Assembly (NCBI RefSeq): GCF_012396365.1
Contig: NZ_JAAXPG010000014.1
Coordinates: 62,001 to 126,000, forward strand
DNA length: 64,000 nucleotides
Reading direction: 5' to 3'
Origin: Nocardiopsis alborubida
GTDB taxonomy: Bacteria; Actinomycetota; Actinomycetes; Streptosporangiales; Streptosporangiaceae
In this document: positions 1 to 64,000 of the stretch, piece by piece
Layout of the letters: the number at the start of each line of letters is the position of its first letter
Position numbering within the stretch: the stretch's first letter is position 1
Notes under the pieces: model-generated
What the model saw: only the letters and a program-made list of their open reading frames with translations
Told to the model about the DNA's origin: nothing
The model's database searches: none
Made by a program: the position numbers and the translations under genes

Positions 1-780
1 GCCCTGTTCGGCGGATGGTGGGCGCCGCACAGCCCCACAACCCCGTTGGGGGCGCCCTGGCAGGAACCCACTCCCGGCCACATCCTGGGAACCGACGCCC
101 TGGGCCGCGATGTGTGGTCCCGTGTCCTGGCCGGCGGAGGAGGCCTGATCAGTGTCTCCGTGACGGCCGCCGTGTGCGCCTGTGCGGTCGGGACCGTCGG
201 AGGCCTGACCGCGGGGTGGTTCGGCGGTCCGGCCTCGCGGGCCCTCACGGCGGCGGCCGACCTGCTGCTCGCCCTGCCCTCCCTGCTGCTGGCCCTGGTG
301 GCGGCGATCGCCCTGCCCTGGCACACGGCGGTGGTCTTCGCGACGGTGTGCGGAGGGGCCCCGCTCACCCTGCGCGTGGTCAGGGACGCGGTCCGTGCCG
401 TCCGCACCTCCGGGTACGTGGAGGCCGCACTCCTGCGCGGCGAGACGGCCGCTTCGATCCTGGCGAGGGAGGTCCTCCCCGCCATGCGGGGGGTGGTCAC
501 CGCCGACCTGGGGCTTCGCCTGGTGGTCGCGCTCCAGGTCGCCGCCGCCCTGAGCGTCCTGGGCATGGGCGCCGAACCGCCCGCCCCCGACTGGTCCCTC
601 ATGCTCAGGGAGAACATGCCCGGTGTGGCGGTCAACCCCTGGGCCGTCGGTGCGCCGGCCGCGGCACTGGGCGTCACCACCGTCCTGCTCGCCCTCCTGG
701 CCCAGCTGTACCTCTCCGACGGCCGCACGAGCCGGGTCCGTGACAGCGGACCCGTACTGAAGGAGTCCACGGATGGCTGA
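1..780 (+). CDS. Opp/Dpp/Nik-type ABC transporter inner-membrane permease (5' end outside window)
   Basis: The reading frame is open from the first base, so the gene starts upstream of the window; 259 residues are visible. The piece carries the DppC-type signature following a conserved LGTDALGRDVWSRVL stretch, then hydrophobic segments typical of the binding-protein-dependent transport inner membrane component. The permease loop that docks on the ATPase (roughly YVEAALLRGETAASILAREVLP) is recognisable but diverged. It overlaps the next gene, a double ATPase, by 8 bases (ATGGCTGA), so the two are translationally coupled. The family imports peptides, nickel or metal-chelator complexes. Its position beside a salicyl-NRPS cluster makes metallophore uptake plausible, but substrate is inference. 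The binding protein and partner permease would lie left of the window. Confidence 0.85.
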   Translation, partial: ALFGGWWAPHSPTTPLGAPWQEPTPGHILGTDALGRDVWSRVLAGGGGLISVSVTAAVCACAVGTVGGLTAGWFGGPASRALTAAADLLLALPSLLLALVAAIALPWHTAVVFATVCGGAPLTLRVVRDAVRAVRTSGYVEAALLRGETAASILAREVLPAMRGVVTADLGLRLVVALQVAAALSVLGMGAEPPAPDWSLMLRENMPGVAVNPWAVGAPAAALGVTTVLLALLAQLYLSDGRTSRVRDSGPVLKESTDG

Positions 781-2176
781 GGGACTGTGCGCGGAGGCGC
801 TGCTGGTCGAGGACGAACACGGCGCCCGCGTGGTGGGCCCGGTGGACCTGCGGGTGCCGGACGGCACGGTGCTCGCGGTCATGGGCGCGTCCGGAAGCGG
901 CAAGACCAGCGCCGTCCTGGCCGCCCTGGACGCGTTGCCGCCCGGACTGGTGCGCCGGGCCGGTCAGGTGCGCTGGCAAGGAGCGCCGGTGCCCGCGGGA
1001 CGTGCGGCGCGCCGGTGGCGCCGGGCCAGTACCGGCGTGCTCGGACAGGACCCCGCCTCGGACCTGCACCCCCTGCGCCCGGCCTCCGCCCTGGTCGCCG
1101 AAGCCCTGCCGGGCGGTCTCCGGCGCGCGAACGCCGAGGCCGTCCGCGCGGCGCTCACCTCACTGGGGTTGGACGCCGACGCGCTGTGGCGTCGTCGCCC
1201 GCACGAACTCTCCGGAGGCCAGGCCCAGCGTGTGGCCCTGGCGCGGGCGGTCGTCGCCGACCCCGGGCTCCTCGTGCTCGACGAACCCACGAGCGGCCTG
1301 GACCCCGCCACGGTGGAACTCCTGCTCGGCGTCCTCGAACAGCGGCGGGGGCGCCCCGGAAGGAGCACCGTCGTGATCACCCACGACCGGGGTTTCGCCG
1401 ATCGCGTGGCCGACGTCCGCCTCGACATCGGTGAGTCCGAACCGGTTCGCGGGGTCAGCACCGCGACAGCGGGTCCCCGGGACCCGGGCGGTGCCGAGGT
1501 CCTCGGCCTGCGGGGGGTCCGTCTCACGGCTCCGGACGGCCGGGAGCTGCTCGACGAGGTGGACCTGACCGTTGGCCCGGGGGAGGCGGTCGCCGTCCTG
1601 GGACCCTCCGGATGCGGTAAGTCCACGCTGCTCAGAAGCCTGGCAGGGCTCCATCCTCCCGCGGCGGGCTCGTTCTCGCTCGGAGGTCGGCCCCTGCCCG
1701 CCAGACACACGGACCGTGCCAGGGAAACGCTGCGGGCCGTCCAGCTGATCGCCCAGGACCCGGCCGGAACCCTGAACCCGGCTCAGCGAGTCGCTACGGC
1801 ACTGGCACGCCCGGCCATGGTGCTCCGTGGGCTGACCCGCGGCCAGGCCGCGGCCGAGGTGCCCGAACTCCTGGAACGGGTCGGTCTGCCGGCGGACACC
1901 GGACGCGCGCTGCCGGCCCGCCTCTCCGGCGGCCAGCGCCAGCGCGTGGCCGTCGCCCGCGCCCTGGCCGCACGCCCCCGGGTGCTGCTGGCCGACGAGG
2001 TGTCCTCCGCTCTGGACGCCGCGAGCGCACGCACGGTCCTGGACCTCCTGGACACCCTGCGGGCCGAGGAGGGCCTGGCCGTCGTCATGGTGACCCACGA
2101 CCGGCGTGTCGCCGACCGTGCGAACCGGGTGCTGACGTTGGACCCGGAGCACCGCGGCCTGGTACCGGGGCCGTAG
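773..2176 (+). CDS. Fused double ABC ATPase of an Opp/Dpp/Nik-type importer
   Basis: This 467-residue protein contains two complete nucleotide-binding domains in one chain, equivalent to DppD plus DppF. The first has a Walker A at residues 38-45 (GASGSGKT), signature LSGGQAQRVALARA and Walker B LLVLDEPTSGLD. The second has GPSGCGKST, LSGGQRQRVAVARA and VLLADEVSSALD. It should sit on the cytoplasmic face of the adjacent permease and energise import. The ATG overlaps the permease stop. The second Walker B has DEVSSALD rather than DEPTSALD, still with the catalytic Glu. Fused ATPases of this kind are common in actinobacterial peptide or nickel importers. The link to metallophore uptake rests on neighbourhood only. 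Confidence 0.9.
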   Translation: MAEGLCAEALLVEDEHGARVVGPVDLRVPDGTVLAVMGASGSGKTSAVLAALDALPPGLVRRAGQVRWQGAPVPAGRAARRWRRASTGVLGQDPASDLHPLRPASALVAEALPGGLRRANAEAVRAALTSLGLDADALWRRRPHELSGGQAQRVALARAVVADPGLLVLDEPTSGLDPATVELLLGVLEQRRGRPGRSTVVITHDRGFADRVADVRLDIGESEPVRGVSTATAGPRDPGGAEVLGLRGVRLTAPDGRELLDEVDLTVGPGEAVAVLGPSGCGKSTLLRSLAGLHPPAAGSFSLGGRPLPARHTDRARETLRAVQLIAQDPAGTLNPAQRVATALARPAMVLRGLTRGQAAAEVPELLERVGLPADTGRALPARLSGGQRQRVAVARALAARPRVLLADEVSSALDAASARTVLDLLDTLRAEEGLAVVMVTHDRRVADRANRVLTLDPEHRGLVPGP

Positions 2177-2235
2177 CACCGCCCGCGGCGGCGCTTGCGT
2201 CCTGTCGTGGGAGCCCTTCCCCCCAGACCCGCGAA

Positions 2236-2269
2236 GCCGACCGGCCCCGCTCGGCAGGGGCCGGTCGGC
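2236..2269. terminator. Hairpin terminator between convergent genes
   Basis: A perfect 13-bp stem (GCCGACCGGCCCC at 2236-2248 pairing with 2257-2269) with an 8-base loop lies between the ATPase stop and the methyltransferase stop. There is no T-tract, which is usual for actinomycetes. It probably serves both strands. Confidence 0.7.
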
Positions 2270-2276
2270 CGGGGGA

Positions 2277-3134
2277 TCAGTCCGAGGACCGCCGCCCCAG
2301 GGCGAGCACGGTCGGATGGACCATGTAGTAGCCCGGGGCGTCGAGGACGTAGTCCGGATGGCCCGGGGTCAGGAGCCGCTCGACTTCGGCCACCTCCTCA
2401 CCGCTCAGGCCCGCGTCGGTGCCGCGCTTGAGCACCGACTCCCGCATTTCCGGCCAGACGGCGTTCTCCAGGTAGGGGCGCACGGTCGGGTCGGCGTCGA
2501 CGGGCGAGCCCACTCTGGGGAAGACGTTCACATGCACGTCGAGCAGTCCCGCGGCGGCCATCCAGGCGGTGTGGCGCTCATAGTGGGCGGTCCCCCCGGA
2601 GGGGATCCCCCAGTTGAGTTCGGACGCGGTGCGCGCCGCCCGCTCCAGCCGTGAGCGGCCGGGCAGGAACATGGCCTGGTAGTAGTTGCTGGTGAACAGC
2701 CCCAGCAGGCCGCCGGGGCGCAGGGCGCGCGCGGCGCGCGCGACCAGGGCCCCGGGGTCGTCGAAGTTGCCGGGCCAGACCACGTCCGACGCCCAGATCG
2801 CCTCGAACCCGTCGCCGGATTCAGCGGCCTCGTCGAGCACGTCGACCAGGTCGGCGGCGCGTACCTCGACCCTGTCCGACACCCCCTCGGACCGCGCGTG
2901 CTCACGGGCGAGGTCCAGCACGTCGGGGTTGCGGTCGACGGCCAGGACCCGGGCCCGCGGGCCGGCCGCCCGGGCCAGCGCCACCAGCCCGCCTCCGGCG
3001 CCGGTGCCCGCGTCGAGCAGGCGCGTGCGTCCGGACAGGCCCATCGCCGCGACCGCCTGTTCGACGGCCGGGGCGACGAAGGCCCGGTTGGCGAGCAGGT
3101 AGGGGATCAGTCCGTTCTGTTGGATGTCTGTCAA
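2277..3134 (-). CDS. Class I SAM-dependent methyltransferase
   Basis: This 285-residue protein has the SAM-binding motif I LLDAGTGAGGG near residue 40, an acidic end of strand 2 (AVDRNPDVLDLA) and a post-motif IWASDVVW. It therefore has a class I Rossmann methyltransferase fold. The start is a TTG preceded by GAGGTGG at good spacing. An ATG just upstream is out of frame and closes at once. It is the last gene of the leftward metallophore arm, 58 bases after salicylate synthase, so co-transcription is likely. The methyl acceptor cannot be read from sequence; a tailoring step on the siderophore or a precursor is a guess. It is not closely similar to the two other stand-alone-type methyltransferase domains of the cluster. 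Confidence 0.75.
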   Translation of the reverse strand: MTDIQQNGLIPYLLANRAFVAPAVEQAVAAMGLSGRTRLLDAGTGAGGGLVALARAAGPRARVLAVDRNPDVLDLAREHARSEGVSDRVEVRAADLVDVLDEAAESGDGFEAIWASDVVWPGNFDDPGALVARAARALRPGGLLGLFTSNYYQAMFLPGRSRLERAARTASELNWGIPSGGTAHYERHTAWMAAAGLLDVHVNVFPRVGSPVDADPTVRPYLENAVWPEMRESVLKRGTDAGLSGEEVAEVERLLTPGHPDYVLDAPGYYMVHPTVLALGRRSSD

Positions 3135-3192
3135 GGCATGACCACCTCAGCTGTCTCGGATAAGGGACGGTCGCGCTTGTCCGTCAGCGCGG

Positions 3193-4515
3193 TCACGGCC
3201 GCGAGGCGGGCACGACGTGCGGCAGTACGCTGCCCAGTTTCTCGCTGGTCTCCTCGAACTCGCGTTCGGGCCGGGAGCCCTCCACGATTCCGGCGCCGGC
3301 GCGGAGCCAGGCCCGGCCCTGCTCCTCGTAGACCGCGCGCAGGACCAGCGCGGCGTCGAGCTCACCGCGGGATGTGGCGGTCACCACGGCCCCGGAGTAC
3401 AGTCCGCGCTCCTCCTCCAAACGGGTGATCGCCTCGATCGCCCGGGACTTGGGGATCCCCGACGCGGTGATCGCCGGGAACAGGGCCTCGAAGGCGTGCC
3501 ACGGGGTGGCGTCCTCGCCCAGGCGCCCCCGGACGGTGGACGCCAGGTGCTGGACGCTGCCGCGGACGGAGACGCCCATGAACTCCGACACCGCGACGGA
3601 GTCCGGCACGCACACCGAGCGCATCTCCGCGACGGCTTCGCGAACCGATATGGCGTGCTCGTGGATCTCCTTGGGGTCGGCCTCCAGTTCGGCGCGGGCG
3701 GCGCTGTCCGCCGCCTCTCCGAGCCCCGCCGCCCGGGTGCCCGCGAGCGGGTTGGTCAGGACCTCGCGGTCGGGTCCGACCGTGACGACCAGTTCGGGGC
3801 TGAAACCCGCGCTGCGGAGCCCGTCCAGATCCAGCAGGAACGACCGCGCCGGGGTGTTGGCCCTGCGGCCGACCGCGTAGGTGGCGGGGACGTCCACGGG
3901 CGAGGGCAGCTCGACCTTCCGGGACAGGATCACCTTGTGGTAGTCGCCGCGTCCGATCTCGCGCAGGGCCCCGCCCACGAGCGCGCGGTAGGCCGGGGAA
4001 CCGGCTCGTGGATCGACCGTGACGCGGTTCCGCGCCGGTTCGGCGACCTGCTCGCGCAGCACGGAGAGCACCTTCCCGCGCATCTGCGCCCCGCCCCCGC
4101 TGATCCGGGCCCCGTCAGCGGTGATGCGGACTTCGGTCCGGGGCACGATGAGGCGGGCGAGCCGCGCGGACTTCCCGGGGGCGGACGGGTGGGCCCCGCG
4201 TGACCGGAGCGCGAAGTCGAACCCCACCCAGCCGTAGGCCCGCCAGGACGGGTCGGGCAGCCCGGCCAGGGCCGTGTTCAAGGCGTCGGCCGGGCTGCCG
4301 GTGTAGTCGCGGGAGTCGGCGGTCCCGTCGGCGCCGCGGACCGTGACCCGGTCGCTGTCGAGGTCGACCCCCCACCGCACACCGCCGCCGAAGAGCCAGA
4401 CCCCCTCGCGTTCGTAGAGGACGTATTCGGGGAAGAGCCCCGAGCCCGCGAGCCGGGCGGCGGCCGCGACGGGGTCGAGCGGCCCTTCGACCTGTTCGGT
4501 TTCACGACTGCTCAC
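3193..4515 (-). CDS. Salicylate synthase (Irp9/YbtS/MbtI family)
   Basis: This enzyme converts chorismate to salicylate through isochorismate and so supplies the aryl cap of the siderophore. From the GTG at 4513-4515 it has 440 residues, the family length (Irp9 434, MbtI 450). A GAGGAG Shine-Dalgarno sits just upstream, so the longer open frame to 4677 is not needed. Chorismate-using family marks are visible: the lysine in HKVILSRK (K194, aligned with the Irp9 general base K193), NPLAGTR at 255-261, DPKEIHEHAISV at 280-291, TASGIPK at 350-356, and the Mg-binding tail EGSRPEREFEET. The short single-domain form rather than an EntC/PchA form means no separate PchB lyase is required, and none is seen. 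It acts ahead of the salicyl-AMP ligase at 5172-6830. Confidence 0.92.
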   Translation of the reverse strand: MSSRETEQVEGPLDPVAAAARLAGSGLFPEYVLYEREGVWLFGGGVRWGVDLDSDRVTVRGADGTADSRDYTGSPADALNTALAGLPDPSWRAYGWVGFDFALRSRGAHPSAPGKSARLARLIVPRTEVRITADGARISGGGAQMRGKVLSVLREQVAEPARNRVTVDPRAGSPAYRALVGGALREIGRGDYHKVILSRKVELPSPVDVPATYAVGRRANTPARSFLLDLDGLRSAGFSPELVVTVGPDREVLTNPLAGTRAAGLGEAADSAARAELEADPKEIHEHAISVREAVAEMRSVCVPDSVAVSEFMGVSVRGSVQHLASTVRGRLGEDATPWHAFEALFPAITASGIPKSRAIEAITRLEEERGLYSGAVVTATSRGELDAALVLRAVYEEQGRAWLRAGAGIVEGSRPEREFEETSEKLGSVLPHVVPASRP

Positions 4516-4806
4516 GGCCGTCTCCTCGCCCGGGACGACCCGGAGGCCGCGTCTGGTGTACCCGTGGTCAACATTCTTCTCCGGTCTTCTGTGGAGGCCA
4601 GCGAGGACGCCCGCCTCTTCGTCGGACGTGCGCGGCCGCCCACCCGCGGCCCGGTGGCGGGCGCATCCGCCGGTCACGGCCGCCTCGGCGACCGCCGCCG
4701 TGGCCGGTCTCAGTCCTTCGCGTCCAGGGGGGTGCCGATCGGGGCCGACCAGATCCCCTTCCCGTGCGGGGCCGGGGGAGGAGCGGGGGGAGAGCGCGCC
4801 CAGGGT
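4516..4806. other. Intergenic spacer, no gene seen
   Basis: These 291 bases separate salicylate synthase from the ferredoxin gene on the same strand. No convincing reading frame, including an MbtH-like one, was found. It may carry an internal promoter, but I could not assign one. Confidence 0.4.
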
Positions 4807-5004
4807 TCAGTCCGAGGTGAGCTCGATCGCGCCGGAGGGGCAGCGGTCGACCGCGTTGCGCACGTGCGCGGCATCGCGGGGGCCGGGCCGGTCGGTGCGC
4901 AGTCGCACGAGCCCGTCCTCCTCGCCCTGGTCGAATACCCGGTCGGCGGCGATGACGCACTGGCCAGCGCCGATGCAGACCTCGGGGTGGACGGTGACTC
5001 GCAC
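4807..5004 (-). CDS. 3Fe-4S ferredoxin, likely P450 electron donor
   Basis: This 65-residue acidic ferredoxin has the actinobacterial P450-partner pattern: C10-x5-C16 (CIGAGQC) and a single distal CP at C55 (RCPSGAIEL). Three cysteines imply a 3Fe-4S cluster. It starts at GTG behind GGAGGA. The only P450 in the cluster is at 22109-23335, and this ferredoxin is the natural donor. Ferredoxin and P450 genes also occur in the coelibactin cluster of Streptomyces coelicolor (recalled knowledge). A ferredoxin reductase is not in the window. A Fur/Zur-like box lies about 80 bases upstream of the start. Confidence 0.88.
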   Translation of the reverse strand: MRVTVHPEVCIGAGQCVIAADRVFDQGEEDGLVRLRTDRPGPRDAAHVRNAVDRCPSGAIELTSD

Positions 5005-5080
5005 GCGGGGACGTCCTCCTCACTGTGGAGCGGCCCGGACAGGGCCGCCGAACGCCCGAAGGCGCTTGTGTGATCGTAAA

Positions 5081-5095
5081 TGATAATCATTTTCG
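5081..5095. promoter_or_regulatory. Fur/Zur-like operator upstream of the ferredoxin-salicylate synthase operon
   Basis: TGATAATCATTTTCG sits inside a perfect 7-1-7 palindrome (AAATGAT-A-ATCATTT, 5078-5092). From memory, the actinobacterial Zur consensus is close to TGAAAATCATTTTCA, giving 13 of 15 matches. The core also matches the E. coli Fur core. It is unlike the DtxR/IdeR iron box (TTAGGTTAGG). It lies about 80 bases before the ferredoxin start. Confidence 0.72.
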
Positions 5096-5171
5096 CCAGA
5101 AGCGTTCGTCCGTGTGGCTGAGGTCGCAGCGCTCTACGTGTCGCTCCGGTCGCGGAAGGTGGCGAAGGCCC

Positions 5172-6830
5172 TCACCGGATCCGCTCGCGCAGGGCGTTCT
5201 TGTCGACCTTGCCCACGGGGGTCAGGGGCAGCGCGTCGACGGCCTCGATCCGGTCGGGGGCCTTGTAGCCGGCCAGGCCCCTCCCGCGCAGGAAGGCACC
5301 GAGTTCGCGCACCGTGGGAGGGGTGCCCGCGCAGACCAGGAAGGCGACCGACCGCTCGCCGAGGTCCGGGTCGGGGGCGGCCACCAGGGCGACCGCCGAC
5401 ACGTCCGGGTGGGCGAGCAGCTGGCCCTCCACCTCGGTGGCGTCGATCTTCTCGCCGCCGCGGTTGATCTGGTCCTTCACCCGGCCGACGACATTGATGT
5501 GGCCGCTGGGGCGGAGCCGGACGAGGTCGCCGGTCCGGTAGAACCCGTCGGGTGTGAAGTGCGTGGTGGCGAGTTCGGGGGCGCGGTAGTAGCCGCGCAG
5601 TGTGTAGGGGCCCCGTGTCAGCAGCTCGCCCACGGCGCCGACGGGCACGGGGGCACCCGACTCGTCGACCACCCGTACCTCGTCACCGGTGGAGATGGGG
5701 CGCCCCTGCGTGGTGCACACCAGCTCCTCGGGGTCGTCGAGGCGGGTGACGTTGATCAGGCCCTCGGCCATGCCGAACACCTGCTGCAGGCGGCACCCCA
5801 GCGTCGGGCGGACGCGGCGCGCGAGGTCGTCGGCCAGCCGCGCTCCCCCCACCTGGAGGACCGAGAGGCTGTCCAGCTCCGCTGAGCCCGGAGCCCGGTC
5901 GGCGTAGGCCTCCAGCCACACGGGCACCATCGGCGGACTGAGCGCCGTGACGGTCACGCCCTCGCGTTCGATCAGGGGGAACGCCGACTCGGGGGCGGGG
6001 CTGGGCGCCATGACCACCGTCGCGCCCGCGGTGAGCGCGCCCAGGACCCCCGGGCAGGACATCGTGAAGTTGAAGGCGACGGGCAGTACCGCGAGGTAGA
6101 CGCTGTCCGGAGTCAGGTCGCATGCGGCCGCCGCGGCGCGGGCGTTGTAGGCGTAGTCCCGGTGCGTGCGCGGGATGAGCTTGGGCGTCCCCGTGGTCCC
6201 GCCGGAGAGCAGGAGGAGACCGATGTCGCCGGCGGCGGGGCGTCCGGAGTCGGGGGCGCGCTCACCGGAGGCGTCGGAGCGCAGGTCCTCGAAGCCGACG
6301 GCGGCCTCGAGTCCGCCGGTGTCGCCGACGACGATCACATGGCGCAGCTCCCCGTGCTCCTCGCGCATGGACGCGGCCAGCGTCCGGTAGTCGAACCGCG
6401 CGTGGCGGTCGGCCACCGCGTAACCGACCGCGCGGGTGACCCGCAGGAGGTGGGAGATCTCGTGTCCCCGGTGCCCGGGCATGGCGTGGACCGGGACCGC
6501 GCCGAGGTACTGCAGCCCGAACCAGAGCAGCAGGAACTCCGCCCGGTTGGGCAGCTGCACCACCACCCGGTCGCCCCGGCGCAGCCCCCGCCGGTACAGC
6601 CCGGCCGCCACCGCCCTCGCCTCCGCGGCCAGCTCGGCGTAGGACCACCGGCGCTCGCCGTCGACGAGCGCGACGGCGTCGGGGCGCTGCTCCGCCTGGT
6701 GCGTCAGCAGGTCGGCCAGGACCTCCTCGCGCCAGAACCCGGCCGCCCGGTAGCGCTGGCTCGCCTCCTCCGGCCACCCCGGCCAGTCCTGCTCCGGAGC
6801 TGTTACGGGCATGTTTGCGCTCTTGGTCAT
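5172..6830 (-). CDS. Salicyl-AMP ligase (stand-alone aryl adenylation enzyme)
   Basis: This 552-residue member of the DhbE/YbtE/PchD group activates salicylate with ATP and loads it on the aryl carrier domain at the N-terminus of the first NRPS. Visible marks are the P-loop SGGTTGTPK (209-217), FGMAEG, YRTGD and the C-terminal catalytic lysine K541 in TPVGKVDKNAL. In the acid-binding loop the protein reads AFNFTMSCPG (252-261). Aligned to DhbE HNYPLSSPG, the Asn is kept and the DHB/salicylate discriminating position is Cys (C259), as in known salicylate-specific enzymes. The usual His before the Asn is Phe (F253), which is unusual. The start ATG faces a Zur/Fur-like box shared with the divergent NRPS. 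Confidence 0.93.
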   Translation of the reverse strand: MTKSANMPVTAPEQDWPGWPEEASQRYRAAGFWREEVLADLLTHQAEQRPDAVALVDGERRWSYAELAAEARAVAAGLYRRGLRRGDRVVVQLPNRAEFLLLWFGLQYLGAVPVHAMPGHRGHEISHLLRVTRAVGYAVADRHARFDYRTLAASMREEHGELRHVIVVGDTGGLEAAVGFEDLRSDASGERAPDSGRPAAGDIGLLLLSGGTTGTPKLIPRTHRDYAYNARAAAAACDLTPDSVYLAVLPVAFNFTMSCPGVLGALTAGATVVMAPSPAPESAFPLIEREGVTVTALSPPMVPVWLEAYADRAPGSAELDSLSVLQVGGARLADDLARRVRPTLGCRLQQVFGMAEGLINVTRLDDPEELVCTTQGRPISTGDEVRVVDESGAPVPVGAVGELLTRGPYTLRGYYRAPELATTHFTPDGFYRTGDLVRLRPSGHINVVGRVKDQINRGGEKIDATEVEGQLLAHPDVSAVALVAAPDPDLGERSVAFLVCAGTPPTVRELGAFLRGRGLAGYKAPDRIEAVDALPLTPVGKVDKNALRERIR

Positions 6831-6899
6831 CTCTGCTCCTTTTGCGTTCTATGCCACACATAGGGGGGATCGCGCTCGGCGCCCAGCTTAGGATAAAAA

Positions 6900-6914
6900 A
6901 GATAACGGTTTTCG
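6900..6914. promoter_or_regulatory. Fur/Zur-like operator in the divergent ligase/NRPS promoter
   Basis: AGATAACGGTTTTCG shares 11 of 15 positions with the box at 5081-5095, including GATAA-N3-TTTTCG. The surrounding 6890-6930 is AT-rich in a very GC-rich region. It sits 70 bases upstream of the ligase start and 86 bases upstream of the first NRPS start, so one regulator could control both arms. Confidence 0.6.
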
Positions 6915-6999
6915 TTTTCAAGCGAATCATCGGCCCCCGGCTCCCACCGGGTTCAGGTCGGCCCCCGAAGCCCGCTGCGAGTCAAGGAGACGATCACGC

Positions 7000-9900
7000 G
7001 TGTCGCTGCCAGCCGATCCGCCAACGGTGCCCACGACGGAAGGGGAACTGCGCGCCGCGGTCGCCGCGCTGGTGGACATCCCCCCGGAGGAGGTCGGCCC
7101 GGATGACGACTTGTTCGAGCTCGGCCTGGACTCCATCGCCCTGATGCGCCTGGCCTCGCGGTGGCGGCGCGCCGGTCTGGGGGTCGGCTTCGACGAACTC
7201 GCGGAAGCGGCGACCCTGCGCGGTTGGCAGCACCTCCTGGCGCCGACCGGTCCGGCCGGGGGGCCGGGCCCCGAGGCGGAGGACCCCGGCGGCCCCTTCC
7301 CGCTCGCCGCCATGCAGCACGCCTACTGGATCGGGCGCCAGCCGGGCCAGCCCCTCGGCGGGGTCGGCGCGCACTTCTACGCCGAGCTCGACGGCTCGGG
7401 AGTCGACGCGGCACGCCTTGAGGCCGCGGTGACGGCGCTGCGCCGCCGCCACGGGATGCTGCGCGTCACCGTGCTCGACGACGGCCGCCAGCGCGTGCTG
7501 GACCGCCAACCCGAACCCGCGCTGACCGTGCGCGACCTGCGGGAGGAGACGGCCGAGCGGGTCGACCAGGTGCTGGCCGAACTGCGCGAGTACTACACCC
7601 ACCGGCGGATGGACGTTGAGCGGGGCGAGGTCTTCGACCTCGCGCTGACGCTCCGCCCCGGCGGCGCCACCCGGCTGCACATCGACCTCGACATGCTGGC
7701 GGCCGACGCCGCGAGCATGCGGGTGCTGCTGCGCGACCTCCAACTGCTCTACGCCGACCCCGACGCGGACCTTCCGGAGATCCCCCTGGACTACCGCGCC
7801 TACCTGAGCGCGGCCGAGACCACCCGGGCGAGGGAACGGGAGGAGGACCGCGCCTGGTGGAGCGGGCACCTGGAATCGCTGAGCGCCCCACCGGCCCTTC
7901 CCACCGTCGTGGACCCGCTCGACCCGGACTCCTCCTCGCCGCGCTTCCACCCGACCACCCGGCTGCACCACTGGCTCGACCCCGAGCGCAAGGAACGGCT
8001 GATCGCCGCCGCACGCGGCCACGGGGTCACCCCCGCCGCCGCGTTGGCGGCCGCCTTCGCCGAGGCCCTCGGGGCCTGGAGCGACTCCCCGAGATTCCTG
8101 CTGAACCTCCCGCTGTTCCACCGCGACCTGGACCTGGCGGGGGCCGAATCGCTCGTCGGCGACTTCAGCAGCTCGATCCTGCTCGACGTCGACCTCACCG
8201 AGGAGCGGACCTTCGCCGAGTCCGCGCGCCACGTACAGACCCGCCTGCGCACGGCGGCCGCCCACGGCTCCTACTCCGGTGTCGAGGTGCTCCGGGACCT
8301 CTCCCGCACCTCCGACGGCGTGCCGGCCCTGGCCCCCGTCGTCTACACCAGCGCCCTGGGCCTGGGCGAGATCTACGACTCCGAGGTCAGGAACGCGTTC
8401 GGCGATCCGGTGTGGATCATCTCCCAGGGCCCCCAGGTCTGGCTGGACGCCCAGGTGACCGAACTCGACGGCGGGCTGCTCCTGAACTGGGACGTGCGGC
8501 ACCGCGCGTTCGAGCCGGGCGTTCCCGAGGCCGCGTTCGCGGCCTACCGCGACCTCGTCGAGGACCTGGTCGACGACGCCTCGGCGTGGACCAGGCCCGC
8601 GGATCCGCCGTTGCCCGCGGCTCAGGCGCGCGTGCGCGAAGCGGTCAACGCCACCGACGCGCCCGCCGTGACCGAACGGCTGCACGAGGGCTTCTTCCGC
8701 TCCGCACGCGAGAATCCCGCAGCCGTCGCGCTGGTCCCCGACTCCGGCGAACCGGTGACCTACGCCGTGCTCGCCGATCGCGCGGGTCGTGTCAGCGCGC
8801 TGCTGTCGGAGGCGGGGGTGGTGCCGGGCGACGCCGTGGTGGTCAGCCTGCCCCGTGGCGTGGAACAGGTCGCCGCGGTGCTCGGAGTCCTGGGCGCGGG
8901 CGCCGCCTACATCCCCGTCGGGGTGGAACAGCCCGCGGATCGGATGGCGCGCGTCCTGAACGCGGCCGACGCCGCGGCCGTGCTCACCGACTCCGCGCAC
9001 GCCGACCGGTTCACCGACCCACCGCGGGGCCGGCAGGGGACGCCGGTCGTGCGGATCGAGGACGCGGACCGGCTCGCACCCGCGCAGCCGGAGCTCCGGC
9101 AGCCCCTCGACACGACCGCCTACGTCATCTTCACCTCCGGTTCCACCGGGGTTCCGAAGGGCGTGGAGGTCGCGCACGCGGCGGCCATGAACACCATCGC
9201 CGCTCTGAACGACCACTTCGACGTGGGGCCGCGGGACCGGGGCCTGGCACTGGCGGACCTGGACTTCGACATGTCCGTCTACGACCTCTTCGCCCCCCTG
9301 TCCGCGGGAGGTTCGGTGGTCCTCGTCGGAGACGAGTCCCGCCGCGACGCCCACCACTGGGTCACGATGATCCGTGAGCACGGGGTCACGCTCCTGAACT
9401 GCGTGCCCGCTCTGCTCGACATGGTGCTGACCGCCGCCGAGTCACGTCCCGAGGGCCTCGGCGACCAGCTGCGGTTCGTGCTGCTCGGCGGTGACTGGGT
9501 CGGTCTCGACCAGCCCGCGCGCCTGCGCGCCCTGGTCCCGGGCGCCCGGTTCACCGCCCTGGGCGGGATGACCGAGGCCGCCGTGCACTCCACGGTGTTC
9601 GAGGTCGACCGGGTCGACCCCTCGTGGGCCTCGGTCCCGTGGGGCAGGCCGCTGCCCAACATGCGCGCCCGGGTCGTGGACCACCGCGGCCGCGACCGCC
9701 CCGACTGGGTGGCGGGCGAGCTGTGGGTCAGCGGCGCGGGACTGGCGACCGGCTACCGCGGCGACCCCGAGCGCACCGCCGACAAGTTCGTGACCGACCA
9801 GGGCCGCCGGTGGTACCGCACCGGGGACCGGGCGCGCTACCGGTCCGACGGCGTCCTGGAATTCCTCGGCCGTGCCGACCACCAGGTGAAACTACGCGGA

Positions 9901-12900
9901 CACCGCATCGAGCTGGGCGAGGTCGAAGCGGCCGCCGCCTCGTGCCCGGCGGTCACGGCCGCGGTCGCGCTCATCACGGGCACACCGCGCAGGCTCGCCC
10001 TGGTGGCGGCCGGGGCGACGGGGCCGGCGGCCGAGGCGCAGCTCCGCGCCGCTTTGGAGCGCAACCTCCCCTCCTACATGGTCCCCTCCCAGACCGTGCT
10101 GGTGGACGAACTCCCCCTGACCGCCAACGGCAAGCTCGACCGGCGGCGCGCCGAGGCGCTGGCGGAGGCCGTGACCGGCCGCGCACCCGAAGGCGAGCGC
10201 GTCGAGGACCAGTCCCCGCGGGGATGGGCCGAGACCGTGGTGGCCGAGGTCTGGGGCGAGCTCCTGGGCGTCGGGGCCATCCGGCGCGACGACGGGTTCT
10301 TCGCCCTGGGCGGTGACTCGCTGCTGGCGACCCGGATGATCGGCGCCCTGCGGGAACGGGGCGTCGGCGGAGCGCGGGTCGCGCGCCTGTTCTCCTCGCC
10401 CGCGCTGGCCGACTTCGCCGCCACGCTCACACGGCAGGAGCCGTCGACCAGCGCCGTCCTGGGAGAGGGCGACCCGGCCAACCGCCACCAGCCCTTCCCG
10501 ATGACCGACGTCCAGAGGGCGTTCTGGATCGGGCGCGACAGCAGGCTCTCCCTCGGGGGCGTGGGTACCTACCACTACAGCGAGTTCGACGGCGCCGACT
10601 TCGACCTCGACCGCTTCGAACGCGTCTGGGCGGCCCTGGTGGACCGGCACGAGATGCTGCGCGCCGTCTTCGACGAGGACGGACGGCAACGCATCCTGCC
10701 GCAGGCGCCACCGGTCACGGTGGCGGTCACGGAGGTCGACTCCGCGGAGGAGGCGGAGGAGGCCCTGGCCAGGCTGCGCGAAGAGGCTTCCCACCTGAGC
10801 ATCGACCTGACCCGGTGGCCCCTGTTCGAACTGCGGGCCGTGCGCTACCCCAGCGGCGGCGCGACGCGCACGCGCCTGGCGATCGGGCTCGACTACATCG
10901 TCCTCGACGCCGCGTCCATCATCGCCCTGTACGGGGAGCTCGACCGGCTCTACAGCGACCCCGAGGCGGAGCTGGAGCCGATCGACGTCTCCTTCCGCGA
11001 CTACGTCCTGCACTCCGAGCCCGACCCCGACGCGGTCGAGCACGCGCGCCGGCACTGGACGCGCCGGCTCCAGACGCTGCCTCCGGCGCCCGCGCTCCCG
11101 CTGGTCGCCGACCCCTCCACCGTGGAGCGCCCCCGCTTCACCCGGCGCCAGCGCCCCGTCCGCGCGAAGTCGTGGGAGGCGATCACCGACAAGGCCCGAG
11201 CACACGGCCTGACACCGTCGGTCGTCCTGCTCACCTGCTACGCCGAAGTCCTGTCGGCGTGGAGCGACCACCCGGACGTGGCGGTCAACCTCACCCTGTT
11301 CAACAGGCAGCCGGTCCACCCCCGCATCGACCTGATCATGGGCGATTTCACCTCGGTCTCCCTGCTCGGGTACGAGCCGCGCACCGGGGAGCCCTGGTCG
11401 GACGCCGCCCACCGCCTCCAGCGCGTCATGAGCGAGGACCTCGACAACCGCGAGGCCTCCGTGACCTGGCTGCTCCAGGAGCTCGCCAAGCGCACCGGCG
11501 CGGTCGACGCGGCCATGCCCGTGGTCTTCAGCAGCTCCGTCGGGGTGGGCGACCGCACCGTCAAGGACCTCTCCGACGGTTTCCCCGAGAAGGTGTGGGG
11601 CATCTCCCAGACCCCGCAGGTGCTTCTGGACAACCAGGTCACCGAGTCCCACGGCGGTGTCATGGTCACCTGGGACGCCATCGAGGAGCTGTTCCGTCCC
11701 GGCGTGCTCGACGCCATGTTCGACGCCTACAACGCGATGCTGGCCTGGCTGGCCGAGAACGACTGGGACACGGCCGCCCCGCCGGTGCTGCCGCGCGCCC
11801 AGGCGGACGTGCGCCTCCCCGCTCAGGGCGCCCTCCCCGCCGCCTCGGAGGGCACCCTCCACGGCGAGGTCCTGCGCCGGGCGCAGGAGCGGCCGGACCT
11901 CCCCGCCGTACTGGGAGCGCCGGAGCACGAACCCCTCACCTACGGCGGGCTCGCCGCGCGGGCCGCCCGGGTCGCGGGCGGACTGGCGGAGCGGGGCGTG
12001 GGCCCCGGCGACGTCGTCGCTGTCGCCCTGCCCTCCGGAACCGACCGGGTCGTCGGGATCCTGGGTGTGCTCTCCGTCGGCGCGGCCTACCTGCTGACCG
12101 ACCCGGGGGCGCCCCGGTCGCGGCGCGAAGCCGACCAGCGGGCGGCCGGTGCCCGTACCGTGATCGTCGGTCCCGGGCGCGCGGATGGACCGGAGCAGGC
12201 CGACATCGGGGATCTGGCGGCAGCCGAACCCCTGCGGGGCGCGGTCGCCGCCGATCCCGGAGCACCGGCCTACGTCACCGTCGGAGCCGGTCAGGACGGG
12301 GAGGACCCCGTCGTCGAGTTCGTCGATCACCGGTCGGCGGTGGCGACGATCGCGGCGGTGCGTGAGAGGTTCGGCGTCGACGCGCGGGACCGGGTGCTCG
12401 CGGTCGACCCCCCGGAGGCCGGAGTGGGCGCGTTCACCGTGTTCGGTCCGCTCGGCGTCGGCGGCGCACTCGTGTGCCCCGGGACCGAGGGGACGGGTGA
12501 CCCGCACACCGCGGTCGCGCTGGCCGCCGAGCACGGCGCGACGGTGTGGAACGGCCCGCCGACGCTGCTCGACGAGTTGATCGCGGCGGCCTCGACCGAG
12601 GAGGGGGTGCCGCTGCGGGGCCTTCGCCTGGCGCTCGTCTCGGGCGACCGGGTGAGCAGCGGCCTGCCCGGGCGCCTGCGCGGGGCCACCGGCGGTGGAG
12701 GAGCACTCGTGGCGCTGTACGGCGGCCACGGTGTCTCCGGCTGGGCGAGCGCCGTCGAGCTCGACGGCGGCGCGGACCGCTCCGCGCCGTCCGGGACTCC
12801 TCTGCCGGGCCACCGGTTGCGCGTCGTGGACTCCGTGGGCCGGGAATGCCCCGACCAGGTGATCGGCGACCTCTGGATCGGCGGTCCCGCCGACCCGTCC

Positions 12901-13560
12901 GAGCCGGTCGGACGCCTGCGCCCGGCGGGTGTCCGGGCCCGGTACCTGCCGGACGGCACGGTCGAGTTCCTCGGCCCCGAGCCGCAGGTCGTACTCAGCG
13001 GTCGCCGCGTCGACCTCGGCGCCGTCGAGAGCGCGGTCGAATCCCACCCGGGCGTCGTCCACGCGGCGGTGGTCACCGTGGGGGAGGGGCGCGAACGGCG
13101 GCTCCACGCCTTCATAGTGACCGCTGACGACGGGGAGGCGGACGGCCTCTCCCGGCACCTGGCCGACCTGCTGCCCCCCTTCGCCGTGCCGGCCCGGCTC
13201 ACCCGGCTGCCCCGCCTGCCCCTGACCGCCGCGGGCGCCGTCGACCGCGGCGCGCTGGCCGAACTGGCCGTCGCCGAGGAGCACGCCGCCTCGGGCCCGC
13301 CCACGGGGGAGACCGAGATCCGGATCGCCGCCGTGTGGACCGAGGTCCTGGGCACGCGGGCCGACCACCGCTACGCCGACTTCTTCGCCGCCGGCGGCGA
13401 CAGCCTGAGCGCGCTGCGCCTGGTCACGGCCACGGGCGAGGCGTTCGGCGTCGAGATCTCGGTCCGTTCGTTCCTCACCGCATCCACCCTCGCCGACCTG
13501 GCGCGACAGGTCGACCACGCGCTCGCCTCCCGCGACGACGAAGAAAGCGGAGTCCTTTGA
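7000..13560 (+). CDS. NRPS: ArCP-Cy-A-PCP-Cy-(degenerate A)-PCP
   Basis: This 2186-residue GTG-started synthetase (AAGGAG upstream) builds the first two heterocycles. Domains in order: aryl carrier (phosphopantetheine Ser45 in LGLDS); cyclisation domain with DMLAADAAS (D231, D236, S239) in place of the HHxxxDG of condensation domains; A domain with SGSTGVPKG at 713-721 and catalytic K1045; PCP (S1107); second Cy with DYIVLDAAS (D1298, D1303, S1306); a degenerate A domain about 1620-2085; and PCP (S2135). The binding-pocket code of the active A domain reads D-M-Y-N-L-G-L-V-H, between the Cys (DLYNLSLIW) and Thr (DFWNIGMVH) codes. The second A domain has lost the P-loop and catalytic lysine, so its PCP must be loaded by another A domain, as in yersiniabactin HMWP2. 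It is the first gene of the rightward operon. Confidence 0.95.
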   Translation: MSLPADPPTVPTTEGELRAAVAALVDIPPEEVGPDDDLFELGLDSIALMRLASRWRRAGLGVGFDELAEAATLRGWQHLLAPTGPAGGPGPEAEDPGGPFPLAAMQHAYWIGRQPGQPLGGVGAHFYAELDGSGVDAARLEAAVTALRRRHGMLRVTVLDDGRQRVLDRQPEPALTVRDLREETAERVDQVLAELREYYTHRRMDVERGEVFDLALTLRPGGATRLHIDLDMLAADAASMRVLLRDLQLLYADPDADLPEIPLDYRAYLSAAETTRAREREEDRAWWSGHLESLSAPPALPTVVDPLDPDSSSPRFHPTTRLHHWLDPERKERLIAAARGHGVTPAAALAAAFAEALGAWSDSPRFLLNLPLFHRDLDLAGAESLVGDFSSSILLDVDLTEERTFAESARHVQTRLRTAAAHGSYSGVEVLRDLSRTSDGVPALAPVVYTSALGLGEIYDSEVRNAFGDPVWIISQGPQVWLDAQVTELDGGLLLNWDVRHRAFEPGVPEAAFAAYRDLVEDLVDDASAWTRPADPPLPAAQARVREAVNATDAPAVTERLHEGFFRSARENPAAVALVPDSGEPVTYAVLADRAGRVSALLSEAGVVPGDAVVVSLPRGVEQVAAVLGVLGAGAAYIPVGVEQPADRMARVLNAADAAAVLTDSAHADRFTDPPRGRQGTPVVRIEDADRLAPAQPELRQPLDTTAYVIFTSGSTGVPKGVEVAHAAAMNTIAALNDHFDVGPRDRGLALADLDFDMSVYDLFAPLSAGGSVVLVGDESRRDAHHWVTMIREHGVTLLNCVPALLDMVLTAAESRPEGLGDQLRFVLLGGDWVGLDQPARLRALVPGARFTALGGMTEAAVHSTVFEVDRVDPSWASVPWGRPLPNMRARVVDHRGRDRPDWVAGELWVSGAGLATGYRGDPERTADKFVTDQGRRWYRTGDRARYRSDGVLEFLGRADHQVKLRGHRIELGEVEAAAASCPAVTAAVALITGTPRRLALVAAGATGPAAEAQLRAALERNLPSYMVPSQTVLVDELPLTANGKLDRRRAEALAEAVTGRAPEGERVEDQSPRGWAETVVAEVWGELLGVGAIRRDDGFFALGGDSLLATRMIGALRERGVGGARVARLFSSPALADFAATLTRQEPSTSAVLGEGDPANRHQPFPMTDVQRAFWIGRDSRLSLGGVGTYHYSEFDGADFDLDRFERVWAALVDRHEMLRAVFDEDGRQRILPQAPPVTVAVTEVDSAEEAEEALARLREEASHLSIDLTRWPLFELRAVRYPSGGATRTRLAIGLDYIVLDAASIIALYGELDRLYSDPEAELEPIDVSFRDYVLHSEPDPDAVEHARRHWTRRLQTLPPAPALPLVADPSTVERPRFTRRQRPVRAKSWEAITDKARAHGLTPSVVLLTCYAEVLSAWSDHPDVAVNLTLFNRQPVHPRIDLIMGDFTSVSLLGYEPRTGEPWSDAAHRLQRVMSEDLDNREASVTWLLQELAKRTGAVDAAMPVVFSSSVGVGDRTVKDLSDGFPEKVWGISQTPQVLLDNQVTESHGGVMVTWDAIEELFRPGVLDAMFDAYNAMLAWLAENDWDTAAPPVLPRAQADVRLPAQGALPAASEGTLHGEVLRRAQERPDLPAVLGAPEHEPLTYGGLAARAARVAGGLAERGVGPGDVVAVALPSGTDRVVGILGVLSVGAAYLLTDPGAPRSRREADQRAAGARTVIVGPGRADGPEQADIGDLAAAEPLRGAVAADPGAPAYVTVGAGQDGEDPVVEFVDHRSAVATIAAVRERFGVDARDRVLAVDPPEAGVGAFTVFGPLGVGGALVCPGTEGTGDPHTAVALAAEHGATVWNGPPTLLDELIAAASTEEGVPLRGLRLALVSGDRVSSGLPGRLRGATGGGGALVALYGGHGVSGWASAVELDGGADRSAPSGTPLPGHRLRVVDSVGRECPDQVIGDLWIGGPADPSEPVGRLRPAGVRARYLPDGTVEFLGPEPQVVLSGRRVDLGAVESAVESHPGVVHAAVVTVGEGRERRLHAFIVTADDGEADGLSRHLADLLPPFAVPARLTRLPRLPLTAAGAVDRGALAELAVAEEHAASGPPTGETEIRIAAVWTEVLGTRADHRYADFFAAGGDSLSALRLVTATGEAFGVEISVRSFLTASTLADLARQVDHALASRDDEESGVL

Positions 13561-16500
13561 ACGCCCATCAGATCGTTTCCGAAATGGAGAAGGACGGCAT
13601 CCGGCTCTGGGAGGACGGCGGTGCCCTGCGGTTCCGAGCCCCCAAGGGCGTGCTGACCGAAGAGCGCAAGGCCCTGCTGCGCGAGAACCGTGCCGAGGTC
13701 CTCTCCCACCTGACCGCGCGCCGCCGCGCCGCCCGAATCACCCCCGACCCCCAGCAGGCCGGCACCCCCTTCCCGCTGACCGACATCCAGGCCGCCTACC
13801 TGGTCGGCCGCGGCAGCGCCTACGGGTACGGCGGAGTGGCCTGTCACGTCTACGTCGAACTCTCCTTCCCGGCCGACACCGACCCGGAACGGCTCCAGGA
13901 CTCCTGGTGGTCCGTGGTGCGCCGCCACGGCATGCTGCGTGCGGTGGTCCACCCCGACGGTTTCCAGGAGGTGCTTCCGGAGATCCCGGAGACGCCGGTG
14001 CCGACCGCCGACCTGCGCGGTGCCGCCTCCGCCGAGGTCGAGGCGCGTGTGGACCTGGTGCGTCGCGAGCTGGCCTCCAGGGTTCCTCCCACCGACGTGC
14101 CGCCGCTGTTCGAGCTGCGCATGACGCGCTGCGACGACGAACTCATCCTGCACCTGTCGATCGACCAGCTCATCGTCGACTACGCCAGCCTGCTGCTGGT
14201 CCTGTCCGAGCTGGAGGACACGTACCACGGCCGGGAGGGCGAGACCCTGGAGATCGGGTTCCGCGACTACGTCCTGGCGCGCCGCAACCAGACCCTGACC
14301 GGTGAGTACGACCGGGCACGCGACTACTGGACCCGACGGCTGCCCACCCTGCCTCCCGCCCCCGACCTGCCGCTGCCCGCGGACGGCGGGCAGGTCGGCG
14401 CCTTCCGGCGCTTCGAGGAGGTGCTGAGCGCCGAACAGCGCGCGTCCTTCGAGGCCAACGCCGTCCGCGCGGGCGTCACCGCCTCGGCCGCCGCGATGGC
14501 CGCCTACGCCGAGGTGCTGGGCCGCTGGAGCCGCAGTCCCCGGTTCACGCTCAACGTCCCCACCTTCACCCGCCTGCCCCTGCACGCCGACGTCGATCGC
14601 CTCGTGGGGGACTTCACCTCCGTCGAGCTCCTCGCCGTCGACCTGCGGCCCGCGCAGACGTTCGCCGAACGCGCCGCCACCCTGCGCGACACCCTGCTGG
14701 AGGACCTGGAGCACTCCCTGTACACCGGGAGCCAGGTCCTGGCCGACCTCACCCGTCGCAGCGACAGCGACACCGTGCTCATGCCGGTCGTGTTCACCAG
14801 CACGCTCGGCTCCGCGGCGGCCCGCCGCCCCGCGGCCGCGATCCGGCACGCCCAGACCCAGACCCCCCAGGTCTGGCTCGACTGCCAGGTCATGGAACGC
14901 GCCGATGAACTGGCCCTGAGCTGGGACGTCCGTGAGGGGGTCCTGGGCGGTGACACCGCCGCCGACCTCTTCGCCGCCTTCACGGCCCTCATGACCCGCC
15001 TCGCGGAGGATCCGGACGCCTGGAACGAGGCGGCCCGCATCGAGCTGCCCGAAGCCACCCGCGCCGTCCGTGAGCGGGTCAACGACACCAGTGCTCCGGT
15101 GCCGCGCGCCCTGCTGCAGGACGGGGTGCTCGCGGCCGCCGAGCGCGACCCCCGGCGCGTCGCCGTCCTCGACCGGGACCGCTCGCTGACCTACGGCGAG
15201 CTGGTCGCGCACGCGACGGCTGTCGCACGGGCGCTGGGCGCCAGCGGTGTCGGCGCGGGCGACCTCGTCGCCATCACGATGGAGAAGGGATGGGAGCAGG
15301 TCGCCGGTGTCCTGGGCACCCTGCTCGCGGGAGCCGCCTACCTTCCCCTGGACACCACGCAGCCGCCGCAGCGCCGCGGGGCGATCCTCACCGACGCCGG
15401 TGCCTCGGTGGTCCTGACCCAGTCCTGGCTGGTCGAGGAGGGCGAGTGGCCCCCGGGGTGCAGGACCGTCGCCGTCGACGGCCTCCCTCCCGTGTCCGGT
15501 CCCGCGCCGCGGCCCGACACCAGCCCCGACGACCTGGCCTACGTCATCTACACCTCGGGGTCGACCGGGGCGCCCAAGGGCGTCATGATCAGCCACGCCG
15601 CGGCGTTGAACACGATCACCGACGTCAACCGCAGGTTCGGCGTGACCGCCGACGACCGTGTCCTCGCGCTGGCCCAGCTCGGCTTCGACCTGTCCGTCTA
15701 CGACATCTTCGGCCCGCTGGCGGTGGGGGCGGCCGTGGTGCTGCCGGACCCCGCGCGCCGCGGTGACCCCTCCGAGTGGATCGAGACCGTCCGGAACAGG
15801 CAGGTCACCTTCTGGAACTCGGTACCGGGGCAGCTCCAGATGGTGCACGACTACCTGCGCGCCGACGACCCGCCCCTGCCGTCCCTGCGCGTCGCGCTGC
15901 TGTCGGGGGACTGGATCCCCACCGCCCTGCCCGAGGCCGTGCGGTCCTGGGCCCCGAACATGGCGGTGCACAGTCTCGGCGGGGCCACCGAGGCCTCCAT
16001 CTGGTCCATCCACCACCCGATCGACCGGGTCGACCCCGCCTGGCGCAGCATCCCCTACGGCAGGCCGATGGACAACCAGACGTTCCACGTCCTCGACACG
16101 GCGCTGCGCCCCTGCCCCGACCTGGTCGTCGGCGAGCTGTACATCGGAGGCGTCGGCCTGGCGCAGGGCTACTTCGGCGACCAGGAGCGGACCGAGGCCC
16201 GGTTCATCCGGCACCCGGAGACCGGTGAGCGCCTCTACCGCACCGGTGACATGGGCCGCTACTGGCCCGACGGGGTGATCGAGTTCCTCGGACGCGAGGA
16301 CCAGCAGGTCAAGATCCGCGGCTACCGGATCGAACTCGGCGACGTCCAGGCGGCGGTGGAGTCGCTGCCCGAGGTGGGCGCCGCCGCGGTCGTGCTCACC
16401 GGCGGGCGCGGCACCGCGCCCACGGGCGCGGGACAGAGCCTGACGGCCTTCGTCGAACCCGCCCGTCTGGACACCCCCCTCCCCATCCCCGAGACGCTGG

Positions 16501-19028
16501 TCCCCGCCGTCCGGAACGCCGCCCGGGAGGCCGGGCGGCGGGTGGACACCGCGGGGCTCGCCGCGTTCCGCGCCGCGCTCAGCGAGGCGGCCGCGGCGTC
16601 CGTCGCCGACACGCTCGCGCCGGTGTTCGCCGATGGCGGCGCGTACTCACCGGAAGAGGTGTCCGACGCTCTGGGAGCGGCCCCCGCACACCACCGGCTG
16701 GTACGGCGCTGGCTGAACGGGCTCGTCACGGCCGGTCTCCTGGAGCGCACGCCCCAGGGGAAGCTGAGCGGCCTGCGTGCCCCCGGTCCGCAGGCCACCG
16801 CCCGCGCCTGGGCCGAGGCGGCCCGACTCGAAAGCAAGGCGGGGTGGAGCACCGAGCTGTTCGCCACGGTGCGTTCCAGCGCCGAGCACCTGTCCGACCT
16901 GGTCGCCGGCCGTGAGGAGGCGGCGGCCCGGCCGTTCTCCGGAGCCGATCCGCAGGCGCTGACCGCCGCCTACGCGGAGAACGCGGGCTCCTCGGCACTG
17001 CGTTCGGTCCTGGCCGCCGCGGCCGCCGAGATCGCCCGGACCCGCGACACCCCGGACCCGCTGCGGGTCATGGAGGTCGGACTGCGCGGCGGCGGAGTGG
17101 CCGCCGACCTGCTGTCCGCCCTCTCCGACCACCCGGTCGACTACCTGGCGACCGACGGGTCGGCCCAGAACCGCTCCGCGTTCGAGCGGAACTTCTCCGA
17201 CGACCCCCGGGTGCGCTGCGCGGCCTTCGACCCCGCGCAGGACCCGGCCGAACAGGGACTGGCGCGCAACTCCGTCGACCTGCTGGTCTGCGTCGGCGTC
17301 CTGGACAACCTCCCCGACGCGAACGCCGCCCTGGACCGGCTCTCCACCCTGGTGGCGCCGGGCGGGTGGATGCTCCTGCTGGCCAACACCGATGACGACG
17401 ACCACGCGCTCCGCGTCTCCGCGGAGTTCATGGCCGAGCACGCGGGGCCGTTCACCGACGTCCGCCAGGAGCGGGAGCAGACGTTCCTTCGCCACGAACA
17501 GTGGCGGGAGCTGCTCGGCGACGGCGACAGCGGCCGCCGGATCGCCGCGGAGTTCCCCGAGGACCCCGAAACGGCCCGGGCCTTCGGACAGCACGTGTAT
17601 CTGGTCCAGGCCAAACCGATGCAGGCCCCGGTGGCGGTGGAATCACTGACGCGCCGCGGCCACGAGCTGCTCCCCGAGTACTCGGTGCCCTCGCACTGGG
17701 AGATCGTCGACGCCCTGCCGAGAACGGAGAACGGCAAACTGGACCGCGGCGCGCTGGAGAAGCGGTCGCTCCAGCTGGGAACCGGCTCCGCGGAGGAGGC
17801 CGGTGACCAGACGCCCCGCGACGACCTCGAACGCGCACTGGCGGACCTGTGGGCCGAGCTGCTCGAAACGGAGCACATCGGACGCGACGACGACCTCTTC
17901 GCGCTGGGCGGCGACTCGCTGCTGGTGGCCCGCATCGTCGGGCGGCTGCGCGACGGGTTGGCCGGGCATGAGTGGGACCTCGAGTGGGAGGTGGTCCTGC
18001 GCCACCTGCTGCGCCGACCGACCATCGCGGGCCTGGCAGCCTACCTGCGCGAACTCTCCGCCCCCGAAGCGGAGGACGAGGCCGAGAACTCGCCGCTGGT
18101 GGAGCTGATCGCGCCCCGGCCCGGCGCCCCGGTGACCGTGCTCGTACACGCCGGAACGGGGACCCTGCTCCCGTACCGGCCCCTGGTCACCCGGCTCCGC
18201 GCCCGTTCCACCGAAGGACACGGCCTGGTGGGTCTGGAGCTGCCGGCGCCCGAGGACTTCCGCAACGCCGACCCGAACGGGCTCATCGACCGCACGGCCG
18301 CCGAGTACGTGCGCGCCCTGATCGACGCCGGGCACACGCGGGTCGACGTCGTCGGCTACTGCGTGGGCGGGGTCATCGCCACCGAGGTGGCCCGCGGGCT
18401 CGCCGAGGCCGGTGCCACCGTCCGGAGTCTCACGGTCATCAGCAGCCACAGCCCGACCTTCCGTATCGACGACGAGCTGCTCTCCGAGTACTCCTTCTCG
18501 CTCATGATGGGCATGGACCAGGCCCGTATCGGGTTCCCCGCCGACTCCGACCGCGTCGGTGAGGCGGTCTCCGCCCTGCTCGACCGTTCTCCGGAGGCCG
18601 TCCTGGACGGCGCGATCGCCGATCTGGACGGGGAGTTCGCCGATGTCGGGGCCTCCTTCGAGGCCCTGGAGGCGCTGCCCAGGATGGCCCGGGTGAAGCG
18701 CATGTGCGAGGCGCTGCCGCCCGAGCTCGCCGACACCTACCAGCCCGAGGGCCTGCTGCGGGCGCTGCGCACCTACCAGCAGAGCATCTTCGCGCTGAGC
18801 CGGCACCGGGCCGAACCCTACGCGGGCGACATCACCTTCCTGCGGCACAACGGCGCCTACCCCTTCCCGGGAAGCGCCGACACCATCGCCGACCACTGGG
18901 CGCGGATCTGCCTCGGCGAACTGCGCACCCGCGACATCCCCGGCGAGCACTTCACCTGCATGACGGGTCAGAACGTCCCCACCGTGGACGGTCACCTGCA
19001 CGAGATCATCGAAGGGAAGACGTCATGA
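13557..19028 (+). CDS. NRPS: docking-Cy-A(Cys)-MT-like insert-PCP-TE
   Basis: This terminating synthetase has 1823 residues from a TTG that overlaps the previous stop (TTGA), with GCGGAG upstream. Residues 1-52 form a TubC-like docking domain (pattern GIRLWEDGG...LRFRAPKG). The Cy domain follows, with DQLIVDYAS (D203, D208, S211). The A domain has P-loop at 667-675 and the exact cysteine code D-L-Y-N-L-S-L-I-W. Between motifs A8 and A10 lies an inserted methyltransferase-like domain (about 1000-1350, as in PchE, PchF and HMWP2) with an atypical SAM loop EVGLRGGG at 1173-1180. Then come catalytic K1394, a PCP (S1454) and a thioesterase (about 1510-1815). The TE nucleophile elbow is GYCVGG, giving Cys1602 instead of Ser, with candidate His1798. 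It adds the last thiazoline and releases the product. Confidence 0.95.
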   Translation: MNAHQIVSEMEKDGIRLWEDGGALRFRAPKGVLTEERKALLRENRAEVLSHLTARRRAARITPDPQQAGTPFPLTDIQAAYLVGRGSAYGYGGVACHVYVELSFPADTDPERLQDSWWSVVRRHGMLRAVVHPDGFQEVLPEIPETPVPTADLRGAASAEVEARVDLVRRELASRVPPTDVPPLFELRMTRCDDELILHLSIDQLIVDYASLLLVLSELEDTYHGREGETLEIGFRDYVLARRNQTLTGEYDRARDYWTRRLPTLPPAPDLPLPADGGQVGAFRRFEEVLSAEQRASFEANAVRAGVTASAAAMAAYAEVLGRWSRSPRFTLNVPTFTRLPLHADVDRLVGDFTSVELLAVDLRPAQTFAERAATLRDTLLEDLEHSLYTGSQVLADLTRRSDSDTVLMPVVFTSTLGSAAARRPAAAIRHAQTQTPQVWLDCQVMERADELALSWDVREGVLGGDTAADLFAAFTALMTRLAEDPDAWNEAARIELPEATRAVRERVNDTSAPVPRALLQDGVLAAAERDPRRVAVLDRDRSLTYGELVAHATAVARALGASGVGAGDLVAITMEKGWEQVAGVLGTLLAGAAYLPLDTTQPPQRRGAILTDAGASVVLTQSWLVEEGEWPPGCRTVAVDGLPPVSGPAPRPDTSPDDLAYVIYTSGSTGAPKGVMISHAAALNTITDVNRRFGVTADDRVLALAQLGFDLSVYDIFGPLAVGAAVVLPDPARRGDPSEWIETVRNRQVTFWNSVPGQLQMVHDYLRADDPPLPSLRVALLSGDWIPTALPEAVRSWAPNMAVHSLGGATEASIWSIHHPIDRVDPAWRSIPYGRPMDNQTFHVLDTALRPCPDLVVGELYIGGVGLAQGYFGDQERTEARFIRHPETGERLYRTGDMGRYWPDGVIEFLGREDQQVKIRGYRIELGDVQAAVESLPEVGAAAVVLTGGRGTAPTGAGQSLTAFVEPARLDTPLPIPETLVPAVRNAAREAGRRVDTAGLAAFRAALSEAAAASVADTLAPVFADGGAYSPEEVSDALGAAPAHHRLVRRWLNGLVTAGLLERTPQGKLSGLRAPGPQATARAWAEAARLESKAGWSTELFATVRSSAEHLSDLVAGREEAAARPFSGADPQALTAAYAENAGSSALRSVLAAAAAEIARTRDTPDPLRVMEVGLRGGGVAADLLSALSDHPVDYLATDGSAQNRSAFERNFSDDPRVRCAAFDPAQDPAEQGLARNSVDLLVCVGVLDNLPDANAALDRLSTLVAPGGWMLLLANTDDDDHALRVSAEFMAEHAGPFTDVRQEREQTFLRHEQWRELLGDGDSGRRIAAEFPEDPETARAFGQHVYLVQAKPMQAPVAVESLTRRGHELLPEYSVPSHWEIVDALPRTENGKLDRGALEKRSLQLGTGSAEEAGDQTPRDDLERALADLWAELLETEHIGRDDDLFALGGDSLLVARIVGRLRDGLAGHEWDLEWEVVLRHLLRRPTIAGLAAYLRELSAPEAEDEAENSPLVELIAPRPGAPVTVLVHAGTGTLLPYRPLVTRLRARSTEGHGLVGLELPAPEDFRNADPNGLIDRTAAEYVRALIDAGHTRVDVVGYCVGGVIATEVARGLAEAGATVRSLTVISSHSPTFRIDDELLSEYSFSLMMGMDQARIGFPADSDRVGEAVSALLDRSPEAVLDGAIADLDGEFADVGASFEALEALPRMARVKRMCEALPPELADTYQPEGLLRALRTYQQSIFALSRHRAEPYAGDITFLRHNGAYPFPGSADTIADHWARICLGELRTRDIPGEHFTCMTGQNVPTVDGHLHEIIEGKTS

Positions 19029-20170
19029 TCGGCCTCATCGGCGCCTCGGGCGCGGTCGGTCGCCATACCGCCGCCGCCCTGGCCCAAGCCGGCGTCGGCC
19101 CGTTGCGCCTGGGAGCCCGGCGGCCCTCCGCCGTGCCCCCGGGCCCCTGGCCCGAAGGCAGCGAGACCGTCGGGGTCGACGCCCTGGACCCCGCCTCACT
19201 CGCCCGGTTCAGCGCGGACTGCACCCTGTTGGTCAACTGCGCCGGACCGAGCTACCTGCTCAAGGACACCGTCGTCCGGGCCGGGCTGGCCGCGGGCGCC
19301 GACGTCGTCGACGTCCTCGGCGACGACCCCGTCCACGAGTCCCTGACGGAGTCGGGCGCGGTCGGGTCGGACCGCTGCGTCGTCCTTTCGGCCGGGACCG
19401 TCCCCGGCCTGGCCGGCCTCGTCCCCCTCTGGCTCGCCGGAGCCGACCCCGGGAGGGGGCCGGCGCGCAGGATGACCGGTTACGCCGGCGGGCTGGAGCA
19501 CGCGACCGAGAGCGTGGCGGCCGACATCGTGCTCTCCCTCGACACCGGCGGAGCGGGCGGCGAGCGCTTCGGCCGCCCCTTGGCGGCCTGGCGACACGGC
19601 CGCCGCGCCGACAGGGCCCTGCGGGTGGCCGACGGCGCCGAGGTCCCCTACTTCCCCCACCGGGTCACCCTGCACCCGCTCCTGACCGCCGAGGTGGAGC
19701 GCCTGGCCGCGCGGATGGGCCTGGCCGAGGCCGACTGGTACAACGTCTTCCCCGGAGCGCAGGTGCGCGCACTGTTCACCGCGCTGCCGACGCTGCCGAT
19801 GGACACAGCCGGGGAGCGGGCCGCGGTGACCGAGCGCATCCGGCGCGCGGCCGAGGTCGACGCCGCGGGCAGCGCGCCCTACTACCGCCTGGTGTTCGGC
19901 CTCTCGGGGCAGGACTGGGCGCGCACCTGCGTCGTGTACAGCGAGAGCAGCTACCAGCTCACCGGCGCGGTCGCGGCGCTCGCGGTCCTGGACGTCCTCG
20001 CCGGCCGCATCGGCAGGGGGCTGCACTACGCCGCCGAGGCGATGGATCCGCGAGCCACGGTGGCGGCGCTCAGCGCCAACGGGGACGCGGAGTTCGCGGT
20101 CCATGAGCACGCCTCCGCGCTGCCGGACCCCGGGGACGCGGACGCCGCCGTCGAGGACGGTGAACTGTGA
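19025..20170 (+). CDS. Saccharopine-dehydrogenase-like NAD(P)-binding protein
   Basis: This 381-residue protein begins with a Rossmann dinucleotide fingerprint (MIGLIGASGAVG) and contains LLVNCAGPSYLLKDTVVRAGL and the stretch ending VLSAGTVPGLAGLVPLWLAG, characteristic of the saccharopine dehydrogenase-like superfamily. The ATG overlaps the NRPS stop (ATGA), and its own stop overlaps the next start (GTGA), so it is tightly coupled. A protein of this type lies at the same place in coelibactin-like clusters (recalled). Its reaction is unknown. A redox step on a ring or on the released acid is inference. It is not a homologue of the thiazolinyl imine reductase encoded next door. Confidence 0.8.
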   Translation: MIGLIGASGAVGRHTAAALAQAGVGPLRLGARRPSAVPPGPWPEGSETVGVDALDPASLARFSADCTLLVNCAGPSYLLKDTVVRAGLAAGADVVDVLGDDPVHESLTESGAVGSDRCVVLSAGTVPGLAGLVPLWLAGADPGRGPARRMTGYAGGLEHATESVAADIVLSLDTGGAGGERFGRPLAAWRHGRRADRALRVADGAEVPYFPHRVTLHPLLTAEVERLAARMGLAEADWYNVFPGAQVRALFTALPTLPMDTAGERAAVTERIRRAAEVDAAGSAPYYRLVFGLSGQDWARTCVVYSESSYQLTGAVAALAVLDVLAGRIGRGLHYAAEAMDPRATVAALSANGDAEFAVHEHASALPDPGDADAAVEDGEL

Positions 20171-22119
20171 GCGCCCCGGCGCCGCTGCGCGCCGTCGTCT
20201 GCGGCACGAACTTCGGCCGCCTCTACATCGACGCCGTCCAGCGCCACCCGGAGTTCACCCTGGCGGGGATCCTCTCCACGGGCAGCCGTTACTCCCGGGA
20301 GCTGGCCGCACGGCACGGTGTACCCTGCCACACCTCCCCGGAGGAGCTGCCCGACGACATCGACGCCGCCTTCGTGGCGGTTCCCGCGGCGGTCATGGGC
20401 GGTAGGGGCTCGGAGCTCGCGCGCACCCTGCTCGACAGGGGGGTGCACGTGCTCCAGGAGCACCCGCTGCACCCCGACGAGCTGTCGGAGTCCCTGCGCG
20501 CGGCGCGGCGGGCCAACCGGCAGTTCCAGGTCAACACCCACTACCCCCACGTGGCCCCGGTGCGCGGCTTCATCGAGGCGGCCGGCAGGCTGAGGAGGCT
20601 GCAGCGCGTCCTGTTCGTCGACGCGGCGGCCCCGGTCCACGTTCTGGCCCCCCTGATCGACATCCTGGCCCGCGCCCTGGGCGGTACACGCCCCTGGCGG
20701 CTGGGCGATCCGGCTCCGGTGCCCGAGGACGTCGCCGCGGCCGCGAACGGCGAGGCGCCGCTGAGGCTGCTGCACGGCGCCATCGCCGGTGCCCCGCTGA
20801 CGTTGCGGGTGCACAACCAGCTCCATCCCGGCGACCGCGACAACCACTCCCTCTTCTGGCACCGCGTGGCGGTGGGTACCGAAGGCGGGGTCCTGACCCT
20901 GGCCGACACCCACGGTCCGGTGCTGTGGCACCCGCGGGTGCACTCCCCCCGGGACTCCGGGCACCGGCTGGTGTTCACGCCCGAGGCCGGTGCCGAGGCG
21001 CTCCGGCTGCCCGCGTCGGCGGTCCTGGACCGGGTGGACCCGGCGCCCCGCATCTCCGACATCTTCTCGGAGCTGTGGCCCGAGGCGATCGGCGAGGCCC
21101 TCGACGGCTTCGCCGCGGCGATCGCCGCGGGCGGGGACCCGCTCCGGTCGGCCCAGCACGACCTCGCGGTCTTCGCGGTCTGGCGGGACCTGATGGCCCG
21201 TCTGGGACCACCGGAGCTGATCCGTCCCGCCGACCCCGAACCCCTGGCTCCCGCCGTGCTCGCGTCGCCCGGCGCCCCGGCGGGGTCCGCCGGCCCCCGG
21301 GCCGACGAGGCCCGCCCGGCCCTTGCCGGTGAACCGGCCCGCCCGCACGCGGCGGACCTGTCGGACTACAACGAGGCCGCGGAGTTCTTCGACCTCGGTG
21401 CGCGCGAGCACACCGCCCGCACCGGCCCCGCGGTCGTCGCGTGCCTTTCCGGGATCGACCCGGGCGCCGGGCTCCTGGTGGACATCGGTGCGGGCAGCGG
21501 ACTGGTCACCCGGCAGGTCGCGGCGGCCTACCCCGACTCCCGGCTGATCGCCACCGAACCCGCCGCGGGGATGCGCGCCCTGCTCACGGCCCGGGTCGGC
21601 GACGACCCCGGGCTCGCGCGGAGGGTGACCGTCCTGCCCCACGCCGCGGAGCGCCTGCTGGAGCCGGGAGTCCTCCCCGAACGGCTGTGCGGGGTCGTGG
21701 TCTGCGGGGTGCTGGGTCACCTCGAACCCGACCTCCGACGCGAACTCCTGCTGGGGCTGGCCCGGCGCCTGGCGCCCGGGGCCCCGATCGTGGTCGAGCT
21801 GACGGGGATGCGCGAGCCCACGACGATCCGCCCGACCCTCCTGCGCCACGCCGAGCTCGGCGACCAGCGGTACGAGTGGTGGATGTCCGGAGAACCGGAC
21901 GGCCCGGACCGGATGCGCCTCGACACCGCGTGGCGCGTCTTCCGGGGGGATGAGCCCGTACGCGAGGTCCGGGAGCAGTACCGCTGGTACACGCTGGAGC
22001 TCGCACAGCTCGCCCGGGAGTGCGGTCTGCGCCTCACCCCGCCGCCCGCACCCCACACCGCGAGCGTGCCCTACCTGGGTACGCTCACGGCGCCGGGGGA
22101 CGGTTCGGTCACCACGTGA
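20167..22119 (+). CDS. Thiazolinyl imine reductase fused to a SAM methyltransferase
   Basis: The 650-residue product has two parts. Residues 1 to about 380 match the Irp3/YbtU/PchG reductase family, with the N-terminal nucleotide motif VVCGTNFGRLYI, the family sequence VLQEHPLHPDE and the HYPHVAPVRGF region. These enzymes reduce a carrier-bound thiazoline to a thiazolidine with NADPH. Residues about 395-650 form a class I methyltransferase (DIGAGSG at 439-445). This half closely resembles the free-standing methyltransferase at 24369-25130, sharing APIVVEL, YEWW and WxVxRGD. A linker rich in Ala, Pro and Gly joins the halves. The GTG start overlaps the previous stop. The 3' end overlaps the convergent P450 by 11 bases. 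The fusion suggests one ring is reduced and methylated in coupled steps. Confidence 0.9.
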   Translation: MSAPAPLRAVVCGTNFGRLYIDAVQRHPEFTLAGILSTGSRYSRELAARHGVPCHTSPEELPDDIDAAFVAVPAAVMGGRGSELARTLLDRGVHVLQEHPLHPDELSESLRAARRANRQFQVNTHYPHVAPVRGFIEAAGRLRRLQRVLFVDAAAPVHVLAPLIDILARALGGTRPWRLGDPAPVPEDVAAAANGEAPLRLLHGAIAGAPLTLRVHNQLHPGDRDNHSLFWHRVAVGTEGGVLTLADTHGPVLWHPRVHSPRDSGHRLVFTPEAGAEALRLPASAVLDRVDPAPRISDIFSELWPEAIGEALDGFAAAIAAGGDPLRSAQHDLAVFAVWRDLMARLGPPELIRPADPEPLAPAVLASPGAPAGSAGPRADEARPALAGEPARPHAADLSDYNEAAEFFDLGAREHTARTGPAVVACLSGIDPGAGLLVDIGAGSGLVTRQVAAAYPDSRLIATEPAAGMRALLTARVGDDPGLARRVTVLPHAAERLLEPGVLPERLCGVVVCGVLGHLEPDLRRELLLGLARRLAPGAPIVVELTGMREPTTIRPTLLRHAELGDQRYEWWMSGEPDGPDRMRLDTAWRVFRGDEPVREVREQYRWYTLELAQLARECGLRLTPPPAPHTASVPYLGTLTAPGDGSVTT

Positions 22120-23335
22120 CGAGTACCCGTTCGGGTCCGAAGGCGATTCCGTCGTGACGAAAGCGGACCGACTCGAACGGCTCGGCCGCCCGCAGCCCGG
22201 GCATCCGGTCGACCAGGGTGCCGATGGCGACACCCAGTTCGAGGCGGGCGATGTTCTGGCCGACGCACTGGTGGATCCCGTAGCTGAACGCCACGTGGGT
22301 CCTGCCGGTGCGGTCGAAGTCGATCCGCTCGGGGTCGGGGAACACCGCGGGGTCGTGGTCGGCCGCCGCCAGCAACGGGATGATCCCGTCGCCGGCGGGG
22401 ATCACGGTCCCGCCGACCTCGATGTCCTCGGTCGCCGTGCGCAGCGCGATGGAGTCTCCCACGGAGAGCGCCCGCAGGAGTTCCTCGACCGCCTGCGGGA
22501 GCACCGCGGGGTCGCGTCGCAGCCGGTCGAGCAGGTCGGGCCGCTGCAGCAGTGCGAGCACGCTCAGCGCGATCTGGTTGGTGGTGGTCTCCCATCCCGC
22601 GACGATCAGGATGCTGATCGTGGTCACCAGTTCCTGCCGGGTCAGCTCGCCCGAACGCAACTGCTCGTGGACCAGTCGGCTCAGCAGGTCCTCGCCGGGG
22701 GCGCTCTCCTTCGCGCGCACGGCGTCCTCCACCACGGCGCCCAGGGCTCCGATGCCTTCGCTGGCGCCCTCGGCTGTGCTGCCGCCCCCTCCGAAGACCT
22801 GCGAGCCCAGGGTCTCGGTGACGCGCCGAAACAGCTGGTCGCCGCGACGCAACCCGATCAGTTCGCACATGACGGTACTGGAGACCACGTGGGCGAAATG
22901 GGTCACCAGATCGGCCGGCGGTCCGTAGGCCAGCAATTCGTCGATCCGGTCATCGACGATCCGCTGGATATCACGGCGCATCCGGCGGGCCTTGCGCACC
23001 GTCATCTCGGCCAGCAGCATCCGGCGGAACCGCGAGTGCTCGGGCGGGTCCATCCGGATGAACGGCGTCGTCTTCGTGCCGGCCTCCTGCTCACCCTCCA
23101 CCAGCGCGGGGAAGCCGGGGCGGCGGATGTCCGCGCTCACACGGGGGTCGGCGAGTACCGCGCGGACCTCCTGGTAGCCGGTGACCACCCAGGCCGTGCG
23201 GCCGGTGGGCAAACGCACCTGCGACACGGGCCCCCGCCCGCGCAGGTCGGCGTAGGCGCTCGGCGCAGAGAACGGACACTCGCGCGGCATGGGAAAACCC
23301 GGAAGCCTCGCGCGGTCGGCGTCGGTCATACGCAC
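22109..23335 (-). CDS. Cytochrome P450
   Basis: This 408-residue bacterial class I P450 has the I-helix AGWETT (246-251), ExxR as EELLR (284-288) and the haem loop FSYGIHQCVG (350-359) with proximal ligand C357. It is the only cluster gene right of the ligase on the minus strand. It converges on the reductase/methyltransferase gene and diverges from the thioesterase. The probable redox partner is the 3Fe-4S ferredoxin at 4807-5004. A hydroxylation or ring oxidation of the metallophore is likely, with position unknown. The start is GTG at 23333-23335; an in-frame ATG six bases further in (23327-23329) is equally possible. Confidence 0.92.
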   Translation of the reverse strand: MRMTDADRARLPGFPMPRECPFSAPSAYADLRGRGPVSQVRLPTGRTAWVVTGYQEVRAVLADPRVSADIRRPGFPALVEGEQEAGTKTTPFIRMDPPEHSRFRRMLLAEMTVRKARRMRRDIQRIVDDRIDELLAYGPPADLVTHFAHVVSSTVMCELIGLRRGDQLFRRVTETLGSQVFGGGGSTAEGASEGIGALGAVVEDAVRAKESAPGEDLLSRLVHEQLRSGELTRQELVTTISILIVAGWETTTNQIALSVLALLQRPDLLDRLRRDPAVLPQAVEELLRALSVGDSIALRTATEDIEVGGTVIPAGDGIIPLLAAADHDPAVFPDPERIDFDRTGRTHVAFSYGIHQCVGQNIARLELGVAIGTLVDRMPGLRAAEPFESVRFRHDGIAFGPERVLVTW

Positions 23336-23551
23336 ACCAGCCCTTCTGTGCAGGGTTCAAAAACGGCAAGAAAAATCGGGGAAACGGAGAATTCGACTGA
23401 TCTTCACTGATAACTTTACAGCGCACGGATCCGATTTCCAACCCGATTGGCAATATGCGATCCGAGATCAATGTCACCGACGTCGCCAATAGCGGTGCCA
23501 TTAAAAGCCATTCTATTCTCACCGGAAAAGAACGCGAGGAGTGGAATTCCC
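23336..23551. promoter_or_regulatory. Divergent promoter region of P450 and thioesterase
   Basis: This 216-base spacer is clearly richer in A and T than its surroundings, as expected for a two-way promoter. I found no convincing copy of the GATAA-N3-TTTTCG box present at the other two cluster promoters. Confidence 0.5.
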
Positions 23552-24343
23552 ATGGACCTGAGGCACCCGCCCATCAGCCCGTGGCTGCGTCGGCCCCAGC
23601 ACCGCCCACGCGCGGACGTGCGGCTCGTCTGCCTGCCCCACGCCGGGGGATCGGCGTCCTCGCTGAGACCGTGGCAGTACCTGCTGCCCCCCGGTATCGA
23701 AGCGCTGACCGTGCAGTACCCCGGGCGCGAGGACCGGTTCGGGGATCCCATGGTCGACACGATGCCCGAGGTCGTCGACGCGGTCGTGGACGCGCTCGCC
23801 CCCCTCCTGGACCGCCCCTACGCGCTCCTGGGCCACAGCATGGGAAGCGCCGTCGCCTACGAGGTGGCCGTCGAGGCGCGCCGGAGGGCGATCCCGGCCC
23901 CGGTCCGGCTGTTCGCGTCGGGACGGCCCGCGCCCCTCCACGTCAGGCCCGGAGACGTCCACCTGCGCGACGACGAGCACCTGGCGGCCGACCTGACCCG
24001 GCTTGGCGGCACCCCGCCGGAGGTCCTGGCCGACGAGGAGCTGCGGACCGCGGTTCTGCGCTACGTGCGCAACGACTACCGGTTGATCGAGACCTACCAG
24101 CCCACCCGGGCCGAACCGCTCGACACGCCCGTGCACGTCTTCGTCGGCGCACAGGACCCGGAGTGCTCCGAGGAGGACGCGGCGACCTGGAAGACCACGA
24201 CGACCGGCGAGGTCACGACCGAGGTGTTCCCGGGCGGTCACTTCTTCCTCGCCCAACAGCGCCGCCGGGTCGCGGCGGCCGTCGCCCGGGCCCTGGGCCA
24301 CGCACCGGCCGAGACGGCACCCGCCTGGCCCAGCACACCCTGA
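23552..24343 (+). CDS. Type II thioesterase
   Basis: This 263-residue alpha/beta hydrolase has the family N-terminal LVCLPHAGGSASSL, YPGRE, nucleophile elbow GHSMG (S96) and C-terminal GGHFFL with the catalytic His. Stand-alone TEII enzymes clear mis-primed or stalled acyl groups from NRPS carrier domains. The start is the ATG at 23552 behind GAGGAG; a longer frame to 23447 has no ribosome site and an unconvincing N-terminus. It is followed after 25 bases by a methyltransferase gene in the same operon. Its partners are the four carrier domains of the two NRPSs. Confidence 0.92.
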   Translation: MDLRHPPISPWLRRPQHRPRADVRLVCLPHAGGSASSLRPWQYLLPPGIEALTVQYPGREDRFGDPMVDTMPEVVDAVVDALAPLLDRPYALLGHSMGSAVAYEVAVEARRRAIPAPVRLFASGRPAPLHVRPGDVHLRDDEHLAADLTRLGGTPPEVLADEELRTAVLRYVRNDYRLIETYQPTRAEPLDTPVHVFVGAQDPECSEEDAATWKTTTTGEVTTEVFPGGHFFLAQQRRRVAAAVARALGHAPAETAPAWPSTP

Positions 24344-24368
24344 CGCCACCACGACAAGGGAGATCACC

Positions 24369-25130
24369 ATGGTCGCCGACTACTACACGGCCTCGGCCGA
24401 GTTCTACGAGATGGTCGCGGCACGCCATGTGCGCACCAGTGCCGGACCGCTGCGCGCGGCGCTGGCCGGGGTCGCCCCCGGCTCCGGCCCCGTCGTCGAG
24501 ATCGGAGCCGGCACGGGCCGCATCACCGAAGTGATAGCGGAGGCCCTGCCGAGTGCTCCGATCATCGCCGCGGAACCGTCCACGCCCATGCGGGCGATGC
24601 TCACCAGCCGGGTCGTCGGCAACGACGACCTGCGCCGACGCGTGACCATCAGCGCCGAACCCGCCCAACACCTGCGGCTGCCCGACCGGGTCGGCGCGGT
24701 GGTCGTCTTCGGGGTGATCGGCCACCTGACCAAGGACGAGCGGCTGGCGCTGTGGCACGAGCTGAGGGCCCATGTCCCGCCCGGTGCGCCGATCGTCGTG
24801 GAACTCATGGGCACCGGTTCCGCCAGAGCCGTTCCCCCCTTCCGTATGCTGCGGGAACGCATCGGCGAGCAGACCTACGAATGGTGGACGCGGGCCGAAC
24901 CCGTCGAGGGCGCCGAGACCGAGGTCCTCCGGTGGGAGACCACCTGGAAGGTCCTCCGCGGCGACACGGTGGTGCGCAGCACCAGCGACAGCTACGTGTG
25001 GGAGAACCTCAGCATCGCCGGGCTCGCGGAGGAAGCCGGTGCGACCGGGCGCCTGGTCAGCGAGCCCGGTCTGCCCGGAGCCCCCGAGATCGGCGTTCTC
25101 ACCTTCCCGGGGCCCGACCGGGGCCGCTGA
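24369..25130 (+). CDS. SAM methyltransferase, paralogue of the reductase-fused domain
   Basis: This 253-residue class I methyltransferase has motif EIGAGTG at 44-50. It shares with residues 395-650 of the protein at 20167-22119 the segments PGAPIVVEL, TYEWW/RYEWW and WKVLRGD/WRVFRGD. Duplication or fission/fusion within the cluster is therefore evident. It is the last gene of the rightward arm, behind a GGGAGATCACC Shine-Dalgarno. C- or N-methylation of a ring is the likely role; acceptor unknown. Having both copies suggests two methylated positions, or that one copy is redundant. Confidence 0.82.
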   Translation: MVADYYTASAEFYEMVAARHVRTSAGPLRAALAGVAPGSGPVVEIGAGTGRITEVIAEALPSAPIIAAEPSTPMRAMLTSRVVGNDDLRRRVTISAEPAQHLRLPDRVGAVVVFGVIGHLTKDERLALWHELRAHVPPGAPIVVELMGTGSARAVPPFRMLRERIGEQTYEWWTRAEPVEGAETEVLRWETTWKVLRGDTVVRSTSDSYVWENLSIAGLAEEAGATGRLVSEPGLPGAPEIGVLTFPGPDRGR

Positions 25131-25180
25131 CCGGTCCCGTCGGCGGCGCGCCCCGTCCCGCGGGGCGGGGCGGGGCGAAC

Positions 25181-25202
25181 CGTACCCACCGCGGTGGGTA
25201 CG
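25181..25202. terminator. Perfect 22-bp palindrome at the cluster's right boundary
   Basis: A fully self-complementary 22-mer centred on CCGCGG (arms CGTACCCACCG) lies between the convergent ends of the methyltransferase and the GH43 gene. It most likely folds as a two-way terminator hairpin. A dimeric protein site cannot be excluded. Confidence 0.6.
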
Positions 25203-25289
25203 TGTCCCGCTGGCGGCGCGGCCGCGCCCCGCCCCGGTTACCGCTCCGGGTTCGGGGCGGGTCGGCTCCGGGCCGTCCCCCGGCCGGTG

Positions 25290-26306
25290 TCAGTGCACGT
25301 AGGGCCATCCGGCGGAGTCCCAGCCGAGCCAGTTGAGGCCCAGCAGCGCCGTGCCGTCGTCGGCGTAGTAGTGGTAGGCGAGGATGTCGTGGTCGGTGTC
25401 GGCGAAGACGTCCTGGTGGCCGGGGCCGTGGACGCCGCCGTGGCCGGACAGGACCTCGGTGCCGCCGCCCGCGGTCATGGCCCTTCCGGCGCGGTCGACG
25501 TAGGGGCCGGTGATGTTGGCGGAGCGGCCGACCATGATGCGGTAGGTGCTGTCCGCCCCCCGGCAGCACAGGTCGAAGGAGACGAACAGGTAGTACCAGC
25601 CGCCGCGCTGGAAGAGGGTCGGGGCCTCGACGGCGTCGCCGCCGCGGCCCGCGATCGAGTGCAGGACGCGGTCACCGCGCCTGCCGGTCGCCGGGTCGAT
25701 GCGGACCATCTTGATCCCCGACCAGAACGAGCCGAACGCCAGCCACCAGCGGCCCTGGCTGTCCACCTCCAGGTGGGGGTCGATGGCGTTGAAGTCGTCG
25801 GAGGGGAACGACTCGATGACCAGGCCCTCGTCGCGCCAGGTGCCGGAGTTCCCGCTGGTGCTGGTGGCCAGGAAGATCGCGGACCGGTTGGAGCCGAAGG
25901 TCGAGGCGGAGTAGTAGAGGCGGTACCGCCCGTCGGCGTGGGACAGGTGCGGGGCCCACAGGTTGCGGGCGCCGCCCGTGTAGGGGCTGGTCCACGGGGC
26001 GCCGCCGGGGAAGGCCGGGCCCGCGTCGCGGAAGGCGGTCCGGTCGGCGGAGGTCTTCAGGGCCACGCCGTCGCCGGTGTGGGCGATCAGGTAACCGCCG
26101 TCGGGTCGCCGGACGAAGGAAGGGTCGTGCACCCGGACGTCGCCGGTCACGTGGCCGGGGCCGGGGTAGTCGGCGGCAGCGGCGGGGCGGGGGGAGATCA
26201 CGTCGGCCGCGGTCGTGGTCGCGGCCAGCGCACCCGCCGCCAGGGCGGCGCCCAGCATTCCGCGGCGTGAGAGGGGGGTGGAGGGGGTGTGCGGTTGTCG
26301 TGTCAC
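25290..26306 (-). CDS. Secreted GH43 endo-arabinanase-like glycosidase
   Basis: This 338-residue protein from GTG at 26304-26306 (GGGAGG upstream) has a twin-arginine-type signal (LSRRGMLGAALAAGALAAT) ending near residue 45. The remainder has the five-bladed GH43 triad: base D61 in HDPSFVRR, pKa modulator D176 in NAIDPHLEVD and acid E228 in VEAPTLF. HxxDPS at the first blade and the TSPYTGGARNLWAPHLS region fit alpha-1,5-arabinan hydrolases. It would act outside the cell on plant arabinan. A 24-bp palindromic LacI-type operator lies 146 bases upstream, so induction by an arabino-oligosaccharide is plausible. Which GH43 subfamily it belongs to would need comparison. Confidence 0.88.
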   Translation of the reverse strand: MTRQPHTPSTPLSRRGMLGAALAAGALAATTTAADVISPRPAAAADYPGPGHVTGDVRVHDPSFVRRPDGGYLIAHTGDGVALKTSADRTAFRDAGPAFPGGAPWTSPYTGGARNLWAPHLSHADGRYRLYYSASTFGSNRSAIFLATSTSGNSGTWRDEGLVIESFPSDDFNAIDPHLEVDSQGRWWLAFGSFWSGIKMVRIDPATGRRGDRVLHSIAGRGGDAVEAPTLFQRGGWYYLFVSFDLCCRGADSTYRIMVGRSANITGPYVDRAGRAMTAGGGTEVLSGHGGVHGPGHQDVFADTDHDILAYHYYADDGTALLGLNWLGWDSAGWPYVH

Positions 26307-27229
26307 GGGGAGCCTCCCGGGGCTCGGTTCTGGGGGGTGGGGGGTGGCGTCGCCGTGGCGGCGCCGTGTTCCGGTTCGCGGAGTTCCCCGGCCGGGAGGT
26401 CGGGGCCAGGGGCGATGGGTGTTCGACCACCACGCGAGAGCGTGTCGCCGACGCTTTGTTAGCGCTAACAAAGCGCGTCGCGCGAGTGGCGTGTGACGGA
26501 CTCCGGAAGCGGGGGTCGTGCGGGCGCCGGTCGCGGGACAGGTCGCGCGTCGCGGTCCGTTCTCGGTCCGCCCGGGTGCGGGGGTGGTACGCCGGGCGTC
26601 CGTGCCGGCACGGGGGGTCGTGTGCCGTGGGGTGGGGGCGGGTGTCGTTCACGGTGGCGAGTACGCCTCATCACCGTGCGTGCATCGTAAGGGCGGGGTC
26701 GCGCAGCGTCAACCCTCCTTCGGGTGCCGCCCGCCCACGGTTTTCCCGCTGCCTCCGGGCTGTCCCCGACGGCGGGATTTCATGAGGAAAAGCCCCGAAA
26801 GCACACGATAGGCCCGTCTCGGCGGGGTAGTTGCACAGGCGCCCCACCCCCCGGCGCCGAGGAGGAGGCCTCCCGCAGCGCCGCCCTCTCCGGTGCCCAC
26901 GGCCTGGTCAGTGCCCCGGACGCCATCCCGAACAGGGCGGCGCCAGCCCCTTGACACGCCGGTACTTGTGCAAGATGGTTGCTTACCTTGATGGTTAATG
27001 TTTGGTTCCGTGGAAAAATGTGGAGAATGGTCCCCATGCGCACGGCGCACATGCGTGAACGGAGTAAGAACATGGGCGCACCCCGTCCTGAGGTGGAGAT
27101 ACGGGTACCGGTTCGCGACGCCGCGTTCCCCGACGCCCGCGATCCGGTGACGGCTCACGCGCGTCACCTCCGATGGTGCGGCCAGGCCTGCCGCGGAGGG
27201 GCCGCCGCGTCGAGAGAGGACCAGCCGAC
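26307..27229. other. Long intergenic region between GH43 and symporter
   Basis: Apart from the 24-bp palindrome at 26452-26475, no supported gene was found in these 923 bases. The last 280 bases are locally AT-rich and contain a TTGACA (26951-26956) that could be a -35 element for the symporter. A long untranslated leader is possible. I did not recognise a riboswitch. Confidence 0.5.
26452..26475. promoter_or_regulatory. 24-bp perfect palindrome, LacI-family-type operator of the GH43 gene
   Basis: The core is TGTTAGCGCTAACA with flanks that keep perfect symmetry over 24 bases. The central CG and the half-site shape are those of LacI/GalR-family operators. It lies in the promoter region of the arabinanase gene. 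No LacI gene is adjacent; the only one in the window (52673-53689) has a different operator. Confidence 0.75.
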
Positions 27230-28912
27230 GTGACCGTGCTAGCACAGGACTCCCTGCGGCTGGACGCCAACGCCATCGACTACACCCTGCTCGCGGTGTA
27301 CTTCGCGTTCGTGCTGGGCATCGGCTTCATCGCCCGGCGTTCGGTCTCCAACAGCCTCGACTTCTTCCTGTCGGGGCGCTCCCTGCCCGCCTGGGTGACG
27401 GGTCTGGCCTTCATCGCGGCCAACCTCGGCGCCATCGAGATCATCGGCATGTCGGCCAACGGGGCCAACTACGGCATGCCGACCATGCACTACTTCTGGA
27501 TCGGCGCCGTCCCGGCGATGCTGTTCCTGGGCCTGGTCATGATGCCGTTCTACTACGGCTCCAAGGTCCGCAGCGTCCCCGAGTTCATGCTCCGCCGCTT
27601 CGGCACCGCCGCCCACCTGCTCAACGGGATCAGCTTCGCGGTCGCCCAGATCCTGATCGCGGGCGTCAACCTCTTCCTGCTGGCGACCATCGTGGACGCG
27701 CTGCTGGGCTGGCCGCTGTGGCTGTCGCTCCTGGTCGCCGCCGCGATCGTCCTCAGCTACACCGCGCTGGGCGGGCTCTCCGCGGCGATCTACAACGAGG
27801 TGCTCCAGTTCTTCGTCATCGTCGCGGCGCTGCTGCCGCTGACCCTGGCGGGGCTGAACCGGGTCGGCGGCTGGTCGGGCCTGGTGGAGGAGGTCACCGC
27901 CTCACCGCAGGGCGCCGAACAGCTCTCCGCCTGGCCGGGCAACGCGCTGACCGGTTTCGGCGACAGCTTCCTGAGCATCCTCGGCATCGTCTTCGGCCTC
28001 GGCTTCGTCCTCGCGTTCGGCTACTGGACGACGAACTTCGTCGAGGTGCAGCGCGCCATGGCCTCCAAGAGCATGTCGGCCGCGATGCGCACCCCCATCA
28101 TCGGCGCCTTCCCCAAGCTGTTCATCCCGTTCATCGTCATCATCCCCGGCATGATCGCGGGCGTGAGCGTCTCGGAGATGGTCCAGCTCAAGGCCGGTGA
28201 GAACCCCGGTGTCGACTACAACGACGCGATCCTGCTGCTGATGCGCGACGTGCTCCCCAACGGGCTGCTGGGCGTGGCCCTGGCCGGTCTGCTCGCGTCG
28301 TTCATGGCCGGTATGGCCGCCAACCTGAGCTCGTTCAACACCGTGTTCACGTACGACATCTGGCAGGCCTACGTCGTCAAGAACCGGCCCGACTCCTACT
28401 ACCTGGGCATGGGACGGTGGGTCACGGTCGGCGCCACCGTCGGCGCCGTGGGCACGGCGTTCATCGCCTCGGGCTACTCCAACCTGATGGACTACCTGCA
28501 GCAGCTGTTCTCGTTCTTCAACGCGCCGCTGTTCGCCACGTTCATCCTCGGTATGTACTGGAAGCGGATGACGCCCCACGCCGGCTGGAGCGGTCTGGCG
28601 GCGGGAACCCTCGCGGCCGTGGGCGTGTTCCTGCTCGCCGAGACCGGCGTGCTGGCCCTGTCCTCGCAGGGTGCGAGCTTCGTCGGCGCGGGCGCGGCCT
28701 TCGTGGTCGACATCCTCGTCAGCGTCGTCGTCACCATGTTCACCCGGCCCAAGCCCGACTCCGAGCTGGTGGGCCTGGTGCACTCGCTGACCCCGCGCGA
28801 GTCGCGCAGGGCCTCCACCACCGGTGAGGACTCCGGCTGGTACCGCCGACCGTGGCTGCTGGCCGGGATCGCCCTGGCGATCGTCGTCGTCTTGAACATC
28901 ATCTTCGCCTGA
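27230..28912 (+). CDS. Sodium:solute symporter (SSS family)
   Basis: This 560-residue integral membrane protein from GTG at 27230 has about 14 hydrophobic segments and the SSS pattern: an N-terminal helix YTLLAVYFAFVLGIGFIARR, SLDFFLSGRSLPAWVTGLAFIAANLGAIEIIGM, and GLLASFMAGMAANLSSFNTVFTYDIWQ near the eighth helix. It resembles SglT/galactose-type sodium symporters, so a sugar or related polyol is the likeliest cargo. That would suit the arabinanase next door. It is followed after 53 bases by a two-helix small protein that probably belongs to the same transporter. Confidence 0.9.
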   Translation: MTVLAQDSLRLDANAIDYTLLAVYFAFVLGIGFIARRSVSNSLDFFLSGRSLPAWVTGLAFIAANLGAIEIIGMSANGANYGMPTMHYFWIGAVPAMLFLGLVMMPFYYGSKVRSVPEFMLRRFGTAAHLLNGISFAVAQILIAGVNLFLLATIVDALLGWPLWLSLLVAAAIVLSYTALGGLSAAIYNEVLQFFVIVAALLPLTLAGLNRVGGWSGLVEEVTASPQGAEQLSAWPGNALTGFGDSFLSILGIVFGLGFVLAFGYWTTNFVEVQRAMASKSMSAAMRTPIIGAFPKLFIPFIVIIPGMIAGVSVSEMVQLKAGENPGVDYNDAILLLMRDVLPNGLLGVALAGLLASFMAGMAANLSSFNTVFTYDIWQAYVVKNRPDSYYLGMGRWVTVGATVGAVGTAFIASGYSNLMDYLQQLFSFFNAPLFATFILGMYWKRMTPHAGWSGLAAGTLAAVGVFLLAETGVLALSSQGASFVGAGAAFVVDILVSVVVTMFTRPKPDSELVGLVHSLTPRESRRASTTGEDSGWYRRPWLLAGIALAIVVVLNIIFA

Positions 28913-28965
28913 GCGACCCCGAGAGGTGCACCCGTGCTGAGACAAGCTGGCAAGGAGGTCATCCG

Positions 28966-29238
28966 ATGAGTGCTGACAGCCCCGGAAAGAGGAGGGGCCG
29001 CACCGCCTCCCGGGTCTTCGACATCCGGACCGTCATCGCGCTGCTGTTCGCCATCTACGGCGTCGTGCTCACGGTCATGGGGTTCTTCACCACGCCGGAG
29101 CAGATCGAACAGGGCAGCACGAACCTGAACCTGTGGTCGGGCCTGGGCATGCTCGCCTTCGCCGTGTTCATGGGCGGCTGGGCGCTGGTCAAGCCGCTGA
29201 AGGCCCCCGAGGAGCCGGGCTCCGACACCGAGGCCTGA
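28966..29238 (+). CDS. Small two-helix membrane protein, probable symporter partner
   Basis: This 90-residue protein behind a very strong AAGGAGG has two hydrophobic segments (VIALLFAIYGVVLTVMGFF and LWSGLGMLAFAVFMGGWALV) with charged ends, and a short acidic tail. It sits in the operon directly after the SSS symporter. Small membrane proteins next to SSS genes are frequent in actinobacteria (recalled), but no activity is established. A stabilising or regulatory subunit is inference. No known catalytic motif is visible. Confidence 0.8.
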   Translation: MSADSPGKRRGRTASRVFDIRTVIALLFAIYGVVLTVMGFFTTPEQIEQGSTNLNLWSGLGMLAFAVFMGGWALVKPLKAPEEPGSDTEA

Positions 29239-29249
29239 CCCCGGGCCCC

Positions 29250-29279
29250 GGCCCCGGGCCGCGCCGGCGGCCCGGGGCC
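29250..29279. terminator. Hairpin terminator between convergent genes
   Basis: A perfect 13-bp GC stem (29250-29262 with 29267-29279) and a 4-base loop follow the small membrane protein and abut the stop of the opposite-strand hydrolase. Confidence 0.7.
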
Positions 29280-30173
29280 TCAGGCGCCCGGGAGCCCCCG
29301 CAGCAGGTCCCGCACCAGGTCGGGGCGTTCGTGCAGCGCGAGGTGCCCCGCGCCCCGGACGGTGTGGACAGCGGCGTCCAGGAAGAGCAGGGCCGGGCTG
29401 TACAGCAGATCGGGGGAGAAGAAGGGGTCGTGCGACCCGGTGGCGACGCTGACCGGGGTCCGCCCCCAGTGGTGGAGGGCTTCCGCGCGCAGCGGCCGGG
29501 GCGGCAGCGCGTTGACCGCGCGGCAGGACCGGCCGACCAGGGTCGTCCACTCCAGCAGGGTGGTGTCACGGGCTTCGGCCGCGCCGGGGCCGCACATGGC
29601 GCGCAGCAGCGCGGAGCTGGACCGGGTGCCGGGGTGGAACCTCCAGCGCACCAGGGCGGCTGCCAGGGCGGTGCCGCCGGTCGCCGGTGTCAGGCCGCCG
29701 GGGTTGACCAGGCAGAGCCCGGCCACCAGGGGGCCGGGGGTCGCCGAGAGCGCGATGGCCGCGCCGATGCCGTGGCCCAGGACCAGGACGGGCCGGTCGG
29801 TGACCTGCGGCAGCACCTCGTCCAACCAGCCGCCGTAGTACGCCGGGCGCTCGACCAGGGGGCGGTCGCCGTCGCTGAGGCCGGGCTGCCCGGGCGGGTC
29901 GGCGATCAGGACGGGGCGGTCCTCGGACAGGACGCCGACGGCGTCCAGGAGCGTGGCCGTGCTCAGGACCGATCCGGGCAGGACGAGGACCGGGGTGCCG
30001 GGGCCTCCGGAGGCGCTGAAGACGCGGGTGACGCCCAGGGAGCAGGGGACGGTCGCGAGCGGGGTGAGCAGGGACTGGGCGTTGAGCCTGTCCCAGCACC
30101 AGTCGTGGACGGCCTGTCTGGTGGTCCGGGAACGGTAGACGCGCTGTGCGGGGGAGGGGGCGGGGTGGTTCAC
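29280..30173 (-). CDS. Alpha/beta-hydrolase-fold protein lacking the nucleophile serine
   Basis: This is a 297-residue alpha/beta hydrolase fold protein from the GTG at 30171-30173 (an alternative start lies at 30227). The elbow expected as G-x-S-x-G reads GHGIG at 133-137, so the nucleophile position is Gly. The later Asp (GSHDPFF) and His (GAGHLAL) of a triad are kept. Family members with a missing nucleophile are usually non-hydrolytic or bind a ligand. The gene is monocistronic between a terminator and a region divergent from nothing obvious. Function unknown. A sequencing error at one base cannot be excluded, though GGC to AGC would be needed. Confidence 0.75.
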   Translation of the reverse strand: MNHPAPSPAQRVYRSRTTRQAVHDWCWDRLNAQSLLTPLATVPCSLGVTRVFSASGGPGTPVLVLPGSVLSTATLLDAVGVLSEDRPVLIADPPGQPGLSDGDRPLVERPAYYGGWLDEVLPQVTDRPVLVLGHGIGAAIALSATPGPLVAGLCLVNPGGLTPATGGTALAAALVRWRFHPGTRSSSALLRAMCGPGAAEARDTTLLEWTTLVGRSCRAVNALPPRPLRAEALHHWGRTPVSVATGSHDPFFSPDLLYSPALLFLDAAVHTVRGAGHLALHERPDLVRDLLRGLPGA

Positions 30174-30455
30174 GTTGCCTGGTTCCGTGGAGACGCCGGG
30201 ACCGGATGGACCCGACTGCCGACACACCTAACGTCTCATCGTACGCCCCCGGGGGGTGTTCGACCAGGGGAGTGCGCGGGGTCCGTGCGTTCGCGCCGAG
30301 GCGTCTCCCGGGTCCGGTTCCGGGACGGGCGAGCACGGTTGCGGCGCCTGCGCTGACCACCCGCCTCGCACGCCCCGGGGGCACTCGTGCGGCTCATGCG
30401 CCCCATGCACACCTGACGCCTTGCGCTTCCCACGCGCCCCGTGGGCCCCGGCGGG

Positions 30456-31730
30456 TCAGATCCGCTTGGCCGCCGTGAACGCCGACGCCACGAGCACCAG
30501 CGCCGCGAACCACAGCGCCCCGGGCGCGCCCACCGCGCCCGCGACCCCCGCGCCCGCGGCGGGGATCCCGACCTGCCCGAGCCGGTTGCCCCAGATCCGC
30601 AGCGCCAGGGCGGCCCCCCGCGAGCCCTCCGGTGCGGCCGTGGCCACCGCCGACATCGTCAGCGGCTGGCCCAGGCCCAGCAGGAACCCCCCGACGGCCA
30701 GCACCGACCCCAGCACGAACAGGTTGCTGACCGGCAGCGCCACCGCCGCCATCGACAGGCCCGCGGCTCCGGCGCTGACCGCGATCAGCGTCTCGCGCGA
30801 CCACCGGAGCACCAGGCGGGACAGCACCAGGCGGGACAGCAGCGAGAACCCCGCGCGCAGGCTCAGCAGGACGCCGACCATCATCGGCGAGATGCCCCGG
30901 TTCTCGGCGACCAGCGGCAGGTAGGCGGTGAGGATGTCCACGGCCGAGAGCAGCGCGAGGCTGGCGAACAGCCCCGAGGGCAGGCCCGGCCTGCGCAGCA
31001 GCTCCCGTGCGGGGGGCCTCTCCGAACCCTTCTCGCGCGCGGGCGCGGGCATGCGCACCCGGGCGAAGGCCAGGATCGGCACCAGCCCCAGCCCGCCGGT
31101 CACCGCGGCGACGAGCAGGGCGGACGAGGTCGCCGACAGCAGCGCGTCCCCCGACGCGTCGGCCAGCATCGCGCCCGACAGCAGGGGTCCCACGAGCTGG
31201 CCGAGGGAGGCCGCCGCGGTGAACCACCCGAAGTCGCGGTCCAGGTTCCCCGGTGCGGCCAGGCGCGCGATGAGCCCCTGACCCGCGACCATGCACAGCA
31301 GGTGGCCCATGCCCAGCACCGTGCTGGCCGCGGCGATCGCGAACAGTCCCGTGCCGTACGCGAGCAGCAGGGAGCCCGCGCCGAGCACCGCCGCGCCCAG
31401 GCCGACGATCCACGCCGTGCGCCGGGACCGGTCGGTCGCCCGCCCCAGCGGGACCGCCACCAGCAGGGGCAGCAGCGCGTAGGCGGCGGTGACCAGGCCG
31501 ACCGCGACGGCGTCACCGCCCAGGGCGATCGTCCGGTAGGAGACCAGGGGGCGGGCGAGGTTGAGCGCGGTGTGGGTGCACATGACGCTCAGTAACAGTG
31601 GCCAGAGCCACGAAGCCCCCCTGACGCGGCCGCTTCCCAACGTTCTCCCCCTCGTCCGTGTACTCCCCGTCCGACGCCGCGGCGCCCCGGGGGCTGGGGG
31701 TCCCCCGGGGTCATCCGATGACGTGACCAT
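30456..31730 (-). CDS. MFS transporter, drug-efflux-like
   Basis: This 424-residue protein has about 12 hydrophobic helices after a charged 40-residue N-terminal tail. The motif A loop reads GRATDRSRRTAWI, consistent with a 12-helix major facilitator. LSRLVLSRLVL is a small in-frame duplication in the central part (residues near 295-305). Substrate is unknown; an exporter is more likely than an importer from overall shape. Its start lies 6 bases after the end of the upstream TctA gene on the same strand, so it may be read through from the TctCBA operon. Confidence 0.82.
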   Translation of the reverse strand: MVTSSDDPGGPPAPGAPRRRTGSTRTRGRTLGSGRVRGASWLWPLLLSVMCTHTALNLARPLVSYRTIALGGDAVAVGLVTAAYALLPLLVAVPLGRATDRSRRTAWIVGLGAAVLGAGSLLLAYGTGLFAIAAASTVLGMGHLLCMVAGQGLIARLAAPGNLDRDFGWFTAAASLGQLVGPLLSGAMLADASGDALLSATSSALLVAAVTGGLGLVPILAFARVRMPAPAREKGSERPPARELLRRPGLPSGLFASLALLSAVDILTAYLPLVAENRGISPMMVGVLLSLRAGFSLLSRLVLSRLVLRWSRETLIAVSAGAAGLSMAAVALPVSNLFVLGSVLAVGGFLLGLGQPLTMSAVATAAPEGSRGAALALRIWGNRLGQVGIPAAGAGVAGAVGAPGALWFAALVLVASAFTAAKRI

Positions 31731-31736
31731 CTGGTT

Positions 31737-33269
31737 CTACACGGTGTCCACCCGGCGCTCGTCGGCCGGGGTCGCGGACCGGCGCCGGTCCCGCACCCGC
31801 TTGACCGCGAAGGCCGCCACCACCGCCACGAGGATGGTGTAGATGCCGACCGCGATGCCGCTGTCGAACAGGATCGACACGTCCCCCTGGCTCGCGGCCA
31901 TCGCCCGGCGCAGCTCGCTCTCGGCCAGCGGCCCCAGGATGACGCCGATGAGGACCGGCGCCACGGGGATGTCGTACCTGCGCATCAGCAGCCCGAGGGC
32001 GCCGACCGCGAACAGCAGGGCGACGTCGAACACCGAGCCCTTGACCGAGTACACGCCCACCGCGGCGAAGACCATCAGCCCCGCGAACAGGTGGCGCTGG
32101 GGCAGGCGCAGGAGCCGCGCCCACAGCGGGGCGAAGGGCAGGTTGATCACCAGCAGCAGGAAGGTGCCGATGAACATGCTGGCCAGCAGGGCCCAGACCA
32201 GGTCGCCCTCCTGCTCGAAGAGCAGGGGCCCCGGCTGCATCCCGTACTGCTGGAACGCCGCCAGCATCACGGCGGCCGTCGCGGACGTGGGCAGGCCGAG
32301 CCCGAGCAGGGGGACCATCGCGGTCGCCGTGGTCGCGTTGTTGGCCGCCTCCGGACCGGCCACGCCCTCGATCGCGCCCCGGCCGAACTCGCTGTTACCG
32401 CGCCGCTTGGCCAGCGCCTTCTCGGTTCCGTAGGACAGGAAGGTGGGGATCTCGGCGCCGCCCGCGGGGATCACGCCGAAGGGCAGGCCCAGCGCCGTGC
32501 CCCGCAGCCAGGGCTTCCAGGAGCGGCGCAGGTCCGCGCGTCCCAGCCACGGCGTGCCCGACGCGACCAGCTGCCCGGCGGAGGCCCGCCTCGGCCGGAA
32601 GCCGGTGTGCAGGACCTCGCCCACGGCCAGCAGCCCGACCGTGATCACGACGATGCTGACCCCGTCCAGCAGCTGCGGGACGCCCAGGGTCAGGCGGACG
32701 GCCCCGCTCTGGTCGTCGATGCCGACCACGCTGACCGCCAGGCCGATGCCCAGCGCGGCGATGCCCCGCAGGGGGGAGGAGGTCACGACGGCGGCGGTGC
32801 ACACGAAGGCCAGGACGGCGAGCGCGAAGTACTCGGCCGGTCCGAACCCGAGTGCCAGGACCACCATGCGCTGGGCGAAGAAGGCCACCACGGTCGTGGC
32901 CACGATGCCGCCGATGAAGGAGCCGATCACCGCCGCGGCCAGCGCCTGGGAGGCCCTCCCGCCCCGCGCCATGGCGTGGCCCTCGAACGCGGTGGCGATC
33001 GAGGAGCTCTGCCCGGGGGTGTTGAGCAGGATGGACGTGGTCGCGCCGCCGAACTGTCCGCCGTAGTAGATGCCCGCGAACATGATGAACGCCGCGGTCG
33101 GCTCCAGCAGGAAGGTCAGGGGGAGCAGGAGGGCGACCGCCATGGACGATCCCAGACCCGGCAGGACGCCCACGGCCGTGCCCAGGACCACGCCGAGGAG
33201 GCACCACAGCAGGTTCACGGGGGTCAGCGCCTCGGCGAACCCCGACATCAGGAGGGAGAAGGTGTCCAC
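31737..33269 (-). CDS. tctA: TctA: large permease of tripartite tricarboxylate transporter
   Basis: This 510-residue permease with the hallmark N-terminal run GVLPGLGSSMAVALLLPLTF, the YYGGQFGGATTSILLNTPGQ segment and its second copy IPAGGAEIPTFLSYGTEKAL is a clear TctA. It forms the large channel subunit that moves citrate-like acids or other carboxylates handed over by TctC. The start is GTG. The gene begins 4 bases after the TctB stop, forming a tctC-tctB-tctA operon. Aconitase is encoded divergently, pointing to a tricarboxylate. Confidence 0.94.
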   Translation of the reverse strand: MDTFSLLMSGFAEALTPVNLLWCLLGVVLGTAVGVLPGLGSSMAVALLLPLTFLLEPTAAFIMFAGIYYGGQFGGATTSILLNTPGQSSSIATAFEGHAMARGGRASQALAAAVIGSFIGGIVATTVVAFFAQRMVVLALGFGPAEYFALAVLAFVCTAAVVTSSPLRGIAALGIGLAVSVVGIDDQSGAVRLTLGVPQLLDGVSIVVITVGLLAVGEVLHTGFRPRRASAGQLVASGTPWLGRADLRRSWKPWLRGTALGLPFGVIPAGGAEIPTFLSYGTEKALAKRRGNSEFGRGAIEGVAGPEAANNATTATAMVPLLGLGLPTSATAAVMLAAFQQYGMQPGPLLFEQEGDLVWALLASMFIGTFLLLVINLPFAPLWARLLRLPQRHLFAGLMVFAAVGVYSVKGSVFDVALLFAVGALGLLMRRYDIPVAPVLIGVILGPLAESELRRAMAASQGDVSILFDSGIAVGIYTILVAVVAAFAVKRVRDRRRSATPADERRVDTV

Positions 33270-33273
33270 GGTG

Positions 33274-33975
33274 TCACAGGACCTTTCCGAGCAGGCCGCT
33301 GGGCAGCGACACGTCCAGCAGACCGGAGAAGCAGATCTGCACGATCGCGGCCAGGGCCACGGCCACGCACAGGTCCAGCAGCGGTGAGCGCCGGTCCAGG
33401 GCGAAGCTGACGCCCCAGAAGAGCAGGGTGCCCGAGACCAGCCAGCCGAGCGGCTGGAGCAGGAGGACGTGGGCGGTCAGGGTCGCGGCCATGATGCCCA
33501 GGGTGCGCCAGTCGCCGTGTGCGCTCTCCGAGTTGTCAGTGGCGTTGGCGTCGGAGCCGGTGGCCGCGCTATCGGTGACAGGGACGGAGCCGGTGCCCGA
33601 GCCGGTCGCGGTCGGATCGGTCGAGGTCCCGGAGGACGGGGACCGCCGCACGGTCAGGAACGCGCGCACCCCCGTCACGCACGCCGTGACGCCCAGGAGG
33701 GCGCCCACGGTCAGCGGGAAGAACTGCGGGCCCAGGAAGCCGCTGCTCTCCGGTGCTCGGATCGCCACGCCCCCCACGAGCAGGAGGAGGGCCGTCACCA
33801 GGGTCACCGCGGGTACGGCCAGGGCCGCGCCGAGGGTGGCGGGTGCGGGATCGACCGCGGGTCCGGGCTCCGGGGCGCCGGTGCCGCCTCCACTCTCGGC
33901 CGCGGGCCCGGCCTCCGTCCCGGTTCCCGTGCCGGTGTCCGGGGACTGCACCCCGGCGGGTCCTTCTCGGGTCAC
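33274..33975 (-). CDS. tctB: TctB: small permease of tripartite tricarboxylate transporter
   Basis: This 233-residue protein has four predicted membrane helices in two pairs and the TctB-type ending LLDLCVAVALAAIVQICFSG. It has an unusually long N-terminal extension of Thr, Gly and Pro (TGTGTGTEAGPAAESGGG) and another Thr/Ser/Asp-rich loop between the helix pairs. The GTG start overlaps the TctC stop (GTGA). It works with TctA and TctC. The low-complexity loops are unlike compact proteobacterial TctB (about 145 residues). Confidence 0.85.
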   Translation of the reverse strand: MTREGPAGVQSPDTGTGTGTEAGPAAESGGGTGAPEPGPAVDPAPATLGAALAVPAVTLVTALLLLVGGVAIRAPESSGFLGPQFFPLTVGALLGVTACVTGVRAFLTVRRSPSSGTSTDPTATGSGTGSVPVTDSAATGSDANATDNSESAHGDWRTLGIMAATLTAHVLLLQPLGWLVSGTLLFWGVSFALDRRSPLLDLCVAVALAAIVQICFSGLLDVSLPSGLLGKVL

Positions 33976-34973
33976 GACAACCCCAATCCCTCGATGATCT
34001 GTTCCAGGCGCGCGGTCTCCTCGGTGAGGAACGCGTCGAAGTCCTCCCCGGCGACGAACGCCTCCCGCCACCCGAAGCGCTCCACGGTGTCCTGCCACTC
34101 CGGCGTCCCGACCAGCGCGTGGACCAGGTCCAGCAGGACCTCGCGCTCGTCCTCGCCCAGCCCGCCCGGCGCCGCCAGGCCGCGCCAGTTGGCCAGGTCC
34201 AGGTCCATGCCCGCCTCGCGCAGCGTGGGGACGTCCACACCGGGCAGCGGTTCGGCGGCGGAGACGGCCAGCGCCCGCACCTCCCCGGCCTCGATCTGCG
34301 ACTGGAAGCCGTTGTAGCTGGACACCGCGATGTCGGAGGTGTGCGAGAGCAGGGAGGTCAGCACCTCGCCGTCGCCGGAGTAGACGATGTAGTTGAGCTC
34401 GGAGGGCGAGATCCCGAGTCCGTCGAGCATCAGCGCGGCCAGCAGGTGGTCCGAGGTGCCGATGGCGCCCCCGCCCACCACGAGGTCGCGGGGAGCCTCG
34501 GTCCAGGCCGCGGCCAGGTCCTCCAGGGACCGCAGCGGGGAGTCCTGGCGGACCGCGACCACGATGTAGTCCTCGGCCAGCCGGGCCAGCGGTGTGATGT
34601 CGGCGAGGGTGGTCCGCGAACCGGTGATCTCGATGCCGCCCAGGATCGAACTGCCCATCACCATGAGCACGTCCCCGCGCCCGCGCTGCTGCGCCGTGTG
34701 GTTGAGGCCCACGGTGCCGCCTCCGCCGGGCAGGTTGAGCACCTCGACCCCGCTGGCCAGGCCGTTCTGCTGGAGCGCGTACTGCGTCTGCCGGGCGACG
34801 GTGTCGAAGCCGCCGCCCGCCGCGGCGGGGACCACGACCTCCAGGCGCCCACCGCCCGTACCCGCTTCACGGGAGGTCTCGCCAGCGCGGACCTCCACCA
34901 GGGCACCGGCGAGGGCGACCGCTCCGATCGCACCCGCGATCGCCTCGCGCCGGCTCGGAGCCGTTATCTGCAT
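33972..34973 (-). CDS. tctC: TctC: extracytoplasmic solute-binding protein
   Basis: This 333-residue protein from ATG at 34971-34973 (GGGGAAG upstream) begins with an export signal (SRREAIAGAIGAVALAGALVEV). The mature part has the Bug/TctC fold marks: VVVPAAAGGGFDTVAR, NLPGGGGTVGLNH and GTSDHLLAALM. It would capture a carboxylate outside the cell and deliver it to TctA/TctB. The signal has paired arginines, so Tat export is possible. A 9-bp inverted repeat in its promoter is a candidate GntR operator. Confidence 0.92.
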   Translation of the reverse strand: MQITAPSRREAIAGAIGAVALAGALVEVRAGETSREAGTGGGRLEVVVPAAAGGGFDTVARQTQYALQQNGLASGVEVLNLPGGGGTVGLNHTAQQRGRGDVLMVMGSSILGGIEITGSRTTLADITPLARLAEDYIVVAVRQDSPLRSLEDLAAAWTEAPRDLVVGGGAIGTSDHLLAALMLDGLGISPSELNYIVYSGDGEVLTSLLSHTSDIAVSSYNGFQSQIEAGEVRALAVSAAEPLPGVDVPTLREAGMDLDLANWRGLAAPGGLGEDEREVLLDLVHALVGTPEWQDTVERFGWREAFVAGEDFDAFLTEETARLEQIIEGLGLS

Positions 34974-35057
34974 TGCTTCCCCCACGGATCGCGTGACCGG
35001 TGCCGGGCCCGGCCCCTGTGTGACGTGTGCCTCGTGAGGCGGGGCACATACCTGGAG

Positions 35058-35089
35058 ATATTGCACCAAGATGAACGCGAGTGCAATAT
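35058..35089. promoter_or_regulatory. Inverted-repeat operator between tctC and aconitase
   Basis: ATATTGCAC (35058-35066) and GTGCAATAT (35081-35089) form perfect 9-bp arms 14 bases apart, in the tctC promoter about 85 bases before its start. The GntR regulator at 38134-39075 is the obvious candidate binder. Confidence 0.6.
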
Positions 35090-35200
35090 GCGGAACCCGA
35101 GATCAGTGCTCGGTGGCCTCGGGGGCCTCCCGGTTCGCCCCGCGTCGGCCCGGGTGCCACCGGGTGCTGCCGGTGCGGTGTGCGGCGTTCTGGCCTCGGT

Positions 35201-35255
35201 GATCTTGTCCTTGTAGCGAGGTTGGGCGCTCGAACCCCGCTGCAAGGACAAGATC
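35201..35255. repeat. GATCTTG-type palindromic element, copy in tct/aconitase promoter region
   Basis: GATCTTGTCCTTGTAGCG pairs with CGCTGCAAGGACAAGATC across a 19-base loop, with a single mismatch in 18 pairs. The outer GATCTTG...CAAGATC ends are the same as those of the elements at 43854 and 45014. It is not a simple terminator because it lies in a divergent promoter region. Confidence 0.65.
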
Positions 35256-35427
35256 GCGGGAAGGGGGGCGGGTCGGACGCGACCTGGAGGGGCGTCCCGA
35301 GGGGGCGGGTGGTCGTTCCCGGGGGCGGGGTCCACGGAGTATTCCCACTTTGTATTAGTCTCGTTGCCAGAACAATCATGGGTGTGCCGGGTACACCGGC
35401 GCACCCGAGGACCACCGTGGGGAGACG

Positions 35428-38097
<2,670 letters not shown>

Positions 38098-38133
38098 GAC
38101 GGCCGGGCGCCCGAGGGCGACGGCAGCCGTCCG

Positions 38134-39075
38134 TCACAGCAGGGCGGGCGGCTCCGCGCCGATCCCGGTCTTGATCCACCGGACCCGGTCCAGGTGCGCG
38201 TGCAGGGCCCGGGACGCCTCCTCGACCCGTCCCTCCTTGAGCAGGTCCATCAGGAGCAGGTGCTCGCGGGCCTGGTGCACCATCCGCGTGCGGTCCACCT
38301 GGTGGCGGTACTCGATGAGCCTGCGCACCCGGTTCTGCCGACGCACCGCGTCGAGCAGGACCGGGTTGTTCGCGCACCCCACGAGCATCTCGTGGAACTC
38401 CGCCCCCGTCTGGAACAGGGTGCCGCGCGCGGACGACAGCGCCCTGCCCCGCACCAGGCCCTCCTGGCGCTCCCGGTGGAGGGCGAAGGCCTCCGGGTCC
38501 ACCGCGAAACCCGGCTCCAGCAGCGCGGCGGGCTCCACGATCATCCGGAACCGGTAGCTGTGGTCGTGCCCCTCAGCGGTGGAGAGCACCTCCTGGAACT
38601 CCCACCCCCGGCCCGTCCGCCGGCGCACCAGGTCCTCGGCCTCCATCCGGACCAGCACCTGCTGCACGTGCCGGGCCGCCACCCCGTGGCGGCGCGCGAT
38701 CTCCGCGGCCGTGAACTCCCGGTCGAGCCGGTCGTTGAGGAAGTCGTCCACCACACGGAAGTACAGCTCCTCCTGCCCGTCCCGCTCCGGCGCGGCGTCC
38801 ACGGAGGCCAGTTCGCTGCCCGGTCGGGTGAGGAAGTACCCCCGGTTCGGGATGTGCTCGACGATCCCCATCTCGTCCAGCAGCGCCAGCGCGCGCCGGA
38901 CCGGGGACCGCGACACCTGGAGCCGGTCGGCGATCCACTGCTCGGTCAGGTGCGCGCCCTCGTCCAGGCCGCCCGTCCGCGCCAGCTCGCTGATCCGCGT
39001 CGCGAGCGAGAGCGCGAGCGCGGAGGCCCGGCCGTCCGCGCTCTTCCTGGCGCCCGTCTCGACTGCTCCGGTCAT
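38134..39075 (-). CDS. GntR-family regulator with FCD ligand domain
   Basis: This 313-residue regulator has an N-terminal winged helix (AHLTEQWIADRLQVSRSPVRRAL near residues 40-60). A second helix-turn-helix-like block (FTAAEIARRHGVAARHVQQVL near 110-130) sits ahead of a C-terminal all-helical FCD domain (about 165-305). That makes it longer than the usual 220-250-residue FCD regulators. It is convergent with aconitase, 36 bases apart. It is the best candidate controller of the tct/aconitase pair through the inverted repeat at 35058-35089, with a carboxylic acid as effector. The tandem DNA-binding blocks are unusual. Confidence 0.85.
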   Translation of the reverse strand: MTGAVETGARKSADGRASALALSLATRISELARTGGLDEGAHLTEQWIADRLQVSRSPVRRALALLDEMGIVEHIPNRGYFLTRPGSELASVDAAPERDGQEELYFRVVDDFLNDRLDREFTAAEIARRHGVAARHVQQVLVRMEAEDLVRRRTGRGWEFQEVLSTAEGHDHSYRFRMIVEPAALLEPGFAVDPEAFALHRERQEGLVRGRALSSARGTLFQTGAEFHEMLVGCANNPVLLDAVRRQNRVRRLIEYRHQVDRTRMVHQAREHLLLMDLLKEGRVEEASRALHAHLDRVRWIKTGIGAEPPALL

Positions 39076-39210
39076 GCACGTTCCCGTCGTGTGGCTGCGT
39101 CCCCTCCCTATGATGCCGGTGTTCTCCGCCCGGGGGGCGGGCGCCCGCGGGATCGGGGGCCGGGGGCGGGCCGAGCCCGGGACCCGGGGACAGGGGACTC
39201 GGGTTCGGGG

Positions 39211-39238
39211 CCTCGGGAACGGGCACCTCGGGAACGGG
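39211..39238. repeat. Short tandem repeat CCTCGGGAACGGG
   Basis: Two exact copies of this 13-mer (39211-39223, 39226-39238) lie in a G-rich spacer between the GntR and esterase genes. They are probably slippage-derived intergenic filler. Confidence 0.6.
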
Positions 39239-39255
39239 GTGTCAGGATCGCGGCC

Positions 39256-40191
39256 TCAGGAGCCGTCCAGCTCCCGGGCCAGGGCCTTCTCCAGCCAGGT
39301 CCGGGCGGTGGCGAGGTAGCCGCGGGCGACGGAGGTCCCGGCACCCCAGGAGTCGAACCCGTGGGGAGCGCCGGGCTCCAGGTGGAAGGTCGTGTCCACG
39401 CCGGCGTCGCGCAGCCTGTGCGCGTACTCGCGGGACTCGTTGTGGAACAGGTCGATGTCGCCGACGCCGATCCAGGCGGGCGGCAGGCCGCCGAGGTCCT
39501 CGCGGCGTGCGGGCACGGCGTAGCGCGGGACCGTGGCCGCGCCGGGTTCGGTGCCCAGGTAGGAGCGCCAGCCGAAGCGGTTGACCTCGTTGTTCCAGAT
39601 CCGGTGGCGGACCCTGTCCAGGTCGCGCCGGGCGGCGGTGCGGTCGTCGAGCATCGGGCACAGCAGCCACTGCCCGATCGGCTGGGTTCCGCCCTCGTCG
39701 TGCAGCCGCTGGACGAGTGCGGCGGTGAGCCCGCCGCCCGCGCTCTGGCCGCCGATGGCCACGCGCGCGGGGTCCACGCCCAGGGAGGCGGCGTTGTCCT
39801 GGAGCCAGGTCCAGGCGGAGTGGCAGTCGTCCAGGGCGGCGGGGTAGGGGTCCTCGGGGGCCATGCGGTACTCGGCGGAGACGACGGTGACGCCCAGTTC
39901 CCGGGCGGTGGCGTTGCACAGCGGGTCGTCCTGCACGGAACGGCCCATGACCAGGCCGCCGCCGTGGATCCACACGAGCGCGCCGTCCGAGCGCTTCTCG
40001 TCGGGTCGGTAGACCCGGACGCCGGGGGCCGCTTCCTCGGGGAGTTCCAGTGTGACGCCGGGCAGGTGCTGGGCGTCCAGGTCCTCCATCAGTTTGCGTG
40101 TGAGTTGCAGGGCCCAGGGGCGGTGTACGGGGATCTCCGGTGAACGGAGCAGGGGGCCGCGCAACTCCGGTGCCACCCTCGACAGCTTCAT
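39256..40191 (-). CDS. Alpha/beta hydrolase, hormone-sensitive-lipase family esterase
   Basis: This 311-residue esterase/lipase has the HSL oxyanion motif HGGG (in VWIHGGGLVMG), nucleophile elbow GQSAGG, acid in GDIDLF and His in PGAPHGF. The N-terminal cap region is of the Aes/BFAE type. No signal peptide is present, so it is cytoplasmic. The natural ester is unknown. It stands alone, with 257 bases to the next gene on the same strand. Confidence 0.9.
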   Translation of the reverse strand: MKLSRVAPELRGPLLRSPEIPVHRPWALQLTRKLMEDLDAQHLPGVTLELPEEAAPGVRVYRPDEKRSDGALVWIHGGGLVMGRSVQDDPLCNATARELGVTVVSAEYRMAPEDPYPAALDDCHSAWTWLQDNAASLGVDPARVAIGGQSAGGGLTAALVQRLHDEGGTQPIGQWLLCPMLDDRTAARRDLDRVRHRIWNNEVNRFGWRSYLGTEPGAATVPRYAVPARREDLGGLPPAWIGVGDIDLFHNESREYAHRLRDAGVDTTFHLEPGAPHGFDSWGAGTSVARGYLATARTWLEKALARELDGS

Positions 40192-40401
40192 GACAGCGGT
40201 CCAGGGGCGGTGGTCGTCGGCACGGGGCCTCCCTCGGTTCGCGGGCGGGCGAGCAGGGCGTCGCGCCGTCCGCCGCCGGGCGGCGCGGATGCCGTCCGGA
40301 GCATACCGGAACGCGTTGTGGGGGTGGATGCCCTGGTCGTGTGTCCGGGCATCCGCGTCTGGGGCCCCGGCGGCAGCGTCCGCGTCCGATTTCCATCCAG
40401 C

Positions 40402-40435
40402 GCGGCCCTTCCGGGGAGCTTCCCGGAAGGGCCGC
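40402..40435. terminator. Terminator downstream of the OYE gene
   Basis: GCGGCCCTTCCGGG (40402-40415) pairs perfectly with 40422-40435 over a six-base loop, just past the stop of the minus-strand oxidoreductase. Confidence 0.75.
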
Positions 40436-40448
40436 CGCGTTCCGCGGC

Positions 40449-41522
40449 CTACGCGCTGTACTGGTACGCCGGGTAGGTCAGGTAACCCCGGTCGCCGCCC
40501 TGGTAGTAGGTCGCCTCGTCCACCGGGGCGATCGGCAGCCCGGTGCGCATCCGCTCCACCAGATCCGGGTTGGCGATGAACGCGCGGCCGAAGCTGACGA
40601 GGTCGGCCCCCAGCCCGAGCCAGCGGTCGGCTTCGGCCCGGTCGGTCTGCTTGGGACCCATGGGAACGGTCGGGTTCATGATGAGGGTGGACGGCCAGGC
40701 GCGGCGCAGCTCCAGCAGCAGCTCCTCGTCGGTGGTGGCTTCGAGGTGGACGTAGGCCACCCCGATCCGGGCCAGCTCGGCCAGCAGCGCGGTGTACAGC
40801 TCGCGCACGCCGGTCTCCTCGACCCCCCAGAACCCGCCGCCGGGGGAGAGGCGGATGCCGGTGCGCTCCGCCCCCACGGCGTCGGCGGTGGCGGCGGCCG
40901 CCTCGACGGCGAACCGGATCCGGTTGGCCACCGAGCCCCCGTAGGAGTCGGTGCGCAGGTTGGCGTTGTCGGAGAGGAACTGCGAGATCAGGTAGCCGTT
41001 GGCCCCGTGCAGCTCGACCCCGTCGAACCCGGCGGCGACGGCGCGGCGGGCGGCCCGGGCGTAGGACTCGGCGTGCTCGGGGACCTCGGCCTCCTCCAGC
41101 GCACGCGGCACCGGAACGGGCTGGGGGCCGCTCGGGGTGAACACGTCGCCGACCGCCGCGACGGCCGAGGGGCCGACCGGCCGCATACCGGTGGTCTCGG
41201 GGTGCGAGACGCGCCCGCCGTGCATGATCTGGGCGAAGACACGGCCTCCGTTGGCGTGCACCGCGTCGGTCACCGGCGTCCAGGAGGCGACCTGCTCGTC
41301 GGTGTGCAGTCCCGGTGTCCCCGGGTTGGACTGCCCCACCAGGCTCGGCTGTACTCCCTCGGAGACGATCAGTCCGGCGGTCGCGCGCTGGGCGTAGTAC
41401 GCCGCCATGGACGGCGTCGCCAGGCCGCCCTCTGCGGCGCGGATGCGGCTCATCGGCGCCATCACCACCCGGTTGGGCAGGTGCAGGCCGGCGAGTCGGT
41501 AGGACTGGAACAGGCTGGTCAC
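40449..41522 (-). CDS. Old Yellow Enzyme family alkene reductase (NemA-like)
   Basis: This 357-residue FMN-dependent NADPH oxidoreductase has the TIM-barrel OYE marks: NRVVMAPMSRIRA, QIMHGGRVSHP, the substrate-binding pair in DGVELHGANGYLISQF, and the SYGGSVANRIRFAVE segment. These enzymes reduce activated C=C bonds and nitro compounds. It starts at GTG behind GGAGGAG. The divergent MerR regulator and the symmetric operator at 41581-41596 indicate induction by an electrophile or metal, as for NemR/SoxR-type detoxification units. Confidence 0.92.
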   Translation of the reverse strand: MTSLFQSYRLAGLHLPNRVVMAPMSRIRAAEGGLATPSMAAYYAQRATAGLIVSEGVQPSLVGQSNPGTPGLHTDEQVASWTPVTDAVHANGGRVFAQIMHGGRVSHPETTGMRPVGPSAVAAVGDVFTPSGPQPVPVPRALEEAEVPEHAESYARAARRAVAAGFDGVELHGANGYLISQFLSDNANLRTDSYGGSVANRIRFAVEAAAATADAVGAERTGIRLSPGGGFWGVEETGVRELYTALLAELARIGVAYVHLEATTDEELLLELRRAWPSTLIMNPTVPMGPKQTDRAEADRWLGLGADLVSFGRAFIANPDLVERMRTGLPIAPVDEATYYQGGDRGYLTYPAYQYSA

Positions 41523-41580
41523 GACGGGTTCTCCTCCGTGGTCGGTGTGCCCCGGGCGGGCACGTCGACTACGCTAAAAC

Positions 41581-41596
41581 CTCACATTGATGTGAG
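41581..41596. promoter_or_regulatory. MerR-type operator between OYE and its regulator
   Basis: CTCACATTGATGTGAG has perfect 7-bp arms around TG. It is 58 bases before the OYE start and 39 bases before the MerR start, where a MerR protein would bridge a stretched promoter spacer. Confidence 0.7.
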
Positions 41597-41635
41597 AGGC
41601 AAGCGGTTGTGCCGCAGGTCACGAGGGAGGAAACC

Positions 41636-42013
41636 GTGCGCATCGGAGAACTGGCCAGACGGACGGGTGTGAGCGTCCGGTCCCTGCGCTACTACGAGGA
41701 GCAGGGGCTGCTCAACAGCATCCGCAGCGCCAGCGGGCAGCGGCACTACACCGAGGCCGCCGTCGAGCGCGTCGCCTTCGTCCAGCGGCTGTACGCCGCC
41801 GGGCTCTCCAGCCGCACCATCGCCGAGGTGCTGCCCTGCGCCGAGGCGCCCAGCGAGAGCAACTCCGACGCGGCGATCGAGCGCATGGCCCAGGAGCGCG
41901 ACCGGCTCACCGAGCACATCGCCGAGCTGGTGCGCACGCGCGACGCGCTCGACGGTCTGACGGAAGCGGCCCTCGCCTACCGGGAGCGGTTCCGCTCCGG
42001 AGCCCCCGTCTGA
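41636..42013 (+). CDS. MerR-family regulator
   Basis: This 125-residue regulator starts at GTG 41636 behind GGGAGGAAACC. It has the classic N-terminal HTH and wing (RIGELARRTGVSVRSLRYYEEQGLL, then RHYTEAAVERV), then a dimerisation helix. Cysteine is scarce; the single Cys in LPCAEAPSES near residue 70 could sense thiol-reactive compounds, but that is inference. It is divergent from the OYE gene and very likely regulates it. An upstream GTG at 41609 has a poorer ribosome site. Confidence 0.9.
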   Translation: MRIGELARRTGVSVRSLRYYEEQGLLNSIRSASGQRHYTEAAVERVAFVQRLYAAGLSSRTIAEVLPCAEAPSESNSDAAIERMAQERDRLTEHIAELVRTRDALDGLTEAALAYRERFRSGAPV

Positions 42014-42122
42014 ACCGCCTTCGCCTGACGCGCCCGCCCGGCTCTGCTCGCCTGACCCGAGTCCCTGACGTGCTCGCCGCCTGACCCAGCCCCGGGCGCG
42101 GTGATGGTGAGGGGACGCGCGG

Positions 42123-42776
42123 TCAGGGGAAGAGGACGCCGTCGAGCATGGTGACGAGCTCCTCGGCCGCCGCGAGCGGGTCGTAGTCGGGGTGGTCCAG
42201 GTGCTCGGCCACGATCGCGTCGATGCCGCCGCCGACGATCAGCGCCATGGTGCGCAGGTCCGTCCCTTCCAGGGCCGGGCCCTCCGTGCCCGAATCCGTT
42301 CCGCGCGCCCGCCGGGCGGCCGCCATCAGGTCCGCCAGGGGGCGCCAGCGCTCGCTGGAGCGGCGGTCGTCGTCGCTCACCGCCGCGATGACCACCCGGG
42401 TGTGCCCCGGGTGGTCGCGCAGGTAGCCGACCATCGAGCGGATGTAGGCGGCGGGGGCCTGCTCGGCGTCGGCGCTCTCCACGGCCCGGCCCACGTGCTC
42501 GACCAGGCCGGTGAGCGCGCTCTCGTGCGCCGCGCGCACCAGGGCGTCCTTGGAGCGGAAGTGGTACAGCACCGCCGCCTTGGTGATTCCGGCGGCCTCG
42601 GCGATGCGGGCCAGCGAGGTCGCCGCGTCCCCGTGTTCGGCGATGAGCCGGACCGTCACGTCGATGAGCTGCGCGCGCCGCGCCTGCTCGGTCAGGGTGA
42701 GCTTGCGCGGCTCCTGCCCCTGCCCCCGCTCCTGCCCGTGCCCGTGCCCCGGCGACCGGGGGTCCTCTCTTGTCAT
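42123..42776 (-). CDS. TetR-family repressor
   Basis: This 217-residue regulator has an N-terminal HTH (LIAEHGDAATSLARIAEAAGITKAAVLYHFRSKDALV) and a C-terminal ligand domain of the TetR_C type. It has an odd N-terminal tail of His, Gly, Gln and Glu (GHGHGQERGQGQEP). It is divergent from the membrane-anchored hydrolase at 42831, with two tandem near-palindromes between them. It most likely represses that gene and itself. Confidence 0.9.
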   Translation of the reverse strand: MTREDPRSPGHGHGQERGQGQEPRKLTLTEQARRAQLIDVTVRLIAEHGDAATSLARIAEAAGITKAAVLYHFRSKDALVRAAHESALTGLVEHVGRAVESADAEQAPAAYIRSMVGYLRDHPGHTRVVIAAVSDDDRRSSERWRPLADLMAAARRARGTDSGTEGPALEGTDLRTMALIVGGGIDAIVAEHLDHPDYDPLAAAEELVTMLDGVLFP

Positions 42777-42785
42777 GACTCCAGA

Positions 42786-42824
42786 ACTTACCGTATGGTC
42801 AGATTACTTACCAAGCGGTTAGGG
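42786..42824. promoter_or_regulatory. Tandem TetR operators
   Basis: ACTTACCGTATGGTCAGAT (42786-42804) and ACTTACCAAGCGGTTAGGG (42806-42824) are two 19-base near-palindromes with the same ACTTACC half-site, 20 bases apart. They fill the short gap between the repressor start and the hydrolase start. Confidence 0.75.
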
Positions 42825-42830
42825 AATGTG

Positions 42831-43823
42831 ATGGACAAGAAGAAGCGGAACCGCTGGCTCCTCGTGTCGTGCGTCGTGGTCGCCGGGGTGCTCCTCGCCG
42901 CGGCCGCCCTGCGCACGCCCTCCCCGGTGGGGCACTGGCGCTCGGCCGAGGGACGGGAGGCCTTCATGCGCGCCTACGAGAGCGCGATGGCGGACCTGCC
43001 CCGGACCGACGCCGAGATCGACGTGCGCACCGACTACGGCGTCGTGCGGATGTACCGCTTCGAGGGCGAGGGCGAGGGCGAGGGCGAGGGGGACCGGGAG
43101 CGCCCGCTGGTCCTGCTGCCCGGCCGGGCGGCGCCCTCGCCGGTCTGGGCGGACAACCTGCCCTCCCTGCTGGAGGTCGGGGACGTCTACACGGTCGACC
43201 TGCTGGGCGAACCCGGAATGAGCGTGCAGGACCGGCCCGTCGAGGACGACGCCGACCAGGCGGCGTGGCTGCACCAGGCCCTGGACGGTCTGCCCGAGGA
43301 GGAGTTCCACCTGGTGGGGCTGTCGATCGGCGGCTGGACGGCGGCCAATCTGGCCGTCCGCGAACCCGCGCTCCTGGCCTCGGTGACGCTGGTCGACCCG
43401 GTGTTCGTCTTCGACGACATGCCCCTGGAGACGATCCTGCGCTCCCTGCCCGCCTCGCTGCCCTGGCTGCCGCGCTCCTGGCACGACGGGTTCAACTCCT
43501 GGACCGCGGGCGGGGCGCCGGTGGAGGACGTGCCGGTCGCCCGGATGATCGAGTCCGGTATGCAGGACTACGCGCTCAAACTGCCCCAGCCCGGCCGGAT
43601 CAGCGAGGAGGCCCTCGCGGACCTGGACATGCCCGTGCTGGCGTTCATTGCCGGACGGTCGGTGATGCACGACCCCGACACCGCCGCGGCCACCGCCGAG
43701 CGCGCCCTGCCCCACGGCACGGTGCGGGTCTACCCGGAGGCCTCGCACGCGATCAACGGCGAGCACCCCGGGGAACTGGCCGCCGACATCGCCGCCTTCC
43801 TGGACGAGGCCGACCGGTCCTGA
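42831..43823 (+). CDS. Membrane-anchored alpha/beta hydrolase
   Basis: This 330-residue protein has a lysine-rich start (MDKKKRNRW) followed by one hydrophobic helix (LLVSCVVVAGVLLAAAAL), then an alpha/beta hydrolase domain. The elbow is GLSIGG with the Ser nucleophile, and the terminal EASHAING carries the His. A run of alternating Glu-Gly (five EG units) is encoded by GAGGGC repeats near residue 80. It is controlled by the TetR repressor encoded divergently. The leader is only about 7 bases beyond the second operator, so the message may be leaderless or nearly so; an in-frame GTG lies three bases before the ATG. Substrate unknown. Confidence 0.82.
   Translation: MDKKKRNRWLLVSCVVVAGVLLAAAALRTPSPVGHWRSAEGREAFMRAYESAMADLPRTDAEIDVRTDYGVVRMYRFEGEGEGEGEGDRERPLVLLPGRAAPSPVWADNLPSLLEVGDVYTVDLLGEPGMSVQDRPVEDDADQAAWLHQALDGLPEEEFHLVGLSIGGWTAANLAVREPALLASVTLVDPVFVFDDMPLETILRSLPASLPWLPRSWHDGFNSWTAGGAPVEDVPVARMIESGMQDYALKLPQPGRISEEALADLDMPVLAFIAGRSVMHDPDTAAATAERALPHGTVRVYPEASHAINGEHPGELAADIAAFLDEADRS
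43062..43091. repeat. Hexanucleotide GAGGGC repeat inside the hydrolase gene
   Basis: Five in-frame GAGGGC-type units encode alternating Glu-Gly. Being multiples of three, slippage would change loop length without frameshift. Confidence 0.75.
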
Positions 43824-43853
43824 GGCCACCCGGACACCGTGCCGTGTATCGGT

Positions 43854-43907
43854 GATCTTGCTACCAGCGTCACTTTGGACGGCGAACGTGACGCTGGTAG
43901 CAAGATC
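43854..43907. repeat. 54-bp palindromic element, left copy
   Basis: Perfect 20-bp arms (GATCTTGCTACCAGCGTCAC and its complement) enclose a 14-base asymmetric loop. It ends two bases before the stop codon of the AbiEi-like gene and lies between convergent genes. The loop orientation is opposite to that of the copy at 45014-45067. Confidence 0.9.
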
Positions 43908-43908
43908 G

Positions 43909-44934
43909 TCACGTCCGCGGGGTGCGTGCCCCGGCCTGGACGATGGTCACCAGTATGTACTCGGGGCGTTGGAGGTCCCGCCAGGTGAACCGGACGACCC
44001 GGGTCTGCGGGTGCCATGTCTGTAGGGCGTTCTGCCGTTCGCGGTCCCTGGCCAGCACGTGGGGCTGGCTGTGCGGACCGATACCGTCCGCCTCACCGAT
44101 GAGCCCAAACTCCTCCCACCAGAAGTCGACCACACCGATGAGCCTTCCGGTGCCGTCGTGGAAGCGGCGCTGCAAGTCGGTGGGCGGCAGACCGCCGTCG
44201 GTGCACACCAGGCGCACGCGGGTCTCCAACGGGCTCGCCGAACGACCGTCTGCCAGGGGCCACCAGCTGCGTATCCGCACGCACCCCCTGCGTCCGCGAT
44301 TGGCGAGTTCCAGGTGTTCGACGTCCTCGTCGCGGACCAGGCCCTGGTTGAGCACCGAGTCCATGAGGCACACGGCGGTCTCCCGGTCAACCTGTAGGAG
44401 TGTGTCCCGCAGGGTCCTGCCCGGGGTGGTCAGACGGATGCCGTGGCCGATGGTGCCGACCTCCTCGGGGAGGGTGTCCCAGCTGTGCAGGGTGATGCCG
44501 TGGACGTGCCTCTGGGCACCGAGTGCCGGTATGACCATGTGGACCGAGAACCCGTCCCATGCTGGCAGACCCTGCATCCCCCACAGGCGCGCGGCGGTCT
44601 CGCCAGCGGCGAAGGACCGGGGACCGAGCGCCAGCTGGGCGGCCATCGCCGCTGTTCGGAGGCGCAGGGCGGGGTCGGCGAGGCCGAGCAGGGCGCGCAC
44701 GGAGTACACCCTTGGATAGGGGTGCCCCCAGGTTCCGTTTCGCAGCAGCCTGCGCACGTCGCTCTTGGTGAGTCCGGCGTGGCGGGCCTGGCTCCAGCTC
44801 AGGAGGCCGTACTGCCGTGAGGCCGTCGCCAGCGCGGCGGCGGTGGGGTGGGAGCCGGTGGCGGTTGAGGTGGGGTGGTATGCGGTAGTGGCTGAGACGG
44901 CGCCAGTGTAGGGGCGCGCAACAGAGGTGTCCAT
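43909..44934 (-). CDS. AbiEi-like antitoxin-domain protein with nuclease-like C-terminus
   Basis: This 341-residue protein from ATG at 44932-44934 has an N-terminal winged-helix region of the AbiEi antitoxin type (ASRQYGLLSWSQARHAGL, then LRNGTWGHPYPRVYSV). Its C-terminal part resembles the DUF559/Vsr nuclease fold (VVDFWWEEFGLIGEADG, then an RxRQNALQTW helix and VVRFTW). Such two-domain orphans are common in actinobacteria. No AbiEii nucleotidyltransferase toxin is adjacent, so it is not a standard type IV pair. The gene is bracketed by two inverted copies of a 54-bp palindrome. A much longer open frame upstream is an artefact of GC bias. Confidence 0.75.
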   Translation of the reverse strand: MDTSVARPYTGAVSATTAYHPTSTATGSHPTAAALATASRQYGLLSWSQARHAGLTKSDVRRLLRNGTWGHPYPRVYSVRALLGLADPALRLRTAAMAAQLALGPRSFAAGETAARLWGMQGLPAWDGFSVHMVIPALGAQRHVHGITLHSWDTLPEEVGTIGHGIRLTTPGRTLRDTLLQVDRETAVCLMDSVLNQGLVRDEDVEHLELANRGRRGCVRIRSWWPLADGRSASPLETRVRLVCTDGGLPPTDLQRRFHDGTGRLIGVVDFWWEEFGLIGEADGIGPHSQPHVLARDRERQNALQTWHPQTRVVRFTWRDLQRPEYILVTIVQAGARTPRT

Positions 44935-45013
44935 GTCCCAACCGTGCGGTAGAGCCGCCCTTGACGTCTGCGGTTCTTCGTGACCTGTGGACAACACACG
45001 CCTTATGAGCGGT

Positions 45014-45067
45014 GATCTTGCTACCAGCGTCACGTTCGCCGCCCAAAGTGACGCTGGTAGCAAGATC
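45014..45067. repeat. 54-bp palindromic element, right copy (inverted)
   Basis: It has the same 20-bp arms as 43854-43907. The 14-base loop is the reverse complement of the left copy's loop with one mismatch, so the element is inverted. It lies 80 bases upstream of the AbiEi-like start. Confidence 0.9.
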
Positions 45068-45138
45068 ACGGCGGCGAGGCGTTGCGCGGGCGGTCGGACC
45101 GGCGCTTGCCCGGGACCGATCGCGGGCACCACACGGAC

Positions 45139-45435
45139 ATGCCCGAACGCACCGAGGACGGGCGCTATGTCGTGGTCTCCGGCCGCCGTTGGCGCGCGAG
45201 CGACCCGCGGCTGCCGGAACCGGTACGCGAGCGCCTGGTGAAACACCTGATGTCCGCGCGCAGGGACGTGGCCGCCGCGCTGCGCGCCGGGGACCGGGAC
45301 GCCGAGGGGCGTGCGCGCGCACGCGTGGCCCTGGCCAAGGAAGGCCTGGGCGAGCGCGGTACGCCCTGGTGGGACCTGCCTGAGGCTGATCGCCGCCACC
45401 GCTGGGAGGACGCGCTGCGCCGCCTCGGCTCCTGA
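45139..45435 (+). CDS. Small conserved actinobacterial protein
   Basis: This 98-residue, Arg- and Glu-rich protein starts with MPERTEDGRYVVVSGRRWRASDP, followed by an amphipathic helical stretch (ERLVKHLMSARRDVAAALRAG) and a conserved-looking end TPWWDLPEADRRHRWEDAL. I recognise this as a widespread actinobacterial small protein of unknown function, sometimes labelled as a Tol-type transporter without evidence. There is no membrane segment and no export signal. It stands alone, divergent from the AbiEi-like gene. Confidence 0.75.
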   Translation: MPERTEDGRYVVVSGRRWRASDPRLPEPVRERLVKHLMSARRDVAAALRAGDRDAEGRARARVALAKEGLGERGTPWWDLPEADRRHRWEDALRRLGS

Positions 45436-45757
45436 GGGACGGCACCGAGGACACACGGCGTGGGCCGTGGACGGCTCGGGCGCCCCCGTCGCGTCAGGGA
45501 GGGGCGAGGGGCGCGCGTGTAGTCTGACAACCGAACGGGGATGGTGCTCCGTTCGGAGAGAGTCCGGCCCGCCGGGCCGGGGGTGCGCCGACGCGCGTTC
45601 CGGCCGTGCGGGACCCGGGCCGCCCCGATCCCGGTACGGGCCGGGGACCCGTGCCCTCTTCCGCGCACCCGTGACGCGCCCATCGCGCGCACGTCTCTTC
45701 GTCCGGAGCGGCCCGAGCACGGCCCGTCCGCCCCGGGGATGGTGGAGCACTCCACTC
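45436..45757. other. Spacer with possible operator
   Basis: This GC-rich region holds an inverted repeat CCGAACGG (45531-45538) and CCGTTCGG (45549-45556), just after an AT-containing TGTAGTCTGACAA. It could be a promoter with an operator for the STAS remnant and desaturase. No N-terminal half of a STAS domain was found in any frame. Confidence 0.4.
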
Positions 45758-46027
45758 ATGGCTCCTTGCACGCTCCGTCCGCCCTCCGCCGCCGACACCC
45801 CCGCCCCGGTTTCCGTCGTCGTCGACCCGACCGGTGTGACCTTCTTCGGCTCTGCGGGTATATCCCTCCTGGTCGGGGCCCGTATCCGGGCCCGAACGCC
45901 GGGCGTGGACCCGCGGCTGGCGTCCCCGCCGGTCCGGGTCCGCAGGCTCCTGGGACCCGCCGGGACGCAGGACCTCCCGCCGGTGCACGCGACAACGGAG
46001 GAGGCCCTGGTTGATGACCGAAGGTGA
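45758..46027 (+). pseudogene. Truncated STAS (anti-sigma factor antagonist) domain
   Basis: The 89-residue frame matches only the second half of a STAS domain: VVVDPTGVTFFGSAGISLLVGARIRA contains the conserved strand, the phosphorylatable-type Ser and following helix. It is followed by a region like the end of the fold (VRRLLGPAG...PVHATTEEAL). The first strand and helix (about 40 residues) are missing. It overlaps the desaturase start by 14 bases, so the two would be co-translated. It may be a decayed antagonist or a minimal partner. Codon use at third positions still looks coding. Confidence 0.55.
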
Positions 46028-47078
46028 CCAGACGGATTCCGCCAACGCCACACGAACGCGGCAGCGGAGGGGAAGCGACTTCGCCGTCCTCTCCCGGACC
46101 GTGGACGAGTCCGGACTGCTGAGGAGGAGACCGGGCCACTACGCGCTGCGGATCACCGTCACACTGTCCCTGCTCGCCGCGACCTGGACGGCCTTCGTGC
46201 TGATCGGGCCCTCCTGGTGGCAGATGGTGACGGCCGCGGTGCTCGCGGTGCTCTTCACCCAGACGGCCTTCATCGGGCACGACGCCGGGCACCAGCAGAT
46301 CTCCGCCAGTCAGCGGGTCAACCGCCTGATCGGACGGATACACGGAAACCTGCTGGTGGGACTGGGGTTCGGCTGGTGGGTCGGCAAGCACGACCGCCAC
46401 CACGCCCACCCCAACCACGAGGGGAGGGACCCCGACATCGCCGGGGCCGCCCTGGCCTTCAGCCGGGAGCAGGCCCTGCTGCGCAGACGGGGCCCGGCCC
46501 GGTGGCTGGCCCGCAGCCAGGCGTGGCTGTTCTTCCCGATGCTGCTCCTGGAGGCCTTCCACCTGCACGTCGCCTCGGTGCGCGAGCTGGCCGGGGACAC
46601 GCTGCCGGTGCGGACCCGCGTCCTGGAGGGCGTGCTGTTGGCGCTCCACCTGGGCGGCTACCTCACGATCGTCCTGCTCACGCTCACCCCGCTCCAGGCG
46701 CTGTGCTTCGTCCTGGTGCACCAGGGCCTGTTCGGCCTGTACATGGGGTGCTCCTTCGCGCCCAACCACAAGGGCATGCCCGTCCTGGAGGAGGGGACCA
46801 AGACGGGTTTCCTGCGCCGCCAGGTCCTGACCTCGCGCAATATCCGAGGCGGGCCGCTGACCGACCTGGTCCTGGGCGGACTGAACTACCAGATCGAGCA
46901 CCACCTGTTCCCGTCGATGCCCAGGCCCAACCTGCGCCGCGCGCAGCCGCTGGTCCGGGCCGCGTGCGAGCGGTACGGGCTGGCCTACCACGAGACGGGC
47001 CTGCTGCGCTCCTACGCCGAGGTGCTGCGGCACCTGCACAGGGTGGGGGGACCGCTGCGCCCGGAGCTGGAGTACTGA
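46014..47078 (+). CDS. Membrane fatty-acid desaturase (acyl-CoA/acyl-lipid desaturase)
   Basis: This 354-residue di-iron desaturase has three histidine boxes: HDAGHQ, HDRHHAHPNH and QIEHHLF, plus four to six hydrophobic segments. It would insert a double bond in a membrane fatty acid using oxygen and electrons from a ferredoxin or flavoprotein. The ATG at 46014 follows GGAGGAGG; a TTG three bases earlier is possible. The STAS fragment ends inside this gene's start, suggesting stress-linked expression by analogy with sigma-B-type circuits (inference). Confidence 0.9.
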   Translation: MTEGDQTDSANATRTRQRRGSDFAVLSRTVDESGLLRRRPGHYALRITVTLSLLAATWTAFVLIGPSWWQMVTAAVLAVLFTQTAFIGHDAGHQQISASQRVNRLIGRIHGNLLVGLGFGWWVGKHDRHHAHPNHEGRDPDIAGAALAFSREQALLRRRGPARWLARSQAWLFFPMLLLEAFHLHVASVRELAGDTLPVRTRVLEGVLLALHLGGYLTIVLLTLTPLQALCFVLVHQGLFGLYMGCSFAPNHKGMPVLEEGTKTGFLRRQVLTSRNIRGGPLTDLVLGGLNYQIEHHLFPSMPRPNLRRAQPLVRAACERYGLAYHETGLLRSYAEVLRHLHRVGGPLRPELEY

Positions 47079-47184
47079 ACACCCTTCCCGCGGAGCCTCA
47101 AGACGGGGAGCGACCCGGTGCGCGTGCGGGCCCGCGTGTCCGCGCACGCCCCGTGGGACGCTCGGTGCCCTCCCGCGCACGCGA

Positions 47185-47222
47185 AGGCCCCGGCCAGCGG
47201 ACTTCCTCGCTGGCCGGGGCCT
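47185..47222. terminator. Terminator after the desaturase gene
   Basis: AGGCCCCGGCCAGCG (47185-47199) pairs perfectly with 47208-47222 across an eight-base loop. It lies between the convergent desaturase and pectate lyase genes. Confidence 0.8.
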
Positions 47223-47332
47223 CCTGTTCACGGGTGCGGGTGCGGGTGCGGATCCGGGGACCGAACCGGGGCGGGCGCCTCGGTCGCGTCAGCGCACCCG
47301 TCCCGCGGTGCCGCTTCCGGCGCGGGCGCCGG

Positions 47333-48952
47333 TCACGGCGTGACCCGCTGGCCCCCGAAGGTCACGACCAGGGTGCCGTCGGCGGAGTAGGACCAGTCCA
47401 GGCCGCCGTCGTAGGAGGAGCACCGCGACCCGTTCGAGCCGGACCAGAACTGGTTCGAGCTGTCGGCGCTGCCGATGATCCGGTCGTTGGACCCGCTGTC
47501 GCACGAGGTGTTGTCCCGGAACACCGAGGAGCCTCCGTCGAAGTTGAAGTTGCGCTCCTCGTTGCCGATGCTGACGTTGTCCGAGACCGTCATCGAGCCG
47601 GTGTTCCTGTTGTAGGTGAACCCGTGCTTGCCGTTGTCGTAGGCGATGTTGCCCGTGATGACGTGGTCGACCCCGATGTCCTCGCCGCCGAGCTTGAAGC
47701 CGTTGCGGTCGCCGTTCCCGGCCTGGGAGCCGTCGCTGAGGACGCCGTTCTCGTAGGCCAGGGAGTCCTCGACGGTCACGGCGCCGATGGGGCCGGTCTC
47801 GCTCTTGGTGTAGAGGTCCCAGCCGTCGTCGATGTTGTTGTGGGCCACGGCGTAGCGGAAGACGTTGCCGGGACCGGAGGTCAGCTTGGCGGCGAAGCCG
47901 TCGGCGTCCTCGCCGTCGGAGTCGGCGTTGTCGTGCGACTCCGCGCTCAGGATGAGGTTGTGGGAGGGCCACTCGCTCTCGGGGGTGCTGGAGACGCGGC
48001 GCGAGAGCTGGAGGCCCGTGTCGCGGTTGAAGCGGGTCACCGTGCCCTCGATGACGTTGTGGCTGCCGCTGACGAAGATGCCGTTGTCCCCGGCGTGCTC
48101 GACGACGATGCCCTCGATGTGCCAGTAGGACGCCTCCAGCGCCAGGCCGCGGTTGGCGGAGTCCTCGCTCTGGGCGGAGAAGTTCAGCACCGGGGTCTCA
48201 CCCGGGTAGGCGGACAGCTCCGTGCGGTCGCCCGCGGTGCCGTCGCTGCCCTGCGGGATGGTGACCGTGTCCGTGAGCCCGTAGGTCCCGCCGCGCATGT
48301 GGATCGTCCCGCCGGGCTCGATCCGGTCGATGGCCGAGGTCAGCGTGGTGGGGTCGGACTCGGTGCCGTCCGCGCCCGCGCTGCCGTCCGGAGCCACGTA
48401 CAGGGCGGAGGCCGTCGGCGGGTTGTCGTCACCGCCGCCGTCGTCGCCACCGCCGTCATCGCCGCCACCGTCGTCACCGCCGCCGCTCACCTCCACGTCG
48501 AGGTAGTCGACGTTGGGCATGCCCTGGGAGCCGGTCGGGTCGAACCGGATCGTGTTGTCGCCCTCCTCCAGTTGCACGGTGAGCGTCTTGGTCGCCCACT
48601 CGTCCCAGTCGCCGGTGCCCTCGAAGGAGACCGACGCCGCCCGGGAGCCGTTCACGAGGACGTCGGCGGGGCGGGCGGAGGAGGTGCCGTTGGCGAAGTG
48701 CACGGTCAGCGTGGCCGTTCCCGAGGCGGAGGCGTCCACGCTGAACTGCACGTGGGCGCCCTCCTCGTTCTCGGTGTCGCAGAACCCGTCGCCGGAGTAG
48801 CCCGGCCACTCGGTCTCGATGCTGCCGTTGCAGGAGGCGGAGGGACCCTCGGCCTCGTAGCGGGTGGTGGCGGCGTGCGCCGCGGTGCCGGAAAGCGTGA
48901 CGAGCGTGCCTGCCAGCAGGACGGCGCACGCGAGGGCGGGTCTCGTTTTCAT
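47333..48952 (-). CDS. Secreted pectate lyase, PL9 family, with N-terminal CBM35-like module
   Basis: This 539-residue exported protein has a Sec signal (MKTRPALACAVLLAGTLVTL...AHA, 1-27). A beta-sandwich sugar-binding module of the CBM35 type follows (about 28-157: RYEAEGP, FDPTGSQGMPNVDYLDVEV). Then comes a Gly/Asp linker (158-176) and a right-handed beta-helix with the PL9 fingerprint: DADGFAAKL (349-357), GNVFRYAVAHNN and DDGWDLYTK (375-383), where calcium-binding Asp residues and the catalytic Lys are expected. It cleaves polygalacturonate by beta-elimination outside the cell. A cre/LacI-type palindrome lies about 200 bases upstream. With the GH43 arabinanase it indicates pectin use. Confidence 0.92.
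   Translation of the reverse strand: MKTRPALACAVLLAGTLVTLSGTAAHAATTRYEAEGPSASCNGSIETEWPGYSGDGFCDTENEEGAHVQFSVDASASGTATLTVHFANGTSSARPADVLVNGSRAASVSFEGTGDWDEWATKTLTVQLEEGDNTIRFDPTGSQGMPNVDYLDVEVSGGGDDGGGDDGGGDDGGGDDNPPTASALYVAPDGSAGADGTESDPTTLTSAIDRIEPGGTIHMRGGTYGLTDTVTIPQGSDGTAGDRTELSAYPGETPVLNFSAQSEDSANRGLALEASYWHIEGIVVEHAGDNGIFVSGSHNVIEGTVTRFNRDTGLQLSRRVSSTPESEWPSHNLILSAESHDNADSDGEDADGFAAKLTSGPGNVFRYAVAHNNIDDGWDLYTKSETGPIGAVTVEDSLAYENGVLSDGSQAGNGDRNGFKLGGEDIGVDHVITGNIAYDNGKHGFTYNRNTGSMTVSDNVSIGNEERNFNFDGGSSVFRDNTSCDSGSNDRIIGSADSSNQFWSGSNGSRCSSYDGGLDWSYSADGTLVVTFGGQRVTP
48424..48485. repeat. In-frame repeat encoding the Gly-Asp linker of the pectate lyase
   Basis: Four imperfect 15-base units encode GGGDD repeated, a flexible acidic linker between the carbohydrate-binding and catalytic modules. 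Unit number may vary between strains. Confidence 0.75.
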
Positions 48953-49148
48953 CGTTCGTCTCCAGGGGGGTTGGTGCGTCTGACCAGTGGGACGGTGAAC
49001 GGCAAGGGACGGTCCGGAAGGGGGATGGGGACCGGGGCGGGCTGGGGGCGGGGACTCGGCGGGTGCGGGCCGGTGCGGCGCGGCCGACCGTGCGGCGGCG
49101 GTGCCGCGGGAGGCAGCCGTGCCGACGAAACAGTGGCAACCGCATACG

Positions 49149-49160
49149 GAAAGCGCTTTC
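49149..49160. promoter_or_regulatory. GAAAGCGCTTTC palindrome upstream of the pectate lyase
   Basis: This perfect 12-bp palindrome resembles LacI-family and cre operators (AAAGCGCTTT core). It lies in a locally AT-rich stretch that is the likely lyase promoter. Confidence 0.65.
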
Positions 49161-49636
49161 AACGGAGAAGTTAAGTGTTCGTTCCCAACACGTCAACGGT
49201 CTTGTTCTCCGCGCGGGTTCGTGTTAAGGGCGCGGCGTTCTTCCTGTTCGGGGCGGTGTCCGTTTTTTCGGAACTGCTCCGCGCCGAGCTTGGTCACGCT
49301 CGGGTGCGGCGGCGGTGCTGTGTGTTCGTGGTGCCGGGGCCTTTGTTTGTGCGTCCGGTGGGAGACGAGGTGCGCAAGTGAAGAACGGTATTTCGGTTGT
49401 GTTCGGGCGGTGCACTTCGCGAGAGCGCTGACCTGGTCGAACGGTGCGTCCGGAGATGCGGGACCAGGTGGTACGGAAAGCCCTTACCAAGCAGCCGGTG
49501 AACGCTGGCGCCGTGCGACGCCAGGAGGCGGACAGGGGCTTGGGGTGCCCGGGGGCCTTCCGGGTGTCGAGGGTGCCCGGGCCTCCGGGACGGGCAGCGT
49601 CCCGTTCCGGGCCTCCGGGGTCTTCTGGGGGCCCGG

Positions 49637-49710
49637 GACCTGCGAGACGCCCCGGGTCTCCGGGGCCTCCTGGGCCCTCTGGTGTTCGGACCTGAGAGAT
49701 GCCCCGGGTC
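49637..49710. repeat. Direct repeat in GC-rich spacer
   Basis: Two 22-base copies starting GACCTG and ending GCCCCGGGTC (49637-49658 and 49689-49710) differ at two positions. They are spaced 52 bases start to start, within repetitive GGGCCTCCGGG filler. Confidence 0.65.
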
Positions 49711-49718
49711 CGCGGAAC

Positions 49719-50483
49719 CTAGGGGCCCTCCGGGGTCCCCGCGCCCTCGCCGGGGTCGGGGGCGTCCGCGACCCGCCACGTGCGCAGGCGTCCGCACATC
49801 CCGAACGCCCGGGGCCCCGGTTTCGGCTCGGTGCGCACCACCGCGGCCTCCCGCATGATCCCCGGATCGCCCCCGGCCAGCGCCGCGAGCTGGTCCCGGG
49901 TCCGCTCCACCTCCCGTTCCACGCCCTCGCGCCAGATCTCCCGCCACTCCTCCACGCGCGGCCGCACCACCTCCGCCGCGAGCCGGTGGAACTCCTCCAG
50001 CGCCCCCGCGCCCTCCTCCCGGACCGACGCGACCAGCTCCAGGTAGCCCCGCATGGCCAGGTCGCGCCGGGCCCGCGCCCGCTCCGCGCGCACCTCCTCC
50101 GGCCCCTCCGCGGGCAGGGCCGCCGCGGCGGCGTAGGCCCCGTGGTCGGCCAGCACCTCGCGCGGGAAGGTGAACACCGCGTCGCCCGCCTCGGGCAGGC
50201 CCGCGTTCTGCATGACCACGGTGATCTCCAGTCCGCCGGAGTTCACCAGCCGGTGCACCGTGCCCGGGGCGAACCACAGCACGGCGCCGGCCGCGAGCGG
50301 GTCGGCCGCCACGCCCTCCGGGGTGACCGTGTGCACCTCGCCCTCGCCCGCGACCACCACATAGGCCTCCGACGACGCGGTGTGGACGTGGGGCGTGCCG
50401 CCGTGCAGGCCGTCGGGCGCCTCCCAGTCGTAGACCCGCAGGCCGCTGACGGCGGTGCCGCCGGGGAAGCGGGGCGTGCTCAT
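49719..50483 (-). CDS. Cupin-domain protein
   Basis: This 254-residue protein has one cupin barrel (residues about 15-100). Metal-ligand-type histidines and glutamate sit in GGTPHVHTASSEAYVVVAGEGEVH, and the second motif is LWFAPGTVHRLVN. A helical, charged region of about 130 residues follows and is not assigned. The ATG overlaps the upstream gene's stop (ATGA), so it is the last gene of the oxidoreductase / PmoA-like / cupin operon. It may be a sugar isomerase-like or sensing cupin; the role is unknown. Confidence 0.8.
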   Translation of the reverse strand: MSTPRFPGGTAVSGLRVYDWEAPDGLHGGTPHVHTASSEAYVVVAGEGEVHTVTPEGVAADPLAAGAVLWFAPGTVHRLVNSGGLEITVVMQNAGLPEAGDAVFTFPREVLADHGAYAAAAALPAEGPEEVRAERARARRDLAMRGYLELVASVREEGAGALEEFHRLAAEVVRPRVEEWREIWREGVEREVERTRDQLAALAGGDPGIMREAAVVRTEPKPGPRAFGMCGRLRTWRVADAPDPGEGAGTPEGP

Positions 50484-51400
50484 GGCGTGTCCTCCCCCGG
50501 CGCGTACTCCCGCGCGAGCGCACCGGCCTCGTCCGCGGCGCACACCCGGTCGACGAACACCAGGCGGTGGCGCAGGTGCAGCGTGCGGTCCGGGTCCAAG
50601 ACGATCTCCTCGTCGAAGGACGGGGAGGGGCTGAACACGGGGAAGGGCTCGGTCCGCACGAACCACCTGATCGGGACGGAGGCGCTCGTGGTCCCGGCGT
50701 AGGCCAGGACGGTCGCGCCGCCGTCGATCTCGTCGTGCTGGCCGCTGAAGGCGATCCAGTTCGCCTCCGTGCCCATGACGTCGGCGCCGGTGAGGCCGGT
50801 CGCGCTGACCACGTCGCCGCCGGTCCACGACCGGGGGCCGCGCCAGAAGAGCCCGGTGTAGCCCGCGGCGGCGCGTCCGTGGGTGGTGGGGCTGCCCAGT
50901 TCGAGCGCCTCCCCGCGCACGTTGGTCAGCGAGGTCGCGAAGTCCAGGGCCCAGATCCCCCGTTCGCGGTCCACCGAGTGGAACCGGTGGGTGCGCACCT
51001 CGGCGATCCACCGCTCGCCGCCCGAACTCGTCCAGGCCAGGCGCTCGGTGACCGAGACGCCGTCCCCGTCCCGGGCGACGGAGGTGAACCCCTCGTGGCT
51101 GATGCCGCCGTTGTTGCCCAGCCACTGGTAGCCGTCGCCGCGGACGAAGGTCGGCCCTCCCCAGAAGTTCTGCCCCGAGACGTGGGACCAGGTCATCTGC
51201 AGGCCCTTGTGCCACCGGTGGTCCCACGGCCGGAACGCGGTCAGCGGCGCGCCGCTGAGGGTGCGCAGGGGGTGCAGGTAGGGCTTGGGCGACTCGGTGG
51301 CGAGGGAGTCGGGACGCAGCACGTAGCGCGCGATCTCGACTCCTCCCACCGCCACCGTGAGCGCGTCGCCGCCTTCGGTCAGCGTGGGGATCTCAGACAC
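50480..51400 (-). CDS. PmoA-like (DUF6807) family protein
   Basis: This 306-residue protein has the signature block of this family: KPYLHPLRTLSGAPLTAFRPWDHRWHKGLQMTW-like sequence (split here: PYLHPLRTLSG, then WDHRWHKGL), GGISHEGF and ANWIAFSGQHD. Family members sit in polysaccharide or sugar-acid catabolic loci beside Gfo/Idh/MocA oxidoreductases and are predicted beta-sandwich proteins, but the reaction is not known. No signal peptide is present. The GTG start overlaps the stop of the upstream oxidoreductase gene by 8 bases, indicating coupling. Confidence 0.85.
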   Translation of the reverse strand: MSEIPTLTEGGDALTVAVGGVEIARYVLRPDSLATESPKPYLHPLRTLSGAPLTAFRPWDHRWHKGLQMTWSHVSGQNFWGGPTFVRGDGYQWLGNNGGISHEGFTSVARDGDGVSVTERLAWTSSGGERWIAEVRTHRFHSVDRERGIWALDFATSLTNVRGEALELGSPTTHGRAAAGYTGLFWRGPRSWTGGDVVSATGLTGADVMGTEANWIAFSGQHDEIDGGATVLAYAGTTSASVPIRWFVRTEPFPVFSPSPSFDEEIVLDPDRTLHLRHRLVFVDRVCAADEAGALAREYAPGEDTP

Positions 51401-52538
51401 CTGTGCTCGCCTCCGTCCGGGTGAGGACGGCCGCGGCGGTGTCCGCGTCGCCCCCGTGCATCGCGTGGTAGAAGCCGTCGTCGGGGGTCAGGTCCCGCCG
51501 ACGCGCCGTCGTGCCGGTCAGGGCCGACCGGTACATCCCCGCGACGAGTTCGAGCGCGCGCCGCCCGTCGCGGCCGCTGGCGCGGGGCCGCTCCCCGCGT
51601 TCCATCGCGTCGAGCAGCGCGGAGAGCTGGGCCCGGTGCGAACTCGGCTCGTCCTCCACCGGCGGCCAGGACGCGACCGCGTCGGCGTCGCGCACGTGCG
51701 GCGCCGGGGTCCAGCGCCAGTGCGCGTTGTCGTAGCCGTAGAGGTGTTCCAGCTCGACCGTGGCGTGCTCGAAGTCGAAGCGCAGGTAGCTGGTCTCGCG
51801 GGGGGAGAGCAGGCTGTTGGCCACGGAGACGGTCGCGCCCGACTCCAGGCGCACGATCGCCATCGACACGTCCTCGGTCTCGGTGGACCGCGCGGTCGTG
51901 GACATCACGGCCGTGACCTCGGACCAGTCGCCGAGCAGGGAGAGCATGAGGTCCATCTGGTGGATGCCGTGGCCCATGCTCGGCCCGCCGCCCTCGGTCG
52001 CCCAGCGGCCGCGCCAGGGGACCTCGAAGTAGCCCGGGGCGCGGAACCACAGGGTGTTGCACACGCCGACGAGCGGGCGGCCGAGCGTGCCCTCGGCGAG
52101 GTGGCGGCGCAGGCGCTCGGCGCCGGAGCCGAACCGGTGCTGGAACACGTAGCTGGCGAAGGGGCCGTGTCCGCTCCCCTCGTGGGCGCTGACCTCGTCG
52201 TACTCGGCGAGGGAGAGCGCGGGCGGCTTCTCGCACCACACCCAGGACCCGGCGTCCAGGCCCGCGATCACCGTGTCCTTGTGCGCGACGGGCGGTGTGC
52301 ACACGATCACGAGGTCGGGGGACTCCGCGCGCAGCAGGGCGTCGAGGTCGGTGTAGCGGCCGGGTACGCCCCACTCGTCGGCGGTCGCGGCCACGAGGGA
52401 CGCGTCGAGGTCGGCCAACGCGACCACGTCGACCCTGCCGCCCAGGGCGGTGAGCGCGGGCAGGTGCCTGCCCCGGGCGATGCCGCCGCTTCCGACGACG
52501 GCTACGCGAATCGGTGAACTGGGACTCGGCACTGGCAC
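51393..52538 (-). CDS. Gfo/Idh/MocA-family NAD(P)-dependent oxidoreductase
   Basis: This 381-residue enzyme has an N-terminal Rossmann fold (VAVVGSGGIARGRHLPAL), the nucleotide/active-site CEKPPALS (family EKP) and a C-terminal alpha/beta domain with GGGPSMGHGIHQMDLM. It would oxidise or reduce a sugar, sugar acid or inositol-like substrate. It leads the three-gene operon. The GTG at 52536-52538 has little room behind GAGGGG, so the GTG six bases further in (52530-52532) may be the real start. Twin operators for the divergent LacI protein lie directly upstream. Confidence 0.9.
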   Translation of the reverse strand: MPVPSPSSPIRVAVVGSGGIARGRHLPALTALGGRVDVVALADLDASLVAATADEWGVPGRYTDLDALLRAESPDLVIVCTPPVAHKDTVIAGLDAGSWVWCEKPPALSLAEYDEVSAHEGSGHGPFASYVFQHRFGSGAERLRRHLAEGTLGRPLVGVCNTLWFRAPGYFEVPWRGRWATEGGGPSMGHGIHQMDLMLSLLGDWSEVTAVMSTTARSTETEDVSMAIVRLESGATVSVANSLLSPRETSYLRFDFEHATVELEHLYGYDNAHWRWTPAPHVRDADAVASWPPVEDEPSSHRAQLSALLDAMERGERPRASGRDGRRALELVAGMYRSALTGTTARRRDLTPDDGFYHAMHGGDADTAAAVLTRTEASTGV

Positions 52539-52561
52539 ACCCCTCGGATCACGAACCCATG

Positions 52562-52573
52562 GTGAACGTTCAC
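52562..52573. promoter_or_regulatory. LacI operator 1
   Basis: GTGAACGTTCAC is a perfect 12-bp palindrome 24 bases before the oxidoreductase start, in the divergent promoter shared with the LacI gene. Confidence 0.8.
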
Positions 52574-52596
52574 TTTCTGCGGCCGGGTCTAAAATA

Positions 52597-52608
52597 GTGA
52601 TCGTTCAC
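52597..52608. promoter_or_regulatory. LacI operator 2
   Basis: GTGATCGTTCAC differs from operator 1 at one position and lies 35 bases away centre to centre, next to a TAAAAT (52589-52594) that may be a -10 element. Confidence 0.78.
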
Positions 52609-52672
52609 ATCCGCGGTCAAGACCGATCCCGCCGACGGACGCCGCCGACGGGCCCCGCCGAAGGAGGAGCCG

Positions 52673-53689
52673 ATGGCCGAGCCCGAACCGCCGAGGCGTC
52701 GACCGACCATCATGGAGGTCGCCCGCCTGGCGGGCGTCTCCCACCAGACCGTCTCGCGCTACCTGCGCTTCGAGGGCGGGCTCAGGGAGGAGACCCGCGA
52801 ACGCGTCGACGCCGCGGTCCGGGAGCTCAACTACCGCCCCAACCTCGTGGCCCGGTCGATGCGCACGCGCCGGACCGGGCGCCTGGCGATCCTCCTGCCC
52901 GGCGTGCCCGCCGCCAGCCCGAGCCGCCTGCTCGCGGGGGCCATCGCGACCGCCCACGCGGAGGGCTTCGTCGTCGAGGCGGTGAGCATGGACGGCGGGG
53001 TCGGGGCCCGGACCGAGCGCGTGCTCGAACTCGCCGACTCGGGCCAGGTGGAGGGCATCCTCTCCCTGGCCCCCGTCGCCCCCGACAGCCTCCGGGGAGC
53101 GGGCGAGGGCGCCTCCGTGGTCGTCTCCGCCGACTACGACGACGAGATGCGCGGCCTGGGCGAGATCGCCGACGGGTCGATCGTCGCCGACCTCGTCGAG
53201 GGGCTGGCCAAGGCCGGGCACCGGCGCTTCCTGCACGTGTCCGGCCCCCTCCAGTACGCCTCGGCGCGGGGGCGCAGGCAGACCTACCTGGAGACGGTCG
53301 AACGCCTGGGGCTGGAGTCCCACTGCGTGGTCGACGGCGACTGGTCGGCCGGATCCGGCGTCGAGGCCGTGCGCTCCCTGCCCGAGGACAGCGGGGTCAG
53401 CGCCGTCATCGCGGGCAACGACGTGGTCGCGGCCGGCGTGGTCCGCGGGGCGATGGAGCGCGGGTGGAGCGTGCCGGGCGACCTGAGCGTGACGGGGTGG
53501 GACAACAACCCGGTGGGCGCCTACCTCTCGCCCTCGCTCACGACGGTCGACGTGGACCTCGAACGGCTGGGCGGCAGCGCCATGCGCCGCCTGGTCGCGG
53601 CCGTGCGGGGCACCGTGGCGGAGGACGAAAGCGAGCCGCTCAACACGATCCTGTGGCGCGAGTCCACCGGCCCGGGTCCCTGGCGCTGA
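52673..53689 (+). CDS. LacI-family transcriptional regulator
   Basis: This 338-residue repressor has an N-terminal HTH (TIMEVARLAGVSHQTVSRYLR, residues 12-32), hinge helix region RPNLVARSMRTRRT and a periplasmic-binding-protein-like sensor. The sensor contains AVIAGNDVVAAGVV and LSVTGWDNNPVGAYLSPSLTTV. It is divergent from the oxidoreductase/PmoA-like/cupin operon and very likely represses it through the two GTGAnCGTTCAC sites; the effector is presumably the sugar consumed by that operon. The ATG follows AAGGAGGAGCC. Confidence 0.92.
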   Translation: MAEPEPPRRRPTIMEVARLAGVSHQTVSRYLRFEGGLREETRERVDAAVRELNYRPNLVARSMRTRRTGRLAILLPGVPAASPSRLLAGAIATAHAEGFVVEAVSMDGGVGARTERVLELADSGQVEGILSLAPVAPDSLRGAGEGASVVVSADYDDEMRGLGEIADGSIVADLVEGLAKAGHRRFLHVSGPLQYASARGRRQTYLETVERLGLESHCVVDGDWSAGSGVEAVRSLPEDSGVSAVIAGNDVVAAGVVRGAMERGWSVPGDLSVTGWDNNPVGAYLSPSLTTVDVDLERLGGSAMRRLVAAVRGTVAEDESEPLNTILWRESTGPGPWR

Positions 53690-54298
53690 CGTCGGACCCC
53701 GGCCGGGCGCCCGCCCGCCGGACGAGGGCCGTCCGGTGACCGGCCGCTCGTCCGCCGCGGCCGCGCCCCGTCACGCCCGGGTCCGGGGATGACGCGCGGG
53801 CGCCGGGTCCGGGCGCCCGCCCTCCGCCCCGCGTGCGACTGTGCGATGTGACACCGCGCAGGTAACGGCGTATGACGTGCGTGTTTCGGAAGTGTCGCGC
53901 ACCGGGCTGTCGTTGTGCACATGCCTATCGCCGCGTGCCCAATCCGCTGCGAATCGCCATTGTTCGCCAGCTCACAGTTGCTGCAACCTGGAGTGAAATC
54001 CCAGGTGGGAACGGCGTGGACCGTGCGGCACCATCGGGGGTGGGACCGCGTGCGCCCTCCACGGCGCGGGCGGGTCCGCGCCCGCCGCCGAACGCCCGCG
54101 CGGTACGTCCGGAGAGTCCGCACGGCACGTCGGGTTCGCGCGGCGGGTCCGGTACGCCCGGCCCGTCCGGCGGATCCGGCACGCCGCTCCGCCCGGCCCG
54201 CCCGTCCGGCAGGTCCGCAGGGTCCGGCCGCGCGCTCCGCCTGGCCCCGACCGCCGCAGCCGTCCCAACCGTTCCACCCCACGGAGAACGCCTCCAGC
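53690..54298. other. Long intergenic region with repetitive GC filler
   Basis: There is no supported gene in these 609 bases. The middle (53830-54010) is less GC-rich and contains a small hairpin (ACCTGG/CCAGGT around 53986-54006), a possible promoter zone. The last 240 bases are imperfect GTCCGGC/GGCACG-type repeats that translate to Gly-Ser-Pro-Arg filler. An open frame runs through it but does not look coding. Confidence 0.5.
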
Positions 54299-55945
54299 AT
54301 GCTCGACCTCAAACTGACCAACGCCCGTATCCGCACGGTCGACGACGACCGGCCCCTCGCCACGGTGCTCGGCATCGCCGCCGGGCGCGTCCTCGGCCTG
54401 GACGAGGAGGTCGCCGACCTGCCCGCGCGCAGAACGGTCGACTGCGGCGGAGCCGTGGTCGTCCCCGGCTTCGGGGACGCGCACAACCACATGGCGTGGT
54501 TCGGCCAGTCGCTCGCCGAGCTGGAGCTGGAGACGGTGTCCACCCTGGACGCCCTCTACGACGCGGTCGCCCGCGCGGCCGCGACGCTGCCCGAGGACAC
54601 GTGGATCGTCGGCTCCGGCTACGACGACGCCCTGCTCGGCGCCCACCCCGACCGCCACGGCCTCGACCGGGCCGGGGGCGGCCGCCCCGTGTGGCTCAAG
54701 CACCGCTCCGGCCACATGTGCACCGTCAGCAGCGCGGTCCTGGGCCAGGCCGGGATCGACACCGCCGTGTCCGACACCGCCGCGGCCGACCCGGACGGGG
54801 GAGTGATCGTCCGCGACGGCGCGGGAGCCCCCACCGGCCTGCTCCAGGAGCGCGCGCAGGAACTGGTGACCGCGCTGGTCATGCCCTACCCGGTGGCCGA
54901 GCTCGCCGACGCGCTCGCGCGCGCCTCCCGGGTCTACGCCTCCGAGGGCCTCACCCACGTCGTCGAGGCGGGCATCGGGCGCGGGCTGATCGGCCGCACC
55001 CCCGTGGAGGCCGCCGCCTACCAGCTCGCCCGCGACCGCGGCGAGCTGCTTCCCCGGGTCGAGCTCATGGTCGCCGCCGACAACATGCACCCGCTGGGCG
55101 GGCACGCCGACGACGGCATCGACACCGGCATCGACCTGGGGCTGCGCACCGGCTTCGGCGACGACCGGCTGCGCCTGGGGCCGATGAAGATCTGGCTCGA
55201 CGGATCCCTCATCGGCCGCACCGCCGCGGTCACCGAACCGCTGTGCGGGCACGGCCACGGCGTGTACCAGAACTCCCCGGAGGAGATGCGCGCGCTGGTC
55301 GTCGCCGCCCACCGGGCGGGGTGGCGCGTGGCCGCGCACGCCATCGGCGACGACGCCGTCGACGTCGCCCTGGAGGCGTTCGCCGAGGCGCAGCGCGCGC
55401 TGCCGCGCCCCGACGTGCGCCACCGCATCGAGCACGCGGGCGTGGTGCGCCCGGACCAGCTGCCCCGCATCGCCGAGGCGGGCCTGGTCCCCGTGCCCCA
55501 GCCCCGGTTCCTGTACGCCCTGGGCGACGGCATGGCCGCCGCCGTGGGCCCCGAGCGCGTGCCCTGGCTCTACCGGCACCGGTCCTTCCTCGACCACGGG
55601 CTGCGCGTTCCGGGCAGCTCGGACCGGCCGGTCGCCCCGGGTGCGCCGCTCCTGGGCATGGAGTCGATGGTGGAGCGCGCGACCGCCTCGGGAACCGTCC
55701 TGGCCGCCGACGAGCGTGTCAGCGCCGAGCAGGCCCTGCGGGCCTACACCATGGACGCGGCCTGGGCCAGCCACGACGAGCACCGCAGGGGCAGCCTGAC
55801 CCCCGGAAAGCTCGCCGACCTGGTGGTCCTGGACCGGGACCCCGTGGACACCGCCGAGGAGGGCATCGGCACGATCCGCGTCCTGGCGACCCTCGTCGGC
55901 GGTGAGTGCGTGCACGGCGCGGAGAACCTCGACGGTCTGGCCTGA
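54299..55945 (+). CDS. Amidohydrolase family 3 (YtcJ-like) metal-dependent hydrolase
   Basis: This 548-residue protein starts at ATG 54299 behind GGAGAA. It has the amidohydrolase metal motif GFGDAHNHM near residue 60, a long insert, GPMKIWLDGSLIGRTA (metal-bridging region), AHAIGDDAVD with His, HRIEHAGVV and the C-terminal LTPGKLADLVVLDRDP typical of this subgroup. It would hydrolyse an amide or related C-N bond. The neighbouring transporter, M20 amidase and PucR regulator point to use of a nitrogen compound. A longer frame reaching back to 53915 runs through repeats and is rejected. Confidence 0.9.
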   Translation: MLDLKLTNARIRTVDDDRPLATVLGIAAGRVLGLDEEVADLPARRTVDCGGAVVVPGFGDAHNHMAWFGQSLAELELETVSTLDALYDAVARAAATLPEDTWIVGSGYDDALLGAHPDRHGLDRAGGGRPVWLKHRSGHMCTVSSAVLGQAGIDTAVSDTAAADPDGGVIVRDGAGAPTGLLQERAQELVTALVMPYPVAELADALARASRVYASEGLTHVVEAGIGRGLIGRTPVEAAAYQLARDRGELLPRVELMVAADNMHPLGGHADDGIDTGIDLGLRTGFGDDRLRLGPMKIWLDGSLIGRTAAVTEPLCGHGHGVYQNSPEEMRALVVAAHRAGWRVAAHAIGDDAVDVALEAFAEAQRALPRPDVRHRIEHAGVVRPDQLPRIAEAGLVPVPQPRFLYALGDGMAAAVGPERVPWLYRHRSFLDHGLRVPGSSDRPVAPGAPLLGMESMVERATASGTVLAADERVSAEQALRAYTMDAAWASHDEHRRGSLTPGKLADLVVLDRDPVDTAEEGIGTIRVLATLVGGECVHGAENLDGLA

Positions 55946-56123
55946 CCAGGTCCGGCGGGCCCGACACGGCCCGGACCGACCTGGTCCGTCCTGACCCGGC
56001 CCGGCCCGGACCGTCCCGACTCGTGTCCGACGGGCGGAGCCGGACGAACGTCCGCCCGGCTCCGCCCCATCCCCTGAACACCGCGCCGCCGCCGGCGCGG
56101 ACAGCGAATAGGAGAAACCAAGG

Positions 56124-57458
56124 ATGAGTGACCTCGACCCAGAGGCGACCGAGGAGCGCCCGGCCCGGGGCGGGCCGGAGGTGAGCGGTCGCGACGCGGG
56201 CCGGATCGCCTTCGCGGCCTTCGTCGGCACCGCCCTGGAGTGGTACGACTACTTCCTCTTCGGCACGGCCGCCGCGCTCGTGTTCAACCGGCTGTACTTC
56301 ACGACGCTAGACGCCACGGCCGCCACCCTGGCCGCGTTCGCCACCTTCGGCGTCGGCTTCGTCGCGCGTCCGCTGGGCGCGGTGCTGTTCGGCTGGATGG
56401 GCGACCGGATCGGACGGCGACCCGCGCTGCTGATCACCGTGGTCTCCATCGGTGTGGCCACCGGCCTCATCGGCCTGCTGCCCGACTTCGCCTCGATCGG
56501 CATCGCCGCTCCGCTGCTGCTGGCCCTGCTCCGGCTCGTGCAGGGCGTCGCGGTCGGCGGCGAGTGGGGCGGCGCGGTGACCATCGCCGTCGAGCACGCC
56601 CCGCCGGAGAAGCGCGGGCGCTACGCCGCGCTGCCGCAGATCGGGTCGCCCGTGGGCACCCTGCTCTCCTCGGGCGCCTTCTCGCTGGTCCTGCTCCTGC
56701 CCGCCGAGCAGTTCGACTCCTGGGGCTGGCGCCTGCCGTTCCTGGCGGCGTTCCCGCTGCTGCTGATCGCGGTCTACATCCGCCAGAAGGTGGAGGAGTC
56801 GCCGGTCTTCGAGGAGATGGAGAAGCAGGAGGCGCGCTCCAAGGTCCCCGCGATCGACGTGTTCCGCCACGCGTGGGGCAGGCTCCTCATCGCGATCGCC
56901 TCCGCCATGCTGGGCGTCGGCGGCTTCTACGTCATGACGACGTTCGCCATCAGCTACGGCACCGACACCCTCGGACTGTCGCGCGGCCTCATGGTCAACG
57001 CCACCCTGGTCGCCGCGGTGGTGCAGATCGCCGTGATCGTCTACTTCGGGCGCCTGGCCGAGAAGCTCGGCCCCGGTCGCGTCACCATGTGGGGCGGTAT
57101 CGCCACGGCGGTGATGGCCTTCCCGGTGTTCTGGCTGATCGACACGACCTCGCCGGTGCTGGTGGTGCTGGCGGTGGCCGCGGGCGTGGGCTTCCTGTCC
57201 ATCGCCTACGCCGTCTCCGGCGCGCTGCTCACCGAGCTGTTCCCGGCGAACCTGCGCTACAGCGGCGTCGCGCTGGCCTACAACCTGGCCGGCGCCCTGA
57301 GCGGCTTCCTGCCGTTCATCGCGACGGCCCTGCTGGAGAGCGCGGACGGCCGGTCCTGGGTGGCCTCGGCGCTGTTCCTGGGCATCGCCCTGGTCACGGC
57401 GGTCGGCGGCTTCTACGGCGAGCGCCTGCGCGTGCGCGACGACGTGGTGGTGCGCTGA
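56124..57458 (+). CDS. MFS transporter of the metabolite:H+ symporter (MHS) family
   Basis: This 444-residue protein has 12 helices and the MHS marks: the N-terminal FVGTALEWYDYFLFGTAAALVF, loop GDRIGRRPALL and RLVQGVAVGGEWGGAV, and LLTELFPANLRYSGVALAYN in the second half. Relatives carry proline/betaine, shikimate, alpha-ketoglutarate or other acids with protons. It is 178 bases behind the amidohydrolase gene on the same strand. It likely imports the substrate or exports the product of that pathway. The ATG follows TAGGAGAAACCAAGG. Confidence 0.9.
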   Translation: MSDLDPEATEERPARGGPEVSGRDAGRIAFAAFVGTALEWYDYFLFGTAAALVFNRLYFTTLDATAATLAAFATFGVGFVARPLGAVLFGWMGDRIGRRPALLITVVSIGVATGLIGLLPDFASIGIAAPLLLALLRLVQGVAVGGEWGGAVTIAVEHAPPEKRGRYAALPQIGSPVGTLLSSGAFSLVLLLPAEQFDSWGWRLPFLAAFPLLLIAVYIRQKVEESPVFEEMEKQEARSKVPAIDVFRHAWGRLLIAIASAMLGVGGFYVMTTFAISYGTDTLGLSRGLMVNATLVAAVVQIAVIVYFGRLAEKLGPGRVTMWGGIATAVMAFPVFWLIDTTSPVLVVLAVAAGVGFLSIAYAVSGALLTELFPANLRYSGVALAYNLAGALSGFLPFIATALLESADGRSWVASALFLGIALVTAVGGFYGERLRVRDDVVVR

Positions 57459-57476
57459 CCTCGGGGAGGAGAACGC

Positions 57477-57515
57477 GACGGGCGGTGACCGGGGATTTCC
57501 CGGTCACCGCCCGTC
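57477..57515. terminator. Strong hairpin terminator
   Basis: A perfect 17-bp stem (57477-57493 with 57499-57515, starting GACGGGCGGTGACCGGG) with a five-base loop follows the MHS transporter. Confidence 0.85.
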
Positions 57516-57631
57516 CGCTGTCGCGCCCTTGGACGCACCGAGGGGACCGTCCCGGCGCGTCCGCCCGCAGGTGCCGAGTCCGGACTGTCCGAAACCGTGA
57601 CTGGTGCGACGCGAGGGTTCTGACCTGCGAT

Positions 57632-57684
57632 GATCTTGTGCTCATAGCCGATGTCGACGCTCGAAGCTCGCCATGAGTACAAGA
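57632..57684. repeat. GATCTTG-type imperfect palindrome, diverged copy
   Basis: GATCTTGTGCTCATAG (57632-57647) pairs with CCATGAGTACAAGAAG across a long loop, with two mismatches in the core CTTG-CTCAT stem. It shares the GATCTTG end with the elements at 35201, 43854 and 45014. Confidence 0.45.
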
Positions 57685-57773
57685 AGCGTCACGGCGCGCG
57701 GGGCCCGGTCACCGTACGAGGGCGTGACCGGATCGCACCCCGCTGGCGGACACCACGGGGCGGAGCGGTGCGC

Positions 57774-59075
57774 TCACGCGCGCCCGGGGGTGTAGGACCC
57801 GTCGGCGGCCAGCTCGCCCGCGCCGAGCCGCCGGACCACGTCGGTGAGCACCGCCAGGCCCGCGACCAGGTCGGAGTCCTCGGTGTACTCGCCCTCGTTG
57901 TGGGACACGCCCCCGACCGAGGGCACGAAGAGCATGACCGTGGGCACGCGCTCCTTCATGTTGATCGAGTCGTGCCCGGCCACGGTCATGACCTCGCCGC
58001 TGCTCAGGCCCAGGCTCCGGGCGCTGGCGCGGGCCAGGGCCACGCCCTCGGGCTGGTAGGGGTTGACGCCCCAGGAGTGGGAGAGGGTCTGCTCGACGGT
58101 GACGGAGGCCGCCGCCTCGATGCGGGCGACCTGCTCCTGGAGCAGCCGGTCGGCCTCGGCGAGCACCTCCTCGTCGTGCGAGCGCAGGTCGAGCAGCAGC
58201 TCGGCGCGCGAGGGCACCACCACCGGCGAGTTCGGGTAGACGTCGAGCTGGCCCACGGCCGTGTGCAGGACGCCGGGGAACCGGTCGGCCAGCTCGCGCG
58301 CGGCGACGACCAGCATGGAGGCTCCCACGAGCGCGTCCCTGCGGTCGGCCATCACGGTCGCACCCGAGTGCGCCTGCTCCCCGTGGACGGTGACCGCGTA
58401 CTTGCGCGCGGCCCAGCTGGCGCTGACCAGGCCGATCGTGGTGGAGGACTCCTCCAGGACGCGTCCCTGCTCGACGTGGATCTCGGCGCAGAAGGCGGCC
58501 TCGGGGCCGTCGCCCTCCCCGAGGAAGCCCGTCGGGGCCAGGGCCTCGGCCACCGTCACCCCGTCCGCGTCGCGCGCGGCCAGCGCCGTCTCCAGCGGGA
58601 GCGAACCGGTGTAGACGGCGCTGCCCATCATGGAGGGCGTGAAGCGCGAGCCCTCCTCGTTGAACCAGTTCACGACCGCGAGGTTGTACACGGGCGCGGG
58701 GGCTCCGGCGGCGGCGTCCTGTTCGGCGATCCGGAAGACGGCGTGGGCGGCGGCCAGCACGCCGTAGGCCCCGTCGTAGCGCCCCGCCGTGGGCTGGGAG
58801 TCCATGTGCGAGCCGACGACCACGTAGGGGGCGCCCGGCACCCGCTCCAGCAGGCCGAACTGGTTGCCGACGCGGTCGTAGACCACCCGCAGCCCCCGCT
58901 CGGCCAGGAGCCCCTCCAACCACCGCCGCTGGGCGATGTCGGGCCCGGTGGCGGCCTGCCGGTCGACGCCCCCCGACGGCGTGGCGCCGAAGGCGCTCAT
59001 GGCCCGGAAGTCCTCCAGGAAGCGGGTGTCGGCGGACGACGCGTCCTGCGACGGGCCCTGTTCGTGTGCGGTCAT
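57774..59075 (-). CDS. M20-family N-carbamoyl-amino-acid hydrolase / allantoate amidohydrolase-like
   Basis: This 433-residue binuclear zinc amidase has the HyuC/AllC metal motifs: SHMDSQPTAGRYDGAYG, NWFNEEGSRF, EIHVEQG and the closing HNEGEYT. A dimerisation lid includes VTVHGEQAHSGATVM and RRDAL. It would split carbamoyl-amino acids or allantoate, releasing ammonia and carbon dioxide. The ATG follows GAGAGGAA. The divergent PucR-type regulator is consistent with purine/hydantoin nitrogen control. The exact substrate is not readable. Confidence 0.92.
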   Translation of the reverse strand: MTAHEQGPSQDASSADTRFLEDFRAMSAFGATPSGGVDRQAATGPDIAQRRWLEGLLAERGLRVVYDRVGNQFGLLERVPGAPYVVVGSHMDSQPTAGRYDGAYGVLAAAHAVFRIAEQDAAAGAPAPVYNLAVVNWFNEEGSRFTPSMMGSAVYTGSLPLETALAARDADGVTVAEALAPTGFLGEGDGPEAAFCAEIHVEQGRVLEESSTTIGLVSASWAARKYAVTVHGEQAHSGATVMADRRDALVGASMLVVAARELADRFPGVLHTAVGQLDVYPNSPVVVPSRAELLLDLRSHDEEVLAEADRLLQEQVARIEAAASVTVEQTLSHSWGVNPYQPEGVALARASARSLGLSSGEVMTVAGHDSINMKERVPTVMLFVPSVGGVSHNEGEYTEDSDLVAGLAVLTDVVRRLGAGELAADGSYTPGRA

Positions 59076-59279
59076 GGCGGTGTTCCTCTCGGAGAACGTC
59101 GGGTAGCGGGGGCCGGGCGTGGGCCACGTCCATCCTCGCCACGCGCCCCGCGCCGCTCAATCGTCATCCACACAAGATTCCCCCGGGGTGCTGTGCATGT
59201 GCACATAGACTCGGTGCCGCACGTCGCGCGCCGGACACCGGACACCGGACGCCGCCGAGAGGCACGAAGGGAGGCGGCC

Positions 59280-60446
59280 GTGACGGACCCCGCGGAGCAG
59301 GCCCCGCCCGCCGACGAGCCCCGTTCCTGGGCGGGCATGGTCGAACTGCTCGCCGAGGACCGGGAGAACCTCGTCGAGGACTTCCTCCAGCGCCTGGCGG
59401 CCCTGGGCAACTACACCGACGGCATGGTCCCCGACTCCGACCTGCGCCAGAGCGCGACGGAGACCTTCGACATGCTCACCCGGCGGATCGCCGGGCTGCC
59501 CCTGCCGGACCACCTGCGCGGCCTCTCCACCCGCCTGGGCGTGCGCCGGGCCCGCCAGGGCGTGGCGCGCGAGCACCTGCTGGAGGCGGTCCGGCTCGAC
59601 TTCCGCGTGCTCTGGGCGGGCCTGGTGCGCGCGGGCGGGCCCGGTTCCTCGCAGATCCTCGTGCTGCACGCCGAGGAGATCCTGACCACGGTCGAGCAGT
59701 ACATCAGCGACGTGCAGGCCGCCTTCCTGGAGGAGCGGGCCGCCCTGGAACGCGACTCCCGGGCCGCGGCGGCCCAGGCGTTCTCCCGGCTGCTCAACTC
59801 CGGGAGCCGGGCCGCCGCCGTGGCGTCCGAGGTGGCGGGCACCCTGGGGCTCCCCGAGCACGGCACCTTCGACGTGGCCTTCGTCGTGTCGCCCCCGGAG
59901 CGGGAGCGGCGGCCCGCGGCCCGCGTCCGCGAACGCGGCGGGGGCCTGGCGTGGGAGTTCGACGACGGCGTCGCCCTGGTGCGCGAGACCGGGCGCACGC
60001 CGTGGCCGGACCTGCCCCCGGGGGCCTCGGGAGGCCTGGTCGCGCGGGTGCGGGGGCTGGCCGCGGTCCCCGCCTCCGTCGAGGCGGCCCGCGTCCTGTC
60101 CGGCTACGCCGACACCGGCGGCGGGTTCGTCCGGGAGGAGGACGTCTGGTCCGCCATCGCCCACGACCAGCTGCGCGGCCTGATCCCCGGTTTCGGACGC
60201 GACCGGGTGGAGCGCTTCGAGCGGCTCGACGGGGACAGCCGGGCACGGCTGCTGGAGACGCTCGCCCACTACGCCGCCACGGGGTCGGTCAAGGCCACCG
60301 CCGAGGCCCTGTACTGCCACCGCAACACGGTGGTCAACCGGCTCCAGGCGTTCCGCGAGACCACGGGCCTGGACCTGACCGTTCCGGCCGAGGCCGCCCA
60401 GGCCCTGGTGCTGTTCTCGGGCCGCGGCGGCGCCGGGCGCGGGTGA
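59280..60446 (+). CDS. PucR/CdaR-type transcriptional regulator
   Basis: This 388-residue regulator from GTG 59280 (GGGAGGCGGCC upstream) ends with the PucR helix-turn-helix ATAEALYCHRNTVVNRLQAFRETTGLDL. It has an N-terminal helical sensor region (RsbR-like, residues 20-170) and a central GGDEF-like fold remnant. It is divergent from the M20 amidase gene and is the likely activator of it, and perhaps of the amidohydrolase and transporter. A much longer open frame upstream runs antisense to the amidase gene and is not real. Confidence 0.88.
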   Translation: MTDPAEQAPPADEPRSWAGMVELLAEDRENLVEDFLQRLAALGNYTDGMVPDSDLRQSATETFDMLTRRIAGLPLPDHLRGLSTRLGVRRARQGVAREHLLEAVRLDFRVLWAGLVRAGGPGSSQILVLHAEEILTTVEQYISDVQAAFLEERAALERDSRAAAAQAFSRLLNSGSRAAAVASEVAGTLGLPEHGTFDVAFVVSPPERERRPAARVRERGGGLAWEFDDGVALVRETGRTPWPDLPPGASGGLVARVRGLAAVPASVEAARVLSGYADTGGGFVREEDVWSAIAHDQLRGLIPGFGRDRVERFERLDGDSRARLLETLAHYAATGSVKATAEALYCHRNTVVNRLQAFRETTGLDLTVPAEAAQALVLFSGRGGAGRG

Positions 60447-60489
60447 GGCCCCCGGGGTCGCCGGGGGCCGCTGAGGACCCCGCGCACGG

Positions 60490-60526
60490 CACGGGCGGCC
60501 CGGGATGTGCTCCCGGGCCGCCCGTG
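60490..60526. terminator. Hairpin terminator after the PucR-type gene
   Basis: CACGGGCGGCCCGGGA (60490-60505) pairs perfectly with 60511-60526 over a TGTGC loop. Confidence 0.82.
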
Positions 60527-60577
60527 GTGACCTCCGTGCGCTGAGGGGTTCTTCGAGGAAGGCGGGTGGGGACGCCG

Positions 60578-60805
60578 TCAGTTCACGCGCACCGCCGTGA
60601 AGACCTCGGCCTTGTCTCCGTCCTCGTCCACCGTTCGGCCGGTGGAGGCGAAGTCGAAGGAGGCGTCCTCACGCTTGAAACGGTAGCTCTTCTTCGGTGA
60701 GGCCACCTTGGTGAAGGTCCCGTCGAGGTCGCGGATGCCGACGAAGTCGACGGTGTCGGGGACGACCAGCTTGATGCGCTTCATGCTCGGCTGGGTGATC
60801 CGCAT
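60578..60805 (-). CDS. Small 75-residue protein of unknown function
   Basis: From ATG at 60803-60805 (AGAGGAAGC upstream) the frame encodes 75 residues: a basic N-terminus MRITQPSMKRIKLVVPDT, an alternating beta-type pattern (VDFVGIRDLDGTFTKV, SYRFKRED, EVFTAVRVN), and no Cys or membrane segment. The well-placed ribosome site and a strong terminator opposite support expression. I do not recognise the family. It could be a small beta-barrel protein. The region upstream is AT-rich, fitting a promoter. Confidence 0.65.
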   Translation of the reverse strand: MRITQPSMKRIKLVVPDTVDFVGIRDLDGTFTKVASPKKSYRFKREDASFDFASTGRTVDEDGDKAEVFTAVRVN

Positions 60806-61105
60806 GCTTCCTCTTTCTTGCTCGGTACTCCTCCTGTGTGACGGCAGCACTCTCCGTCTGGTGCTCAGGTCATTCCCCATAACGGAACGATAAAAATCAG
60901 GACAGCGATTTTCATGTGCTCCGTGTCGCTCCGACGGCGTGCGCCGAACCGGGGTGAACGTGACGAAAGGAGTGTGTGAACTGCGGGAACGTCCTGTCGC
61001 GGTCGGGCTGGGGTCAGGTCCCGAGTCGGGCAATCTACCCAGGGCCACAAAGGGGTTTCTTTTCCGACCGAAAACCGTCCCGTGGTTGCGGCGGCGCGTC
61101 CGCCC
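60806..61105. other. Spacer upstream of the 75-residue protein gene
   Basis: The 300 bases are moderately AT-rich near 60880-60920 (ACGATAAAAATCAGGACAGCGATTT region), probably promoter. No gene recognised. Confidence 0.4.
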
Positions 61106-61615
61106 TCAGCCCCCCGCGTTGAGCCACCAGACGGAGAGGTTGAGCGCGGTCGCGAACGCCGTCCAGGCCCAGTAGGGCACCAGCAGGGCCGCCGCCCACC
61201 GGGACCGCCGGGCGAACAGCACGATGGTCGCCGTCAGCGCCGCCACCAGCAGGAGGATGTCGACCAGGGCCACCCCCCGCAGGCCGGCGGCGAAGAACAG
61301 CGGCGTCCACGCCGCGTTCAGCGCGAGCTGCACGAAGTAGAGCGACAGTTCCACGCGGGCGCCGCGCCAGCCGCGGCGGCGCCAGACCAGCCACCCCGAC
61401 ACGGCGATCATGGCGTACAGCGTCGTCCACACCGGGCCGAACACCCAGGAGGGCGGGGCCCACGAGGGCTGGCGCAGGGCGGCGTACTCCGCGGCGGTGC
61501 TGGCGCTGGAGAGCGCCCCGACGAGCGCGGCGGCGGTGACGGCGGCGGCGAACCCCGCCAGGCCCAGCAGGGACGCGCGGGTGGACGGGGTGTGCGAGGC
61601 GCTTGCGGCGGTCAT
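61106..61615 (-). CDS. tspO: TspO/MBR family tryptophan-rich sensory protein
   Basis: This 169-residue membrane protein has five hydrophobic helices and the TspO fingerprint: QPSWAPPSWVFGPVWTTLYAMIAVSGWLVW, ALNAAWTPLFF and YWAWTAFATALNLSVWWLN. It binds porphyrins or related ligands in the membrane and is usually stress-linked. The aromatic cluster is intact and the length is as expected. The ATG is followed by a short Ser/Thr-rich tail. It is monocistronic. Confidence 0.94.
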   Translation of the reverse strand: MTAASASHTPSTRASLLGLAGFAAAVTAAALVGALSSASTAAEYAALRQPSWAPPSWVFGPVWTTLYAMIAVSGWLVWRRRGWRGARVELSLYFVQLALNAAWTPLFFAAGLRGVALVDILLLVAALTATIVLFARRSRWAAALLVPYWAWTAFATALNLSVWWLNAGG

Positions 61616-61774
61616 GGCTTCTCCCCGTGGTCGGCGGTCGGCGCCCGGTCGCTGCGGGTGCCCGGTCCGCGTCGGAACCCCGCCGGTGTCGGCGCCTGCG
61701 CGGAAGCGGTCCGCGGCCGTGTGCCTGTACCGCTACCTCCGATCTTTCCTCAGTAAACAAGTATCTTGGAAAGC

Positions 61775-62554
61775 GTGAAGAAAAAGAACCGTGAACGCGG
61801 CCGCGCCACGAAGGCGCTGGGGATCACCGCGCTCGCCCTGGCGCTCCTGCTCGTCCTCGCGGCCGGCGGCTTCGCCGTCTGGGCGCTCAACCCCTACCAG
61901 GCGCAGCCGCGGGCGCTGTGGGAGGCGGTCGCCACCCCGGGCGTGGAGGTGGCCGCGTCCGACGACGCCGTGGTCGTCACCTCCACCCACGCCCCGCCCG
62001 AGGCCGGGGTCGTCTTCTACCCGGGCGCGCGCGTGGCACCCGAGGCCTACGCCGCGCCCTGGGCGCTGATCGCCGCCGACAGCGCCGTACGGGTGGTCAT
62101 CCCGCGGATGCCGCTGAACTTCGCGGTGTTCGACACCGACCGCGCCGATCGCGCCATCGCCGACCACGGCGACGGAGTCGACGCGTGGTACGTGGGCGGG
62201 CACTCGCTGGGCGGCGCCATGGCAGCCTCCCACCTCGGCGGGCGCACGGACGACACGGTCGTCGGGCTGGTCCTGTGGGGCTCCTACGCCACGGAGGGCG
62301 CGGGCCTGGCCGAACGCGAGGACCTCGCGGTCATCTCGGTCTCGGGCGGCCGCGACGGCCTGTCCGACCCGGCGACGGTCGAGGAGAACCGCGCGAACCT
62401 GCCGCCCGGGGCGCACACGCACCGGATCCAGGGGATGAACCACGCCCAGTTCGGCGCCTACGGGCCCCAGGAGGGAGACCTCCCCGCCGACATCGGCGAC
62501 GCCGAGGCCCACCGCCGCCTCGCCGCGGTGACGGCCGACTTCCTGGACGGGTAG
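61775..62554 (+). CDS. Membrane-anchored alpha/beta hydrolase
   Basis: This 259-residue protein (from GTG 61775; a TTG at 61766 is an alternative) has a lysine/arginine-rich N-terminus and one helix (ALGITALALALLLVLAAGGFAVWAL split by the window of 20), then an alpha/beta hydrolase domain. The elbow is GGHSLGG, a later Asp lies in SGGRDGLS and the His in GMNHAQFG. It resembles small extracytoplasmic hydrolases of unknown substrate in actinobacteria and firmicutes. The leader is AT-rich (GTAAACAAGTATC), fitting a promoter close to the start. Confidence 0.82.
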   Translation: MKKKNRERGRATKALGITALALALLLVLAAGGFAVWALNPYQAQPRALWEAVATPGVEVAASDDAVVVTSTHAPPEAGVVFYPGARVAPEAYAAPWALIAADSAVRVVIPRMPLNFAVFDTDRADRAIADHGDGVDAWYVGGHSLGGAMAASHLGGRTDDTVVGLVLWGSYATEGAGLAEREDLAVISVSGGRDGLSDPATVEENRANLPPGAHTHRIQGMNHAQFGAYGPQEGDLPADIGDAEAHRRLAAVTADFLDG

Positions 62555-62562
62555 GGCCCGCA

Positions 62563-62608
62563 CGTGCCAGGAGCCCGTACCGCCTCGGCGGTACGGGCTC
62601 CTGGCACG
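62563..62608. terminator. Very strong two-way terminator
   Basis: A perfect 22-bp stem (62563-62584 with 62587-62608) closes on CGCCTCGGCG. It lies between the convergent hydrolase and the 156-residue hypothetical protein gene. Confidence 0.88.
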
Positions 62609-62623
62609 AGGGGGACGCGCGCC

Positions 62624-63094
62624 TCACGCGGCCGCGGAGCGGGAACCGCGTACCAGCACCACGGCGGCCAACAAGGCGTCCTCCGCCTCCTCCAGCGCGG
62701 CCCGGACATGCTGCCCGTCGGGGGCGGAGTGCACGGCGATGAGCGCGTGCGCCGCGCACATCGCCGCCTCCGCCGCCGCACCCGGCCGCGAGGGGGCCGG
62801 GTCGGTCGCCCACTGCCAGTCGCTGACGGTCCGCTCCATCCTGCGGTACAGCAGGGCCTGGCCCACATCCCGGTCCTGTACCGCGTGGGCCCACGCGTTG
62901 GGTTCGCCCTCGGCGGGACGCACCGGGCTCGGACCGGCCTGGATCTCCGCCGCGGCGATCAGGCTCTGCGCCAGCGCGGGCACGTCCTCCTCGCTCGCGC
63001 CACCGCTGCGGTGCTGGGGATCGAACACGGGAGGGAGACCCAGAGCGGTCAGCGCGCGCACGATCGGTCCGGGGTCGCCGATACCCTGCGTCAT
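62624..63094 (-). CDS. Hypothetical helical protein
   Basis: This 156-residue protein from ATG at 63092-63094 behind GGAGG is mostly helical and Ala-rich, with no membrane segment. Recognisable stretches include GIGDPGPIVRALTALGLPPVF at the start and AAHALIAVHSAPDGQHVRAALEEAEDALLAAVVLV at the end (shown here only as end points). I do not recognise a family. Codon bias and the good ribosome site support it being real. Confidence 0.65.
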   Translation of the reverse strand: MTQGIGDPGPIVRALTALGLPPVFDPQHRSGGASEEDVPALAQSLIAAAEIQAGPSPVRPAEGEPNAWAHAVQDRDVGQALLYRRMERTVSDWQWATDPAPSRPGAAAEAAMCAAHALIAVHSAPDGQHVRAALEEAEDALLAAVVLVRGSRSAAA

Positions 63095-63338
63095 CTCAAC
63101 CTCCGGCTGTCTGCTTTGGCACATCCCCAGCCCTCTACCCAGTCATCCGCTACTTCCCGAACGCATTCCCCGCGTTTTTGTCGAAAAACTCCGGCGGGTA
63201 CTACGGAGGTGCAACGACCCGGACTCGGGCCGGGTTCCTGCGGACGCCGTGCGCTTCGGTTCCGGCGCCACCACCGGCTCCGGACACGGCGTCGGCGCGG
63301 GCGGGCCCGCGGGGGCTGAGCCGGTGAGCGGGGGCGGC

Positions 63339-64000
63339 TCAGCCGGTGAGGAAGTCGCCCAGGGCCGCGGCCAGCTCCTCGGGGGCCTCCTCGGCGACGT
63401 GGTGGCCCGAGTCGATGCCGTGGCCGCGGACGTCGTCCGCCCAGGTCCGCCAGACACGCAGCGGATCGCCGTACAGCTCCTCCAGGTCGTCCCGCAGCGA
63501 CCACAGGACCAGCGCGGGGCACCGGACGCGCACCCCGGCGGCGCGGTCGGCCTCCTCGTGCGCCCTGTCGACGGTCAGACCGGCGCGGTAGTCCTCCAGC
63601 ATCGCCCGCACCACCTCGGGGTCGCGCACCGCCCGCCTCCACTCCTCGTGGTTCTCCCGCCCCATGCTCACGGGGTCACCGGTGTACCAGCGGTCGGGAT
63701 CGGCGTTGATCACGCGCTCGGGTACCTCCGGCTGGGCGAAGAAGAACCAGTGCCACCACCGCGCGGCGAACTCGGGCGTGATCCGCGACAGGTGCTCGCT
63801 GATGGGCAGGCAGTCGATGAGCGCCACCCGGGAGACCAGGTCGGGGTGGTCCAGGACCAACCGCAGGGCCACGTAGCTGCCCCGGTCGTGGCCGACGAGC
63901 GCGAACCGGTCGTGGCCCAGCAGGCGCATCACCGCCACCATGTCGGCGGCGACCGCGCGTTTGGAGTGGCTGGTGTGGTCCGGTGAGGGCGCGGGGCCGC
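63339..64000 (-). CDS. Haloacetate-dehalogenase-like alpha/beta hydrolase (5' end outside window)
   Basis: The frame remains open to the right window edge, so at least 220 residues are visible and the start is missing. The visible N-terminal part SPDHTSHSKRAVAADMVAVMR leads to the nucleophile elbow GHDRGS, with Asp as in haloacetate/haloalkane dehalogenases and epoxide hydrolases. RWWHWFFFAQPE and the final DSGHHVAEEAPEEL with His also fit fluoroacetate-dehalogenase relatives. Dehalogenation or epoxide opening is therefore likely; the natural substrate is unknown. Confidence 0.85.
   Translation of the reverse strand, partial: GPAPSPDHTSHSKRAVAADMVAVMRLLGHDRFALVGHDRGSYVALRLVLDHPDLVSRVALIDCLPISEHLSRITPEFAARWWHWFFFAQPEVPERVINADPDRWYTGDPVSMGRENHEEWRRAVRDPEVVRAMLEDYRAGLTVDRAHEEADRAAGVRVRCPALVLWSLRDDLEELYGDPLRVWRTWADDVRGHGIDSGHHVAEEAPEELAAALGDFLTG

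Follow-up and report, generated by a model that had tools for sequence, protein, structure and literature searches.

From where does a ring-forming module obtain its cysteine once its own adenylation (A) domain is dead? The question is raised by a gene cluster in the window (the whole stretch of DNA analysed, 64 kb in length) which, judged by its genes, is a coelibactin/sorangibactin-type cluster for a small metal-scavenging molecule. Our main reading, to which as a whole explanation we give a probability of about 70%, is that one adenylation activity, that of the second A domain of NRPS1 (A2), has disappeared from this metallophore assembly line, and that the A domain of NRPS2 (A3) supplies the carrier domain of the affected module (PCP2) with cysteine in trans. 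The cluster kind itself is known, but that A2 is dead is a new observation: a literature search, conducted mostly without full texts, found no earlier description of a dead A2 in the coelibactin/sorangibactin family.

The first part of the cluster, on the minus strand, comprises a class I methyltransferase (MT1, 2277..3134; Methyltransf_31/25 above cut-off), a salicylate synthase (SalS, 3193..4677; TIGR03494 of NCBIfam, 478 bits with a cut-off of 325), a 65-aa ferredoxin (4807..5004; Fer4_19, Fer4_13 and Fer4_15 above cut-off), which is the likely partner of the P450, and an aryl-AMP ligase with an AMP-binding match (salicyl/DHB-AMP ligase, SalA, 5172..6830). The closest NCBIfam model of the latter is DHB_AMP_lig, with a score below cut-off, and the enzyme was taken as salicyl-specific because the salicylate synthase adjoins it. 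On the plus strand, domain search and motifs resolved NRPS1 (7000..13560) as ArCP-Cy1-A1-PCP1-Cy2-A2(dead)-PCP2, and domain search resolved NRPS2 (13557..19028), whose TTG start overlaps the NRPS1 stop, as TubC dock-Cy3-A3(MT insert)-PCP3-TE. There follow, on the same strand, a saccharopine-dehydrogenase-like NAD(P)-binding protein (SDH, SrbE-like by homology, 19022..20170), a frame (20167..22119) joining a thiazolinyl imine reductase (TIR, 20167-21240; 309 bits, NCBIfam cut-off 189) to a methyltransferase (21352-22116), a type II thioesterase (TEII, 23552..24343, the longest frame starting at 23447) and the methyltransferase MT4 (24369..25130), paralogous to the TIR-fused one by sequence comparison; a CYP105N1-like cytochrome P450 (22109..23335) lies on the minus strand. 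Methyltransferase domains are four in number (MT1, the one embedded in NRPS2, the TIR-fused one and MT4). The cluster frames are coding by GC per codon position, except SDH and ferredoxin, whose calls rest on homology because the SDH failed the GC filter and the ferredoxin is below its length cut. No MbtH gene was found in the cluster, the genome holding two, and no tRNA in the 64-kb window. NRPS2 had no near match in a phage collection, and the relatives of NRPS1 in a plasmid collection were all below 60% identity (best among the matches listed, 50.4%).

All the parts named in the earlier note (SalS, ligase, NRPSs, TIR, SDH-like protein, P450, ferredoxin, TEII and methyltransferases) are present in the sequence, and with them the features of the family: salicylate synthase, salicyl-AMP ligase, two NRPSs with three Cy domains and no PKS, and, beside the NRPSs, the SDH-like protein, TIR and CYP105N1-like P450. 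The three Cy domains all carry the DxxxxDxxS motif, read directly, as expected for the three heterocycles that had been proposed, and the domain search gave no PKS match in NRPS1 or NRPS2, in line with the stated lack of a PKS module. Pyochelin has two Cy domains, so that the count of one more Cy here was also right. In watasemycin and thiazostatin, thiazoline C-methylation is carried out by a radical-SAM-like methylase; no radical SAM match was found among the cluster proteins scanned. The dead A2, the altered embedded methyltransferase, the TIR-MT fusion, the Cys-nucleophile TE, the operators and the importer were absent from the first reading.

The nearest characterised system, by domain order and gene content, is sorangibactin (srb, Sorangiineae MSr11367, deposited as OQ368584), described in 2023 as consisting of a phenol, an oxazole, two N-methylthiazolidines and a homocysteine thiolactone (PMC10127202). 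The two systems share the salicylate start, the order CP-HC-A-CP-HC-A-CP followed by HC-A-MT-CP-TE, a Cys nucleophile in the TE (SrbD), the saccharopine-DH-like protein, TIR, P450, two MTs and a hydrolase (PMC10127202). They differ in that, for sorangibactin, a substrate is predicted for each A domain, with no dead one mentioned in the accessible part of the paper, TIR and the MTs appear as proteins of their own, and a VOC protein, SrbJ, is present (PMC10127202); no SrbJ-like VOC/glyoxalase match was obtained among our cluster frames scanned with Pfam. The suggestion that the product is undescribed for this architecture does not take sorangibactin into account, which is made by the same domain order (PMC10127202). 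Coelibactin (S. coelicolor SCO7676-92) has the same gene set, the best PDB match of our P450 is 3TYW, coelibactin's CYP105N1, and coordinates given as coelibactin include the orthologous cluster of S. nanhaiensis (PMC12842786), all of which agrees with the coelibactin type first assigned. A domains were compared with the coelibactin-type clusters of S. ardesiacus, S. tendae and SirexAA-E, and these three differ in having an intact A2 and the A1 code DLWQLGLVHK; Sorangium So0157-2 (A1 code DLYNLGLIHK, A2 intact) was the stand-in for srb in sequence comparison. Mupirochelin (Pseudomonas NCIMB 10586), described as a coelibactin-like aryloxazoline complexing Fe and Zn (PMC10080011), differs by its Gram-negative uptake.

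Between an intact Cy2 (10495..11829, +) and a PCP2 (13300..13515, +) that retains its carrier Ser (FAAGGDSL), the A2 domain (11875..13284, +) has lost its P-loop, A5, A7 Asp and A10 Lys. The three working A domains of a collinear line, as the earlier note had assumed, are thus not found here. By alignment, the same four elements are lost in 9/9 clusters of one clade, made up of three Nocardiopsis-group and six Streptomyces clusters, and the catalytic motifs are kept in 12/12 other aligned clusters, so that the dead A2 is a difference within the family; on the tree it has a single origin (support 100/100). The losses differ between clade members and the code positions drift in most of them, with Arg replacing the A10 Lys and the Cys code positions kept in PTY087I2. 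Identity of A2 is 44.9% within the clade vs 60.9% among intact clusters, and that of Cy2, the best conserved NRPS1 domain of the clade, is 73.7%; PCP2 stays conserved as well. In five pairs, dN/dS was 0.40-0.63 for A2 and 0.13-0.23 for Cy2, the latter being the lowest in each pair, although A2 was not always the fastest: A1 was nearly level in one pair (0.47 vs 0.49 for A2) and the short PCP2 slightly higher in one (0.44 vs 0.42). By structure prediction (pLDDT 71.5; best PDB match PchE, TM 0.61 by query length), the dead A2 would still adopt the A-domain fold. A wider survey of 70 rows labelled A2 gave 58 intact (L112_1, really an A3, and L098 and L103, of other cluster kinds, included), 10 dead (L031 and L114 being one genome) and 2 cut and unreadable (L062, L123).

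A3 (core 15105..16520, +) carries the cysteine code DLYNLSLIW. Among the A-domain matches at E <= 1e-40, it is the sole cysteine code in its own genome (9/9 decoded) and in Streptomyces MP131-18 (9/9), and the sole one among those decoded in S. nanhaiensis (10/16, 6 left without code) and S. spiramenti (11/22, 11 left without code). Because A3 is the only cysteine code among the A domains decoded, it is probably A3 that charges PCP2 in trans, against the direction of the line and over the boundary between the two subunits. The loading of PCP2 by another A domain, either an A1 that also accepts cysteine or an NRPS encoded at another place, appears unlikely: in yersiniabactin an upstream A domain does load a downstream PCP in cis (PMC9547227), but the code of A1 (8635..10254, +), DMYNLGLVHK, is non-Cys and uniform in 9/9 clade members, and the decoding of all matches at E <= 1e-40 in our genome and MP131-18 yielded no further Cys code. 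We regard as a shade less probable again that module 2 is skipped, leaving PCP2 without cysteine and the product with two rings. Module skipping does occur in NRPSs and would suit an A2 dead throughout the clade; a skipped module, however, should relax Cy2 also, which on the contrary retains its catalytic motif and the high identity and low dN/dS given above, as PCP2 retains its Ser. That the whole cluster is decaying and gives no product, as one dead domain and an embedded MT without its SAM glycine might suggest, is very improbable: the examined motifs of Cy, A1, A3, the carriers and the TE are intact, both NRPS frames are open, dN/dS of Cy3, A3 and TE is 0.08-0.27 in four clade pairs, and nine clusters from two groups of genera have the dead state in common, which arose once on the tree. 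An A2 working with unusual motifs in a fully collinear line, for which the predicted fold and the code of PTY087I2 might speak, is hardly credible, all four elements being lost, variously, and the codes mostly drifting.

Partial precedents exist for the loading of PCP2 by A3. The single A domain of HMWP2 charges PCP1 and PCP2 in cis and also PCP3 in trans (PMC9547227); in yersiniabactin (HMWP2/HMWP1) as in equibactin, several PCPs depend on one Cys A domain, which acts both in cis and in trans (PMC9547227, PMC3672683). There, however, the other A domains are absent rather than decayed and the donor is upstream, whereas here it lies on the downstream subunit, A1 has another substrate, and two further A domains (A1, A3) are intact in sequence; moreover, the PKS part of yersiniabactin is missing here. 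In albicidin, ramoplanin and enduracidin a non-functional A domain is bypassed in trans by another one, but there a stand-alone A-T protein provides the help (PMC8949500). Within the coelibactin/sorangibactin family, an A domain of a downstream subunit is not known to load an upstream PCP. A non-functional A domain is reportedly complemented by another A domain in bleomycin BlmIII/BlmIV, the nearest precedent for help from a neighbouring module.

We lean slightly towards regarding the clade as a preserved intermediate between a collinear NRPS and HMWP2-like A sharing, in which A2 died in the common ancestor, its fold remaining as a spacer, A3 loads backwards, and the embedded MT changed one step earlier, its work perhaps moving to trans enzymes such as TIR-MT. 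The embedded MT-like domain of NRPS2 (16530..17594, +), aligned with relatives, has an altered SAM motif (EVGLRGGG) in which the central glycine is lost; as this loss is common to the clade and three sister clusters, it was placed one step earlier. The domain also reads VLDN instead of the VLHN of most relatives, the clade having Asp where 20/21 non-sister relatives have His. The loss of His alone is no proof of a dead MT, because Sorangium So0157-2 has Asn at this position with an otherwise normal SAM motif. The E domain of PchE uses His1204 (PMC8807600); assuming the two His to be equivalent, a PchE-type epimerase is not proposed for the embedded domain, since the clade has Asp and PchE is absent from its 10 PDB matches. 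TIR and its methyltransferase share one fused frame, though an internal start may be possible. A fusion unique to the dead-A2 clade was rejected, as it occurs in 25/76 loci with a TIR match (stop-to-stop frames; L113 repeats L031), coelibactin-type Streptomyces clusters included.

With trans-loading by A3, the pathway would run as follows. SalS would make salicylate, and SalA would activate it and load it onto ArCP; A1, whose code points to a hydroxy amino acid (Ser or Thr), would load the latter for Cy1 to form an oxazoline, which P450 and ferredoxin would probably oxidise to an oxazole. Cysteine could also be a side substrate of A1. A3, docked beside PCP2 via the TubC domain, would supply its cysteine, Cy2 and Cy3 would form two thiazolines, and TIR-MT, perhaps together with the SDH-like protein, a candidate second thiazoline reductase, would reduce and N-methylate them. 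The TE (18105..19025, +), with a Cys nucleophile by its motif (GYCVGG), would release the chain, with homocysteine as a possible acceptor by analogy with sorangibactin; the Cys does not occur throughout the family, since Nocardia members read GYSVGG. By likeness to sorangibactin, which has the same domain order, two rings are probably reduced instead of the one first suggested, and an additional unit may be present at the C-terminal end. Of the oxazoline or thiazoline left open for the first ring, an oxazol(in)e from a hydroxy amino acid is probable. By calculation, a sorangibactin-like product would have [M+H]+ 507.119 with Ser, which is the value published for sorangibactin A, or 521.135 with Thr, and 14.016 less if one methyl were missing; sorangibactin is acid-labile (PMC10127202).

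The distribution of the P450 is consistent with such a first ring: it was present in 32/39 clusters with a non-Cys A1 and in 0/16 with a Cys A1 (Fisher test, p = 8e-9, which treats as independent clusters that are related and hence are not). Presence meant an identity of 40% or more within the stretch; L112, L116 and L118 were set to yes by hand, because their P450 gene falls in the adjoining stretches L111, L117 and L119. In the other 7/39 the P450 was not found in the fetched stretch, among them L072, which says little because its stretch is cut roughly 1 kb past the SDH gene. The 55 clusters exclude nine ORFs identified by position as NRPS2, L084, L114 (a duplicate of L031) and loci with A1 outside the stretch; Sorangium So0157-2 (non-Cys A1, P450 at 35%) also stands outside them.

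As to regulation, a Zur/Fur-like operator, TGATAATCATTTTCG (5081..5095), lies upstream of the ferredoxin gene, and a second, weaker Zur-like element, AGATAACGGTTTTCG (6900..6914), in the divergent promoter. Allowing up to 3 mismatches, the operator pattern matched twice in 64 kb vs 0.01 expected, the second match (28893-28907) lying at the 3' end of the SSF gene; the same level of match to the S. coelicolor motif is reached once more, inside a gene (28893). The 5081 operator is kept in L112 and in L114, here with two changes within the site, and is 1 of 3 genome-wide sites for a related pattern, none of which adjoins a gene that we recognised as a zinc gene. The 6900 element has four mismatches to the S. 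coelicolor motif and falls within 24 nt identical across three orthologues. Known S. coelicolor Zur sites, at SCO7676 and SCO7681/7682, match in position the elements before the ferredoxin and SalA/NRPS1 genes, SCO7676 being presumably a ferredoxin. No IdeR/DmdR iron box was found in the 64-kb window with up to 3 mismatches. From one good and one weak box, which a Fur box fits too, a putative metal-responsive Fur-family repressor, most likely Zur, would control cluster genes; sorangibactin is iron-regulated (PMC10127202), and mupirochelin likewise, with some zinc repression (PMC10080011).

At the start of the window are an Opp/Dpp-type ABC permease gene (46..780, +; BPD_transp_1) and the gene for this importer's fused double ABC ATPase (773..2176, +; ABC_tran in two stretches), the operon beginning upstream of the window with SBP_bac_5 (G000:C6 59030-60934) and a first permease (G000:C6 60601-61932). 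Importer permease and SDH gene co-occur in the same 8/37 genomes, and no such importer was seen in the fetched 10 kb flanks of the six Streptomyces clade members. This Opp-type importer may take up the metal complex in the Nocardiopsis group.

The dead A2 corrects the automatic A-domain reading of coelibactin/sorangibactin-type clusters, and the TIR-MT fusion and the co-occurring importer give the coelibactin family testable assignments for reduction/N-methylation and uptake. Nine dead-A2 clusters in unequal decay, beside intact relatives, form a natural series for A-domain loss. A module that apparently keeps its ring after the loss of its A domain bears on the origin of yersiniabactin-like A sharing, and is of relevance to the engineering of assembly lines with fewer A domains.

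The cluster (2277–25130) comes from an actinomycete with a genome of 7.16 Mb, the window corresponding to nt 62001–126000 of contig C6. All the genes named in the earlier note were located by Pfam and NCBIfam scans, and its assignment of a metallophore cluster of the coelibactin type proved correct. An importer on the forward strand, running from upstream of the window to nt 2176, is followed on the reverse strand by the methyltransferase MT1, the salicylate synthase, the ferredoxin and the aryl-AMP ligase; then come NRPS1 (7000–13560), NRPS2 (13557–19028), the saccharopine dehydrogenase-like protein (SDH) and the thiazolinyl imine reductase-methyltransferase (TIR-MT) in overlapping forward frames, the P450 in reverse, and TEII and MT4 forward. 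Coding frames were backed by GC content by codon position, with the exception of the SDH, which failed the filter, and of the ferredoxin, which was below the length cut. The nearest SDH proteins were those of Nocardiopsis akebiae (92%), N. prasina (89%), a JGI entry (88%) and N. tropica (86%).

According to PMC10127202, sorangibactin comprises a phenol-oxazole, two N-methylthiazolidines and a homocysteine thiolactone, and feeding identified serine as its first residue. Its coelibactin-like cluster encodes an SDH, a TIR and a P450, as well as a TE in which a cysteine is the essential nucleophile. The window cluster has the identical NRPS domain order, the same three genes and a similar TE, with the nucleophile motif GYCVGG. 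Moreover, Streptomonospora nanhaiensis 12A09 has an orthologous cluster (SDH identity 85%) that falls, assuming the same assembly, within the coordinates listed as "Coelibactin" for this strain in PMC12842786. Given this matching architecture and listing, the cluster type is already known and calling the product undescribed for this architecture was too strong. On a separate point, the m/z 509.1345 given for mupirochelin in PMC10080011 agrees within error with sorangibactin C, whose formula is C22H28N4O4S3 (reported m/z 509.1332; PMC10127202), and the two may be identical or isomeric.

Translation of NRPS1 revealed that A2, its second A domain, has no P-loop. A-domain cores were read in the best 80 of 148 confirmed loci (those named) and in Nocardiopsis-group relatives, the intact A2 rows carrying cysteine codes with small variations, and 21 whole NRPS1 proteins were aligned. 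In this alignment the P-loop, A5 GGATE, A7 Asp and A10 Lys were all gone from A2 in 9/9 clusters of one group (the window, the relative G019, S. nanhaiensis, and Streptomyces PTY087I2, MP131-18, zhaozhouensis, AC558, lonarensis and spiramenti), PTY087I2 having Arg in place of the A10 Lys and retaining Cys-like code positions. All four motifs were present in the 12 other clusters, from Nocardia to Sorangium, and the Cy2 DxxxxDxxS motif and the PCP2 serine were intact in all 21. A tree built without A2 indicated a single origin of the loss (support 100/100), the group adjoining Nocardia donostiensis and Micromonospora marina, both with intact A2.

Mean identity inside the group was 44.9% for A2 versus 73.7% for Cy2; across the 12 intact clusters, by a small margin, no NRPS1 domain is better conserved than A2 (60.9%; Cy1, 60.3%). 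Over five pairs, dN/dS (NG86) was 0.40–0.63 for A2 versus 0.13–0.23 for Cy2, with A1 close to A2 in one pair (0.47 versus 0.49) and the 72 codons of PCP2 slightly above it in another comparison (0.44 versus 0.42). No A2 value reaches 1, and structure prediction still gives the fold (pLDDT 71.5, prediction from eight sequences; best PDB match PchE, with a TM of 0.61 normalised to the query length), so A2 may have kept a role as a spacer.

As for the loading of PCP2, the A1 code is DMYNLGLVHK in all nine clusters; it resembles DLYNLGLIHK of Sorangium So0157-2 and, by established codes, is also Thr-like, so that A1 would select either Ser or Thr. The A3 code, DLYNLSLIW, is that of cysteine. Of the A-domain hits reaching E ≤ 1e-40, 9/9 were decoded in the genome of the window (a count that takes in the three of the cluster), 9/9 in MP131-18, 10/16 in S. 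nanhaiensis and 11/22 in S. spiramenti; in each genome A3 alone was Cys-like among those decoded. Furthermore, A3 is likely close to PCP2, because NRPS1 ends in PCP2 and NRPS2 starts with a TubC docking domain. The non-Cys A1 code, the sole decoded Cys code in A3 and this likely proximity make loading of cysteine onto PCP2 by A3 in trans the best reading of the sequences.

The methyltransferase-like domain embedded in NRPS2 (16530–17594) is also altered: its SAM motif has Arg at the central Gly position, and the His of VLHN is Asp. Among 33 aligned NRPS2 proteins (the nine, three sister clusters and 21 others), the SAM motif is EVGLRGG[GS] in 9/9 of the dead-A2 group and ARGGG or VR[GS]GG in the sisters; the central Gly is kept in the other 21, one (L042) having Ala for the first Gly. 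The VLHN His is replaced by Asp in the nine and by Asn in the sisters and kept in 20 of the 21, the lone exception being Sorangium So0157-2; as the latter combines Asn with a normal SAM motif, loss of this His would not by itself prove a dead enzyme. The embedded domain lacks an A2-like drift, dN/dS being 0.17–0.43 in four clade pairs and 0.21–0.39 in four intact ones; it is therefore as likely to have changed its role as to be dead.

The TIR-MT fusion, found in 25/76 loci having a TIR, suggests by its very joining of reductase and methyltransferase that thiazoline reduction is coupled to N-methylation. By analogy of protein name, the SDH may be a second reductase: the enantio-pyochelin cluster contains a "saccharopine dehydrogenase PchK" (PMC3377617). 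A paralogue of the cluster methyltransferase (35% over residues 400–626 of the fusion) was found on contig C16 (L129, 8084–10160), adjoining a CobW gene whose closest family, ZigA, it matches under that family's cut-off; this may be another metal-responsive locus. The P450, whose nearest match is CYP105N1 (3TYW), occurred (≥40% identity) in 32/39 clusters with a non-Cys A1 versus 0/16 with a Cys A1, counts taken over clusters related to one another and stretches of limited length; this distribution is in keeping with an enzyme that acts on the oxazoline, the role proposed for SrbH on the strength of the product of its deletion (PMC10127202).

A Zur/Fur-like candidate operator, TGATAATCATTTTCG, directly precedes the ferredoxin gene; G019 conserves it, as does S. 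nanhaiensis with two changes. A weaker Zur-like element lies in the divergent promoter. In S. coelicolor, Zur recognises tGaNNatSatNNtCa and gives binding peaks at SCO7676 and SCO7681/7682 (PMC5472717); this motif has an equally good second match in the window, at 28893, at the end of an SSF gene. A related pattern gave three sites genome-wide and none when reversed; of the two besides the operator, one precedes a Fur-family gene accompanied by ABC genes and the other a Peripla_BP_2 gene. An IdeR-type box was looked for in the window, with up to 3 mismatches, and none was found. The predicted operator could instead be a Fur site, Zur being our best guess. About 43 kb from the cluster (C6 130256–134873; L130, 4256–8873), a Fur-family regulator and, after it, two ABC_membrane/ABC_tran proteins lie under a Zur/Fur-like box.

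The importer is of the Opp type (46–2176, and 9030–11932 of the fetched locus L124), with SBP_bac_5, two permeases and a double ATPase. Its permease (46–780) was found in 8/37 relatives, exactly the eight with an SDH gene (E ≤ 1e-40), within about 20 kb of it in seven and about 0.5 Mb away in G015; among the eight are genomes whose cluster has an intact A2, and G010 has a cluster of another kind. No close importer was seen in the 10 kb flanks retrieved for the six Streptomyces members. For the Nocardiopsis group, the Opp-type importer is a candidate for uptake. Six loci (L095, L097, L104, L105, L109, L120) hold a different kind of cluster, in which SDH, Cy and MT matches occur together with relatives of the permease and ATPase of the Opp-type importer; this is possibly another metallophore family. 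The TctA and TctC transporter genes, aconitase-family gene and GntR regulator 3' of the cluster (31737–39075) apparently bear no relation to it.

BlmIII/BlmIV is the nearest precedent for a bypassed dead A domain. Dead A domains with helpers have already been described (PMC8949500), and HMWP2 reportedly uses its A domain in cis for PCP1 and PCP2 and in trans for the loading of PCP3 (PMC9547227). With such helpers and the bleomycin-type Blm precedent known, trans-loading by A3 would be a variant and not a new principle; what is new here is the shared loss of one A domain whose ring chemistry is apparently retained.
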